Of a DNA stretch of 64,000 bases, positions 1 through 64,000 are shown in pieces. The number at the start of each line of letters is the position of its first letter. Position 1 is the first letter of the stretch. The DNA lies in NCBI GenBank assembly GCA_015956445.1, contig WIUZ02000018.1, positions 248,001 through 312,000 on the forward strand, written 5' to 3'. This DNA comes from Thelephora terrestris (lineage: Eukaryota > Basidiomycota > Agaricomycetes > Thelephorales > Thelephoraceae). The position numbers and the translations under genes are program-made. The notes under the pieces are model-generated. The model was not told the origin of the DNA and ran no database searches. It saw only the letters and a list, made by a program, of their open reading frames with translations.

Positions 1-300
1 TGGTGTAGGGAGATATCGCGAAGGTATAGGGAAGTCGGGAGAAGATATAGGGAGGGGTCGCGAATGGTGTAGTGTTGGGAGGGATATAGGGAGGTCGGGG
101 GGGGGGGTAGCGAGAGATAGGGAGAATACTAAAACATCGGGAAGGTCGCGAAGCATCGGGACAAGTAGGTTAGTATAGGGAAGGGAGTAGTGAGGTAAAG
201 GGAGATATATGGGTATGTAGGGAAGTATAGGGGATGCATAGGGGGGGGTAGGGAGGTATAGAGAGTATAGAAATGTCGCGAAATGTCGCGAAGCATCCCG
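1..300. repeat. G-rich degenerate minisatellite
   Basis: The stretch is built of short, imperfectly repeated words such as tatagggag, gtagggag and gtcgcgaa in varying order, almost all purines on the plus strand. It has no coding character. It abuts the incomplete end of element A1, after about 55 bases that I could not assign. Confidence 0.7.
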
Positions 301-355
301 AGGGAAAGGGACGTAGGGAATTTTGCCGACGAGTACTCCAGAGAATGGAGGCATG

Positions 356-2074
356 TCACCGCTGAATGGTGTCGTCCCTTTCCTTCAACGACTCGACCAG
401 TCGGTTGTGCTCCTCACGCATCGCCAGCATCTCGCTCTCGAACGTCACCCGAAGAGTGTCGTTCATCAGGAGGAGCGTCTTCTTGGTGTCCAACGCCTCC
501 GAGTACATCCTGCGGGTGTCGTCCTTCGCTTCCTTCACCTCACGCTTCAGCCGCTCATTCTACAAGCCAATCAGTGTTATCCCACAAGCGGGATGCACAG
601 ATCGACTCACCGCTTTCTGTTCCGTCCTTAATAGGAACCAGAGACGGTGACCAACGGCAGCTGTATAGTGTTGGGAACGGGTAGCTCCAGGCCACCTCCC
701 TTCGCCGTTCCCTAGATCGTAGATTCCCATCCGCAGAAGACCCCACACACTGGGGGCAAGTCCCTACTTACTGACCAGGTACTTTTTGAGCACATTGTAG
801 TTCCATGTCTAATGTACCAACACTTTGCTGGGCAAGAACAAGTTGAGTTCTTTCAGAATGTACTGAACAATGTAACTACTACTTCCCAGCTCAGGACATT
901 GTGGAAACATTCAAAAGGTACTGAATAATGTGACCACAATGTCTCTGATCAGTAATTGCTCAGTACTTTTTGATTGTCCCAAAGAAAGTGATCAACAAGT
1001 ACCTGCACTGCACATTGTGGTTTCAATCAAAATTTACTGGGTCATGTGACCACAAAGTACCAAATCAGTGAATGCTGAGTACTTCTAGAATGTCCTGAGC
1101 CCATGTGTCCCAATTTTACCTGAGTGGCTCAAAGAAAATGTGATCACAAAGTACTGAGACTGGGTAAATCCTGAACACTTTTTGAAAGAAACCAAAATAT
1201 ACTGAATCGTTTAAAAAGTACTGTGCAACGATTCAGTATATTTTGGTTTCTTTCAAAAAGTGTTCAGGATTTACCCAGTCTCAGTACTTTGTGATCACAT
1301 TTTCTTTGAGCCACTCAGGTAAAATTGGGACACATGGGCTCAGGACATTCTAGAAGTACTCAGCATTCACTGATTTGGTACTTTGTGGTCACATGACCCA
1401 GTAAATTTTGATTGAAACCACAATGTGCAGTGCAGGTACTTGTTGATCACTTTCTTTGGGACAATCAAAAAGTACTGAGCAATTACTGATCAGAGACATT
1501 GTGGTCACATTATTCAGTACCTTTTGAATGTTTCCACAATGTCCTGAGCTGGGAAGTAGTAGTTACATTGTTCAGTACATTCTGAAAGAACTCAACTTGT
1601 TCTTGCCCAGCAAAGTGTTGGTACATTAGACATGGAACTACAATGTGTTCAAAAAGCACCTGGTCAATAAGTGGGGGCTTGTCCCCAGTGACAACGACGA
1701 AGCCACGGGAGTCTCATACGGCATGCGCAGCTCAGTGTTGAACGTTACCCCACACATCGACTCTTGCAGCTTGTGGTCGATTAAGTTGTGAAACCACAAC
1801 TCGTCGTCCATAGTCAGGTAGCTTGGAGGCTTGGCGATCGTCGCCTCCAGTTGACGAGCATCCACCTTGTCGGCAGCCGCGAAGATCTGTGAATGCGATG
1901 TCAGTTGTTGCCAGCAATCGGCGACACGTGACGTCACACCTCTCGATAGCTGGGATACGCCACATTGGCGTTCGGCAGGAAGTAACTCTTGTTCTGTACG
2001 GAGCGCGGATCGGCGGACTCGATGGTAGCCGTACTGTTCTCGGCACAGAAGACACGATTGGAGATCATAGGCAT
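356..2074 (-). pseudogene. Family A coiled-coil protein gene, copy in A1 (interrupted)
   Basis: The gene corresponds to that of A2 (9830-11584). Recognisable parts on the minus strand are the N-terminal block upstream of about 1900, the block with the DDELW motif near 1790-1810, and a coiled-coil block at about 356-565 rich in Glu, Arg and Leu. The CACTA foldback at 2076-3440 sits at the start codon (ATG on the minus strand at 2074), and the foldback at 748-1690 splits the DDELW exon. I do not recognise the protein family. The copy is a fossil. Confidence 0.6.
748..1690. mobile_element. CACTA foldback element F1
   Basis: A 943-bp near-perfect palindrome, folding around about 1215, begins CACTGGGGGCAAG and ends with the complementary CCCCAGTG. 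The flanking ACA at 745-747 and 1691-1693 is a 3-bp target duplication. The homologous uninterrupted site lies in A2 near 10208-10222, which confirms the insertion. CACTR ends plus a 3-bp duplication are the signature of the CACTA/EnSpm superfamily. The element has no coding capacity, so it must be moved by a transposase supplied in trans. Confidence 0.9.
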
Positions 2075-2075
2075 G

Positions 2076-3440
2076 CACTGGGGGCAGGGGTTGGTTTACT
2101 GAGTCAGTAAACTGTGAGTAAATCACAAGTAAATGGAAAAAGAACCTAGCGAAATACTTGCCTGGCAAGCGCAAAGCAAATTCACAATTTACTGAGCCAA
2201 TTTACCTGCAATTTACTGGGTTCAGTATACGCTCAGTATGTTTACAGTTTACTGGGTCACATGACCACAGTTTCCCCATTAGGTAAACCTCGGAAAAATT
2301 CACAATTTACTGAATAAATTTACCTGCAGTTTACTGAGCCACTTGCCCAATCAGTATGTTTTCAATTTGCTGAGTGGTTTGATCACGGTTTACTGGACTC
2401 AGTAAACTGGAAAAAAACCAAACTGGTTTACTGACGACGTCCCTGATTGGTCAATTTGAAAAATAACCGAAAATTTACCTGGACGTGTCATTGTCAGTAA
2501 ACTGCAAGTTTTCTTTCAGTAAATTGGAAATACACGTCAGGTAAACTGAGAAAACACGTGATGATTTGATTGTGGTTTACTGGACTCAGTAAATCAGAAA
2601 AAAACCTAACCGGTTTACTGACGATGTACCTGATTGGCTAATTTGAAAAAAACTCGAAAATTTACCAGGACATGTCTTTATCAGTAAACTGCAAGTTTTC
2701 TTTCAGTAAATCACAAGTACACATAAGGTAAACCAGAAAACACGTAAACTTTGAATTTACTTACAGTTTACACGTGTTTTCTGGTTTACTTTATGTGTAC
2801 TTGTGATTTACTGAAAGAAAACTTGCAGTTTACTGATAAAGACACGTCCTGGTAAATTTTCGAGTTTTTTTCAAATTAGCCAATCAGGTACATCGTCAGT
2901 AAACCGGTTAGGTTTTTTTCTGATTTACTGAGTCCAGTAAACCACAATCAAATCATCACATGTTTTCTGGTTTACTTTACGTGTATTTCCAATTTACTGA
3001 AAGAAAACTTGCAGTTTACTGACAATGACACATCCAGGTAAATTTTCGGTTATTTTTCAAATTGACCAATCAGGGACGTCGTCAGTAAACCAGTTTGGTT
3101 TTTTTCCAGTTTACTGAGTCCAGTAAACCGTGATCAAACCACTCAGCAAATTGAAAACATACTGATTGGGCAAGTGGCTCAGTAAACTGCAGGTAAATTT
3201 ATTCAGTAAATTGTGAATTTTTCCGAGGTTTACCTAATGGGGAAACTGTGGTCACGTGACCCAGTAAACTGTAAACATACTGAGCGTATACTGAACCCAG
3301 TAAATTGCAGGTAAATTGGCTCAGTAAATTGTGAATTTGCTTTGCGCTTGCCAGGCAAGTATTTCGCTAGGTTCTTTTTCCATTTACTTGTGATTTACTC
3401 ACAGTTTACTGACTCAGTAAACCAACCCTTGCCCCCAGTG
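2076..3440. mobile_element. CACTA foldback element F2
   Basis: A 1,365-bp palindrome folding near 2758, with ends CACTGGGGGCAGGGG and GCCCCCAGTG. The ATG at 2073-2075 and 3441-3443 is the target duplication, and the empty site is seen in A2 at about 9825-9835. The arms are packed with repeats of cagtaaac and gtaaattg, which look like subterminal transposase-binding sites. Its terminal sequence closely matches the right end of the CACTA element P at 32661. It lies at the start codon of the A1 gene. Confidence 0.9.
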
Positions 3441-3893
3441 ATGGCAGGATGAGTAGTTGGTTGGTGGGATTGTTGATTTGGGAAGAAGGGAGTTTGATGG
3501 ATCCATTGGCCGGTTCGCGCTACGCTTTATCCGACCATCGACAGCGCTCGCGCCCTATTCGCCATTGGATCGGTCTATCGTTTCATCGGACCAGACTCCC
3601 CATACATTCGCCTCGACATTCAAGCCCCACTTGGTCTCTTGTTGTCCCGATCGGACGAGCTGACACGTCGTCCTCCTATTGGTCAGTCTGCGCATGTGAT
3701 ATTATTCTTTGTCATTCCTTTCCCACACAACGTCATGACCCCTTTCTTATTCTCTCACGAACCCTGACCCATTAGTCATTCCTTTGTCATTTCTGTTCTA
3801 TGTTCCGGGCCGCTTACTGTTCTGGCTTACTCTCGGCCCTTCTTTATTCTGAGTTATTATTAGATAGGATCATCTCTGTCCCAGCCACTCTCC

Positions 3894-3900
3894 TATATAA
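3894..3900 (+). promoter_or_regulatory. TATA box of the sense promoter in A1
   Basis: TATATAA is followed by a leader of about 465 bases to the element end at 4365 and contains no long reading frame. The same arrangement recurs in A2 on the minus strand (TTATATA at 9372-9378). Confidence 0.5.
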
Positions 3901-4365
3901 GTACCAGTAGAGTAGCTGAGGACTCCCCATCTTTGATATCTCGGGAAGTCCTCTTCTCTTTGCAGCATCGGTGTATTTGCTGTAGGCCACTGAAGAGCTT
4001 GTCGAGTAACTCTCTGAACACGTTCGCTCTCCTCTCTCTCTCGGCCTTGTATCAAGAATCGGCGAACGCGCTTACGAAAAGGAGTTCCTCGTCACTCTCT
4101 TGATCAAGCACCAGTTTGAGGCGCCATCCTCAGGCTCTTGTATCTGCCCTCAGAAGACGATAGGGATTTATCGGATAGAGGCTCGGCACTCCTGCTGTGA
4201 ATTCGGACAACCTACCGGAGAACGCTCGTCCATCGCGTTTTGGACCACGTAGACTTTGGGTGGATATAGGGAAGTCGTTCCCCCTTTGCCCCATTGTTTC
4301 TTGTTGGTTGGAGTTGCGACTCACCAACAGCGCTGGTACCTGAAGGGCGAAGAGTGGCCCTGACA

Positions 4366-4849
4366 TTCCCCCTCCCGAATGAGCGACCACAATAGCGTAG
4401 TGGCGGCGGTGGCATGGCGGACCGCCCAAGGAACGGTTGCCCCGTGCTCCAGCAGGTCCTGATCATAGATCCCTCGCATGAGGGTGTACCACAGCTCCTT
4501 CTTGATGGGATGCTCCAGCTCCCCGAACCTACCCCTCATTTGATGGATCGTCTTCTCGGCGATCATGGACCAGACCCAAAGTTCATCATCCCAGGTCAAC
4601 CCCATCAAATGTGGGATCGTCTCCCTGAGACGTTCGGTGTCCACCTGCTGAACGACCTTCAAGATCTAGGGAAGGAGTTAGAACAAACGCAAAAGAAGTT
4701 CTAGCTCCACCCCATACCTCTTCATCGGTACTGTACGGAACCCCCGCCTCACTGGCATAGGTCTTGCAGGCGGCAGCACAGCGGTCGATACGAGAGATGG
4801 TGGAGGTCCCATTGGCGACCTTGTAGGTATGGTTGTTGGGGAAAGACAT
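4366..4849 (-). pseudogene. Family B coiled-coil gene, 5' part in B1
   Basis: The first two exons of the family B gene are present. The N-terminal exon begins at ATG 4849 on the minus strand and encodes a start like MSFPNNHTYKVANG. The second exon (about 4366-4670) has the motifs RETIPHLMGLTWDDELW, MRGRFGELEHPIKKELW and RGIYDQDLLEHG. The remainder is cut off by A1. Function unknown. Confidence 0.6.
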
Positions 4850-6184
4850 TTTGGTAGGATGATGGGAAAGTTGCTGGTGTTGCTGATCAAGGATGGCTCC
4901 AAGAAGATGTCCTTCTTATAGCCTAGATCGGTGATCCTTCACGTGACCTACCTCAACGCACCTCATTGGTCCGGGTCACATCAACTTCCGCCACTGTACC
5001 ATCATCGTTGGCTTACTACATCAAGCTGACACCTCGACCTGCGGGACAGCCTTGGAAGAACTTCGTTCCGGAACGCCTAGAACACGTGTATACTAAAAAT
5101 AGGTCTCATGACCTTGACGACCCCCTTCACGATCCTGATGATTCATTTATGACATCACGATAACGACAAACCCTGGACCCTGATCGCACACGTGGGCATG
5201 GGGTATCTACACTTGGACACTGTGCTTCTGATCAGCATGAGCTCCAATTGGTTGCTCTTTGGAAGCAGAGTAGGCCCTAGCCTCGAACAGCGGCCAAATA
5301 ATATAATCCCAGACACGCGTATTGAAACAACCAGGTCTTCACTAAGACAGGGCCATGGGCAAAAACACATGGTCTTGCGCGCTGCAAGTCTGGTGACTGC
5401 TGGTCTGTGGATATCATACCACCTACTGACAACAAGGGATGTATAGAGTTCCTATCTCTAGCCAATCGCAGAAGCTAGCGACGGTTCTCATCTGACCCTT
5501 GGCTGTGGTCTAGATTCAGGTACAAACTTTCATGACCCCATACCCCTATTTCTTTTAGAACTAGTGTTATCTTTACCCCTATGTTTCATGCGGACTATTG
5601 TTATCCCTAATGCAGTCCTTCACACGCTAGTAAGGCCCTTTGTCCTTTATTCTCCCATGCGTCATATTTGTTCGCTTCCCTTACTTAGCGTTCTCACACT
5701 CCTTATCTCCCTTTGTTCTATCTTGATAAGGGTATAATAGGGTTACTGACGTCATGGCCATTCTCTTAGTATAAGTAGCAACTGTGGCTGTATCGTAGTA
5801 CCTTAGTTTTGTTACCTCAGGAAATCCTCTGCCCTTCTCAGCCCAGTTGCAGTTAAGGTCAAGGCAGAGTTTTCTGTTTGAACACAAGACACCACCATCT
5901 GCTCTCCCTCCCGCTCTGCGCATCAACTGTGCCTTGTAACTATAGAACCCCAGCGTTCACCATATAGAATACCTCAAGCGTCCAGTCGATCACCTGGTTG
6001 TCAGGAACATGGTATTTTTAAACTTTTTATAACACGCTCTTTCTTCGAACTCTTCTTACCACTTCTTATGTTTTGAATGCTTCACACTCCTTATCCTTCA
6101 CACCAATCATTCAAACACACAAACACGCATACCATTCCCAGCGAATCGTAACAACATGGCTATATACGGTGCTATCCAAGTCCA

Positions 6185-7923
6185 TCAAAAGTCAACTCTA
6201 TCTACGGCAGGCCTCATGGTCATCAGTGTTCCATCCCGGAGATCAAAGAACCGGCCCCTCCTCGCAAGGAGCTCTCCGAACATGGCGTCACCATCTTCCG
6301 CGCTCAACTGAACCTCGAGTTCAAGCCGATAGGAAGAGATACCTTCGAGCGGACCGATCAGCCTCCCAGATGTCACCGAACTGCGGAACACTTGGTCCCA
6401 CATCTCCATCACCGGGTGAGTGTTCGGCAGCGCTGTCAACGTAGTCGAAAAGCAACCCTCTGTCTCCCTCATCGAACCCCTGGGTGGGATCCTGCCTTGC
6501 GAGACGAAGCTGGTGTCTGAGCTGGATCTCCAACTCGACCTGTTGGTTAGGACGGTTGACCCGGTATCGGAAGGATCTTCCCTCATCTCAACCAGACTGG
6601 TCACCATCCGACTCAACTGGACGCGGGTATGGATTAGCCGAGGGAGCCATACAATGAGCAAGGCGGCGTCAAGAGCGTTTACAACGCTGCCCCTTGATCA
6701 CCGGACGTACCTCAATGGCCCTCGGAGCATCTTCGGCCCGGTCGACTTCCATGACCTCATCCTCGATCTTGACCAGCTGACTAATCGGCTGCAGCGGGCA
6801 ACGCCGACAGTTCTCTTTGTCGGACTCGGCCAAAGTGGAAGCTGGAGCTAGAGTCGGGACAGGAACCGCGTTCTCGATTGGAGGCGTTGCGTAGGACGAC
6901 GGGTTAGGCGAAGGGACTACCACCTCGTCGGCGTACTCCAACTCAAACGGAACATCGGCTGTCCCCTGCCCAACCAAGACAGGACCTTCCTTGCAGTTGC
7001 AGGTCTTGTCCTGCAAAGACTCGACCTGTGCCGTCAAGACGGACACCACATCCTCGAGTTCCTCCATCTAGAAAGTGTCAGCTTCCCTCATTTCGTCTTC
7101 GAGATGAGGAAAGCTACCTTAGTGTCCCTCCTATTCAAGGCCCCCTTGATGTTGTTGTCCCAAACCTTCAGACTGGTGACTAACTCTTGATGGTTAGCAA
7201 CCATCGCCTCCAACGCCTTGTTTGTTCCCTGCTGGAAGGCAGCCAGGGTCTCCTTCATCAAGAGACCCTCCGCCGACAGACAAAGGACGTCTGTCTTCGC
7301 CTCCTTCACCTCGTGCTCTAAACGTTCAACCTAGGCAGTTTGATTAGTCGAGAGTCATACTTGAATATTCAAACGGAAAACCTACTTGGCTTTCCCCATC
7401 TCGAACGAGCGACCACAACAACATGGTGGAAGCGGTGGCGTGGCGGACGGCCCAAGGAACAGTGGCCCCATGCTCCAACAGGTCCTGATTGTAGATACCC
7501 CTCTGCAGGGTGTACCAGAGCTCCTTCTTGATCGGATGCTCCAACTCCCCGAACCTGCCCCTCATCTGGAAGATCACCTTCTCAGCGATCATGGACCGGA
7601 CCCAGAGCTCATCGTCCCAGGTCAACCCCATCAAATGTGGGATTGTCTCCCTGAGACGTTCGGCGTCCACCTTCTTCACGACCTCCAAGATCTAGAAGCC
7701 GTTAGTTTGACGTCAACGCCCAAAAGAACGTAACCTCTACCTAGAGGAAGGCGTTAGTGCAAACACAAGAAGCTCTAGACCTCCCCCATACCTGTTCATC
7801 CGTGGTATAGGGAACCCCCGCCTCATTGGCGTAGGTCTTGCGGTTGGCGGCACGACGGTCGATGCGGGAGATGGTGGAGATGCCGTTGGCGACTTTGTAG
7901 GTGTGGTTGTTTGGGAAAGACAT
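6185..7923 (-). CDS. Family B coiled-coil protein gene (in B2)
   Basis: A multi-exon minus-strand gene from ATG 7923 to the TGA at 6185. Blocks in order: a short N-terminal exon (MSFPNNHTYKVANG, then a segment with TTDEQ); an exon with LTWDDELWVRSM and HPIKKELWYTL; a coiled-coil exon rich in Lys, Glu and Leu (KEAKTDVLCLSAEG); a second coiled coil ending in a CNCK motif; an acidic, proline-rich linker with an ENCRRCPLQP motif; a basic stretch; and a conserved C-terminus (MEMWDQVF, SSYRLELEVQLSAEDGDAMF, ending RPAVDRVDF). Introns are short and of GT-AG type. Three other B copies in the window preserve the same blocks. I recognise no known domain; a DNA- or RNA-binding structural protein is possible but unproved. 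Confidence 0.65.
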
Positions 7924-8820
7924 TTCGGTAAGATGATGGGGAAGTTGCTGGTGTTGCTGATCAAGGATGGCTCCAAGAAGATGTCCTTCTTATAGCCTAG
8001 ATCGGTGATCCTTCACGTGACCTACCTCGACGAACCTCATTGGTCCGGGTCACATCAACTTCCGCCCCTGTACCATCATCGTTGGCTTACTACATCAAGC
8101 TGACACCTCGGCCCGCGGGACGGCCTTGGAAGAATTTCGTTCCGGAACGCCCAAAACACGCGTGCACTAAAAATAGGTCTCATGACCTTGACGACCCCTT
8201 TATGAACCCCTTTACGACCCTTGATGACTCATTTATGACATCACGATAACGACCAACCCTGGACCCTGATCACACACGTGGACAGTCACATCACCGTCTC
8301 CTAACCGGAGGAGGGAATCGCCGTTATTCGGAAGGAGTGCCTTAGACTCCTTTTGTTTAGCCCAGCGAATGTGGAGTAGCCGTTAGCGTGAAACACCGGC
8401 GAATCTGTAATCCCTCATGTCCCATGAGTCTAGGCCTGCGCTCCTCATGTTTGGACGTACGTTGAGGTTGCCACTAGTCCGTGATGCTGTTACCGCCTAT
8501 TGACAACAAGGGATGCTGTATGGTCTCTATCTTTGGCCTCTCCAAAGGAAGCATCCAAGAAGATTCTCACCTGACCCTTGGGTGTGATCCCCAGGTACGA
8601 ACTTTCATGACCCCATGCCCCTATTTCTTTTAGGACTAGTGTTATCTTTACCCCTATGTTTCATGCGGACATTCGTTATCTTTTATGCAATCCTTCACAT
8701 GCTAGTAAGGCCCTTTGTCCTTTATCTTCCCACGCGTCATATTTGTTCGCTTCCCTTACTTAGCGTTCTCACACTCCTTATCTCCCTTTGTTCGGACTTG
8801 ATAAGGGTATATTAGGGTAT

Positions 8821-8849
8821 TGACGTCATGGCCACTCCTTTAGTATAAG
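8821..8849 (+). promoter_or_regulatory. CRE site plus TATA box of family B sense promoter
   Basis: A perfect palindromic TGACGTCA (8821-8828) lies about 15 bp upstream of a TATAAG box (8844-8849). The pair is conserved in B1 (5747-5754, TATA near 5770), B3 (18901-18908, TATA 18924-18929) and B5 (30871-30878). TGACGTCA is the established target of CREB/ATF-type bZIP factors. The promoter fires away from the coiled-coil gene, toward the CCCTGACA end, and is followed by a long leader without an obvious reading frame. Confidence 0.6.
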
Positions 8850-8907
8850 TAGCAACCGTGGCTGTATCGTAGTACCTTAGTTTTGTTACCTCAGGAAATC
8901 CTTTGCC

Positions 8908-11830
8908 TGTCAGGGCCACTCTTCGCCCTCAGGTACCAGTGCTGTTGGTGAGTCGCAACTCCAACCAACAAGAAACAATGGGGCAAAGGGGGAACGACTT
9001 CCCTATATCCACCCAAAGTCTACGTGGTCCAAAACGCGATGGACGAGCGTTCTCCGGTAGGTTGTCCGAATTCACAGCAGGAGTGCCGAGCCTCTATCCG
9101 ATAAATCCCTATCGTCTTCTGAGGGCAGATACAAGAGCCCGAGGATGGCGCCTCAAACTGGTGCTTGATTAAGAGAGCGGCGAGGAACTCCTTTCTGTAA
9201 GCGCGTTCGCCGATTCTTAACGCAAGGCTGAGAGAGAGAGGAGAGCGAACGTGTTCAGAGAGTTACTCGATAAGCTCTTCAGTGGCCTACAGCAATTACA
9301 CCAATGCTGCAAGGAGAAGAGGACTTCCCGAGATATCAAAGATGGGGAGCCCTCAGCTACTCTACTGGTACTTATATAGAAGAGTGGCCGGGACATAGAT
9401 AACCCTATCTAATAATAACTCGGAGCAAAGAAGGGCCGAGAGTAAGCTGGAACAGTAAGCGGCCCGGGTTATAGAATAGAAATGATAAAGGAATGACTAA
9501 TGGGTCAGGGTTCGTGAGAGAATACGAAAGGGGTCATGACGTCGTGTGGGAAAGGAATGACAAAGAACAATATCACATGTGAAGACTGACCAATACGAGG
9601 ACGACGTGTCAGCTCGTCCGATCGGGACAACAAAAGACCGAGTGGGGTTTGAATGTTGAGGGCGAATTGTATGGGGAGTCTGGACCGGTGAAACGATGGA
9701 CCAATCCAATGGCGAATAGGGCGCGAGCGCTGTCGGTGGTCGAATAAAGCGTAGCGCAAACCGGCCGTTGGATCCATCAAACTCCCTTCTTCCAAACCAA
9801 CACTTCCACCAACCAACTACTCATCCATCATGCCCATGATCTCCGACCGTGTCTTCCGTGCTGAGAACAGCACTGCTACCATCGAGTCCGCGGATCCTCG
9901 ATCCATGCAGAACAAGAGCTACTTCTTGCCTAATGCCAGCGTGGCGTACCCCAGTTATCGAGAGGTGCGTTGCCACGCGCACGCCGGTGGTTGGCGTTCG
10001 ACTGACATCGCTTTCATAGATCTTCGCGGCCGCCGACAAGGTGGACGCCCGACAACTGGAGGCGACGATCGCCAAGCCTCCCAGCTACCTGACCATGGAC
10101 GACGAGTTGTGGTATCACAACTTGATCAACCACAAGCTGCAAGAGTCGATGCGCGGGGTAACGTTCAACACCAAGTTGCGCATGCCGTATGAGACTCCTG
10201 TGGCTTCGTCACTGTGGGGGCTCCTACGAATGGGGATCTACGATCTGGGGAACGGGGAAGGAAGGTGGCCTGGAGCGACTCGCTCCCAACATTACACAGC
10301 AGCCGTTGGTCACCGCCTTTGGTTCCTTTTGAGGACGGAACAGAAAGCGGTGAGTCGATCTGTGCATCCCGCTTGTGGGATAACACTGATTGGCTTTGTA
10401 GAATGAGCGGCTGAAGCGTGAAGTGAAGGAGGCGAAAGACAATGCTCGAAGGATGTACTCGGAAGCGTTAGATATGAAGAAGACGCTGCTCCTAATGAAC
10501 GATACACTCCGCATGACGTTCGAGAGCGAGATGCTGGCAATGCGCGAGGAACACAACCGATTGGTAGAGTCCTTGAAGGAACGGGACGATACCATCCAGC
10601 GGGACCTGATCGAGGTCGACCGACGGCTCAACCGTCATCGAAGGGCTCTGAACGAGCTCGACACCAAGGTCGGTGCGACTTCTCCTGGTCTTTAACCAAG
10701 AGAGCTCATACCGCTTCTAGGTTGATACGTTGGATGACGCCTTGCCGTTGCTGGGCGCTCGAGTCGAGTCGATGAGCGAGCGGTTGTGCCACTGCCGCAC
10801 ACGTTCGGTAGCCGCGGTGCGCGATGAGTCCGGGGACGAGTCGATCCCAGACCGGATGGCTTCTCCCATAGGTCGGGATGCCGGTTGACATATTTGACTT
10901 GTCCACTGACATCCCTCTTAGCTTCCGATGGGTCATATCGCACGCCTGCGCATACTGATGGCGGCGAGGAGGTCGTTCGCGAGACGTCTGAGGAGACGGC
11001 CGTGAACCCGATTAGCAGTTCTCCCGAGTTGGAGTACGCGGGGGAGAATGAGGTGGCTATTCCGGTTCCGCCTCCGTCGATCTCGCCGGTGCGTGGGCAA
11101 CGTTCTATCCGTGCTCGTCGATGGGTTCCTTATCGTGGGGCACTTCGTCCAGCCCACCGCATGCGTCCCAGTAATCCCGACGCTGTCCGCCAGGGCGGAG
11201 ACATTGAGTCCACCGTCCTATTCCGACGCAACGATGTTGCAGTGTCGCGTGGATCGCGGCGAGTTGATTCCGGTGGAATCCGTCGACGTGAACGGATTGA
11301 CGAACCTTACGCTCTTGTCGGTCCAGCGTGCAGCGGAGGCCGTTCGCCTGGTGGCTCAACTGACCGAGAGAGTGGAGGGTTGGTCCGTCCAGAGGACTCT
11401 GGATCAGACTACGGTCGATTCAGCGAGGAACCGCCTGCACGCCGAGGTTCAGCTGGCCGTCGCTCATCGTCTGGAGGAAGCTCGGGTCGTTGAGATGGTC
11501 GACAAGGAAGTCGTCGAGAGTGCCTCGGAGGGGACGGAGGAGGAGATTGCCAGTGCTGAGGAGTACTGGCAAACCAGGTCTTGATGATAGAGTCAGTGCA
11601 CGTTAGCCTTTGTCCATAGGGTCGGTGCGGATTCAACTCCGTTGGCCATTCGTCTTGTGTCCTTGTTGCGGGTTCGCCCGCTGTAATATCATCTGTGTCT
11701 TGCCTTTCGGATGACGTGTGAGTCATGATAAGGGAAATGATGAGATAAGAAAGGGGTATAGGTAAGGAAAGTGGGCGAAAGTTGGGTGTGAAAATGGTTT
11801 AAAAAGGGAATAAAATTCAGCACGCTGACA
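8908..11830 (+). mobile_element. Family A element, copy A2 (looks whole)
   Basis: The element begins TGTCAGGGCCACTC at 8908 and ends CACGCTGACA at 11830. Flanking pentamers TTGCC (8903-8907) and CTGCC (11831-11835) differ by one base. The interrupted target is the leader of B2 and can be read uninterrupted in B3 at about 18978-19000. Length is 2,923 bp. There is no LTR pair. On the minus strand a TATA box (9372-9378) drives a leader toward 8908; on the plus strand the coiled-coil gene runs from 9830 to 11584. It looks whole and young. Confidence 0.8.
9830..11584 (+). CDS. Family A coiled-coil protein gene (in A2)
   Basis: A multi-exon plus-strand gene. Exon 1 starts at ATG 9830 (MPMISDRVFRAENSTATIES) and ends near 9966. 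The next exon carries PPSYLTMDDELWYHNLINHK and LLRMGIYDLGNGEGRW; then follow a long coiled coil (about 10403-10670) and a shorter one with a CHC motif near 10790. The C-terminal part is Glu- and Arg-rich and helical, ending EEYWQTRS. Exon order and the DDELW, KEAK coiled-coil and Cys-x-Cys motifs match the family B gene, so the two are distant homologues. Short GT-AG introns separate the blocks. No known domain recognised. Confidence 0.65.
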
Positions 11831-12452
11831 CTGCCCTTCTCAGCCAGTTGCAGTTAAGGACAAGTCAGAGTTTCTTGTTTGATCCAAGACATCCCCCATC
11901 TGCTCTCCCTCCCGCTCTGCTGTCAGGAACATGGTATTTTTAAACTTTTTATAACACACTCTTTCTTCGAACTCTTCTTACCACTTCTTATGTTTCGAAT
12001 GCTTCACACTCCTTATCCTTCACACCAATCATTCAAAACACACAAACGCGCATACCATTCCCAGCGAATCGTAACAACATGGCTATATACGGTGCTATCC
12101 AAGTCCATCAAAAGTCCACTCTATCTACGGCAGGCCTAAAGGTCATCAACTGTCCATCCTGGAGATCGTAGTGCTGGCCCCTCCTCGCAAGGACCTCTCC
12201 GAACATGGCGTCACCATCCTCAGCACTCAGCTGAACAACTAGTTCAAGCCGATAGGAAGAGATGCCTTCGAGCGGACCGATCAGCCTCCCAGATGTCACC
12301 GAACTGCTGAACACCTGGTCCCACATCTCCATCACCGGGTGATTGCTCGGCAGCACTATCGACGTAGTCGACGAGTGACCCACCGTCTCCCTCGTCAGAC
12401 CCCTGGGCGGGATCCTGTCTTGCGAGTCGAAGCTGGTGGCGAAGCTGGATCT

Positions 12453-13405
12453 CACTGGGGACAAGGGGTCAAATACCCAGTGGGTACATGCTGAACACAT
12501 TGTGATCACAGTCAACAAGTGATCACAATGTGCCCAGTGGGGGAAATTTGAATACATTCAAAATGTGCCTGGCCATGTGAGTCCAATGTGCCCAGTAGGC
12601 ACATTTTGATTGTGGTCACAATGTACCCATCAATGTGATCTCAATGTGCCCACTGGGGACATTTTGATTGTGATCACAATGTACACATCAGTGTGATCTC
12701 GGTGTGCCTGCTGTGCACATTTTAATTTCTTTCACAATGTTCCCATCAATGTGTTCTCAATGTACCCAGCTCATTACAAAATAGTTTCTTTCACAATGTT
12801 GTCCACAATGTGTCCAGCATGTGGCTGAGCCACTCATTCAAACTTCTTTCACAAAGTATCCAGTGATGTGTCCATAATGTCTCCAGGGGGTTCTTTTTGA
12901 AGTAATCACAATGTAATCTCAATATTGTTCAATTTCACCATGAACTTTCAAAGAAATCACTATGTGTATGGCTGCACACATTCTAGACACATCACTGGAT
13001 ACTATGTGAAAGAAGTTTGAATGAGTGGCTCAGCCACATGCTGGACACATTGTGGACAACATTGTGAAAGAAACTATTTTGTAATGAGCTGGGTACATTG
13101 AGAACACATTGATGGGAACATTGTGAAAGAAATTAAAGTGTGCACAGCAGGCACATTGAGCTCACATTGATGTGTACATTGTGATTGCAATCAAAATGTC
13201 CCCAGTGGGCACATTGAGATCACATTGATGGGTACATTGTGATCACAATCAAAATGTGCCTACTGGGCACATTGGACTCACATGGCCAGGTACATTTTGA
13301 ATGTATTCAAATTTCCCCCACTGGGCACATTGTGATCACTTGTTGACTGTGATCACAATGTGTTCAGCATGTACCCACCAGGTATTTGACCCCTTGCCCC
13401 CAGTG
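12453..13405. mobile_element. CACTA foldback element F3
   Basis: A 953-bp imperfect palindrome beginning CACTGGGGACAAGG and ending TTGCCCCCAGTG. TCT at 12450-12452 and 13406-13408 is the 3-bp duplication. The uninterrupted target is readable in B5 at about 28566-28582, where GGATCTCCGACTCG is continuous. The arms carry many copies of acattgtgatcac and tgggcacatt, probable subterminal binding sites. Same subfamily as F4. Confidence 0.92.
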
Positions 13406-14699
13406 TCTCCGACTCGACCTGTCGGTAGGGACGGTTGACCCGGTAACGGAAGGATCATCCCTCATCTTGACCAGACTGGTCACCATCCGACTCAACTGGA
13501 CGCGGATATGGATTAGCCGATGGCGCCATGCGATGAGCAACACGGCGTCGAGAGCGTTTACAACGCTGCCCTGTTGTCACCAGACGTACCTCAATGGCCC
13601 GTGGAGCATCTTTGGCCCAGTCAACCTCCATGACCTCCAGTAGTCCTTATTAAAAACATTAATGTTTTAGGAGTTTTTGTTGCAAATTTGAATGATTTTT
13701 CTCATGAGTTTTTGAATGGCCTGAGGGGGGATATTTTACTCATAAAGTTTTAATGGAAATTATGGGGGGGACTGGGACCCAGCTTACTGGGCACTGGTGC
13801 TCCCGATTAGGCAGGTGCCGACAGTGTGGGTGGCCCAGGAGAGTGGATTGCTTATATAATAAAAATTAAAAAATTCAGGGAAATTCCAGAAAATTCTGGA
13901 AAAATTCCAAAAATTATTAGAAAATTCCCACGGGTGTCAGGGAGGGCAGAAAATGAAAAATGGACTGTGGGAATTTCCGATCAAAATTTCCCAAAAAGGA
14001 AATTTTTGATGGCTTACATAAGCAACTCAAAAATGATTTTGATATTGAATTTCCTTTTTGGGAAATTTTGATGGCTGACATAAGCAGGTCATGTGACTGA
14101 AAAAAGTGGGTGTTGCTTATGTAATCAGGTCATGTGACCGACCAAAAAGGAAAGTTTTGATGGCTTACATAAGCATCTCAAAAATGCTTTTGGAGGGGTC
14201 TTTCCTTAAAGGGAAATTCCTTTTTAGGAAATATTTGATGGATTACCAAAAAAGGAAATTTTGATGGCTTACATAAGCAACTCAAAAATTATTTTGGCAA
14301 AATTTTCCTAAAAAGGAAATTATATGCTAGAAAATTCGGAAAAATCCCAGAAAAATCCTAAAAAATACCGAAAAAATTCCCACACGTCTAGAAAGTGCCC
14401 AAAATGGTAAATTATTCCCAGAAATATTCAAAAAATTGTTTTTCTGGCTGGAAAAATCAGGAAAAAATTCCAAAAATTCCAGAGTATAGATAAATATTTT
14501 ATAAAAATTATTTCAATTTTTTTGGTCCATTGAATAGCCCATAATTTCAATATTAATATATTTTTTGCCCAAAAAATTCAAAAAAATCCCAAAAAAATTG
14601 ATAAAAATAGGAAAATACAAATTTATCTGTAATATTCATTATATCATGAAGTACAGACCAGTTTGTGGTCATAAACTAGCCCTAAACCTAGTCCTGGAC

Positions 14700-14975
14700 C
14701 TAACCTAACCTAACCTAACCTAGCCTAACCCTAACCCTAACCTAGACCTAAACCTACACCTAACCTAAACCTAAACCTAACCTAACCTAACCCTGACTTA
14801 ACCTAACCTAACCTAACCTAAACCTAACCTAACCTAACCTAACCTAACCTAACCTAACCCCAAACCTAACCTGCCCTAAACCCAGCCTGCCCCAAACCTA
14901 TCCTAGCACCAAACCTAAACCTAAACCTAAACCTAAACCTAAACCTAACCTGCCCTAAACCTAACTCTGACCTGG
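14700..14975. repeat. Telomere-like CCTAA/CCCTAA array, left arm
   Basis: Tandem cctaa units dominate, with a few ccctaa, followed by aaacct variants and near 14990-15030 a tctta run. The fungal telomere repeat is CCCTAA, so the array resembles but does not equal it. It lies inside palindrome H, not at a chromosome end. Confidence 0.85.
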
Positions 14976-14988
14976 CCTAGTTCAGCCT

Positions 14989-15019
<31 letters not shown>

Positions 15020-16016
15020 TCTTATTCTGTCTTACCTACCCTAGATCCAACCTAACCTGACATAGTCAACTTAACCTGGTCCACCACAGATCACCCAACC
15101 TAACCTAAAGTGGTCTACCTGACCTAGACTGATGCAACTTGAGTTTATCTCTTCTAATCAGCTGTTATCTTATCTGGCCTTAATCTAAATACCGTAGCTA
15201 ACCAACATCTAACCCAACCTCACCTGGCTCACCAGCAAGTAGCTGGGCTACAGGAACACACCGTGAGCTGCACCATCCCATATCCTGTATCCAACTGTCA
15301 CTCAAACACAAGAACTGTGGTGGACCTACAAGTTAGTGGACCCATAAGCCCACAGACCCACAAGTATAGGCTGCTCACTCAGTGGAGACATCTGTTATCC
15401 AACCTCACCCACGTACCACCCTCACCCTGGATTCTGTGCCAGACCACAACTTCACCACGGCTCAAGTTCAACCACCTGGCTGAACCTGCAAGTCAGGTTG
15501 ATAGACTGTTGGTTATGGATCCATGGATTTGTAGACCTGATTGTACATGGGTTCAGCCAGGTGGTTGAACTTGAGCTGTGGTGAAGTTGCAGTCTGGCAC
15601 AGAACACAGAGTGAGGGTGGTGCGTGGGTGAGGATGGATAACAGATGTTTCCACTGAGTGAACAGCCTATACTTGTGGGTCTGTGGGCTTATGGGTCCAC
15701 TAACTTGTAGGTCCACCACAGTTCTTGTGTTTGAGTGACAGTTGGATACAGGATATGGGATGGTGCAGCTCACGGTGTGTTCCTGTAGCCCAGCTACTTG
15801 CTGGTGAGCCAGGTGAGGTTGGGTTAGATGTTGGTTAGCTACGGTATTTAGATTAAGGCCAGATAAGATAACAGCTGATTAGAAGAGATAAACTCAAGTT
15901 GCATCAGTCTAGGTCAGGTAGACCACTTTAGGTTAGGTTGGGTGATCTGTGGTGGACCAGGTTAAGTTGACTATGTCAGGTTAGGTTGGATCTAGGGTAG
16001 GTAAGACAGAATAAGA

Positions 16017-16047
<31 letters not shown>

Positions 16048-16059
16048 AGGCTGAACTAG

Positions 16060-16340
16060 GCCAGGTCAGAGTTAGGTTTAGGGCAGGTTAGGTTTAGGTT
16101 TAGGTTTAGGTTTAGGTTTAGGTTTGGTGCTAGGATAGGTTTGGGGCAGGCTGGGTTTAGGGCAGGTTAGGTTTGGGGTTAGGTTAGGTTAGGTTAGGTT
16201 AGGTTAGGTTAGGTTTAGGTTAGGTTAGGTTAGGTTAAGTCAGGGTTAGGTTAGGTTAGGTTTAGGTTTAGGTTAGGTGTAGGTTTAGGTCTAGGTTAGG
16301 GTTAGGGTTAGGCTAGGTTAGGTTAGGTTAGGTTAGGTCC
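16060..16340. repeat. Telomere-like TTAGG array, right arm
   Basis: The mirror copy of the array at 14700-14975, made of ttagg and ttaggg units. It belongs to the right arm of palindrome H. Confidence 0.85.
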
Positions 16341-19300
16341 AGGACTAGGTTTAGGGCTAGTTTATGACCACAAACTGGTCTGTACTTCATGATATAATGA
16401 ATATTACAGATAAATTTGTATTTTCCTATTTTTATCAATTTTTTTGGGATTTTTTTGAATTTTTTGGGCAAAAAATATATTAATATTGAAATTATGGGCT
16501 ATTCAATGGACCAAAAAAATTGAAATAATTTTTATAAAATATTTATCTATACTCTGGAATTTTTGGAATTTTTTCCTGATTTTTCCAGCCAGAAAAACAA
16601 TTTTTTGAATATTTCTGGGAATAATTTACCATTTTGGGCACTTTCTAGACGTGTGGGAATTTTTTCGGTATTTTTTAGGATTTTTCTGGGATTTTTCCGA
16701 ATTTTCTAGCATATAATTTCCTTTTTAGGAAAATTTTGCCAAAATAATTTTTGAGTTGCTTATGTAAGCCATCAAAATTTCCTTTTTTGGTAATCCATCA
16801 AATATTTCCTAAAAAGGAATTTCCTTTTAAGGAAAGACCCCTCCAAAAGCATTTTTGAGATGCTTATGTAAGCCATCAAAACTTTCCTTTTTGGTCGGTC
16901 ACATGACCTGATTACATAAGCAACACCCACTTTTTTCAGTCACATGACCTGCTTATGTCAGCCATCAAAATTTCCCAAAAAGGAAATTCAATATCAAAAT
17001 CATTTTTGAGTTGCTTATGTAAGCCATCAAAAATTTCCTTTTTGGGAAATTTTGATCGGAAATTCCCACAGTCCATTTTTCATTTTCTGCCCTCCCTGAC
17101 ACCCGTGGGAATTTTCTAATAATTTTTGGAATTTTTCCAGAATTTTCTGGAATTTCCCTGAATTTTTTAATTTTTATTATATAAGCAATCCACTCTCCTG
17201 GGCCACCCACACTGTCGGCACCTGCCTAATCGGGAGCACCAGTGCCCAGTAAGCTGGGTCCCAGTCCCCCCCATAATTTCCATTAAAACTTTATGAGTAA
17301 AATATCCCCCCTCAGGCCATTCAAAAACTCATGAGAAAAATCATTCAAATTTGCAACAAAAACTCCTAAAACATTAATGTTTTTAATAAGGACTACTGTG
17401 ACCTCATCCTTGATCTTGACCAGCTGACTGATCGGCTGCAACGGGCAACGCCAACAGTCCTCCTTGTCGGACTCGGCCAACGTAGAAGCCGGAGCTGGAG
17501 TCGGGACGGGAACCGCGTTCTCGATCGGAGGTGTCGCATAGGACGACGGGTTAGGCGATGGGAGTACCACCTCGTCGGCATACTCCAGCTCGAACGGAAT
17601 GTCGGCTGTCCCCTGTCCAACCAAAACGGGACCTCCCTTGCAGTTGCAGGTCTTCTCCTGCAAGGACTCGACCTGCGCCGTCAACACAGCCACCACGTCT
17701 TCGAGCTGTTCAGTCTAGAAAAAGTCTCTCAGTCATTGCATAAACCTGCAAAGGCTGAAAGAACCTTTTCATCCCTCCTGGCCAACGCCCCCTTGATGTT
17801 GTTGTCCCGGACCTTCAGTCCGGCGACCAATTCTTGATGGTTAGTGACCATCGCCTCCAACGCCTCGTTCGTCCCCTGCTGGAAGGCAGCCAGAGTCTCC
17901 TTCATCAGAAGACCCTCCACCGACAAACGAAGGACGTCTGCCTTCACTTCCTTCACCTTGCGCTCCAATCGTTCAACCTAGGCAGTTTGATTAGTCGAGA
18001 GTCATACTTGACTATTCAAACGGAGAACCTACCCGGCTTTCCCCCTCTCGAACGAGCGACCACAACAGCGTGGTGGCGGCGGTGGCATGGCGGACGGCCC
18101 GAGGAACGGTAGCCCCGTGCTCCAACAGGTCCTGATCGTAGATTCCCCTTTGCAGGGTGTACCAGAGCTCCTTTTTAATCGGGTGCTCCAATTCCCCGAA
18201 CCTACCCCTCATTTGGAAGATCACCTTCTCGGCGATCATGGACCGGACCCAGAGCTCATCGTCCCAGGTCAACCCCATCAAACGTGGCATCACGAACCCC
18301 TTTTACGACCCCTCATGACTTTACGATTACGATCAACCCTGGACCCTGATCGCACACGTGGACAGTCACATCACAGTCTCCTAACCGGAGGAAGGAATCG
18401 CCGCTACTCAGAAGGAGTGCCTTAGACTCCTTTTGTTTAGCCAAGCGAATGTGGAGTAGCCGTTAGCGTGAAACACCGGCGAATCTGTAATCCCTCATGT
18501 CCCATGAGTCTAGGCCTGCGCTCCTCATGTTTGGACGTACGTTGAGGTTGCCACTAGTCCGTGATGCTGTTACCACCTACAGACAACAAGGGATGCTGTA
18601 TGGTCTCTATCTTTGGCCTCTCCAAAGGAAGCATCCAAGAAGATTCTCACCTAGCCCTTGGGTGTGATCCCCAGGTACGAACTTTAATGACCCCATGCCC
18701 CTATTTCTTTTAGGACTAGTGTTATCTTTACCCCTATGTTTCATGCGGACATTCGTTATCTTTTATGCAATCCTTCACACGCTAGTAAGGCCCTTTGTCC
18801 TTTATTCTCCCACGCGTCATAATTGTTCGCTTCCCTTACTTAGCGTTCTCACACTCCTTATCTCCCTTTGTTCGGACTTGATAAGGGTATATTAGGGTAT
18901 TGACGTCATGGCCACTCCTTTAGTATAAGTAGCAACTGTGGCTGTATCGTAGTACCTTAGTTTTGTTACCTCAGGAAATCCTCTGCCCTTCTCAGCCCAG
19001 TTGCAGTTAAGGACAAGTCAGAGTTTCTTGTTTGATCCAAGACATCCCCCATCTGCTCTCCCTCCCGCTCTGCGCGTCGGCTGTGCCTCGTAACTATAGA
19101 ACCCCAGTGTTCACATTAGAACACCTCGAGCGTCCAGTCGATCACCTGGTGGAGTTATCAAATCCTGTTGTAGGGATAAACCCTTGCGTGTTAAACCGAA
19201 CGAAGTACGGTTTAGGTTGGGTTTCCCTTTAGGATTTCGACCTGACTTGTAGTGACTGTGATGATTTCGCCGTTTACCCCCCTTTCATTTCCTTTATTTA

Positions 19301-19412
19301 ACGTCTCATCACCACTAAGTCAGTCGGTGCCCTGCCCTAAACATGGCGGTAAACTGTTTATTATGCCATATGCCCTATGCCTAACGATTCAAAGTCCAAT
19401 ACGTGGAACGTG

Positions 19413-19527
19413 CTACTAGTCAAGATACCCCAGAAGACCCGAGGTATAATACGTGAACATGTACCGGCGAACCTTCATACGAAAATTCCCCCTACCTGGC
19501 CCTCCGTTGCCCCTGGACGACTAGTAG
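19413..19527. other. Conserved stem-loop region of family C
   Basis: CTACTAGTC (19413-19421) pairs with GACTAGTAG (19519-19527), enclosing further small hairpins. In C2 the same arms read TTGCTAGTC (23643-23651) and GACTAGCAA (23749-23757), so two base pairs changed on both sides. Downstream, at about 19550-19620, AAGGGATG, an AT-rich stem ATTAATAAG/CTTATTAAT, and GACCCTT form a second fold. The region lies in the 3' part of the coiled-coil transcript, or at the start of a transcript on the other strand. Confidence 0.55.
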
Positions 19528-19718
19528 ATATTCAGGCTACCGACAACAAGGGATGTATTAATAAGTGTCGCGCGTTGACCTCTCGCAGAAGTCAACCGGC
19601 TTATTAATCTGACCCTTGGATTGGACTTACGAAAATCATTATGTTTCACGACTCATGGATCATGCACAAAAGATAAGAAAGAAGATCAATTCCGGACGCC
19701 ACAATACAAAAGAGTTAT

Positions 19719-20976
19719 CTAATCAATATCTCTGCGGATCCTTTGTATTGTCTCCAAGGCCGTCCTCACCAACTCCTCATTCGCCCAGTTCTGTTCCCTA
19801 ATCTCGTTCGGGTCCACGTCTGACAGATCCCCGTAATCTGGAAGTTCGGTATCAGAGTTCGGTTCCGAATCAGGAACAAACTCGGCATACGGATCGAACT
19901 CCAGAGCCGGCCACCGGTTCCTCGGCAAAGTCGTATCCGTAACCGTGATCAGAGGAGTCATTCTCCTACGAGGAACAGGAGTGTCCCTACGGACAACTCC
20001 GACGTTCCTGTAGAACTCCTCCTCCTGGATCTCGACGACCTCGTCATCAATGGGAACCAACCTGTTCTCATACTGGACCACCAATCGAGCAGGTGGAGAC
20101 TCGGCCCGCTCCGGAACCTCCAACTCTTCCTCCTCCACTCGGACCTCCGGCTCATTACACCTCCGTTGGAGATCCCGGACTTCCCCGGTCAACTCGGAGA
20201 TACGACGAATAAGGCGAACCTAAAACGAATAGGGTTAAAAGACATCAAAAACCTTCAACCCCTACTCGTTACCTTATCGTCTTCCAATTCTCCAGTCTTG
20301 GTAACCAAAGCCCGGACCAAGTCCTTGAGCGTAGTCACCTCTCCCTAGAAAGAAAGTTTGAATTAGAAAGGTCAATTACTCCGGACCCAAACTTTCTTAC
20401 CTTCAGCAAATCGATATCGGCCCCCTGTCGAACAACGCTATCTTCCTGTCCATGAATGACCCCCTGCATATCCTCCTTCCAACTCTCCAAGGCTTCCATC
20501 TCTTCGCGACGAACATCAACACGTTCATTGACGTGAGCCACTTCATCCATTAACATGGACCCAACGTTCCCCGTATGAAGAACGCTGGCCTCCAACACGG
20601 AGTTGAAGGTCTCGTTGGACTCCGTCATGAACTCAACACCCCTATTGAGGAGTTCGTTCGCGTAAGGGTTGGTCTCGATGCGCGCCAACTTGCGCCGAGA
20701 CACCCTTCGAGCGGCCTGGAGAAAGTCCCTGAAACCTAAAAGGAGTTAGCTTGGTTTCCTAAACCGGAATGCGCAAGCAGGGCCCCCACCTAAATCAGAA
20801 AACCCTTCATTAGGGTCGGCGGTGGCGGTCCGGTCCATAATAGCTCCCAAGGTGGGATAAGGACGGGATGGATCCCGACGGGCATGAGAGAAGCGGTCAA
20901 TATTGTAGTTACTCTCCTGAACAGGAGAGTAGGAGGTAGAGCGACGAGTGGGAATACGAGTTTGAGCACGAGGCAT
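19719..20976 (-). CDS. Family C coiled-coil protein gene (in C1)
   Basis: A multi-exon minus-strand gene from ATG 20976 to the TAG at 19719. Blocks: a basic N-terminal exon (MPRAQTRIPTRRSTS, then NYNIDRFSHARRDPSRPYPT); a long helical exon with RRKLARIETNPYANELL and HVNERVDVRREEMEALESW; a short exon (TLKDLVRALVTK); and a last exon with ISELTGEVRDLQRR, several acidic runs and the conserved tail DPNEIREQNWANEELV, ending RRDID. Introns are short GT-AG. The layout resembles the A and B genes but I see no clear sequence homology. No known domain recognised. Confidence 0.65.
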
Positions 20977-21413
20977 GTTGTGTGTGTAACAAAGGGAGGT
21001 TTGTTGGAACACCAGTCATCCAACCCCCTTTGGTTATATACCAAATGCCATGCCCCCTTCACGACTCAGGAGTTGAGTCATCCTTTCTATTGTTTACTGC
21101 GCATGACCCACATGACATCATATGCCCCTATCTTTAGTCATATGCTCCCCTTTTGCCATTGGCTGTTAGTCAGCCATACCCACATTCCTTCCGAACATTC
21201 TCAGGATACGTCATGCTTTGTAATTGCTTTGTAATGCTCTCAAATTGCTATTGGCCGCCACACTTTCGTTTATCAGCTGATAATTTGTAGCATTAGTCAC
21301 CACGTAACGCACAGACCATGCAGTGCTGTGCACGGACCATGTTTGTCTGTGTTTGTATCATTAGTGTAGTTACACGTCATTGTCACGTCACAAATCTAAG
21401 TAGTATATATACT

Positions 21414-21421
21414 CAGAGTAG
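21414..21421 (+). promoter_or_regulatory. TATA box of the family C sense promoter
   Basis: TATATATA preceded by TCACGTCA about 30 bp upstream, a near-CRE. It fires away from the coiled-coil gene toward the GCCTGACA end. C2 and C3 keep the same box. Confidence 0.5.
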
Positions 21422-22081
21422 TTTAGCCTGTACTCCTTAGATTTGTTATCATCAGACTCTCCGTGACCTCTATTGCTGTGTGCTTAGAGCAAGAGTGCCT
21501 GGAGACCCTTGTCTCCTTCTTTCTCCTCTCTTCTCATCTAGTCCGTGAAGAGACTTCCGATATCCCTGGGTTTACAACAGGGCTATTACTGTGTGTTTGA
21601 TCCCTGAAGTGATAGGTTTGGATAGCAAGAGTGCTATTGAACTGTAGAGGTCGCGTCGGCCTGACAGTGACCTCGGACAACCTACCGGAAGAATAGAGAT
21701 GTGACCGTTCACTCACAAGCTAGTTGGACTAGTGAGTACTCTGTGGAGTCGGCTCAGTGCACTGGTAGTTGTTGGGGTAGAGTGGCCCTGACACTGGTGG
21801 AGTCATCAATCCTGTTGTAGGGATAAACCCTTGTTGGATAAACCGAGCAAAACACGGTTTAGGTTGGGTTTCCCTTTAAGATTTTGACCTGACTTGTAGT
21901 GACCTCGGGCAACCTACCGGAAGAATAGAGATGTGACCGTTCACTCACAGCTAGTTGGACTAGTGAGTACTCTGCAGAGTTGGCTCAGTGCACTGGTAGT
22001 TGTTGGGGTAGAGTGGCCCTGACAGATTGTTCCGTATAGATGTTGGACATCTGTGTGCCGAAGTCTGAAGGGATTGTGTCT

Positions 22082-22954
22082 CACTGGGGACAAGGAGTAA
22101 AATACCCAGGGGTACATGCTGAACACATTGTGATCACAGTCAAAAAGTGATCACAATGTGTGCAGTGGGGGAAATGTGAATACATTCAAAATGTGCCTGG
22201 CCATGTGAATCCAATGTGCCCAGTGGGCACATTTTGATTGCAATCACAATGTACCCATCAATGTGATCTCAATGTGCCTGCTGTGCACATTTTAATTTCT
22301 TTCACAATGTTCCCATCAATGTTTTCCCAATGTACCCAGCTCATTACATAATTGTTTCTTTCACAATTTTGTCCACAATGTGTCCAGCATGTGGCTGAGC
22401 CACTCATTCAAAATTCTTTCAAAGATTATCCAGTGATGTGTCCATAATGTTCCCAGGGGGTTCTTTTTGAAGTAATCACAATTTCATCATGAACTTTCAA
22501 AGAAATCACTATGTATATGGCTGTACACGTTCTAGACACATCGCTGGATACTTTGTGAAAGAATTTTGAATGAGTGGCTCAGCCACATGCTGGACACATT
22601 GTGGACAAAATTGTGAAAGAAACAATTATGTAATGAGCTGGGTACATTGGGAACACATTGATGGGAACATTGTGAAAGAAATTAAAATGTGCACGGCAGG
22701 CACATTGAGATCACATTGATGTGTACATTGTGATCACAATCAAAACATCCCCAGTGGGCACATTGAGATCACATTGATGGGTACATTGTGATTGCAATCA
22801 AAATGTGCCCACTGGGCACATTGGATTCACATGGCCAGGCACATTTTGAATGTATTCACATTTCCCCCACTGCACACATTGTGATCACTTGTTGACTGTG
22901 ATCATAATGTGTTCAGCATGTACCCGCTGGGTATTTGACCCCTTGTCCACAGTG
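22082..22954. mobile_element. CACTA foldback element F4
   Basis: An 873-bp palindrome of the F3 subfamily, beginning CACTGGGGACAAGG and ending CCTTGTCCACAGTG, with TCT at 22079-22081 and 22955-22957. It is inserted into the transposase reading frame of P, a non-autonomous relative inside its probable parent type. Confidence 0.9.
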
Positions 22955-23487
22955 TCTCCAGATCGAGCCGCAGCATCCCCAATTCCGTCCCACACGCTCA
23001 TCGGGAGCTCGTAGGATTTGGTTCCGCTATTGAGACCCTTGAAGTCACTGGTATAGTGTTGGATGAGGTTAGGGGCAAGGTTTTCGTAAATTAAATGCAT
23101 GAAAACAAATGGAAAGGAAGCGGTGAACCTGACTGAGCTGAGGAGGAAAAGTCCAGGTAGGCCCTTGATCCGGTATTTTCGCGAGAGTCTATTGGGCTCA
23201 ATGGTGGTATCGGTGGCAATGACCTTTGTTGCCTGTCTGATGAAGCGGCAATGGTTTTAATACCGCAGAGTGTGCGGGTCGTATGCCTTTTCCTCACGGT
23301 GGAGAGGAACATAGTTCACCTTCTCTCCCAGATTTCGTGTTCCCTTAATCTCACACCATTGGTACGGACAATAGCCATTATGGCCCTTCATCATCAACAA
23401 CTTGGAGATGGCTGGGATGTCGCCAAATAGCAAGATGAGGTAAGCGTGCAGCACAAAGAATTCCTGTGCTGTCACATTGAGTGCGCC

Positions 23488-25768
23488 TGTGATGATTTTG
23501 CCGTCTACCCCCTTTTATTTCCTTTATTTCCCATCTCATCACTACTAAGTCAGCTGGTGCCCTGCCCTAAACACAGCAGTAAACTGTTTATTATGCAATA
23601 TGCCCTATGCTTAATGATTCAAAGTCCAATACGTGGAACGTGTTGCTAGTCAAGATACCCCAGAAGACCTGAGGTATAATACGTGAACATGTACTGGCAG
23701 ATCCTCTCACAAAGATCCCCCCTACCTGGCCCTCCATTGCCTCCTGAAGACTAGCAAAGATTCAGGCTACTGACAACAAGGAATGCATTAATAAGTGTCC
23801 CGCGCTGACCGCTCGCAGAAGTCAACCAGCTTATTAATCTGACCCTTGGATTGGACTTATGAAAATCATTATGTTTAATGACCCATGGATCACGCGCAAA
23901 AGACAACAAAGAAGATCGATTCCAAAGCCAACTAGTTACAAGAGGAATCATCTACTCAGGAACAATATCCTGGTCAATCCTCTGGACCAACTCCAGAGCC
24001 CTCTCCATCAACGGGAGATCCTCCCAGTTCCTCTGCCAAATCTCGTTTGGGTCCACGTCCAATAGGTCCTCGTAATCTGGAAGATCCGTATCAGAGTTTG
24101 GTTCCGAATCTGGAACAAACTCAGTGTACGGATCAAACTCCAAAACCGATCCAAGGTATCAAGATTCAGGACATGGAGTATCCCTACGGACAACTCTGAC
24201 ATTCCTGTGGAACTCCTCTTTGCAGATCTCAATGACCTCATCATCAATCGGAATCGATCGGCCTTCGACTGGGACCACGAACCGAGCAGGTGGAGACTTG
24301 GCCTGCTCCGGAATCATCAGCTCCTCTTCCTCAACTCGAATCTCTTCTCCTTGACACCTCCTTTGGAGATCACGGACTTCTCCGGTCAACTCCAAGACAC
24401 GACGGGTAAGACAAACCTAAAAATATGAAGTTAGAACAACCACAAGTCAGTTAGAACAACCACAAGTCTTCTAACCCCACCCCTTACCCTGTCATCCTCC
24501 ATCCTTCCAGTTTGGTCAATCAGACCCTGGACCAAGTCCTTCAAAGCGATCACTTCCCCCTAAAAGAAAGATTGGGTTAGAGATTAAACCATCTCCCGAC
24601 CCAACCTTTCTTACCTTCAACCTTTCAATAGCGACATCCTGCTCTTCCCTTGCATCCTCAGCCACCAATGACCATTCCTGAAACCTGAGATAATCCTTCT
24701 CGAGCCTTTCAATCTCTTCGCGGCGACCATCAACTCGCTCATTAACATGAGCAATCTCGTCCATCAACATAACACCAATGTTGCTTGTATGAATAACGCT
24801 GGCGTCCAGGACAGAGTTGAAGGTCTTGTTTGTTTCAGTAATGAACTCGACACCATGACCCAAGAGTTCAGACGCATAAGGAGTAGTCTCTATACACGCC
24901 AACTTGCGCTGAGACACCCTCCGAGAAGCCTGGATAAAGTCCCTGAATCCTAAAAGGAATTAGGTTGCTTTCCTAAATCGGAATGCACAACCAAGTCCCC
25001 CACCTAAGTCAGTAAACCCTTCAGTAGGGTCGGCGGTGGCAGAACGGTCCAAGATGTTCCCTAAAGTAGGATAGGGATGGGAACAATCACCACGAGCATG
25101 GGTAAAGTGGTCAGTGTTGAAGTTATTCTCCTGAATAGGAGAAGGGTTGGAAGAACGACGAGAGGGAACACAAGTTTGAGCACGAGGCATGTTGGCTGTG
25201 TGTGTAACAAAGGGTGGTTTGTTGGAAGACCCAGTCACCCAACCCCCTTTGGTTATATGCTCCCCTTTTGCTATTGGCTGTTACTCAGCCAACCCACATT
25301 CATTTCCGCTGTCTTTGTCATGCTCTCAAATTGCTATCCACTGTTATTGTTTTGCATGAGTCATCATGACTCACTTGTATTACTAAGAGTCTTAGTCATC
25401 CTGTGCACAGACCAGGCTGTGCTGCGCATGGACCTTGTATGACTCTGTTTGTATATTAGTGTAGTCACTAGTCACAAATCACATCACAAATCTAGGTAGT
25501 ATATATACCCGAGGTAGTTTAGTTTGTACTTCCCTAGATTTGTTATCATCAGACTCTCTGTAACCTCTACTGCTGTGTGCTAAGAGCAAGAGTATCTGAA
25601 GACCCCTTGTCTCCATCTTTCTTCTTTTATCTATCTTGTCTGTGAAGAGACTTCCGATATCCCTGGGTTTGCATAAAGGGAAAACTGTGTGTTTGACCCT
25701 TTATTGTGATAGGTTTGAATACCCAGAGTGGTATTGAACTGTACTGTAGAGGTCGTGTCGGCCTGACA
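23488..25768 (-). mobile_element. Family C element, copy C2
   Basis: Left end TGTGATGATTTTGCCG at 23488, right end GTCGGCCTGACA at 25768; flanks GCGCC (23483-23487) and GTGCC (25769-25773) agree in four of five bases. It is inserted in the transposase gene of P, whose frame continues across it. Length is 2,281 bp. It is more diverged from C1, C3 and C4 than they are from one another, so it is probably the oldest C copy here. The gene blocks are all recognisable. Confidence 0.78.
23952..25190 (-). CDS. Family C coiled-coil protein gene (in C2)
   Basis: Starts at ATG 25190 (MPRAQTCVPSRRSSNPSP) and ends at the TAG at 23952 after RIDQDIVPE. It has the same block order as C1: the helical exon with HVNERVDGRREEIERLEKDY, the LTGEVRDLQRRCQGEEIR exon and the acidic EPNSDTDLPDYEDL motif. 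Whether it is fully open across its introns was not settled. Confidence 0.5.
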
Positions 25769-28046
25769 GTGCCTTCAACACCCTTGTACAGTTGCGCCAG
25801 TTTGTCATAGAGGGGAAGGAGGAAGGATTTAACGTCCTTGACACATTTGGGACCAGGGATGGTGCTGTAGCAGAGTATATGGTTGAGGTGAGTCCGGAGA
25901 TCAGGGGGGAGGTTGTAGCTGAACAGAATGATGGGCCATGCTGAATTTCTTCGGCGTTTGAATGGAGTGAACCTGTCAAGAGAGAGTACGAGCGCAATAT
26001 CTCTGTGATCAGAGAAATACTGATGGGAAAGGGTCTTGCCATTTACAGTAACCTGTTGTTCACAGAGCTCCCAATACAGTGCATCGTCAAAAACATCAGT
26101 AACCTTTTCGTCATCCCTCAACTTGTTATACTTGTCTCGGTAGTTCATCTTCTCTGCGGTCTCCTTGTCAAGGAAGAGTGCGATAAGTTGAGGGATGATT
26201 GGTAAGTATTGAAACTGTTTTCTGGGCCGCTCATTCTGATTGTATTGAGGTTCGTTGCAGTCAGGGAAGGGACAGCGGTCCAACTTCTCGTACTTTCCTG
26301 TGTAGCAGCAGCAAGAGTTCATGCCACAGTCAATGTACCTGGGACTCAGCCCCAAAAGTCGCGCAACTGTCCTCTGAGCAAGATAGAGCAAGCTAATGTC
26401 CCCAAGCTCCGGGAATGCCAAGCGAAGTGCCTCGTAAGCCTCTCTTGTCGTTCCCTGTGTCAGGCCGACACGACCTCTACAGTTCAATAGCACTCTTGCT
26501 ATCCAAACCTATCGTATTCAGGGGTCAAACACACGGTAATAACCCTGATACAAACCCAGGGATATCGGAAGTCTCTTCACGGACTTAGAGTAGAAGAGGG
26601 GAGAAAGAAGGAGACAAGGTTTGTCAGATACTCTTGCTCTTAGCACACAGCAGTAGAGGTCACGGAGAGTCTGATGATAACAAATCTAGGGAAGTACAGG
26701 CTAAACTACTCTGAGTATATATACTTCCTAGATTTGTGACATGACAGTGACAAGTAACTACACTAATGATACAAACACAGACAAACATGGTCCGTGCACA
26801 GCACTGCATGGTCTGTGCGTTATGTGGTGACTAATGCTACAAATTATCAGCTGATAAACGAAAGTGTGGCAGCCAATAGCAATTTGAGAGCATTACAAAG
26901 CAGTTACAAAGCATGTCATATCATGGGAATGTTCGGAAACGAATGTGGGTTGGCTGAGTAATAGCCAATAGCAAAAGGGGAGCATATGACTAAAGATAGG
27001 GGCATATGATGTCATGTGGGTCATGCGCAGTAAACAATAGAAAAGGTGACTCAGCTCCTGAGTCGTGGAAGGGGCGTGGCATTTGGTATATAACCAAAGG
27101 GGGTTGGATGACTAGGTCTCCCAACAAATCCTCCTTTGTTACATACAGCCAACATGCCACGTGCTTCTACTCAAATTCCCACTCGTCACTCTACCTCCAA
27201 CTCTCCTGTTCAGGAGACCAACTACAACATTGATCGCTTCACCCATGCCCGCAACGATAGGTCCCATCCCTATCCTACTTTGGGGAGCATTCTAGATCGT
27301 TCCGCCACCGCCAATCCTACAGAAGGGTTTTCTGATTTAGGTGGGGGGACCTGCTTATGCATTCTGGTTTAGGAATCTAAGCTAACTTCTTCTAGGTTTC
27401 AGGGATTTCATCCAGGCTTCCCGAAGGGTGTCTCGGCGCAAGTTGGTGCGTATCGAGACTAACCCTTATACGGCCGAACTCTTGGGTCGTGGCATAGAGT
27501 TTGTTACCGAGGCAAACGAGACCTTCAACTCAGTTCTCGATGCCAGCGTTGTTCATATGAGCAACGTTGGTGCATGTTGATGGATGAGATTGCTCATGTA
27601 AATGAGCGAGTTGATGGTCGCCACGAAGAGATTGAGAGGCTTGAGAAGGATTGTCTCGAGTTCCAAGAATTGACTTTGAAGATGGAGGATGAACAGGAGC
27701 AACAGGGTATGGCCATTGATCGGTTGAAGGTAAGAAAGGTCGGGTCAGGAATAATTGACCTTTCTAATCCAACCTTTCTTTAGGGAGAGATGATCATGTT
27801 GAAGAACTTGATCCGGGGTCTGGTTACCCAGACGAACTTGATCCCAAGTCTGATTGATCAAGTTGGTGGATTGGAGGATGACAGGGTAAGGGGTGGAGCT
27901 AGAACTTCTTTTGTGTTTGTTCTAACTCCTTCCCTTTTAGGTTTGTCCTACCGTCGTGTCTCGGAGTTGACCGGAGAAGTCCGTGATCTCCAGAGGAGGT
28001 GTCAGGGAGAGGAAGTTCGAGTTGAGAAAGAGGAGCCGATGATTCT

Positions 28047-31000
28047 TGTCAGGAACATGGTATTTTTAAACTTTTTATAACACGCTCTTTCTTCGAACTC
28101 TTCTTATCATTTCTTATGTTTGAATGCTTCACACTCCTTATCCATTACACCCATCATTCAAACACACACAAAACGCGCATACATTCATGGCAATACGAAA
28201 CAACTAGGCTATACGATGCTTATACAAATCCTCAAAAGTCCACTCTATCTACTGCAGGCCTAAAGGTCACCAACCGTCCATCCCGGAGATCATAGGCCTG
28301 GCCCCTTCTCGCAAGGACCTCCCCGAACATGGCGTCACCATCTTCGGCACTCAGCTGAACGGCTAGTTCAAGCCGATAAGAAGAGATACCTTCGAGCGGA
28401 CCGATCAGCCTCCCAGATGTCACCGAACTCTGGAACACTTGGTCCCACATCTCCATCACTGGGTGACTGCTCTGCAGCACTATCGACGTAGTCGGCGAGC
28501 GATCCTCCGTCTCCCTCATCGGACCCCTGGGTGGGATCCTGTATTGCGAGTCGAAGCTGGTGGCGAAGCTGGATCTCCGACTCGACCTGTCGGTAGGGAC
28601 GGTTGACCCGATAGCGGAACTTTCGTCCCCCACCTCGACCAGACTGGTCACCATCCGACTCAACTGGACGCGGGTAAGGATTAGCCGATGGAGCCATGCG
28701 ATGAGCAACACGGCGTTGAGAGCGTTTACAACGCTGTCCTGTTGTCACTGAACGTATCTCAATGGCCCTCGGAACATCTTCGGCCCGATCCACCTCCATG
28801 ACTTCATCTTCGATCTTGACCAGCTGACTGATCGGCTGCAACGGACAACGCCGACAGTTCTCCTTGTCGGATTCGGCCAACGTAGAAGCCGGAGCCGGAG
28901 TCGGAACGGGAACCGCGTTCTCTACCGGAGGTGTCGCATAGGATGACGGGTTAGGCGATGGGAGTACCACCTCGTCGGCGTACTCTAGCTCGAACGGAAC
29001 ATCGGCAGTCCCCTGGCCAACCAACACTGGACCCTCCTTGCAGTTGCAGGTCTTGTCCTGCAAGGACTCGACCCGCGCTGTCAAAACGGACACCAAGTCC
29101 TCGAGTTGTTCAGTCTAGAGAAAGATGTCAGCTTCCCTCATTTCGTCTTCGAGATGAGGAAAGCTACCTCATCGTCCCTCCTCTTCAAAGCCCCCTTGAT
29201 GTTGTTGTCCCGAACCTTCAGCCCGGCGATCAACTCTTGATGGTTGGCAACCATCGCCTCCAACGCCTCGTTCGTCCCCTGCTGGAAGGCGGCCATAGTC
29301 TCCTTCATCTCAAGACTCTCCGCCGACAGACGAAGGACATCTGCTTTTGCCTCCTTCACCTCACGCTCTAATCGTTCCACCTAGGCCGTTTGGTTAATCG
29401 AGAGTCATACTCGAATATCCAAACTGAAAACCTACTCGGTTTTCCCCTTCCCGAACGAGCGACCACAAGAGAGTAGTGGCGGCGGTAGCATGGCGGACGG
29501 CCCGAGGAACGGTTGCCCCGTGCTCCAACAGGTCCTGATCGTAGATTCCCCTCTGCAGGGTGTACCACAATTCCTTTTTGATCGGGTGCTCCAATTCCCC
29601 GAACCTACCCCTCATACGGAAGACCACCTTCTCGGCGATCATCATACGGACCCAGAGTTCATCGTCCCAGGTCAACCCCATCAGATGTGGGATCGTCTCC
29701 CTGAGACGTTCAGCGTCCACCGGCTTGACGACCTCCAAGATCTAGAAGTTGTTAGCTCAACATCTACGCCGATGCTGTACAACCTCTACCTAGAGGAAGG
29801 CGTTAGTGCTAACACAAGAAGCTCTAGACCTCCCCCATACCTGGTCATCCGTGGTATAGGGAACCCCCGCCTCACTGGCATAGGTCTTGCGGTTGGCGGC
29901 ACGGCGGTCAATACGGGAGATGGTGGAGATACCATTGGCGACTTTGTAGGTATGGTTGTTGGGGAAGGACATGTTTTGGTAAGATGATGGGGAAGTTGCT
30001 GGTGTTGCTGATCAAGGATGGCTCCAAGAAGACGTCCTTCTTATAGCCTAGATCGGTGATCCTTCACGTGACCTACCTCGACGAACCTCATTGGTCCGGG
30101 TCACATCAACTTCCGCCCCTGTACCATCATCATTGGCTTACTACATCAAGCTGACACCTCGGCCCGCGGGACGGCCCTGGAAGAACTTCGTTCCGGAACG
30201 CCTAGAATGCGCGCGCACTAAAATTAGGTCTCAAGACCCTGATGACCCCTTTATGACATCACGAACCCCCTTTTACGACCCCTCATGACTTTACGATTAC
30301 GATCAACCCTGGACCCTGATCACACACGTGGACAGTCACATCACAGTCTCCTAACCGGAGGAAGGACTCGCCGCTATTCGGAAGTATTGCCTTAGGATTC
30401 TTCGGGTTAGCCCAGTGCATGTGGAGTAGCCGTTAGCGTGAAACGCCGGCGAATCTGTAATCCCTCATGTCCCATGAGTCTAGGCCCAACCTCCTCATGT
30501 TCGGACGTACGTTGAGGTTGCCACTAGTCCGTGATGCTGTTACCGCCTACAGACAACAAGGGATGCTGTATGGTTCCTAATCTTTAGCCGCTCCACAGGA
30601 AGCATTCAAGTAGTTTCCACCTAGCCCTTGGGTGTGATCCCCAGGTACGAACTTTCATAACCACATGCCCCTATTTCTTTTCGGACTAGTGTTATCTTTA
30701 CCCCTATGTTTCATGCGGACATTTCTTATCTTTTATGCAATCCTTCACACGCTAGTAAGGCCCTTTGTCCTTTATTCTCCCACGCGTCATATTTGCTCGC
30801 TTCCCTTACTTAGCGTTCACACACTCCTTATCTCCCTTTGTTTGGACTTGATAAGGGTATATTAGGGTATTGACGTCATGGCCACTCCTTTAGTATAAGT
30901 AGCAACTGTGGCTGTATCGTCGTACCTTAGTTTTGTTACCTCAGGAAATCCTCTGCCCTTCTCAGCCCAGTTGCAGTTAAGGACAAGTCAGAGTTTCTTG

Positions 31001-31346
31001 TTTGATCCAAGACACCCCCATCTGCTCTCCCTCCCGCTCTGCGCATCATCTGTGCCTCGTAACTATAGAACCTCAGCGTTCACATTAGAACACCTCGAGC
31101 GTCCAGTCGATCACCTGGTGGAGTCATCAATCCTGTTGTAGAGATAAACCCTTGCTTGTTAAACCGAACAAAGTGCGGTTTAGGTTGGGTTTCTCTTTAG
31201 GATTTTGACCTGACTTGTAGTGACCTCGGACAACCTACCGGAAGAATAGAGACGTGATCGTTCTCTCACAAGCTAGTTGGACTAGTGAGTACTCTGCGGA
31301 GTCGGCTCAGTGCACTGGTAGTTGTTGGGGTAGAGTGGCCCTGACA
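28047..31346 (-). mobile_element. Family B element, copy B5 (best example)
   Basis: Exactly 3,300 bp from TGTCAGGAACATGG to GTGGCCCTGACA, with a perfect 5-bp duplication ATTCT (28042-28046 and 31347-31351). It is inserted in the last exon of the C3 gene. It holds the full family B layout: the coiled-coil gene on the minus strand, then CRE and TATA on the plus strand (30871 onward) and a leader of about 450 bases to the right end. The ends share only TGTCAGG. It looks whole or nearly so. Confidence 0.88.
28232..29972 (-). CDS. Family B coiled-coil protein gene (in B5)
   Basis: ATG at 29972 (MSFPNNHTYKVANG), stop at 28232 after RPAVDRVDF. The exons correspond to those of B2: the DDELW exon at about 29394-29738, the coiled-coil exon at 29180-29380, then the CNCK and ENCRRCPLQP blocks. 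The blocks are strongly conserved between B2 and B5 although the copies inserted independently. Confidence 0.65.
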
Positions 31347-32661
31347 ATTCTGGGGCGGGCCGAGTCTCCGCCTGCTCATTTGGTGATCCAGTATGAGAAC
31401 CAGTTGGTTCTGGTTGATGACGAGGTCATCGAGATTTGCGAGGAAGAGTTTTACAGGAACGCCGGAGTTGTCCGTAGGGATACTCCACGTCCTGAATCTT
31501 GATATCTTGGGTCGGTTCTAGAGTTTGATCCGTACACCGAGTTTGTTCCTGATTCAGAACCGAACTCTGATACGGAACTTCCAGATTACGATGACCTGTT
31601 GGACGTGGATCCGAACGAGATTTGGCAGAGGAATTGGGAGGATCTCCTGTTAGTGGAGAGGGCTTTGGAGTTGGTTCAGAGGATGAACCGGGATCTCACT
31701 CCTGAGTAGATAGTTCCTCTTGTAACTCGTTGACTTCAGAATCGATCTTCTTTCTTGTCTTCTTGTGCATGATCCATGAGTCGTTAAGCATAATGGTTTT
31801 CATAAGTCCAATCCAAGGGTCAGATTAATAAGCTGGTTGACTTCTGCAAGCGGTCAACGCGCGACACTTATTAACACATCCCTTGTTGTCAGTAGCCTGA
31901 ATATCTACTAGTCGTCCAGGGGCAACGGAGGGCCAGGTAGGGGAGATCTTCGTATGAAGATCTGCCGGTACATGTTCGCATATTATACCTCGGGTTTTCT
32001 GGGATATCTTGACTAGTAGCATGTTCCATGTATTGGACTTTGAGTTGTTAAACATAGGGCATATTGCATAATAAACAGTTTATCGCTGTGTTTAGGGCAG
32101 GGCACCAACTGACTTAGTGGTGATGAGGCGTAGAATGAAGAAAATAAAAGAGGGTAAACGGCGAAATGATCACACCCTGTATGACAAAGTAGTTGAAAGC
32201 GCGGATGTCTTTTACTTCCAAATAAACTAATTTGGCCACCTGCGGGTAAACTGTAAAGGAAACTGAAATTTTAACTTAGAATAAATTGATACAACTAAAT
32301 GGCAAGAAACCCTATTAGTAAATTACAATAAACTCACAGTTTGCCAGTCAAGCAAACAAGCTCGATAAACCGGGATCAGGGATATTTTGAATTTACTGAT
32401 CAAATTTGATTGCAGTTTACTGAGGTCAGTAGTGACTGGTAAATACTGAAATTAGTTGGAATATACTACATTGGGTAAACTGAGAGAAAATTCAAAGGAA
32501 AAATAACAAAAAACAGAGTCAGTAAAGCATGGGTAAATGGGCTCAGCAAATTTGAAAATTACTTAGCAAAAACTGGCTAGGTTTGTTGTCAGGTTAATTT
32601 TCCATGTGCTTGTGATTTACACAACATTTACCTAATCAGCAAACCAACCCCTGTCCCCAGT

Positions 32662-32925
32662 GAATCACCGTAGATTGGTTATCACACTCATTAGAATTTT
32701 TTCTCTTTTTCTTTCCTCAGTTGATTCACTCCGTCAACTGAGGTTTGTCATTCAATCTATTTATGTACTGTGCTAGCAACTGACCATTCCATTAGTTTGT
32801 CATCATCCTACTCCTTCCATACAAACTAATCCAGGCCCCAGTGAGCTTGTACCTCCAATGAGCCATTTGCACCTTAATATTGTCCAACACTTACAGCTGT
32901 AGGAGGCATTGAGAAATCACCACAA
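32662..32925. other. Spacer between P and D1, no gene seen
   Basis: AT-rich unique-looking sequence between the CACTA terminus and element D1. It includes the short inverted pair cctcagttga/tcaactgagg near 32717-32745. No coding signal. Confidence 0.5.
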
Positions 32926-33030
32926 TGTCACGAACGCGTGACATAGTAGTTAAAATCGCACAGATAATTCAAGACATTGGGCTTATTCGCAGAAATACTA
33001 GTACACAGGCTGTCAATCGCAACTACAAAC

Positions 33031-33925
33031 TCAAACAAGGACAAAAGGATCTACATCACAAGCACAGTCCTGATCAAACGGACAACAATGTGCGAAATGG
33101 TGAGGGTTGTGCACACTCTGAGGACAATACGAGTATGCTCGTGTTACCGGATCCTGCCAACACTCCCTACACCCCAACACGTCATGAAAAAAACTCTCAT
33201 GCATCTCCCTCTTCACGTCCGTCAACGCCGCGCTCACTAATGCGAACCCATAGCGGTCCTGGAGACCCGCTACCTCCACCTTCAACTTCATCCGGACCTG
33301 TCGTGACTTGTCGGAGGGACGACAACGTTGTCCAGTACGAGCAATCGGACTTTTGCGACTCTTCTTCTGGGTCCTCTCCACCATCTGACGACGAGGGACA
33401 GGACTCCAGGGAGGGGATTGAGGGAGAGGGACTCCCTGGTCTTGAAGGCGGCGGAGGGACGACGGGGGAGTGGGGAGTTGCATTGGTGCAATAGGCTCCA
33501 TGACACCTGTGACCAAAGTATCGGAGGAGAGACTCCTGGAAAGGTTTCCAATGTTCCAAGGCAAAGTGAGAAAAGTCTTCGTTGAGACTGTTAACAACCA
33601 CATACATGACGTCCATCCTCTTCTCCAACTTCAAAATACGATCCTCCCTCTCTTGCTCCATCGCATCCTGCATGGGAGTGACTCCAGGAGCCCACCTTCG
33701 AGTTCGGTTGGGATCTTCATACCCAGCTTGTTCCCAAAACTCGGCAGGAGCATTGTGAGCGGTCAGGAAGTCGATCGCCACCTGATTATCGTGAGCAATG
33801 TTGGCGGGGGTGTCGTATAAGTGTTGCTCCACGTCGAAGGGAGCGTCCATCTCAAAGGACGGAGAGAGATCGAAAGGGGTGGCGGCGGCGTTGAGCAAAG
33901 CATTGTTGGCAGCGTAAGCAGACAT
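33031..33925 (-). CDS. Family D leftward coiled-coil/Cys-rich protein gene (D1)
   Basis: Starts at ATG 33925 (MSAYAANNALLNAAATPFDL). The first frame runs to 33197 and includes APAEFWEQAGYEDPNRTRRW, a coiled coil (MEQEREDRILKLEKRMDVMY), then RYFGHRCHGAYC and an acidic Ser/Pro tail. A second minus-strand frame ending at 33031 is Cys-rich (GCRECWQDP, SYCPQSVHNPHHFAHCCPF) and is kept almost unchanged in D2 while the DNA has diverged, so it is probably a final exon. The CHGAYC motif recalls the CNC and CHC motifs of the B and A genes. Function unknown. Confidence 0.55.
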
Positions 33926-34527
33926 GGTATAGATCTGGTTGAGGAGGAGAGTGGTAGTAGTAATTGTGGGAAGGGAAAAGAGGCGATGAGAGGAAAAGAC
34001 CAATAATCCCCCTGGATTATATACGTCTGACTCAATAAGATACCAAAAGGGGAAAACAATAAATCATCATCCATTTTAACTCCGACTAGGATAAACGAAC
34101 CCTTAACCCCAATCATGATCCCATCAATTCCAGAGAAATCCCCATCACACTTCTATTGATCCCATGAAACGAGAGAAATCCCCACCGATCAAGAGAAATC
34201 CCCATCAGACTTTAAAAATGACTCATTCGCTATTGTCCCCTTACTTTGTACTCGATACTGGTTGTACTAAGTTCCACTTTTCTGACTCATCTACCCTACC
34301 CTAAAGTACGCACAGACCATGTTGACCCCTGTTTGGTTCGTTGTAGGATTATGACTCCTGTAGAGGATTGGGTATATAAGGAAGAGCGTTCGCTCCTTTC
34401 TTTTCCCCCATTCTCAATCTCTTCTGTACTCCTCTACTCATAACCTGAATAAACAAAGTAAGCTAAGGAATCCTCCTTACGCCTTACTACTTCTGACTCA
34501 TTCTAGCAGGAAATCTCCTGCCAGTGT
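33926..34527. promoter_or_regulatory. Bidirectional promoter of family D (D1)
   Basis: The leftward TATA (TATATAAT on the minus strand, 34016-34023) and the rightward TATA (TATATAAG, 34373-34380) lie about 350 bp apart. Between them at about 34130-34205 the word gagaaatccccatc is repeated several times, a possible activator site. D2 has the same arrangement, with TATATAAG at 51873-51880 and the repeats at about 51640-51710. Confidence 0.6.
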
Positions 34528-35151
34528 ATGTTCAGTGCCCCAAACCCCTTTCCCTCTAACAGTCCAGTTCAACGCCCTACCGTCCCTGACGCCAGGAGAT
34601 CTATCTGGGAGTATAAACTCATCAGGAGTCTCCAAGTAAATCGAACTGCCGGTTTACTCACCCACTTCCCTTACTATCGCCCCTTTGCAGCCCTCGACGC
34701 CGGAGTCACGACCCCCCCTTTCCTCTTAGGGGCAGATCACCAGTTCCTTTGGAACTCCGACTTTACTGAGAGCGTCCTAGCGACTGTCTACTTCAGTATA
34801 AGTCCCGCCTTCTACTTCCCTAACCCACACGTTCATCTTACTACTAATATCCATACTCATTCCCCTGCTATCATCGTTCTTTGGTGGGAAGTGCCAACTG
34901 AATTACCTTATTCGGTCATAGAATATCTCGTCAACTTCGAACGTCTTAGCGATCAAGACTTCGACCCGTTCGTACAACAACTAAGCCAGTTTTGTCAAGA
35001 CTACCATTCGCCGGTCCACCCTTACCAAACAGAGTCACCTCTCTCTCTTGACATCCCTCCCCCTCTCACCTCTACCCCCGGTACTCCCCTCAAGCCTCGA
35101 CCAGACACCCCTCACCCGTCTGCTAATCCTCTAGCGCCCCACAAACAGTAA
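34528..35151 (+). CDS. Family D rightward 207-aa protein (D1)
   Basis: A single-exon frame of 207 codons starting MFSAPNPFPSNSP and ending just before the element terminus. The core is hydrophobic and aromatic (TAGLLTHFPYYRPFAALD, TESVLATVYFSISPAFYF, HSPAIIVLWWE); the C-terminus is proline-rich. Its partner in D2 has the same length, with about 27 amino acid differences and many silent ones. There is no signal peptide and no recognised domain. Conservation in length and core suggests a real protein. Confidence 0.7.
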   Translation: MFSAPNPFPSNSPVQRPTVPDARRSIWEYKLIRSLQVNRTAGLLTHFPYYRPFAALDAGVTTPPFLLGADHQFLWNSDFTESVLATVYFSISPAFYFPNPHVHLTTNIHTHSPAIIVLWWEVPTELPYSVIEYLVNFERLSDQDFDPFVQQLSQFCQDYHSPVHPYQTESPLSLDIPPPLTSTPGTPLKPRPDTPHPSANPLAPHKQ

Positions 35152-35176
35152 GCAGGCCCACAACCCTGACACACAA

Positions 35177-35840
35177 ACCCTTCTATCCCATATCTTGCCC
35201 ATCTTGGCTTGGACAATAATGTTTGGTCACTTGGGTGGTCTAGCTCCAACAGAGCTCAAGGATTGGGAGCAATCATGCATCTTTTTAGGAAATTCATATA
35301 CAACATATGTTTGAAAAAGCCATGTGAAATACTTGGTGTAGATTGTGGGGTGAATGGGAAGGATATATGCTCATGTGACTCACAACATGAATCAGTATTA
35401 AAACATATACAATTCCAGAAAAGCACAGCAGGATAGGAAAAAACAAAGATGCCAACAATGAAATTTGGTTGGCAATTGTGAAGTACATACAAAATAGAGC
35501 ACCTTTACAATGAGCTTTCACAAGTAGCCTCAGATCATTTACAATCAAGAACTACTGGGTAATACTCTATTGTGGGGCCCTTTAAACAACAACATAAACA
35601 TAACCTAGCCATTATTAGTGATTTTTAACAGTTCCAGCCCAATTACTTGTTGGAATTCTTGTGCAAGGTTGGAGATACCAGTGATTAAAGAAGAAGGATG
35701 CAAAAGCATCCTCAAACGGAAAGAGCCCAGGAGCCATTGGCTCTTTTTCTCAATTATCCTCAAAGATCTAAATGAAAAATTAGCTCAACTCTGCAAAATT
35801 GTAAAAATATGATACAGACTGTGTCAAACCCATGTCAATG
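35177..35840. other. AT-rich stretch downstream of NLR gene 1, no gene seen
   Basis: No WD40-like, ankyrin or TPR repeat can be read on the minus strand, where the C-terminal sensor of the NLR gene would be expected. It may hold a last short exon or decayed sequence. Confidence 0.4.
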
Positions 35841-38816
35841 TTAGGAGTGACCTAACCAAGATGCTGAGTACCAAGGAACTGAACAATAGTGATAAAAACC
35901 TTCACACACCTTTATCAGCCACAAGATTGCTACATTCAATGCATTCACTGCCACACTAGGAGAGATCATCGCTGCCCAGAAAAGAAACTTCTGCTTCAAG
36001 AAATGGGATAGAGCAGAAAGTACATCCGCAGTTGGGTACTTTGATGTAGCAAGGTGCTGATACCATGAACTGTGCGCATACACAAGAGCTTTATAAACAT
36101 CACTCTTCTCAATCCTCTTTTCCAGTTCATCGAGCTCTGCAGGAGGAAGATCACTGGAGATCAACCAACCATTCTTCTCTGGAAACTCATCCAAGAGCTT
36201 TATGCAGTGAAGAGCAAGTTTGATGTGATGATCAGGTGATATGGAGAACCGGGTGTCAACACAGCGAGTGGGATTCATAATGAAGTCAGGAAAGGACTTG
36301 TGGAATGGTTGGACAGGTTTTTTGGAGTCGTCATGCAGTACCAGTAATGATTGGATTGACTCAAGGATAGACAGGACCTCATTGCACTCAAAGCCCAGTA
36401 TTGCAGAGATCATAGTTGGTGAGAGAGGGTTATAGGCAAGGATCACAGTGCACAGTACAGATTGGATCATCTCATGGTCTTCAGCACTGTATCTATTGAA
36501 GGCCTCCTTGAGTATTGACAGATAGAGGGAATCTAGGCTGGCATATGGCTTCAATTCTACCCCCCCTTCATAGACTGTGCTCTCTGGAGATGCCATAATG
36601 GCATTGAGTTGGTGTGAAGGAGATCTGAACCCATGGTCAAGGAACTTTACTGTTGCAACAGCATAAACAAATAAACCAGCTGCTCTCTGACACAATGAGT
36701 TGAGCTGCTCATCTGTTGGCCAACCCTTGATTCCATTACATTTGGGTGATAGCCTGGATAGCTCATGCTCAAAGAAGAGATGGATGTCGCTGTCAACTGT
36801 GTGACGGTCCACCATGTGGAGAAGGAATGTTTTCTTGCAAAGTTCTAGTTCCAAGTCACTGAACCCAGCCACAATATCTTTTTCTGGTCGACTGGTGATG
36901 AAGAACTTGACTCCAGGAATCTCAGAGACTGACTCCCCCAGTGCACGAAGGAAGGCAGACTGTGGGTATTCACCCTTACATTCATCAAGTGCATCAACTA
37001 ATACCACAGTGGAAATTCTTGCGGAAAGCAGAGGTTCGACAATCAAACTCTGCATCTGGGCTTGAAGCGACTCGCCCACAATGTCTGGATTGGATTGTAG
37101 GAGAGGAACAAGGGAGGACCGGAAGGATGGGTAGTTTTGAGCAAGTTGAAATGCCAATGTGGGAAAGATGAGCTGGAGGTCGCTTCGATCTGCAATGTCT
37201 CTTGAGCAGAAGAATGATGCCCCAAGGTGGCCATTGGCACAAACTCGTTCTGCAATGGTTTGTGCAATGGTTGACTTCCCTGTCCCAGCAAGCCCATTGA
37301 GCCAGTACACACATGGCTCTTCAAAATCTTCGGCCCACTGTTCAATCTCATCCAACACACTTTCACGTGTCCCCTTCAGGCAATTGGCACGGTTTCCATG
37401 CTTATATCCAGCAAATTTAGCACGGTGACAGTGATTCAGCACTTTCCATTCATCTACCAACCCATGAGCACAAATCAAGAGGAAGTAGAAACCTAGCTGA
37501 CCTGATGTCTGTGCCATTTGGTCAGCTATTGACACAAGGTTGGGAAAAGAAATGAGTGGCTCACAATCAATTCACGGTTCTGCTTGTATATCATTTCCTG
37601 CTGAGCCAGCTGGAAACCGGTTCAATATTCCATCCTGAGGACAACTGGGCAATCAAAACCAACCTGGTACTTTAAGACAGCATCCTTGATACCCTCCGCA
37701 AGTTCGCACACGGCATATACATCTTCAGGATTTTCCTGGTATCCGACCACACTGGATCGCTCGGAAATTGACTGTAATTCATCCTTCATTCCCTCGAGAT
37801 CCCTTGGATAGCAGCAGTCAATGTGGGGAGTCGTTCATCGTGAATGGCTGAGACATACTCAAACAGGGTTAAACTCTGTTTGGATGCACCTTCGCACAAA
37901 GTCCCGCCCTCGACGCTGAGTCTACCCAACCTTGCAATGGCAGAGTCTATCTTCACCGCCACCTTCGGCTGTCAACATATCAGTGGGTGTAACATCTTGC
38001 GTGCGTGTCACCGTACCTCCCGCGATTTCGAAAAAGTTTCGAGGGAAAACTTGATTCAATCGGACGTTCGTCAGTCCCAGTGGTGAAGACTGTAGGAGAG
38101 GACTTACAGCCAACTTTTTGACCTGGTTGTACATAGCCTGTTGTTGCAAAAACTATCTCAAGCAAGTCAACTCAGCCCGACCGATATCTATCAGGGTATT
38201 ACGGACCTGGTACATGACAAGGGCCTGCCGAAGTCTTTCGACGAGCTTGACGACCTTTCCGGAATCTTGTTTGTGGTCTGCGAGCCGGGCTTCCACCCCT
38301 TTTTTTGCCAGTGCTTCGGATTGTCTCCCGATTTCGTTCAACTCCCTGGCGCAGAGGATTAGGTCGAGCGGGCAAGGCGGTACACAAATAGGACACAAAC
38401 CGAATCAATTGTTCATCTCTCATTGCGCCCTCGGGATCGTCGTCGGCGCTGGCCGCCGGAACATTTTCCTTCAACTTGAGGACCCATGTAATAAGATCTC
38501 CGAGTTTCTCTTCGACATCCTTGCTGTCCTGGGGCAGATGCGTCAGCGAGATCGTGGAACGATCCAATGGGATCGTACTTCGCAGAGCTTCATGAGCGCA
38601 CTGATGCCTCCCAGGCATGCCTTTAGAGGAGGACAAATAACTGCACACTCGTTCACGATGTCAAGTATCATCTTCGTCGCATCGATCAGTCGCTGTTTCG
38701 TGGCTGCGGAAACTCATGAGCTTGCGAATGGTATGACAGGCCTGTTTCGTACATGAATTCGGTCCATCTTTTTCCACAGTGTCCGCTGGGCGCGATTTGC
38801 GTAGAAGGTTGGGCAT
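35841..38816 (-). CDS. NACHT-domain NLR-like protein, gene 1
   Basis: A STAND NTPase of the fungal NLR type, thought to act in non-self recognition and programmed cell death. The long exon (35841-37535) carries Walker A in WLNGLAGTGKSTIAQ, Walker B in STVVLVDALDEC, and the sensor stretch VKFFITSRPE. Upstream exons can be read with short introns: exon 1 from ATG 38816 (MPNLLRKSRPADTVEKDGPN), then TKQRLIDATKMILDIV with CPPLKACLGGISALMKL, then DSKDVEEKLGDLITWVLKLK, then ELNEIGRQSEALAKKG. These form the helical N-terminal domain usual in Agaricomycete NACHT proteins. No C-terminal WD40 or other repeats follow; the frame ends soon after NALNVAILWL. The gene is either a short form or has lost its sensor part. 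Its exact 3' end is uncertain. Confidence 0.8.
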
Positions 38817-40478
38817 CGTTGAAAGTTTTCAGCGGGATGTAAAGCTAGGCTCGTTGTCGTTTTCTGCAAGCTTGAGGCGCCCAAATCCATGCGGACGCGC
38901 GGCCTCGCTCCCATGCGCTCCAACAGACGCTTGGGATGGGCCGGGTTCGGTCCGATGCCCTCGTTCTGCAGATTGCCACGAGACTAATCTTGTCGCATAG
39001 CAAGGGCTTCAGAGGTGAGTTCCAGTATGAGCTCAGACACTCGTCCCTCCGCATCATTGCGCGTAATCGTCGACACTGTTTATTTTTACAACGACCCTGA
39101 AGTGATGACGTTCAGATGATTTACTGAGAGAACAGAACCCCAGTAACTTGACATAGGAGAGGCCACCTTCCCACGCAACGGTTGTCCCCTGAGCCAGTTC
39201 CTCGGAATTTTCCCGTCATTTCTTTGGTATTTTTGCAACATATCCCCTCCGGAAAACGAGATAGATCGATACATTTTAGCACCCGCCGTGCCAAACACGA
39301 AAACGAGCACTATTTTTAGAGATGCCACTGAGTGGCATGTCGATGGCAGAGAGCTAGAGACGACTTGTGCACGCCCGCGTTCCAAAGCGTTCGAGACAGA
39401 TGGGAGAACGAGAGGAACGTTTGCATGGGGATAGGGGACCCCCCCCCCCCCCCATGAGTAGAAGGAGATAGTGTAACAAGGGCCGGCCCATTGATGGTAC
39501 GAAGCTGATGAACGGTTGATACTCGTCGATGAATTCTAGTGCCACAACACTCGCGTCCAAGTCAATATTTGAGGACTTGAGCTTTCTCTGTCAAAACAGG
39601 AGAGTGATTGGCGCACGAGTAAGACCACCTTTCCTATCCAAACTACCAGATCCATCCTGGCAAGAAGTAGATTCTTGGGTACCGTGCCGCTGGATTCGTT
39701 TGCCGCACCGAATAGTCCTCTTATGAATTCTAAGCCACGATTCGTTGTTGCCTTTGGATGAGCTCGAAATTTCGATTCCCTAGACAAAAGTACGTACAGC
39801 AAGCCTACCAGTTCAACGAAGGCAACTACATCAAGGCTAGGGTCAAAGCCATGACCCACTGCCAAGCTGACCAGAAGTGAAACCCCGATTCTATGCGTGG
39901 GATTCGTCGCAAGTCGGAACCCATAGCGAACAGGCGGAGTGAGTCACAGGTTACGATCGCGTGTACACCACCTGCTGCCACTGTGAGGCAATCGTACTCT
40001 TGCTGGAAGTCTGTGAGCCTCGATCGCTGTTACCGCATTACATTCGAGTGCGGTGGGGAATAGCCCCACCTCGTGTGGGATAGAAGGGTAGGCGATAATA
40101 ACCTAGTGGACGGCGCGGTCCGCTAGTAAATCCACTCACAGGACGGCTGCCCCCCAAGCAGTTTGAATCCCAACAAATTTGGAATAGACGGGTGTTGGAG
40201 TATCCGAGCCAGTTGTTCGCGTCGTAGCTTTTGAGAATGTCCGCACGGTGGGTCCGGTGACGGACTCAGATATCGGGCGTATCCCAAAACCAGTTTGGCC
40301 TAACGCAGCGGTCGGACGATTGGAAGGGGGTGGACTGCAAGAAGGAGTGGCAAGGAGCGGCGCATAAGAGTTGAGGCAACAAGAACGTGGATTTTTGCCG
40401 ACCGACGGCATCGATGAATCGGGTGTGCCTCGCTCACACCACCATGACACCCACATATTTCCGAACCAATCTGGTGGT
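38817..40478. other. Intergenic region, no gene recognised
   Basis: Several frames of up to 110 codons exist on both strands but none has a recognisable domain or a convincing intron plan. A C homopolymer of about 17 occurs near 39439-39455. Confidence 0.4.
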
Positions 40479-41320
40479 TTATCTCTGGGCTCCAGGTCTG
40501 GGGCTTTTTCCGAGAGACTCTACGATATCCTCCCAGTCACCGTGATGGTTCGCAGGATGGTTATCGCACACCGTTTCCACAATCGCCCCATCTCTGCGTT
40601 GCTTTCCGTTAAAGCTATCGGCGACTCTTCTCGTGTACGGTTCCTGCCTCTCCTTCCGCTGCACCGCGATACCGACTGAAGCTCTCCGTTCCCTGGCCCT
40701 ACCGAAAAAGGTCGGAATTGTCTGCGGGTGGTATGTGGATAAATTCATGCCGTTGGGTCGGGCGGAAGGAGCCATAGGGTTCTCTTCCCCACGCAACAAC
40801 GTCGTGGCACCCCCGACCGCAAGAATGCGACGCAGAGGGTTTCGTGATGGGAAGAGAAAGCTTGATTCTGTTGGGACAAAATTTAGATCGGGCAAGAGAT
40901 CGGGATTCGTGGAGTGTTAAACACGCTGGTAAACGGGATTCATTACGTGAAGAACGATAGATGGCGTGGCAGAGCATGGAATTTCCTGGGGATAGCAATG
41001 AGCTGCAACAGTGATAATGGACACGCCCTGCGGACGCGTTAAGCCAAAGAGCTCTGCAGCCCACCGATCACCGAGGCGCATAAAATCACCGAACAGGTTC
41101 ATAGGAGATCCCAGTGCACCACGCTCTCCCGGTTAAGTTGTTTATAAGCTGGTTTTCCGGGTTGCTGCGGTTCTGAGTTCGGTGATGATGGGGCGTCCGC
41201 ACTGGACGAGGGGGCATCAAGATGCAAGGGCTGTGATACAGATTGGGGGAAGGGAGATTGGGATCTTTGCTCAGGAATGGGCAGATGCGGGATAGAAATC
41301 GAGAGCGAGAGCGTCGACAT
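40479..41320 (-). pseudogene. Duplicated unknown gene, copy 1 (degenerate)
   Basis: Minus-strand sequence beginning MSTLSLSISIPHLPIPEQ at 41320 and including QLNRESVVHWDLL, then ELFGLTRPQGVSIITV further left. The same order of motifs appears in copy 2 (QLNRGNVVYSDLL near 46280-46310). Both contain stops relative to any one frame, so they look like decaying paralogues. No domain recognised. Confidence 0.4.
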
Positions 41321-41597
41321 GTTTTGTAACGGCTCGGAGGGTGCCCTCCTCTCTACTTAAAGTATGAGTATTCAGCCACGGATCGAGGTGATTTCAGTGC
41401 AACTCGGTGTGATAATCCGGCCAGGAAAGTACCTTACCCGTCTTGAGGATCCTGGAAGGGGCTTAGGGTGGTTGAGTTTTATCACCCGTAGACGGTACGG
41501 GAGGCGCAGTGTCTCCATTACAGGAAGAATGAGGTGGGATAGTGCTGTCGGAAGCGGTCCGCCCTCCCAACCGCATCTGCGAATCCGATGGTCTCGC

Positions 41598-42096
41598 TCA
41601 ACCTATGCTGTCCGAGGAATAGTGATGTTGGCACACAGAGCTCAAGCTAGACTTTCTCTCATGGGAAGCATTCCAGTTGCGTCGAGAGATGCTGGTGGGG
41701 TTTGAACGCTGTGAATTAGGCAAAGGGATCGGAACAATGAATGTGATTAGGCAGCTGGGAAGCAGGTGCAGATAACACGATTTGGACGTTGGTCGGGACG
41801 ACGAAAAGTACACGGGAACGTACTTGGCGGGTTGCGAGAACGTAATGCTGAGTCACGGGTGCATCTTCGTGTTCAATTGATTGTTGTCCGAAGGTTATTT
41901 TGATTGAGGAGAAGAAGGATTTGAGAACGGGTAGTTGCTGGAGGGTGATGCACCATCCCATCCACCAAGCTGGAAACTTGGCTTGCCGGAAGGTCTCATG
42001 AAAGACGCGTCGCTCTCGCCGTGAACGCGCCAATGAATCTGTTGGGGAAAAACTGTTCAGAAAGGCGCGATGATGACACAAGAAGTACGAAAGCAA
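41598..42096 (-). pseudogene. Degenerate copy of the single-pass membrane protein gene
   Basis: The sequence matches the cytoplasmic part of the intact gene at 46633-47604. Shared motifs include APVTQHYVLATRQVRSR (intact copy: ASVTQQYVSTTRQARS), an SSRPTS-type stretch and, at its 3' side, the end of the coding region. The N-terminal membrane segment is not present and the frame is interrupted. It belongs to the same duplicated block as 40479-41320. Confidence 0.55.
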
Positions 42097-42666
42097 GGCA
42101 GATTTAGGAAGAGCAGCATTTTCTACTCACTCGCATCGTTGCGTGTTCTCGTCGATTTTCATTTGATACCGATGAGGGGAACAGGCGAAATGGAGGCTGC
42201 TCGTCGTGGAGTCATTTTCGGAAAGCCGTGACGCGTAGAGTCAAGTTATAATAGTTCCCTGAGATAATGCGAGATTTGTACGGGGCAGGGTCACCTCGGA
42301 GATCAGAAGATGATTCGTGTATAGGAGTTAAGGGGACTTAATTTCATCCAACTCATTGACCACCCGACAGCGGTAGGGAACACCTCGCACCCTACTCCTT
42401 CCTTCCCCAAAAGTGTAGGTCGGTCAAGGCTCTTGCGCCGGTTCAATCTGCGGGACGTGAGTAGTAAATTTTATGTAAGGTACTGTAACCCGTCCCCATA
42501 TCTGGTCTGGTGACCTTGCAAGCGCCTATAGCATGCGAGCTTTTAAATGAACCTTCCATACGTCCCCTGAAGGGCCTGAAATCATGCACCTTCCCGCCTG
42601 GGTATAAGATCATCCACCCTACTCCTCGCTTCCTCCACTCTCACCTCTTCCTCCTCATTTTTCACC
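42097..42666. promoter_or_regulatory. Upstream region of the aldehyde dehydrogenase gene
   Basis: No coding signal. A pyrimidine-rich run (about 42620-42660, cctcctcgcttcctccactctcacc and similar) precedes the start codon, as usual for highly expressed basidiomycete genes. Confidence 0.35.
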
Positions 42667-44625
42667 ATGCCTGGCGTATTTACTCACCAGTTTGCAAATG
42701 AATCCTTCAATGGCCAGGTAAATATCAACACCGGCCTTTTCATCGACGGGCAGTGGGTCGATGGTTCCGGGGGATCCACCATCGAGTACGCCACCCTGCA
42801 CTCCACGACAACCGTTTCCTCACCAGATCACCCCCCTACTTAGTGTCCTCAACCCAACCAATGGCGAACTACTAGCCAAGGTCTCCGAAGGTACCGCCGA
42901 AGACGTCAATCTTGCCGTCGCCGCAGCTCAGAGGGCGTTCGACACCACCTGGGGTCACAACACCCCCGGATCCGTGCGTGGTATACTCCTCAACAAGCTC
43001 GCCGATAAGATGGAGTCTCAATACGATGCACTCTGCGCCGTCGAGGCTTTGGATAACGGTCTGGTGTCGTCATCCAATCTAATCTAATCCTACCACTGAC
43101 GACATCCGGAATTCGTCGGTACTGTTGCATAGGCAAGACTTTTCAGTGGGCCAAGAACGCCGACGTTCCTGCGTCTATTGCCACTATCAGATATTACGGT
43201 GGTTGGGCAGACAAGTTCCACGGCAAGACCATCGAGACCGACAAAAACAAGCTCGCCTACACTATCCACGAACCAATCGGTGTCGTCGGTCAAATCATCC
43301 CTTGGAACTTCCCTCGTAGGTCCCCTTCGCGAATTTTCTGCGATTTTCTCCCGCAATTGAACGGCGCCCTTCGATACTATCGTAGTCTTGATGTTGTGCT
43401 GGAAGATCGGTCCGGCTCTCGCCACCGGGAACGCTATCGTCATGAAGCCGTCCGAGTTCACTCCGTTGAGCGCTCTCATGATGGCCGAGATGATCCATCA
43501 GGTTGGCTTCCCGGCTGGTGCCTTCAACCTGGTCGTCGGATATGGAAGCACCGTCGGTCAAACGATCAGCGAGCACCCACTTATCGAGAAGGTCGCCTTC
43601 ACTGGCTCGACCGTCACCGGCAGAAAGATCATGGAAGCTGCCGCCAAGAGCAATCTCAAGAACGTCACTCTTGAACTTGGTGGGAAGAGCCCGAACATCA
43701 TCTTCAACGACGCGGATATCGACCAGGCCGTCAATTGGGCTGCCCACGGTGTCTAGTGAGCAGATCTGCCATCGCGATTCATCGAATGATGTTGATTGAG
43801 CTATCGGTTCAGCTGGAACCACGGCCAGTGTTGCTGTGCTGGTAGTCGCATCTTCGTCCAGTCTAAAATTTATCAAGAATTCCTTGAAAAGTTCACCAAG
43901 AAGGTCAAGTCGATCAAGGTCGGTGACCCCTTCGGCAAGGACACCAACCAGGGACCCCAAGTCTCTCAGCTCCAGTTCGATGTGCGTCAACCGAACTTCC
44001 TCTTTTCCGCTGTTGGAAATCTCATGAGATCACTCTAGCGTATCATGTCGTATATCGAGTCCGGGAAGGAGCAGGGCGCAAACATTCACCTCGGCGGTGG
44101 ACGTGTTGGAGACAAGGGTTACTACGTCGAGGTACGCTCCCCTCCTGACCCCCCTCTGTGTCGCATTTGAATTTGGACTCATCGGCTCGTACGATCCGTT
44201 TAGCCAACGATCTTCACGGGGACCAAGCCAGAGATGAAGATCGTTCAGGAGGAGATCTTCGGGCCCGTCGCTGTTGTCATCAAATTCGAGGACGAGGACG
44301 ATGTTGTCCGCCAGGCCAACGACACCCTTTACGGTCTTGCGGCTGCCGTCTTCTCCAAGGACATCGACCGTGCCTTGCAGACTGTTAACAAACTCAAGGC
44401 TGGAACCGTCTGGGTGAACTGTATCAACGTGTTAAACCACAACGTGCCGTTTGGTGGATTCAAGCAGAGCGGAAGTGCGTGGTCCTCTTCCTTTTGGTGA
44501 ACGTCTCCGAACTTTTCTCTGATAACCTTTGGCCTACAGTTGGTCGCGAGCTGGGAGAGTATGCTCTCAGCAACTACACCAACGTCAAGGCCGTACACGT
44601 CAACATCGGCCAAAAAATGTTCTGA
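42667..44625 (+). CDS. NAD(P)+-dependent aldehyde dehydrogenase
   Basis: Oxidises aldehydes to carboxylic acids (ALDH superfamily, class 1/2-like), probably cytosolic. Eight exons join in frame to 501 codons: 42667-42785, 42844-43058, 43133-43315, 43386-43755, 43813-43981, 44039-44131, 44204-44474 and 44540-44625, all with GT-AG introns of 57-74 bp. It starts [16 protein letters not shown]. Motifs in order: [11 protein letters not shown] (cofactor binding), [28 protein letters not shown], the general-base motif [10 protein letters not shown], the catalytic-cysteine motif [18 protein letters not shown], and [11 protein letters not shown] near the C-terminus. Length is typical of the family. 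It looks functional. It lies between the two copies of the duplicated block and is transcribed opposite to both. Confidence 0.95.
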
Positions 44626-45592
44626 GAGTTTGCGGAGGTAAAAGTTTTGTGCGTGTGAGAAGAGCGGAACCGGATTTCTTGTCGCCTATCCCCCTCTTGT
44701 GGGGCGTGTATCGGATTTTTGTGCACAATCAATGTTGTATTTTATATGCTCACTGCTTTCGCTGGTCTGGGCTTCGTCAGAGCGAGCACCGATGATCGAT
44801 AAAATCTCGAAGGCGGAGCATTTCGGTGGTTCGACGGCCATTCCCCAACCTGCTTCTCTACAGTACGCAGTTCCGAAGCTCATCTCACCTTTTTCTCCCC
44901 TTCCGGTCCCGGGCCCTGGCCCACCATGTCTTCGAGTTGAAGACTGAAACTGCCTTCCCGCTTTCGGGGGCACGCAAAAATGGGCTCCCGCCTGTCATAC
45001 CCGTCGACCAGGGGTCTGTACTTTGGAGGACTCGGCTTTCCTACTCTGTTCCGCATCATATCTACCGCGCATGAGAAGTTGGTGTGCTTACTCCCCTTCC
45101 CCCTATCCAGGACGTGCTTCCTGTGACCCTTGGCAGCCAAGAGCTGGACATTTTCAAGCGCGATCTTGTACATCTCGACGCGGTTTCGCAACTTGAAATT
45201 CTGGGGCCGCAAACTACGCTTTCGGCCGCTTCGAAAACACCGCAACCATGTTTGACAAAGACATCTTGAGGGAAGCATCAAGACACCTCGAACAAAACAA
45301 AAAAACCAATCGTTCCTTGAGCGGCAGATCCTACCCGTTGTCATGCGCGTATGACAACGGCCCCCAGAAGTACCAGTATCATCAGACCTTGTCTTGAGGT
45401 AGTCAATACACTCGCGAAATCATAAAAGATAGCATGTAGACCAGCGAGCAGCCTTGACAGATCGTGATAGGGCTTAGGAGTCTTCGTACCCAACCGGTCT
45501 GGCACAGAAGAAGTCCGTGCAAACCATCGGACATCGTTTCAAAACCGGCGCATCAGCAAATCGTGGAAAGTCCGGCAATTGAATATATGGGT
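44626..45592. other. Intergenic region with one unassigned minus-strand frame
   Basis: A frame at 44880-45344 (minus) contains the helical stretch FKLRNRVEMYKIALENVQLL but no recognisable domain. It might be a remnant of a helical N-terminal domain. Nothing else seen. Confidence 0.3.
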
Positions 45593-46570
45593 CTACGAAA
45601 GTCGTAGACTAATTGATATAGCCTTATAACGGGTTATAAGCCCTTGTATGGGAGGTACCCCGATTACCAGACTTTCCTCAACTTGCTGGGGGCCCCCGTC
45701 CCATCCTCTTCTTTTACTTTTGCAAGTCATTCGCAACCGTTTCCATGCACGGTCCCCGCCTCTCCTTCCGTTGCACCACGACACCGATTGGAGCTCTCGA
45801 AACTTACCGAGGGTCCTTGAATGGTCAAAATCGTCTCCAGCAGTGCATGCCAAGAAGTTCACAGTGCCATCTCAGATGGAAGGTCGCATTAGATCTTCCT
45901 CCCAACGCAACAAGATCTCCAACCTCGCGTCGTAGCGCCTCTACCGCAAGCAAGAGAGCGACGCAAACGGATCGATGTTGGGAGAACAAAGGTTTAATTC
46001 AGTTGACCCAGAGGTTATGTCAGGCAAGAGATCGGAGTTCGTGAGACGCCGAACGCGCTGGTAGATAGGATTCATTTCGTTGCGGATGATAGATGGTGTG
46101 GTAAGGTATGGAGTGTCACGGGGATATCAATAATGAGGTGCAATAACAATAATGGACATGTCCTGCGGACAAGTTTAACCAGAGATCTCCGCAGCCCAAA
46201 CGATGATTGCGCTTCAATCCCGTTGATACGCAGAACTGCGGTACATATAATCACCGACCGGGGCCGCAGGAGATCCGAATATACCACGTTCCCTCGGTTG
46301 AGTTGTTCATGAATTATTTGGCCAGGTTGCGCCAGTTCTGGATTGGGTTAAGGTTTGACCCTTGGGACGATGTGTTCAGCTGGTGCGAGGGAGTTCTGTG
46401 GTGATGAAGGTGGAGGGTCTAGGTCATTTGATTACCGACCCATGAGCGGGGGCATCCGCACTCGACGACGGGGTATAAAAGATGCAAGGGACATGATACA
46501 GATTGGGGGAAGGGAGGTTTTGAGTGTTGCTTCGGAGCTGGTGCGTGCGGGATACTAGTTGAGAGTGCGA
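45593..46570 (-). pseudogene. Duplicated unknown gene, copy 2 (degenerate)
   Basis: Aligned by eye with 40479-41320: the shared words include ctccttccgttgcacc/ctccttccgctgcacc, ggattcattacg/ggattcatttcg and aatggacacgccctgcggac/aatggacatgtcctgcggac. It lies immediately 3' of the intact membrane protein gene, as copy 1 lies 3' of the degenerate one. Not open over its length. Confidence 0.4.
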
Positions 46571-46632
46571 ACGCCAACTCGCTTTGAAACGGCTCGGAGG
46601 CTGATGCTCTTGTCCAAATAATGATTAACCAG

Positions 46633-47604
46633 CTACGGATTAACGTTCCTCAGTGCAAGCTGGTGTGATGTTATGGTTGTGAAATTACCTTTCCCGTCAT
46701 GACAATCCTGAGAGGGGACTTCGGACAGTTGAGGTTTGTCATCCATCGGCGGTACGGGAGGCGCAGTGTCTGCGTTATTGTGAGATTCAGGTGGAGTTGA
46801 GCGGTCGGAAGGGGTCCGCCCTATCAGCTGCGCCTGGGATTCCGATTGTCTCTCCTGATCCACAGCACCCAAGGAACGGCGACACTGGTGCCCAGAACTC
46901 AAGCTAGACTTTCTCCCACGGCAACGGCAAGATTCTTGATTTGAGAGGTCCTGGTCAGAGTCTGAACGTTGTGAAGTGAACGAAGGAATTGGAACCGTGT
47001 TGTTGTGCAGCTGGGGAGCAAGAGGTGAAGGTAAGACGATGCGGACGCTGCTATGGGCAGAATGAGGTGCCCCACGAATGATGCTCGTTGGTCGAGGTGA
47101 GGCTTGAGTGAAGATGGTGTTGGTTGAAGCGACGGAAACTACACGGGACCGTGGCCTCCTTGGCCCTCGAGAAACGGAACGAGCTTGCCGAGTCGTGGAA
47201 ACGTACTGCTGAGTCACGGATGCTTGTTCGTCTACAACTGATTGTTGGCCGGTGACGTTGGTTTGGGGTGAAGAAGGGTTTGAGAGCGAGTAGTTGCTGG
47301 AGGATGGCGTGCCGTCCGATCCGTCAGTCTGAGAACTCGATTTGCCAGACGGTTTGAGCAAGGATGTATCGCTCTCGTAGATGCCCAATTGACCAGGACC
47401 CAAACTGTTCCGAAAGGTGCGAGGATGAGAAAGGTGGTTCGCTTCCTTTTCTCTGTGATGTGCCAGAGGCTGGATGGGCGGTAGCGGGGCGGACTCGGGA
47501 CGACGGCAGCATCTGAAGATCAGGAAGAGAAAGACGATACAGCCGACGAGACCGGACACCGCAATGACGATGATGAGGGTGATGCTGAGCTTGACAGTGG
47601 CCAT
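46633..47604 (-). CDS. Single-pass membrane protein with long disordered tail
   Basis: 323 codons starting at ATG 47604 (MATVKLSITLIIVIAVSG). Residues about 6-30 form one strongly hydrophobic segment followed by RCCRRPE, so the protein is probably an uncleaved signal-anchor protein with the tail in the cytosol. The rest is Ser-, Pro- and Gln-rich and low in structure, with SVSRGPRRPRSRVVS and PPVPPMDDKP motifs. An upstream in-frame ATG at 47721 exists, but the hydrophobic start favours 47604. The divergent PXA gene starts 253 bp away. Function unknown. Confidence 0.65.
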   Translation of the reverse strand: MATVKLSITLIIVIAVSGLVGCIVFLFLIFRCCRRPESAPLPPIQPLAHHREKEANHLSHPRTFRNSLGPGQLGIYESDTSLLKPSGKSSSQTDGSDGTPSSSNYSLSNPSSPQTNVTGQQSVVDEQASVTQQYVSTTRQARSVSRGPRRPRSRVVSVASTNTIFTQASPRPTSIIRGAPHSAHSSVRIVLPSPLAPQLHNNTVPIPSFTSQRSDSDQDLSNQESCRCRGRKSSLSSGHQCRRSLGAVDQERQSESQAQLIGRTPSDRSTPPESHNNADTAPPVPPMDDKPQLSEVPSQDCHDGKGNFTTITSHQLALRNVNP

Positions 47605-47856
47605 TTCTTGGTCTGGAAAGGGGAACCGGAACCAACCAACCGCTTTCTGCACAGAGTTGTTCAAAAGAGTGACGAGAGGTGAGATGCGGTGTGACCTGCG
47701 AGAGGCGCAAGTGTCGACCACAAGGCAAAGGAGCGGGAGGTAGGCTGAGGCAAAAGTAGTAGTTGTCTAAATAAAAAGGTGGCAGCGCAGTGCAGCTTCG
47801 CATTCTAAACATAGATTTGGTCACGTCACGCCAAGCCGATCGTGCGTTTAGCGGAC
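47605..47856. promoter_or_regulatory. Shared divergent promoter, membrane protein / PXA gene
   Basis: The 252 bp between the two start codons must hold both promoters. The interval has an AT-rich core, with ctaaataaaaagg near 47767-47779. No known operator recognised. Confidence 0.35.
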
Positions 47857-49790
47857 ATGGCCGGCTCTAAACTGCCACCACCTGCTCATTCTGTTCGTTC
47901 TTTCCAGTCCTCCATCGCCTCTAAAGACAAAGGGATCCCGAGTATCCGGTCTCAGATCGCTCCGGGCACTACTTTAGCAAAGCGTCTTCTCTTCCCCCAC
48001 CTCGCCCCCGATGTTGAAGCGCCACCGCTACTCATATCATCCAACCTACCTCCAGAGCTGAATGCAGAACTCTACGATTTTATCGCACTCGCTCTCAGGG
48101 CTTTCGTTAACCCGATGTGGACCAAGATCTCGCGTTTCGACAAGGACTTTCTCGTCCAGATCAACCAGGTCGTGACCCAAATCATCCAATCCCTCGAGGC
48201 GCGGCTGTCAAAAACAGACCTGAGCCCGCTAGTCTTCCGAGATCTGCCCGTCCTAATCACACAACATTACGAAGACTACCGGCTCGCAAGCTGCAAGTTG
48301 AACACTTCGTATTCAACCGGAGGCGCTGCGTCTCTCCCGCTGCTCTTCCACCAGTTCCAGCCGCACATGGCCGTATCCGCTGATGGGTCGATCAACGAGG
48401 ATTACTTGCGGCAGTCGGTCGACTTCGTACTGAAAGCCTGCCTACCGCCAGAGGATTACGACCCCGATACTGAACGATACGTCATCCGGGAAATTATCCT
48501 CAAAGTACTGAAGGATATAATTCCTCGAGTTTCGCAACCCTGGTTTATTCACAGGCTCGCTTTAGACCTCCTTGGCTCATCTGAGGCAGCCGTTTCCCTT
48601 GAGAAGGTCGGTCATTTCTCTACTCAGGTCTCGGAAGCAACTCAGCTAACAACGCATTTCTTAAAGCCACCGCCAGATCCCTCCAAGCCGTACATCTCAT
48701 TCCACGCAACTGTCATCTTCATCCTTTCCGCAATCCAGGCCATCTCTGGCTTCGGCCTTACCGTTATCCACGGGTACAAATCAGCAATCCAGACGATAAA
48801 GTACGTCAACGAGTCGTCAAACCACACTCCCGGTGAAATCAAAAGTTCACCTCCCGCCGCCCAACCGACCGCCTCCCCTCCCACAACCGCAGAAATCTCG
48901 AAACGGCAATCTGACTCCTCATCCATTTTCTCTGTGACCTCTCAACAACGACCAGAGCGGGGCACCCTTCAGTTCCCAGACCTCTCACGTTACGCGGAGC
49001 CACCGCTGGTAATGGTCACTACCGTTTTTAGCCTCGACAAGCGTTACGCAGCCTCAGCGATCTCCAGCACAATGGACTTACTCGCCTCGCTGTTCGCGCC
49101 ATTCCTCGATAAGTTCCGTCACGTATCTCCCGTCATACCATCCTTTGCTCACAGATGTCCCGTTCAAACAGGCTTTTACCTTACCTCTTGTACAAGAACG
49201 TTTTGTCCCCGGGCCGTCTGGTGGAAATCTGCCAAATAGCAAAGAAGAACGTTTTTCCTAACGGCTACTTGGCCCCTCCTCCAATAGATCCAACGCCCGA
49301 AGAACAAGTCGTTATACGGGAAAGGCTTGCGGCGAGAATCCAAGAGGTGATGCCCCGTAAGTATTATGCCACTTACAAGCCCCCGCCCTCGATTCAACGG
49401 CTGACCGCGACCGCTAACCATCCGTTGTCAGGATTGCTCTCTCCATTGGTATTGGGTGCCCACATCTCGGCCAAGGAACAAACGATCGACGACATTCTAG
49501 ATCCCTTGTCGTCGGCTGCATGCAATATCCACCTGCTCATGTTTATTCTGGATTCAGTGCTGATGACTTTAATCCCGGAGATGGGAACCACGACGGATGC
49601 GAGTATGATTGATGGCCCTCCTTCTGCAGTTACCGCTCTGTCTCGAATTCAACCGGATGCCGGTGCTCAACGGGTTCTGAAGCAAGGGAGTTCAATTGCC
49701 GGTGATAATGGGAATGGCGGAGCCGAGAAAGGGACGAACAATAGCCCTAGTCTGAGCTCTGCGACCACTGCAATGTATGGACATGTATAA
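47857..49790 (+). CDS. PXA-domain protein (sorting-nexin-like)
   Basis: 624 codons in two exons, 47857-49112 and 49172-49790, joined by a 59-bp intron that keeps the frame (…FLDK, then LLPYLLYKNVLSPGRL). The start at MAGSKLPPPAHS is preferred over the non-ATG extension. Residues about 65-250 look like a PXA domain: SNLPPELNAELYDFIALALR, the motif FVNPMWTKIS, HYEDYRLASCKLNT and YVIREIILKVLKDIIPRVSQ. A central Ser/Thr/Pro-rich linker (near AEISKRQSDSSSIFS) and a C-terminal helical part with LLYKNVLSPGRL and FPNGYLAPPPIDP follow. In known proteins the PXA domain is tied to endosomal sorting and lipid-contact functions. No PX or RGS domain is visible. Confidence 0.82.
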
Positions 49791-50425
49791 TTTAAGTGCT
49801 GGCCTGCTTTCTATCACTTTGTGTACCTGATTGTCCGGAAGACCACAGCAACATGAGTGGGCTGTGAAATAGAGTCTTGAATGTTTGCTTTTCCCCTCAT
49901 CCCGTATTCTTTGAAACTGTGAAGAAGGGAGTGAGTACCTTTTTAGTTTATCTCAAATTTGTGTGAGCTCAGGAGCAGAAAGCACCCAAAGATAGTATAG
50001 AAAGGCCTGTGTCAACTCTGTCCTTGTCCACTATACTGCCCAACTCGCCTTATTACCCTGGACTACCCCACCATCCCTGTAGCAGAGACATCTTGCACAA
50101 GCCAGAGCTGAGGCACACACAGAATTTATACTTTCCACTGCCAGTGCTTGGATTTAAACCTGTTCCTCTGATGCTTGTGGTGCACCCAATCCATGAACTT
50201 CCATTGACATCAGGTTCATGTCGGATCATTGTACTAGTAGCTATGAACCCCTCCATGGGTGCTTGGCTTGGGTGCATGAGCACCACAAACCCTCCAGGGC
50301 TTTATTGAGTGATGCACAAAGTTTTGAGAGACCCTACCTGGAAACTCCCTGCATGTATCTTCCAGGACTAAAGGGGGGAATACAGTGAAAGAAATATCTG
50401 AAATGAGATGTGAATGTTATAAGAT
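49791..50425. other. Region left of D2, no gene recognised
   Basis: The minus strand shows a plausible acceptor (tctcatttcag near 50398-50408) and donor (tttccaggtaggg near 50328-50340), so a fragment of a gene could be present, but no domain is readable. It does not resemble the missing WD40 part of NLR gene 2. Confidence 0.35.
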
Positions 50426-50530
50426 TGTCACGAACCCGTGACATAGTGTCTAAAATCACACAGATCATCCAAGACATTGGTCTTATTCGCAGTAATAAAA
50501 GTACAAAGACGGCCAATAAAAACTACAATC

Positions 50531-51425
50531 TTAAACAAGGACAAAAGGGTCTACGTCGCAAGCACAGTCCTGAGCAAACGGGCAACGGTGAGCGAAGTGG
50601 TGAGGATTATGAACGCTCTGAGGGCAGTACGAGTATGCTCGCGTTACCGGATCCTGCCAACACTCCCGACACCCCAACACATCATGAAACAAGCTATCGT
50701 GCATCTCCCGCTTCACGTCCGTCAACGCCGCGCTCACTAACGCGAACCCATAATGGTCCTGGAGACCCGCTACCTCTACCTTCAACTTCATCCGAACCTG
50801 CCGTGACTTGTCGGAGGGACAACAACGTTGTCCAGTACGAGTCATCGGACTCTTGCGACTCTTCTTCCGGGTCCTCTCCACCAACTGATGACTCGGGACA
50901 GGACTCCAGGGAGGGGACTGAGGAAGAGGAACTCCTTGATCCTGGAGACGGCGGAGGGACGACGGGGGAGTGAGGAGCTGCGTCAGTGCAATACGCTCCA
51001 TGGCATCGATGACCAAAGTACCGGAGGAGAGACTCCTGGAAAGGTTTCCAATGTTCCAAGGCAAAGTGAGAGAAGTCTTCATTAAGACTGTTAACGACGA
51101 CATACATGACATCCATCCTCTTCTCCAACTTCAAGATCCTATCCTCCCTCTCTTGCTCCATCGCGTCCTGCATGGGAGTAACCCCAGGAGCCCATCGCCT
51201 GGTCCTGTTGGGGTCTTCGTATCCCGCTTGTTCCCAGAACTCGGCAGGGGCGTTGTGAGCGGTCAGGAAGTCCACTGCCACCTGGTTGTCATGAGCGATG
51301 TTGGCAGGGGAGTCATACAGATGTTGCTCCACGTTCAAGGGAGCGTCCGTCTCGAATGACGGGGAGAAGTCGAAAGGGGTGGCAGCGGCATTGAGCAGAG
51401 CATTGTTGGCAGCGTAAGCAGACAT
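50531..51425 (-). CDS. Family D leftward coiled-coil/Cys-rich protein gene (D2)
   Basis: ATG 51425 (MSAYAANNALLNAAATPFDF); the first frame continues to 50694. The Cys-rich minus-strand frame ending at 50531 (GCRECWQDPVTRAYSYCP) differs from D1 in only about two residues over the last 49. The coiled coil and the CHGAYC motif are identical to D1. Confidence 0.55.
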
Positions 51426-52027
51426 AGTAGTAGGTGTGCTTGAAAGGAGGAAGAGTAGTGGTAATTGTGGGAGGGGAAAAGAGACGATGAGAGGAAAAGA
51501 CCAATCATCCCTCTGGATTATATACGACTGACTCAATAAGGGACCCCAAAAAGGGAAGACAATGAAACACTATCCATTAAAGACCCAATTAGGATAAAAC
51601 GAACCCTTAGCCCCATCCCGATCCCATCAAACCCTGAGAAATCCCCATCGATCATGGGAAATCCCCATTTGTCTTCTATTGCTACCAGGAAATGTGAGAA
51701 ATCCCCATTGTACTCCTAATGACTCATTCACTATTGTCTCCTTATTTCATATTCATTCGTCGCTCTAGAAGTCCCACTTCTCTAACTCGTCTACCCTGCC
51801 CTAAACTACGCACAGACCATGTTGACCCCTGTTTGACTCGTTGTAGAATAATGACTCCTGTAGAGGATTGGGTATATAAGGAAGAGCGTTCGCTCCTTCT
51901 TTTCCCCATTCTCAATCTCTTCTGTACTTCTCTACCAACCACCTTCATAAACAAAGTAAGCTGAGGAATTCTCCTCACGTCTTATTCCTTTCTGACCCAA
52001 TCGAAGCAGGAATTCTCCCACTAGTGT

Positions 52028-52651
52028 ATGTTCAGAGCCCCCAACCCATTCCCCTCTACCAGTCCCATCCAGCGCCCGGTCATACCAGACGTAAGAAGAT
52101 CTGTCTGGGAGTATAAACTCATCAGAAGTCTTCAAGTAAACCGAACCGCCGGTTTACTTACTCATTTCCCTTATTATCGCCCCTTTGCAGCACTCGATTC
52201 CGGAGTCACCACTCCCCCTTTTCTTTTAGGAGCCGATCATCAGTTCCTTTGGAGCTCAGATACCACTGAGAGCGTCCTAGCGACAGTCTACTTCAGTATA
52301 AGCCCGGCCTTCTACTTCCCCAACCCCCGCATTCATCTTACCACTAACATCCACACCCATTCCCCGGCTATTATTGTCTTGTGGTGGGAGATCCCAACTG
52401 AATTACCTTATTCGGTTCTAGAATACCTCGTAAGCTTCGAACGACTCAGTGATCAAGACTTCAACCCCTTCATTCAACAACTGAGTCACTTCTGTCAAGA
52501 CTACCACTCGCCCTTTTTCCCTTATCAAACAGAATCCCCACTCACCCTCGACATCCCCCCTCCCCTCACCTCTACACCAGGAACCCCTTTCAGAATCCGA
52601 CCCGATACTCCTCATCCATCCGTTAATCCTCTAGCGTCCCCTAAACAGTAA
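52028..52651 (+). CDS. Family D rightward 207-aa protein (D2)
   Basis: Same length as the D1 copy and starts MFRAPNPFPSTSP. The central stretch (TAGLLTHFPYYRPFAALD, LLGADHQFLW, TTESVLATVYFSISPAFYF) is nearly unchanged at protein level while third codon positions vary. No recognised domain. Confidence 0.7.
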   Translation: MFRAPNPFPSTSPIQRPVIPDVRRSVWEYKLIRSLQVNRTAGLLTHFPYYRPFAALDSGVTTPPFLLGADHQFLWSSDTTESVLATVYFSISPAFYFPNPRIHLTTNIHTHSPAIIVLWWEIPTELPYSVLEYLVSFERLSDQDFNPFIQQLSHFCQDYHSPFFPYQTESPLTLDIPPPLTSTPGTPFRIRPDTPHPSVNPLASPKQ

Positions 52652-52671
52652 GCAGGCCCACAACCCTGACA

Positions 52672-53458
52672 AGATTGAGGCCCTGGAGAATTGGAAGGAA
52701 GACATGCAAGGTGTTATTCATGGACAGGAAGATAGCGTGGTTCGGCAGGGCGCCGATATTGATTTGTTGAAGGTAAATGTGGGGTCGGGAGATAATTGAC
52801 TTCTCTAACCCAACATTTCCTTTAGGGAGAGGTGACCACTCTTAAAGACCTGGTTCGGGCTCTGGTTACCAAGACCGGAGAATTGGAGGGCGATAAGGTA
52901 ACGAGTAGGGTTAGAAGATGTTTGTTATCATTCTAACCCTCCTTGTTTTAGGTTTGCCTTACTCGTCGTATTTCCGAGTTGACCGGGGAAGTCCAGGATC
53001 TCCAGAGGAGGTGCAATGAGCCGGAGGTCCGAGTTGAAGAAGAGGAGTTGGAGGTTCCGCATTGGGCCGGGTCGCCGATAATTCCTAATCGGGCTGAATC
53101 ACCGCCCGCTCGTTTGTTGGTCCGTCATGAGAACAGGTTAGTTCCTGTCGACGATGAGGTCATTGAGATTGGGAGCGACGAATTCTACCAGAACGTAGGA
53201 GTTGTCCGTAGGGACACTCCTCGTCCTGAATTCGTGTCTACTCCTTGGGGTGCTCGTCGTCAATGGCCTGCCCTGGAGTATGACTCGTACGCCAAGTTCG
53301 TTCCTGATAGCGAACCGAACTCTGACACGGAGCTTCCAGATTACAATGACTTGTCGGACGTAGATCCAAACGAGATTAGGGAGCAGAACTGGTTGAATGA
53401 GGAGTTGGTGAGGTCGGCCTTGGAAGTAGTACAAAGGATTCGCAGAGATATTGATTAA
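52672..53458 (+). pseudogene. Family C gene, 3' part (in C4)
   Basis: The blocks ALENWKEDMQ, LTGEVQDLQRRCNEPEVR, the acidic EPNSDTELPDYNDLSDV motif and the terminal RIRRDID are present. It is closest to C1. Incomplete. Confidence 0.6.
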
Positions 53459-53918
53459 TAACTCTTTTGTACTTTTGGACTTCCTTGGAATTAATCTTTT
53501 TGTCTATTGCGTGTGATCCATGAGTCGTAAAGCATAATGGTTTTCGTAAGTCCAATCCAAGGGTCAGATTAATAAGCCGGTTGACTTCTGCGAGAGGTCA
53601 GCGCGCGACACTTATTAATACATCCCTTGTTGTCAGTAGCCTGAATATCTACTAGTCGTCCAGGGGCAACGGAGGGCCAGGTAGGGGGGATCTTCGTATG
53701 AAGGTCCACCGGTACATGTTCACGTATTATACCTCGGGTCTTCTGGGGTATCTTGACTAGTAGCACGTTCCACGTATTGGACTTTGAATCGTTAGACATA
53801 GGGCATATGGCATAATAAACAGTTTACCGCCATGTTTAGGGCAGGGCACCAACTGACTTAGTGGTGATGAGGCGTTGAATAAAGGAAATAAAAGGGGGTA
53901 AACGGCGAAATCATCACA
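52672..53918 (+). mobile_element. Family C element, copy C4 (incomplete)
   Basis: The right half of a family C element, ending GGCGAAATCATCACA at 53918 in the coding sequence of NLR gene 2. Its left side is family C gene sequence abutting D2. The conserved stem-loop region is at about 53540-53800. The copy is broken. Confidence 0.75.
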
Positions 53919-56650
53919 GCCTGCTGGTATATCTTGTAGGGAGAATCTTTAATCATGTCAAAATTCTCCAATATAAAATGCTGGCTGTCTTTGGTCCACT
54001 TGCAGGAAACTCCTGTCTAAAAACAAATGAATATAAGCAAGCTTCAGCATAGACTTCACATATGATTTACCTGCATATACCATTGGTCTATGTTTTTGAG
54101 GGCATAAACACCAATGTCAAGCTTCTTCATAAGGCAAAGGACTTCTATCCAAAACAGGAGATAGCTTGTGAAGAAATCATCAATTGCCTGGTAAACTTCC
54201 TCAACATCAGGGCCACTGGTAACACTGTCCAAAAGGTGGTGTGTCCAGAATTGAGAGGCATATTTTAATCCATCCCCAATGTATCTGGCCCTCTGTTCAG
54301 GAAGATCTTCAACCTCTTTGAGATAGATGTGATCATCCAGTTGACAGATATTCTTCTTCAATTCTCTCTTCATCACCTTGAGGCATGAGAGTAGGATATC
54401 TTTGTGACAGGTTGGATAGTGTATGAAGAGGCTTTTGTCTGTGCACCGTTCTGGGTCTGTGAGGAAGTCTGGGAATGACTTGTGGATGACATGTATTGGT
54501 GTTTGGTCAGAGCGATTTGTGGGAAGAATGAGAAGTGAGTGGAGGGAATGCAGTGCAGTGGATATGTTTGGCACTGGTATCTGAAGGATGTTTGAGAGGG
54601 TTGTGATTGAGAGAGGGTTGAACACAAGCACCACTGTCCCAACAACAGACCTAAAACAAGAGTAAAATCTCTCATCATCAGCCTGTTGATTGAGGAATGC
54701 TACCCGAAGGACCTCAGTGTAGAGGTGATCAAGTCCAGACCTCCCCTCTTGAATGGTGACTTTTGGAAGTGAGACAATGACAGTCAGCCTCTCAGTGGGC
54801 TGGTGGTCCTTGGATGCAACAAATTTGATGACTGTAGAAGCATAGATGAACAGGCCAGCTGCCTTCACACACAACTTGTCAAGGTCAGCTGAACTGGGCC
54901 ATTCTTCTAGAAGGTCAAAATCACTTCTATTTTTAGCAATAGAGGTCAGCTTTCTCTGGAAATACAGCTTGATATCTTCATCAACAGATGATTTTGAGAC
55001 CTCATGGAGCCTGAGGATGTCTGTGTGGGGCTGAAGTGATTCCAACCGGAACCCAGCACGAATATGAGGTTCAGGTCTACCAGTGATGAAGAATTTGACA
55101 AGAGGGATCATGTGCAGGTGGTGGGCAAGGAGACAGAGGAGTGCAGATGCTGGTTCCTCATCTCGACACTCATCCAGAGCATCAATAATGACAAGGGTGG
55201 TAATCTGCGTCTCCTGGAATGGGCGAATGATGAGTTTCTCCATTTGAGAAGAAAGGGACTCCTGCCCAACACCAGGGCTGGCCACCAAGACTGGGAGCAG
55301 CTTTGCTCGAAAGGGTGGATACTTGCAAGCCAGCTGGAAAACTAGGGTGGGGAAGATTGTTTTGAGATTGCTCCTGTTCTCAAAGTACTGTGAACAGAAG
55401 AAACTGGCCCCAAGCATCCCGTCTGCAAAGGTGATCTCTGCAAATGTTTGGGCTATGGTTGACTTCCCAGTCCCAGCAAGGCCGTTGAGCCAGAACACAT
55501 GCTTGTCCTGTGTGTCAAGCAACCAGTTTTCAAGCTGTTGTAAAACATCTCTCCTGGTCCCCCCCATGCATCCCTCTCGGCCGCTGCAGAGGTATCCAGT
55601 GTTGGTGGCATGACCCATACGGTCAAGAAGGGTTAATTGTGCTGCCTCCTGTGGTTTTTTGTTACTTCATGTGCATACACGGCTGGGGGTAAGACTTACA
55701 ATAAGCTGACAGCTCTTTTGAAAAAGATCTTGCTGTAACAAAGTCTGACATGGATGTTAGGTAGGGTGAGGGCAAGTGCTTCAAGGACAAACCTGATACT
55801 CCATCACAGCATAGTGAATGTCCTCGATCATGCTGCTAAGCTTTCCTGCATCCTCGGTGTTGTTCAGGAACCGTGTGATTTTGCCTCGCTGTGCCAGTGA
55901 CATAAGGTCTTTGAGAATGTTATTCAGTTTGCTGTTGAGTAACAAACATTAGGTTGGCTGTTTATCATGAAGAATGCGAGGTTACCATTCGAGGGACTTC
56001 CTCCTCAGTTCCTCCTCAATCTCACCCTGGGGAGCGGGCGCGCTTAGTGATTGTCCTGGTTCCTTGACCCGAGGGATTAATGATAATATTTTTTCGTGGC
56101 ACGCCAGGGTGTTCTGGGAAAAATGTTAGTATTTCGCTAGGTGGTGTGTCAGTGATGAACAGAACCTCGCAGTTGTCAAGGATGAAGCAGAGCGCCGCGG
56201 CAGCAGACTTGAGGGGAGGGAAAGTGTCTGCAGCCTCTTTAACCCCACGGAGCGTCATTATGGCCGCGGAGTGCGCTTGAGAGCCGAAGTCCGGCCGGGA
56301 TGTTTCTCCCGGGTTGGTCGTATTATCCAAGGACCCCTCGAGGGGCCTTTTCTTTTTTTTGAGAACAGATCGGAGCGGGCCAGGAGCAGCATCGTGGTCT
56401 GTATTTCGCGGAAGAGAGCGGTTAATGGAATGATGCAGGGCAGATTGGTTTGCATACCGTTGGGTTCCTGATCACCAGGGGTCGAGGTCCCGGGAATCGG
56501 GAGATAGATTCCAAGATCTGGAGCTGGTGCGGTGAAAAGTCGCCCAACAGCCCGATCACATTCCATTGGCTCTTCGCTGCGGCCGGTCCTCGTTTTTCTT
56601 TGCATTCGACGGAATCTATTTCCTATAGAAGAAAACTTTGGTGGTACCAT
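53919..56650 (-). CDS. NACHT-domain NLR-like protein, gene 2, interrupted by C4
   Basis: A second fungal NLR gene. Exon 1 starts at ATG 56650 (MVPPKFSSIGNRFRRMQRK). Later exons carry MTLRGVKEAADTFPPLKSAA (near 56250), EIEEELRRKSLEW and KLNNILKDLMSLAQRGKITR. The main exon (about 54071-55618) has Walker A in WLNGLAGTGKSTIAQT, Walker B in TLVIIDALDEC, and VKFFITGRPEPHI. A 54-bp intron (54017-54070) leads to a last exon with DSQHFILENFDMIKDSPYK that runs into element C4 at 53918. In this protein type the next residues normally lead into WD40 repeats, and none are found on the other side of the inserted DNA. So the sensor domain has been cut off, and the gene is likely altered or dead unless a truncated protein works. 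Confidence 0.82.
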
Positions 56651-58451
56651 GTTGGAGGGTTTGTTTGGATTGCGAAGTTGCGAGGAGATGGTGGTACGAT
56701 AACGAATGGCCTCGTGGCAGTGTTCCATTCTGGGAGGAAACTAAGCGCGGGCTGACTTAGAGCGCTCGCCTCCCTGCAGCCCTTTTCAACTCCCTGCTCC
56801 CCTCCTACACGTCGCATCCTTGCGAGGAAAATATTGACAGGCTATGTAAAGACCGAATCGTCACGTCTCTCCCCCAACATGATTGATATCGTCACTAGTG
56901 ACTACTAGTAGGGCCTGCCATCGCTTGATTCACAGAACTTCCCTCCGAGCTGTGAGCAGAAATATCATACTCCTTCGTTTTCGCTCTACTAGAAGGGTTA
57001 CCATAACTCGTGGTGGTGCAGGGTTTCGCACTACGATGAGGAGCTCCTCGCCCACTGCAAAATGGAACCCATGTCGTCCACTCAAGTCCCGACTTTAAAA
57101 ACTTGCTCGAGCCCATTCGCCTCCGATATTCTCCGTCAGAATTGCCCATTAATCACCAGTCACAAAGTTTCGAATCGAATATAGTATTCAAGCGAAGGGG
57201 AAGCGCCTCTCCCGTTCCCGTCCCACACGTTTCGGGCCTTCACCAGAACACGAAGTGATTCCCTTACCAGAACCGCTCAAACTTCCAAGCGGAAAGTCGA
57301 TAACGGAGATTCCTGTTTCGAAATGTATACTGGCTGTGGCTCCATGTTGTTCTCTGCTCCTTCCAGGCTGTGGCTTGCTTTCTGTGACCACGGAATTGGC
57401 TCAGCGAGTACCACTCTGGCCATCAGCCGAGATATACTCTCGCATGTCTCGTTCTGGGGTCCAAGAAACAACTTCTCGTAGAGCAGAAAATGCTTTGAAC
57501 GCAGGCCGTGTTCATAGATCAACCGCACCATCACCCAGTGTCACCCCCACGTTCCCTTTCCCTCCTTTTCTTCGACACAACGACGGTTCATAAGCTCTTT
57601 TCCGATACCACTCAAATTTGGACACATCACAGGCGAAATTGAATACCCACATCTCCTACTGGAACGAGGCACACATATGTACCATGCCTCGCAGAGTCAC
57701 TGTCCTTCGTCCATCGAGGGTCTGCCTAGCGGATCGTCATGGTTCTGTTTTCGTACTCTCCTTCATTGCCTCGGTCCAATGGATTCTAGTCCGGGACGCA
57801 GATGGAGGTGAATTCAGCGCGCAGGGAGGGGCGAGATGCCCGAGCGAACGGAGCAACGAAGGCCTCGGCGGTGTACGGTATCTGTCACTCACCAGAGCCG
57901 ATGAGCGAGTCTCAGGGAGGCTCGTGAATTGCTCCATATGCTTTGTGGCCATAACAGTATCGTGTTTACCTCTGTAGGTGTCGCAACGTCCTGTTGTCCT
58001 TGGGAACGCAGAATGCAAGTGACGTTGACATTACGAGCGCTCGAACTTACGTTTCGGATATTTTGAAGGTGCTACCTTCGCACGGAAGCAGGAGAATTGA
58101 GGACAACCCTTTACGCACGGTCTTTCTGTGAAGTGGGGGTGCCCAAGGCTAAGGGGACAGTCCGAGCCCAACCTCACGTCTGGTAACTTGCAGTATAACA
58201 GAACGCAATCTGCTCGGAGCAATTACTGAATCGCGGTTTCGGATATGACCAGTGTTCTCCACATTCCGCAGAGCCGCAGTAGTAGAGATGACAGTAAAAC
58301 AATTGATTGCTTGGGGTTTTGTCTAATGTACATCGTCAGAGCACGGGGGACGCGATGGGATAACACAGGAAACTTGGGAGGGAATCAATGACTCTTCGTT
58401 TGTCGGCTCTTTCGGGATACTTTGTGTCTTATCTAATCAAGAACATCTATT
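56651..58451. other. Intergenic region, no gene recognised
   Basis: Only short frames without domain or intron support on either strand. Confidence 0.4.
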
Positions 58452-59757
58452 TCACCGTCTTGATCCACCGCGATTGAAGCTCTGCCAACCTGACCGCGAG
58501 GATTCGGCTCTTTGACCCACGGAAGGGTTCTTTCCCTGCCGAGACGCAGGCTGCTGTTGGGTCTGAGCGGGGTTCTTCGCTACGGGGATGGCTTTGAACC
58601 CTGATGTCGAGGGTTGTGGCAGGTTTTGGACGGGGATGGGTTCTGGAGGTGGAGGTGGTGGATTGGGCGTGTTTGGTGTCAACGGTCGGTTTGGGGAGGA
58701 AGCTGAGGGGAGACCTTCGAGCGTTGTCCATCCTCCGCTCCTGAAGCTGGATGCAGACATCGCAGGTTGAGGAGGAATCGACGTGACGTGACGTGGTTCC
58801 GAAGGTTTCTGTGGGTATGAGACAGTGGACCATCCAGGTTTCTTGGAGCCGCCGCCGGAGGACGAACTGTTGACTGTCGACCAACCGCCGACGCCGAAGC
58901 CCGCTTTTTTCTCTAACAGAATGGGCATGTGTTCGATATCTGGAGTGGGTGCCGAGCCAACGGGGGTTTTCGTGGAACTGACCATGCTGACCACCGGGGT
59001 GCCAGTAGTGAGTTTCACCCCAGCAGCTTTAGCAGCCTTCCGCAATTCTTTCTCCTCTCTCTTCCTTTCCTTTTCCCTCCGCCTTTCGATCGCCTCCTGA
59101 GAGTTAGCCTTCGCTCGCTCGCTCGACTGCATCTCCTTGAACCGAATCTTGTGGTGGTGGGCGTAGGAGTTACAATGTTCGTCGAACTGAGCGACGTTCT
59201 TGAACTGTTTTTCGCACACTGTGCAATAGAAAGGTCGGAGCGTTTCCGCGACCTCGGATTGGATATATGCTCTGCGAGCGACATTGTCCTGCCCTGTCGT
59301 GAGTCTGAGAACTCCTCGCTCAAGACGGTCAAAACACCTCTCTTTCCGCGCGTTGGTCTTCGCTCTCCTTGAGAAGGCGTTCAGAAACCAGTTCGCGGCG
59401 TTGGGAGACTGTGGTCTCGATCATCTGCTCGTCCTGACCGTATTTCCCGAGGCCGGTCATATCTTGTTTCACATGGAAAGGAATCGGGTCGACGCGTCCT
59501 TGGATTGGAGGATAAGAAAGCCTATCATACAATGAAATGGTTGGAAGCTCACCATCGCCAGCAGCTCCCAAACCCTGTCCTTCCACCCACCCCAACTTCA
59601 TCAACATCCCGAACCCCTTGTTTGAACTCGGGATTCTCGTGTCGACAGTGACGACCTCCTTCTCGTAGCCTCGAGCGTACTCGTCATACTTGTAAAGATT
59701 GTCATCGTCGACTTGCATAGAGTCCAACGGGGATTGAGATCGGGAACCAGTGGACAT
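58452..59757 (-). CDS. G-patch and C2H2 zinc-finger protein
   Basis: 418 codons in two exons, 59757-59338 and 59288-58452, with a 49-bp intron keeping the frame. The N-terminal part is acidic (MQVDDDNLYKYDEYARGYEK). The G-patch lies at residues about 45-90: SSNKGFGMLMKLGWVEGQGL and GLGKYG. A U1-like C2H2 finger follows at about 160-185 (FYCTVCEKQFKNVAQFDEHC then YAHHHK), then a basic coiled coil (ERRREKERKREEKELRKAAK) and a long Ser/Pro/Gly tail with three GWSTV/GGWTT-type repeats. This order matches fungal proteins related to GPATCH8, thought to act in RNA processing in the nucleus; the G-patch normally activates DEAH helicases. Confidence 0.88.
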
Positions 59758-60902
59758 GTCGTCACCTTCATCATCGACATTTCTTGCTCGCTAGGGGCGA
59801 AGAGGAGGGAAGTATCGAACATAAGGCAAAGATTTCTGGCGCAAAGAATACCTTGAAGCCTGTGGAGCTCCATTGGGTTGAGGCCATCCTCTCTACGCTC
59901 GCAGGTGGGTGTGGCGGGCGTGATCGAAGTTGCGTGGAGAGAGCGCTCGATGATTTGCGAAAAGCTCAGAGTGTCCACTGTTGGTCCACTATCTTACACT
60001 TAAAAAATCGTCCGGGGACCATCGACTCTAACAAACCACGAGCCAGTGCTCTTGGCCTGGATCTCTTTCTACCGGCTTCTAACGGACGCTTAAACGTCGA
60101 CCTCCGACTCGCCAATAGCTATAGGCGAACGCCGAGTCTGGACTCTGCAATAATTCCCTCGCAAACCCCTCCTCTCCGCCGCAAGACAGCGCACACCGAC
60201 TTGCGGCAATGCGCGAGTGAATCGTGCTCTTTATTTCCCTATTTTCATGTCATCTCTGCGATTATGACCCGCCGTCTCGTTCCTCCGGGAACTTGAAAAT
60301 TCCTTCGGCAACTGCACATCGCCGTGTGGGCCTTGGTCTCGGATAGTAGTCCGTGCGGGGTTCTCATCTCAGCAGGCGTTCTACGCGTCGACGCGACTCA
60401 TCCCAGGGCCGCGCTCTCACCGACCATGCCCGTCCGCCGTGCACCGGTCCCGCAGTGTCTAGTCCGTGACCCATGAACATACATCTACGAGCCTATGCGT
60501 ACATGTCTCTCGAAGTCTCGCTAACAAGGGGGCTTGCATCGCGTACCTGTACCCGAACAACCGAAGTACTCGCTCCTCCACGCTAATAAACCTGCTGCGA
60601 TGTACATAGGGCTCAACCAAGAGCCGACAAAGGTCACCTCATCAACGGATCTGGCAACGTACATGGCCTCAGCCCACGATTTGTGATCGAACTCTCCGTG
60701 CTCCTACAATACGGATTGTCACTTGCGGTTGGACCAGCCATGGCGGCTACTCGGAGTACCGTGGAGAACGGTCTCGGTGAGCCACTTGTAGTGGTGAATA
60801 CAGGATTTTTGGGATGAGTATTTAACGCGTCCGTATCCTCGCGTTCAACCCCTCCACCAGGTCGTCTCCATAACCTACACAACGCCCTCTCTCAAAACCA
60901 CA
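59758..60902. other. Intergenic region, no gene recognised
   Basis: The plus-strand frame at 59784-60296 has no domain and overlaps the 5' side of the G-patch gene. A TATA-like gagtatttaac near 60816-60826 precedes the zinc-finger gene by about 80 bp. Confidence 0.4.
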
Positions 60903-61502
60903 ATGTCTGTCACATTTATCATCAATGGTATGCCTGAGGAGGTTCCCTCCGTGGATGAAAAGTGAGTTCGTCTGGTACTCGTTTCGCGCCTCCTCTTACC
61001 GAGTTCATTCTCCAGCGGAAACTATCCGCCATACGATTATGCAGGCTTACCCGACCGTCTGTATCCTTCCTCCCCTCCGCGGGACGTCATTATGTTGGAC
61101 GAAACGTCAGAATCTCCAAGCTACTCTTCAAGTCAAACGGAACCACTTTCTTCTGGATCGACCAGCAGTCCACGCAAACCCCAATTACCCTTGGATGAAT
61201 ATCTCGACTTTGGGAGCGATTCAAGTGATGAGGAATTGGAAAGAAGTGCTCCAGGTGACTCCAGCACCACCACGTTAAAACCCTGTCTCTGGGAAGGCTG
61301 CTGTGCCGCGTACAAGGATGGGGCCAATTACAGTGTCTGGAGGGAACACATCAAATCAGCGCATCTGGAACAGCAGGAACAGGGTGGAACAAGACGTTCC
61401 AGAACGTTCAAGATCAAGTGCCGATGGGACGGGTGCTGTGAAACCTTTAGACAACCACAAGGTTTCGCAAGGCACATGCAAAGACATCTCAGCGAGTTAT
61501 GA
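60903..61502 (+). CDS. Small C2H2 zinc-finger protein
   Basis: 181 codons in two exons, 60903-60961 and 61016-61502, with a 54-bp intron that keeps the frame. It starts MSVTFIINGMPEEVPSVDEK. The middle is Ser- and acid-rich (DEYLDFGSDSSDEELERS). Two C2H2-type fingers with Cys-x4-Cys spacing follow: CLWEGCCAAYKDGAN with HIKSAH, and CRWDGCCETFRQPQGFARHM with QRH at the C-terminus. The wide Cys spacing recalls GLI/Zic-like fingers. A DNA-binding regulator is likely; targets unknown. Confidence 0.75.
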
Positions 61503-62504
61503 AGACTCGGTCCGGCAGAGGAATCTACGATATCCATGCGCCTGAAGTGTTGCTCTCGACGAGGAATGCGAAGTGCCTGGGGATCTGTTCCTTCCTATGG
61601 CGGATTCGCTGGTGGCCATCCTATCAGGGCTTTCTGGCTCCCCGATTGTCCCACATGCCACACATTCTCACTTTCACGTACTTTATCCCAAACACATTTA
61701 GGCTGCACCCGGGCGTTTTTCGTAAATATCGAATAAGAGTATCCCCCCCCCTGCAAGTATTCTTGTTCAAATGATCAATAGAACAGTGTTCCCATAGCGG
61801 TAGCCCAAGATGCTGTGCCATCATTGTACTTTTACTGGATTGCGTGCGGCAGATACTAGTAAGAAAGTCCTCTCGAGGCCTACAAAATGCTTGGAGGGTG
61901 ACACGGCCACCCACGGTCTCCCGCTTTCCTTGGCTTCTTGCCAAGCTCCGTCCTTTCCCAAAGACCTCCTTCTACTCGACACTCCTTAACTTCCCACCTC
62001 TGAAACTAGCACGCCAATGAAAAAACTCGAATGCGTGGACTCGGCGATGCACGTTCTTGATTGTACTAGGTCAAGCCACCGGCAAGGGCTCCACTCGCGT
62101 CAAAACGTTGGAGGCCCGAGCTCATCGAAATATCCGTAAACAAGGCCAGTCACCTGGAGGATGCAGATACCTTTGTCAAGACAGCTGCAGGACTCCCGAC
62201 TACTGTGTCTTCATGGGAAGCCTCGCCAGTTGGGATATCGAAGCGTGCAGGGTGGTTGTACATGTCTGGGGCGATTCTCCTGGCAGGCAACCCATGGTCC
62301 AATAAACGCCGGATGCGAACCTGTGCGGGCCTGGAAATTCGGTCAGGCGTGCCGCCCACGTTTTCCCTATAGTATGATGGGGGCGTCGTCTCCTGATAAG
62401 GCTTATCACGGGACGAAGCCTATACTTACCGGGAGCTCACTAACCCACCCATCTCCTCCAACCGCCTTTGCGTTGCCTGTGGAATTATACGAGATCCGTC
62501 CATA
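61503..62504. other. Intergenic region, no gene recognised
   Basis: No domain-bearing frame. This interval should contain the promoter of the kinase gene. Confidence 0.4.
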
Positions 62505-64000
62505 ATGTCGGCCTCTCAATTTCTCCAACAGCTTTACTCTCTCGACCCTTCATCTCCGGATTTCTTGCGCGTTCTATTCGCCTTGATTCGGAACGACGAA
62601 GATGAACAATACTCATCTAGCCTTCAGGGAGAGGAGTTGACTCGACTGGTCGATTTTCTTGATAACGTGCGCCTTCTTCTTTGTCCAGCATCTTGCTCCT
62701 TCACAGACGAGACCTCAAGGCCCTCTCTTCCATCCCTATCTCCGATGATGTATTCCGGCGATGTTTGCGCAAATTGCGAGCCATCTGCGGCTCCCATACG
62801 ACTCTACCGTCTTCGCATATCATAAGTGGGGGTCTCACCAAAATCGGCGAAAACGCGACTGCATTTGGAGGCTTTGCAGATGTCTGGCAGGGGGACCAAG
62901 GCGGAAAGCAAGTCTGCATCAAAGTGTTGAGGATCGCCCAGAACGATACCGGTGGCCTCAGGAAGGTTCGCATTCGACGTCGATAGATTCCATTGTTCGC
63001 TGACGGCCTTTCTTGGGCGCTGCAGTCATTTTTCAAGGAGGCTGTCGTGTGGAAGCGACTACGGCACCCTAACATCGTGCCTTTCCTCGGTGTTACTATA
63101 AAACCTTTGCAGTTCGTGTCTGAGTGGATGCCTAACGGCACTTTGACACATTACGTCACGGGAAATCCCAGCGTAAATCGCGTCGCTCTTGTGAGTCGTT
63201 TTTCATCACCATCACACCGAATCAACACAAACGCTCTCCTCAGTTGTTGGACGTGGCGGAAGGTCTCAACTATCTTCACGCTAGCTACACGATACACGGG
63301 GACCTGAAAGGGGTAGGTGCTCACTCCGGATCTTCCCGAGAAACGCTACTGACTCCAGGCTAGCCCAACATTCTCATCAAAAGCGACGGTCACGCGTGTC
63401 TGGCTGATTTCGGGCTCGCCTCAATTGTTCAAGGAAACGATTCTATTGTTCCTACCCATGCAGATGCGTATACCGCAAGGTGGACGGCACCGGAGATCCT
63501 CAAGGGAGCAAATAAGATCACTCGGGAAGCGGACGTTTTTTCGTTTGGCATGGTCGTGATAGAGGTTTGTCCCCACGTTTTCCGCGTATATTGTCGGGAT
63601 TGGAGGGAGGCACATTCGCTTGACACCCTGGCTCCGTTGTAGGCTTTTACAGGGAAACACCCACTCAGTGAACTGAATCCTCCCTCGGTTATGATGAAGA
63701 TCATGAAAGGAGAGCGGCCGGTTTTCCCACGGGGGTCGGAGGGATTGGGGTTTGTCACTCCAATATGGCACATGACAGTGCATTGTTGGCAGCACGACCC
63801 TGCTCATCGGCCAACAATGGCGGCTGTGGTCGAATTTCTACGCGAATGGTAAGCAGTTTCGTTCAGTAGCAGCGGCGTACTTATTTGGTTCTTGCAGCTA
63901 CACTACATACACTGTGGACCCGTCGCTGTCCACACTCTCTCCTTGGAAACCGAACGTGAACGCAGGCGATGCGTCATTATACAGAGTTATCTCTCCGACA
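62505..64000 (+). CDS. Tyrosine-kinase-like (TKL) protein kinase, partial at window edge
   Basis: A multi-exon gene starting at ATG 62505 (MSASQFLQQLYSLDPSSPDF). After a short helical N-terminal region the kinase domain begins with a glycine loop (TKIGENATAFGGFADVWQG) and the lysine strand VCIKVLR. The following exons carry KEAVVWKRLRHPNIVPFLGV, SEWMPNGTLTHYV, the catalytic loop IHGDLKG with PNILIKSDG, the LADFGLAS motif, ARWTAPEIL, EADVFSFGMVVIE, and a C-lobe motif CWQHDPAHRPTM. HGDLKG in place of HRDLK is common in basidiomycete TKL kinases. All catalytic residues are visible, so it should be active. At least six short introns interrupt it. The 3' end may lie beyond the window. Confidence 0.88.

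Follow-up and report, generated by a model that had tools for sequence, protein, structure and literature searches.

Genes within giant LTRs of Thelephora terrestris, probable remains of self-priming chromodomain Ty3/Gypsy retrotransposons

The LTRs of the chromoviruses known so far are, to our knowledge, short and non-coding. In the retrovirus MMTV, a gene, that of the superantigen, is located inside the LTR, in sense. MMTV and HTLV resemble the elements described here in the coding capacity or antisense transcription of their LTRs, although they belong to other virus groups; in HTLV, an antisense promoter has been described in the 3' LTR (PMC7264820). Self-priming chromoviruses include Tj1 of Schizosaccharomyces japonicus (PMC4600332) and the Tcn1 clade (PMC6317226). 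According to the passages cited, the Tf1/Sushi and Tcn1 groups have an integrase followed by a Tf2-type SH3 domain and a chromodomain, and are primed, with no tRNA, at a site complementary to the presumed 5' end of the RNA. Extra antisense ORFs have been reported in Grande, RIRE2, Retand and the fungal Boty, with brtn (PMC7264820, PMC8365987). In these accounts the extra gene, opposite to the gag-pol strand, is internal, in most cases downstream of pol and ahead of the 3' LTR, and it would therefore vanish on formation of a solo LTR. Very long LTRs, of up to about 5 kb, occur in plant elements that are not chromoviruses; the cited passages mention extra ORFs and expanded non-coding regions, but no genes within the LTRs (PMC6317226). 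Finally, crapaud of Podospora anserina is a fungal LTR retrotransposon in whose LTRs diversification has mainly affected the U3 half, and for which the cited passages discuss promoter and enhancer function but no U3 gene (PMC10787394).

The window analyzed here is the whole stretch of 64,000 nucleotides at positions 248,001 to 312,000 of T. terrestris contig WIUZ02000018.1 (assembly GCA_015956445.1). It contains four families of repeats, A to D, with TG...CA ends, sizes of 2.2-3.3 kb, a minus-strand gene, a plus-strand TATA box and 5-bp target duplications that are mostly exact. We assign a probability of about 0.82 to the reading that all four are LTRs of Tf1/Tcn1-like self-priming chromodomain Ty3/Gypsy elements, nearly all of them interior-less (solo LTRs or fragments). 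The copies are listed below in window coordinates.

28047..31346, plus strand: intact solo LTR of family A, 3300 bp, TGTCAGGAACATGG...GTGGCCCTGACA, duplication ATTCT/ATTCT
5999..21793, plus strand: further A copy, broken by several nested insertions, CTGGT on both sides
19257..21666, plus strand: family B, 2410 bp, TGTGATGATTTCGCC...GGCCTGACA, duplication GTGAC, within an A copy
23488..25768, plus strand: second B copy, flanks GCGCC/GTGCC
26458..32174, minus strand: third B copy, interrupted by the A copy at 28047-31346, CCCTG on both sides
8908..11830, minus strand: family C LTR, 2923 bp, TGTCAGCGTGC...GTGGCCCTGACA, TTGCC/CTGCC (one mismatch)
3447..4365, plus strand: 3' part of a second C copy, terminating in GTGGCCCTGACA
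32926..35171, plus strand: family D, 2246 bp, TGTCACGAACGCGTGACA...AACCCTGACA, duplication CACAA
50426..52671, plus strand: second D copy, within a B copy, flanks AAGAT/AGATT

The A copy at 28047-31346 sits inside the minus-strand B copy, which it splits in two. An additional A start at 11921 (flank TCTGC) has no 3' end with a matching flank, and the flanks of the second D copy match exactly (as AGATT) on the assumption that this element has lost its initial T.

In the window and the fetched genomic loci, the ends, sizes, duplications and opposite-strand TATA promoter reported in the first-pass annotation were confirmed with small corrections. Counted over the window and the fetched loci, for copies without an interior only, the duplications were exact in 13 of 14 two-ended D copies (in one of the 13 via a more distant 3' end), 3 of 4 A rows and 3 of 5 B rows (one of which pairs a B start with the end of another copy); the single C row (0/1) has one mismatch. 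A blind scan of the window for TGT[CG]A...T[GC]ACA pairs returned 18 with equal flanks, the true ones included, and a matching 5-bp flank in the window alone is therefore weak evidence. Chance is excluded because the 25-30 bp 3' ends recur 321 (D), 410 (A) and 217 (B) times in 40.6 Mb (up to 3 mismatches), whereas the reversed patterns gave 0 matches in the same 40.6 Mb.

Families A and C are certainly LTRs of Ty3/Gypsy chromodomain retrotransposons. The A sequence of 28047-31346 also brackets a Ty3/Gypsy interior at locus L071, where two A copies enclose a pol of 1367 aa in the order protease, reverse transcriptase, RNase H and integrase, with a chromodomain (Pfam domains in one copy: RVP_2, RVT_1, RT_RNaseH, Integrase_H2C2, rve, SH3_Tf2-1 and Chromo). 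At about C12:1328739-1334567 lies the interior of a sister chromovirus, with a C end ahead of it and a C start directly after its pol; this C LTR pair was read in one copy, in part at both junctions. The C pol is 62% identical to the A pol over A residues 62-1367, which span the Chromo match (1263-1312). Genome-wide, 11 near-full-length pol matches were found, eight of A (97-100%) and three of C (62%). The junction pattern (LTR end, 14 nt and CCAGCCGGTACC), also run genome-wide, matched 11 places, eight of A type and three of C type (reversed control, 1). Pol matches and LTR-interior junctions correspond one to one, with pol 0.9-2.0 kb downstream of the junction. The two LTRs of one A copy agree in all of their last 496 bp, and those of another in 569 of 570 bp. 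On C23, two A copies are spaced 9310 bp apart, and a copy on C1 measures 9318 bp from LTR end to LTR end; the former spacing is about that of one LTR plus one interior, as expected if the C23 copies share their middle LTR. The priming site follows only 8 of the 410 A 3' ends, which means that most A copies must be fragments or solo LTRs.

Of the two explanations put forward earlier, one was that the copies are solo LTRs from a retroelement whose huge LTRs contain antisense genes; the LTR pairs and pol establish it for A and C, and we infer it for B and D. The other was DNA transposons of the Ginger/TDD kind, which have TGT...ACA ends and use a retroviral-type integrase as transposase. The TG...CA ends and short target duplications would fit such elements, but A and C enclose reverse-transcribing elements, and the LTR pairs are near-identical in the two A copies compared. 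No protein tested from A, B and D gave a Pfam match above the curated cut-off, and no transposase was recognized among them. For A and C, this origin is ruled out by the LTR pairs, the reverse transcriptase of the A interior and the 62% identical pol of C; for the families as a whole we consider it highly improbable.

To judge by complementarity, A and C appear to prime as Tf1 does, from a site that pairs with the presumed 5' end of the RNA. The relevant features are the following.

30894..30899, plus strand: TATAAG, predicted sense promoter of A
30928..30939, plus strand: presumed A RNA 5' end TAGTTTTGTTAC, complementary to the priming site GTAACAAAACTA
9333..9343, minus strand: presumed C RNA 5' end ATCTTTGATAT, complementary to the C priming site ATATCAAAGAT
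21404..21411, plus strand: predicted sense promoter of B, TATATATA
34373..34380, plus strand: predicted sense promoter of D, TATATAAG

In complete copies of A and C the priming site starts 2 nt past the LTR. Its match within the own LTR extends over 12 nt in A and 11 nt in C, 33-34 nt past the TATA box. CCAGCCGGTACC, which lies beyond the priming site, is common to A and C, and between the two families the priming site changes in step with the LTR. The sign of true LTRs that had been proposed earlier, a pair of same-orientation copies enclosing reverse transcriptase and integrase, with the priming site immediately behind CCTGACA, was found for both A and C. Transcription would begin at the presumed RNA 5' end in the LTR, past the TATA box; the RNA 5' end would fold back on the priming site and prime reverse transcription, and insertion of the copy by the integrase would create the 5-bp duplication. 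The two long LTRs could later recombine, which would remove the interior and leave one LTR. Transcription starts, splicing and proteins are predicted here from the sequence. The A pol shares the integrase, SH3 and chromodomain order of the Tf1/Sushi and Tcn1 groups; unlike theirs, the LTRs of A and C are 2.9-3.3 kb long and carry a minus-strand gene under selection (tested in A). The genes of the four families are as follows.

28371..29972, minus strand: A gene (in U3), four predicted exons, 464 aa, coiled coil
9830..10885, plus strand: C gene, antisense to its LTR, segments 9830-9967, 10020-10352, 10402-10692 and from 10721
19722..20745, minus strand: B gene, two coding segments, within 20745-20338 and 20219-19722
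33197..33925, minus strand: D minus-strand gene, 242 aa
34528..35151, plus strand: D plus-strand gene, 207 aa, stopping 20 bp short of the 3' end

The exons of the A gene (29972-29841, 29741-29439, 29380-29168 and 29114-28371) were placed from splice-like sites and frame, the end of exon 2 being uncertain by a codon; the segments of the C gene are approximate, with provisional splice sites and 3' end. For A, the predicted product is a coiled-coil protein encoded by a spliced gene, and the structure model of a homologue (P0053) contains a 116-residue helix. The coiled coil once ascribed to all families is thereby supported for the A-type protein, the only one modelled. The families had also been described as unrelated-looking, with one gene per element. 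The minus-strand genes of A and C are, however, homologous, which suggests that the LTR gene predates the A/C split, and D has two genes; A and C showed no second, plus-strand gene of this kind, a difference that counts against one common explanation.

The LTR genes of A, B and D are under purifying selection, with dN/dS of 0.14-0.30 in the coding frame versus 0.67-2.8 in shifted frames. Values were 0.14-0.18 for the A gene, 0.25-0.30 for the two coding segments of B and a median of 0.21 for the D minus-strand gene (66 pairs, 12 copies). Among 31 D copies sampled, 27 had an intact plus-strand gene, for which dN/dS was 0.049. The A protein would serve the element; a role as regulator or cofactor in the element's replication or integration is the most likely. 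That the LTRs captured host genes, selected for the benefit of the host, seems quite unlikely. Homologues of the A gene do appear in the genome annotation simply as hypothetical proteins (70 clusters at E<=0.001, each with a name from T. terrestris), but homologous genes have the same position and orientation in A and C, even though the pols of these two families share only 62% identity, so that the gene has probably long travelled with the LTR; many gene copies, moreover, lie within precisely bounded LTRs.

B and D exhibit TG...CA ends, a 5-bp duplication and a predicted sense promoter directed toward the 3' end. Self-priming patterns detected no complete B or D copy, and none of 44 places with a purine-tract pattern, inspected by eye, was an LTR start behind an integrase gene. 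B ends in the same orientation flanked none of 97 integrase places on both sides (100 of 217 B ends used), while D ends flanked 2 of 49 (77 of 321 D ends used), both of them A-type copies. No interior was present among 34 D 3' flanks. Since no interior was found by these searches, the solo-LTR status of B and D is deduced from a layout like that of A and C. The median pairwise dS of D copies is 0.67, which, together with their nearly always exact duplications (13/14), makes many distinct sources seem recently active; this sits awkwardly with the loss of every complete D copy.

B and D, as distinct from A and C, might be mobile as single units of 2.2-2.4 kb with LTR-type ends, moved in trans by the integrase of the A/C chromovirus or another Gypsy element, their genes being selected because the unit moves itself. 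The missing interiors would agree with this, as would the exact D duplications despite nearest neighbours at dS 0.13-0.47 in 21 of 28 sampled copies, the pooled nearest-neighbour pN/pS of 0.076 and the largely intact D sense ORF. We nevertheless hold it to be unlikely. We know of no route by which reverse transcription could copy a lone LTR and preserve both of its ends in full. Even in A, some 96% of the 3' ends lie outside recognized complete copies, and at A's primed-junction rate (8 in 410) the 34 D flanks would show no interior about half the time. The closest D pairs (dS 0.014-0.043) have a higher dN/dS, 0.15-0.30, as if inserted copies decay, and diverged LTR modules can spread by template switching, as discussed for crapaud (PMC10787394). 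Slightly more doubtful again is a broader version, in which D and perhaps B are independent LTR-like units using a Gypsy integrase in trans, and A and C are such units joined to gag-pol. In D, two genes under selection would then be transcribed outward from a promoter region at the centre, and LTRs of the A/C type would have acquired, or never lost, their link to a gag-pol interior. Most likely, B and D are solo LTRs of families related to A and C, whose complete copies are gone or unrecognized in this assembly.

Self-priming chromoviruses are themselves already known; what is new here is that they carry genes inside giant LTRs. Extra genes of LTR retrotransposons have usually been described in the interior and are lost when a solo LTR forms. 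In contrast to those of Grande, RIRE2, Retand and Boty, the genes described here lie wholly within the LTR and are retained in solo LTRs, such that the very recombination event by which an element dies leaves its gene in place. Proteins may still be made from hundreds of LTR copies and could assist or impede the few elements that are complete, and the selection on these genes suggests that their proteins matter for the spread of the element. The A/C pair, in which LTR start and priming site differ together, is a clean natural experiment on self-priming. There is also a warning here for annotation, since many of the "hypothetical proteins" listed for T. terrestris are retrotransposon LTR genes.

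The window is located on contig C10 of the 40.6-Mb Thelephora terrestris assembly (G000). The four repeat families that the first-pass annotation had claimed (A to D) were borne out, with the described TG…CA ends and mostly exact 5-bp target duplications. Within the window they are nested in each other and with palindromic elements. Genome-wide, 3' ends with at most three mismatches numbered 410 for A, 217 for B and 321 for D, and the reversed patterns gave none. An exact 5-bp duplication of its own was found in 3 of 4 rows for A and in 13 of 14 copies of D, and such copies fit an origin by recombination between LTRs.

Lengths of the four families
Family A: 3300 bp
Family B: 2410 bp
Family C: 2923 bp
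Family D: 2246 bp

The palindromic elements include a 3.76-kb near-perfect palindrome at 13638–17398 (arms of 1849 nt, 99% complementary, with 63 nt between them), which has the ends CAGTAGTCC, carries TGACCTC on both sides and resides in an A copy. Fold-back elements with CACTGGGG-like ends occur at 748–1690, 2072–3443, 12453–13405 and 22079–22954, the one at 12453 being flanked by a 3-bp TCT duplication within an A copy, which we take to be as in CACTA-type elements. The window also encodes the following domains.

Other coding features of the window
25627–26322, minus strand: Transposase_21 (tnp2) ORF (Pfam E 1.7e-12)
35841–37517, minus strand: NPHP3_N/NACHT-domain ORF
54056–55618, minus strand: NPHP3_N/NACHT-domain ORF
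47857–49239, plus strand: PXA-domain ORF

The matched part of the Transposase_21 ORF (∼25774–26025) lies between two B copies, and the end of the ORF overlaps the B copy at 23488–25768.

The A 3' ends among the matches listed (100 of 410) were compared by position with integrase matches, up to 12 kb on each side. Among these ends, A in the same orientation occurred on both sides of 5 of the 49 integrase places; the distances matched at only two of the five (on contigs C1 and C4), both of which are A-type copies. At the C4 locus (L071), an A 3' end is followed by 5079 bp and then by an A 5' start. This interior includes a gag zinc knuckle, recognized by eye, and a 1367-aa pol product with protease, reverse transcriptase, RNase H, integrase, Tf2-type SH3 and chromodomain modules (Pfam), the stretch preceding pol being ∼1 kb shorter than in the other A copies. 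Searching the genome with this pol revealed eight copies at 97–100% identity and three at 62%, the latter forming a sister family. One copy of this family was read: the C start lies directly 3' of pol and the C end precedes the interior, and C is therefore also an LTR. The first-pass annotation had proposed looking between copies of the same orientation for a reverse transcriptase/integrase interior preceded by a priming site; precisely this arrangement is present between the two A copies of L071, and likewise for C. Thus, A and C are both LTRs. In the aligned A pol sequences, in-frame TGA codons were observed in seven of eight copies (one codon in six, two in the seventh).

The priming site is complementary to the element's own LTR. 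GTAACAAAACTA begins two bases 3' of the A LTR and is exactly complementary to the stretch of A that lies 34 nt beyond the TATA box; ATATCAAAGAT begins two bases 3' of the C LTR and is complementary to the stretch of C that lies 33 nt beyond the C TATA box. The sequence downstream of the priming site is identical in A and C; as each site is complementary to its own LTR, the priming site changes in step with the LTR. When the junction pattern was searched genome-wide with the priming site left open, 11 places were detected (eight of A type and three of C type, versus one for the reversed control), each situated 0.9–2.0 kb upstream of one of the 11 pol copies. A and C are accordingly probable self-priming elements, as suggested by these sequences and by the known elements Tf1 and Tj1 (in the portions of PMC4600332 and PMC6317226 that treat them).

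The priming site follows 8 of the 410 A ends. Allowing for the 3' LTRs of these eight copies, about 394 A ends are without a recognized interior and represent fragments or solo LTRs. Between the two LTRs of one complete copy the last 496 bp are identical, as are 569 of 570 bp in another, and these two insertions are therefore recent. On contig C23, two A copies lie 9310 bp apart, approximately one LTR plus one interior, a spacing consistent with unequal exchange between LTRs.

Families B and D share with A and C the type of ends and the direction of the promoter, and each also carries a minus-strand gene; we consider them solo LTRs with a probability of roughly three in four. Priming-site patterns, searched genome-wide, revealed no interior for either family (the first B pattern gave 0 places). 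A search for the starts of B and D by means of a purine-tract pattern yielded 44 places versus 24 for the reversed pattern, and by eye none of the 44 was the start of an LTR following an integrase gene. Among the 30 of 144 integrase matches inspected with 1.5-kb flanks, D was present in one locus (L047), pieces of A and C in one (L049) and B in none. Among the B ends listed (100 of 217), none of 97 integrase places was bracketed by B in the same orientation. Among the D ends listed (77 of 321), 2 of 49 integrase places (C1 and C11) had D on either side; both were dismissed as D interiors, being A-type copies, and the D closer to the C1 place is the one into which A has inserted. None of the 34 D 3' flanks resembled the gag or pol of A, and apart from one duplicated block they had no start in common, the chance of meeting no primed junction in 34 flanks at the rate of A being ∼0.5.

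Other candidate D interiors were also rejected. Same-orientation D pairs ∼7.5 kb apart resembled LTR pairs, but of four 3' flanks read none was an interior. The identical 3' flanks of two D copies (L008 and L010) look like a duplicated block, since an integrase match lies at the same relative distance on C22 and C8 (18.96 and 18.98 kb). This apparent duplication spans ∼20 kb on C8 (about 921–942 kb) and on C22 (about 113–135 kb), with nearly identical 1480-bp D 3' flanks. A 9–10-nt complement of D in 2 of the 34 flanks (L004 and L029) was taken as chance.

The D insertions look young yet derived from many diverged sources, which counts against solo LTRs and would suit B and D moving as single units; we regard such mobility as unlikely, and the solo LTR reading is preferred. 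In eight A–D nested insertions within 510 bp, near the 3' ends (C1–C5; among the ends listed, 100 of 410 for A and 63 of 321 for D), seven were in the same orientation. This hints that each of the two families inserts into the transcribed part of the other; from the ends listed, no target preference is claimed.

The genes within the LTRs were analyzed by comparing copies. The minus-strand gene of A has four predicted exons (464 aa); in one sampled copy, at 5999, exon 1 is shorter by one base and out of frame. Its dN/dS was 0.14–0.18 in all six pairs of four copies, versus 0.25–0.30 for the B gene (three copies) and a median of 0.21 for the minus-strand gene of D (66 pairs of 12 copies), the shifted-frame controls for the three ranging from 0.67 to 2.8. 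Family D also carries a plus-strand ORF of 207 aa. It is intact in 27 of 31 sampled copies (the second copy in the window and the 30 loci that matched best at the nucleotide level, a sample therefore biased towards intact copies), with a median dN/dS of 0.049 in 378 pairs of 28 equal-length copies and 0.15–0.30 in the closest pairs (dS 0.014–0.043). The shifted frames gave 2.9 and 3.4 and the opposite-strand frames 1.5, 0.11 and 5.0, the low 0.11 arising because that frame and the ORF have their third codon positions in common. The evidence for this ORF is therefore taken from the two shifted frames and from how often it is intact.

Among the copies in the window, together with an A copy from locus L033, synonymous divergence (0.32–0.50 for A, 0.51–0.86 for B) was well above that of the non-coding LTR parts (0.07–0.11 and 0.12–0.19), as if the latter were constrained or homogenized between lineages.

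Alignment shows the A and C genes to be homologous, with 39 identities in 107 aligned positions and with further homologous segments. No Pfam family scored above cut-off for any tested protein of A, B or D. Among 8000 candidates scored, A-gene homologues formed 70 clusters, all named from T. terrestris. The D homologues (9 and 43 clusters) came from T. terrestris and from metagenome and other entries. The structural model of P0053, an annotated homologue of the A protein, was confident only for a long helix (86 of 472 residues with pLDDT of at least 70), and the model for the 207-aa protein of D was too poor to use (mean pLDDT 37, 9 sequences).

Chromoviruses that prime themselves have been described before, as have solo LTRs, very long LTRs and additional antisense ORFs. 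In the part of PMC7264820 that concerns them, the extra ORFs of LTR retrotransposons lie in the interior, whereas the A/C gene lies wholly inside the LTR. The literature search, judged mostly from listings, brought up no paper recognized as reporting a minus-strand gene within an LTR of a fungus. Within the literature searched, what is new is thus a selected minus-strand gene that a fungal chromovirus carries entirely within its LTR and that is common to A and C and present in many LTR copies.
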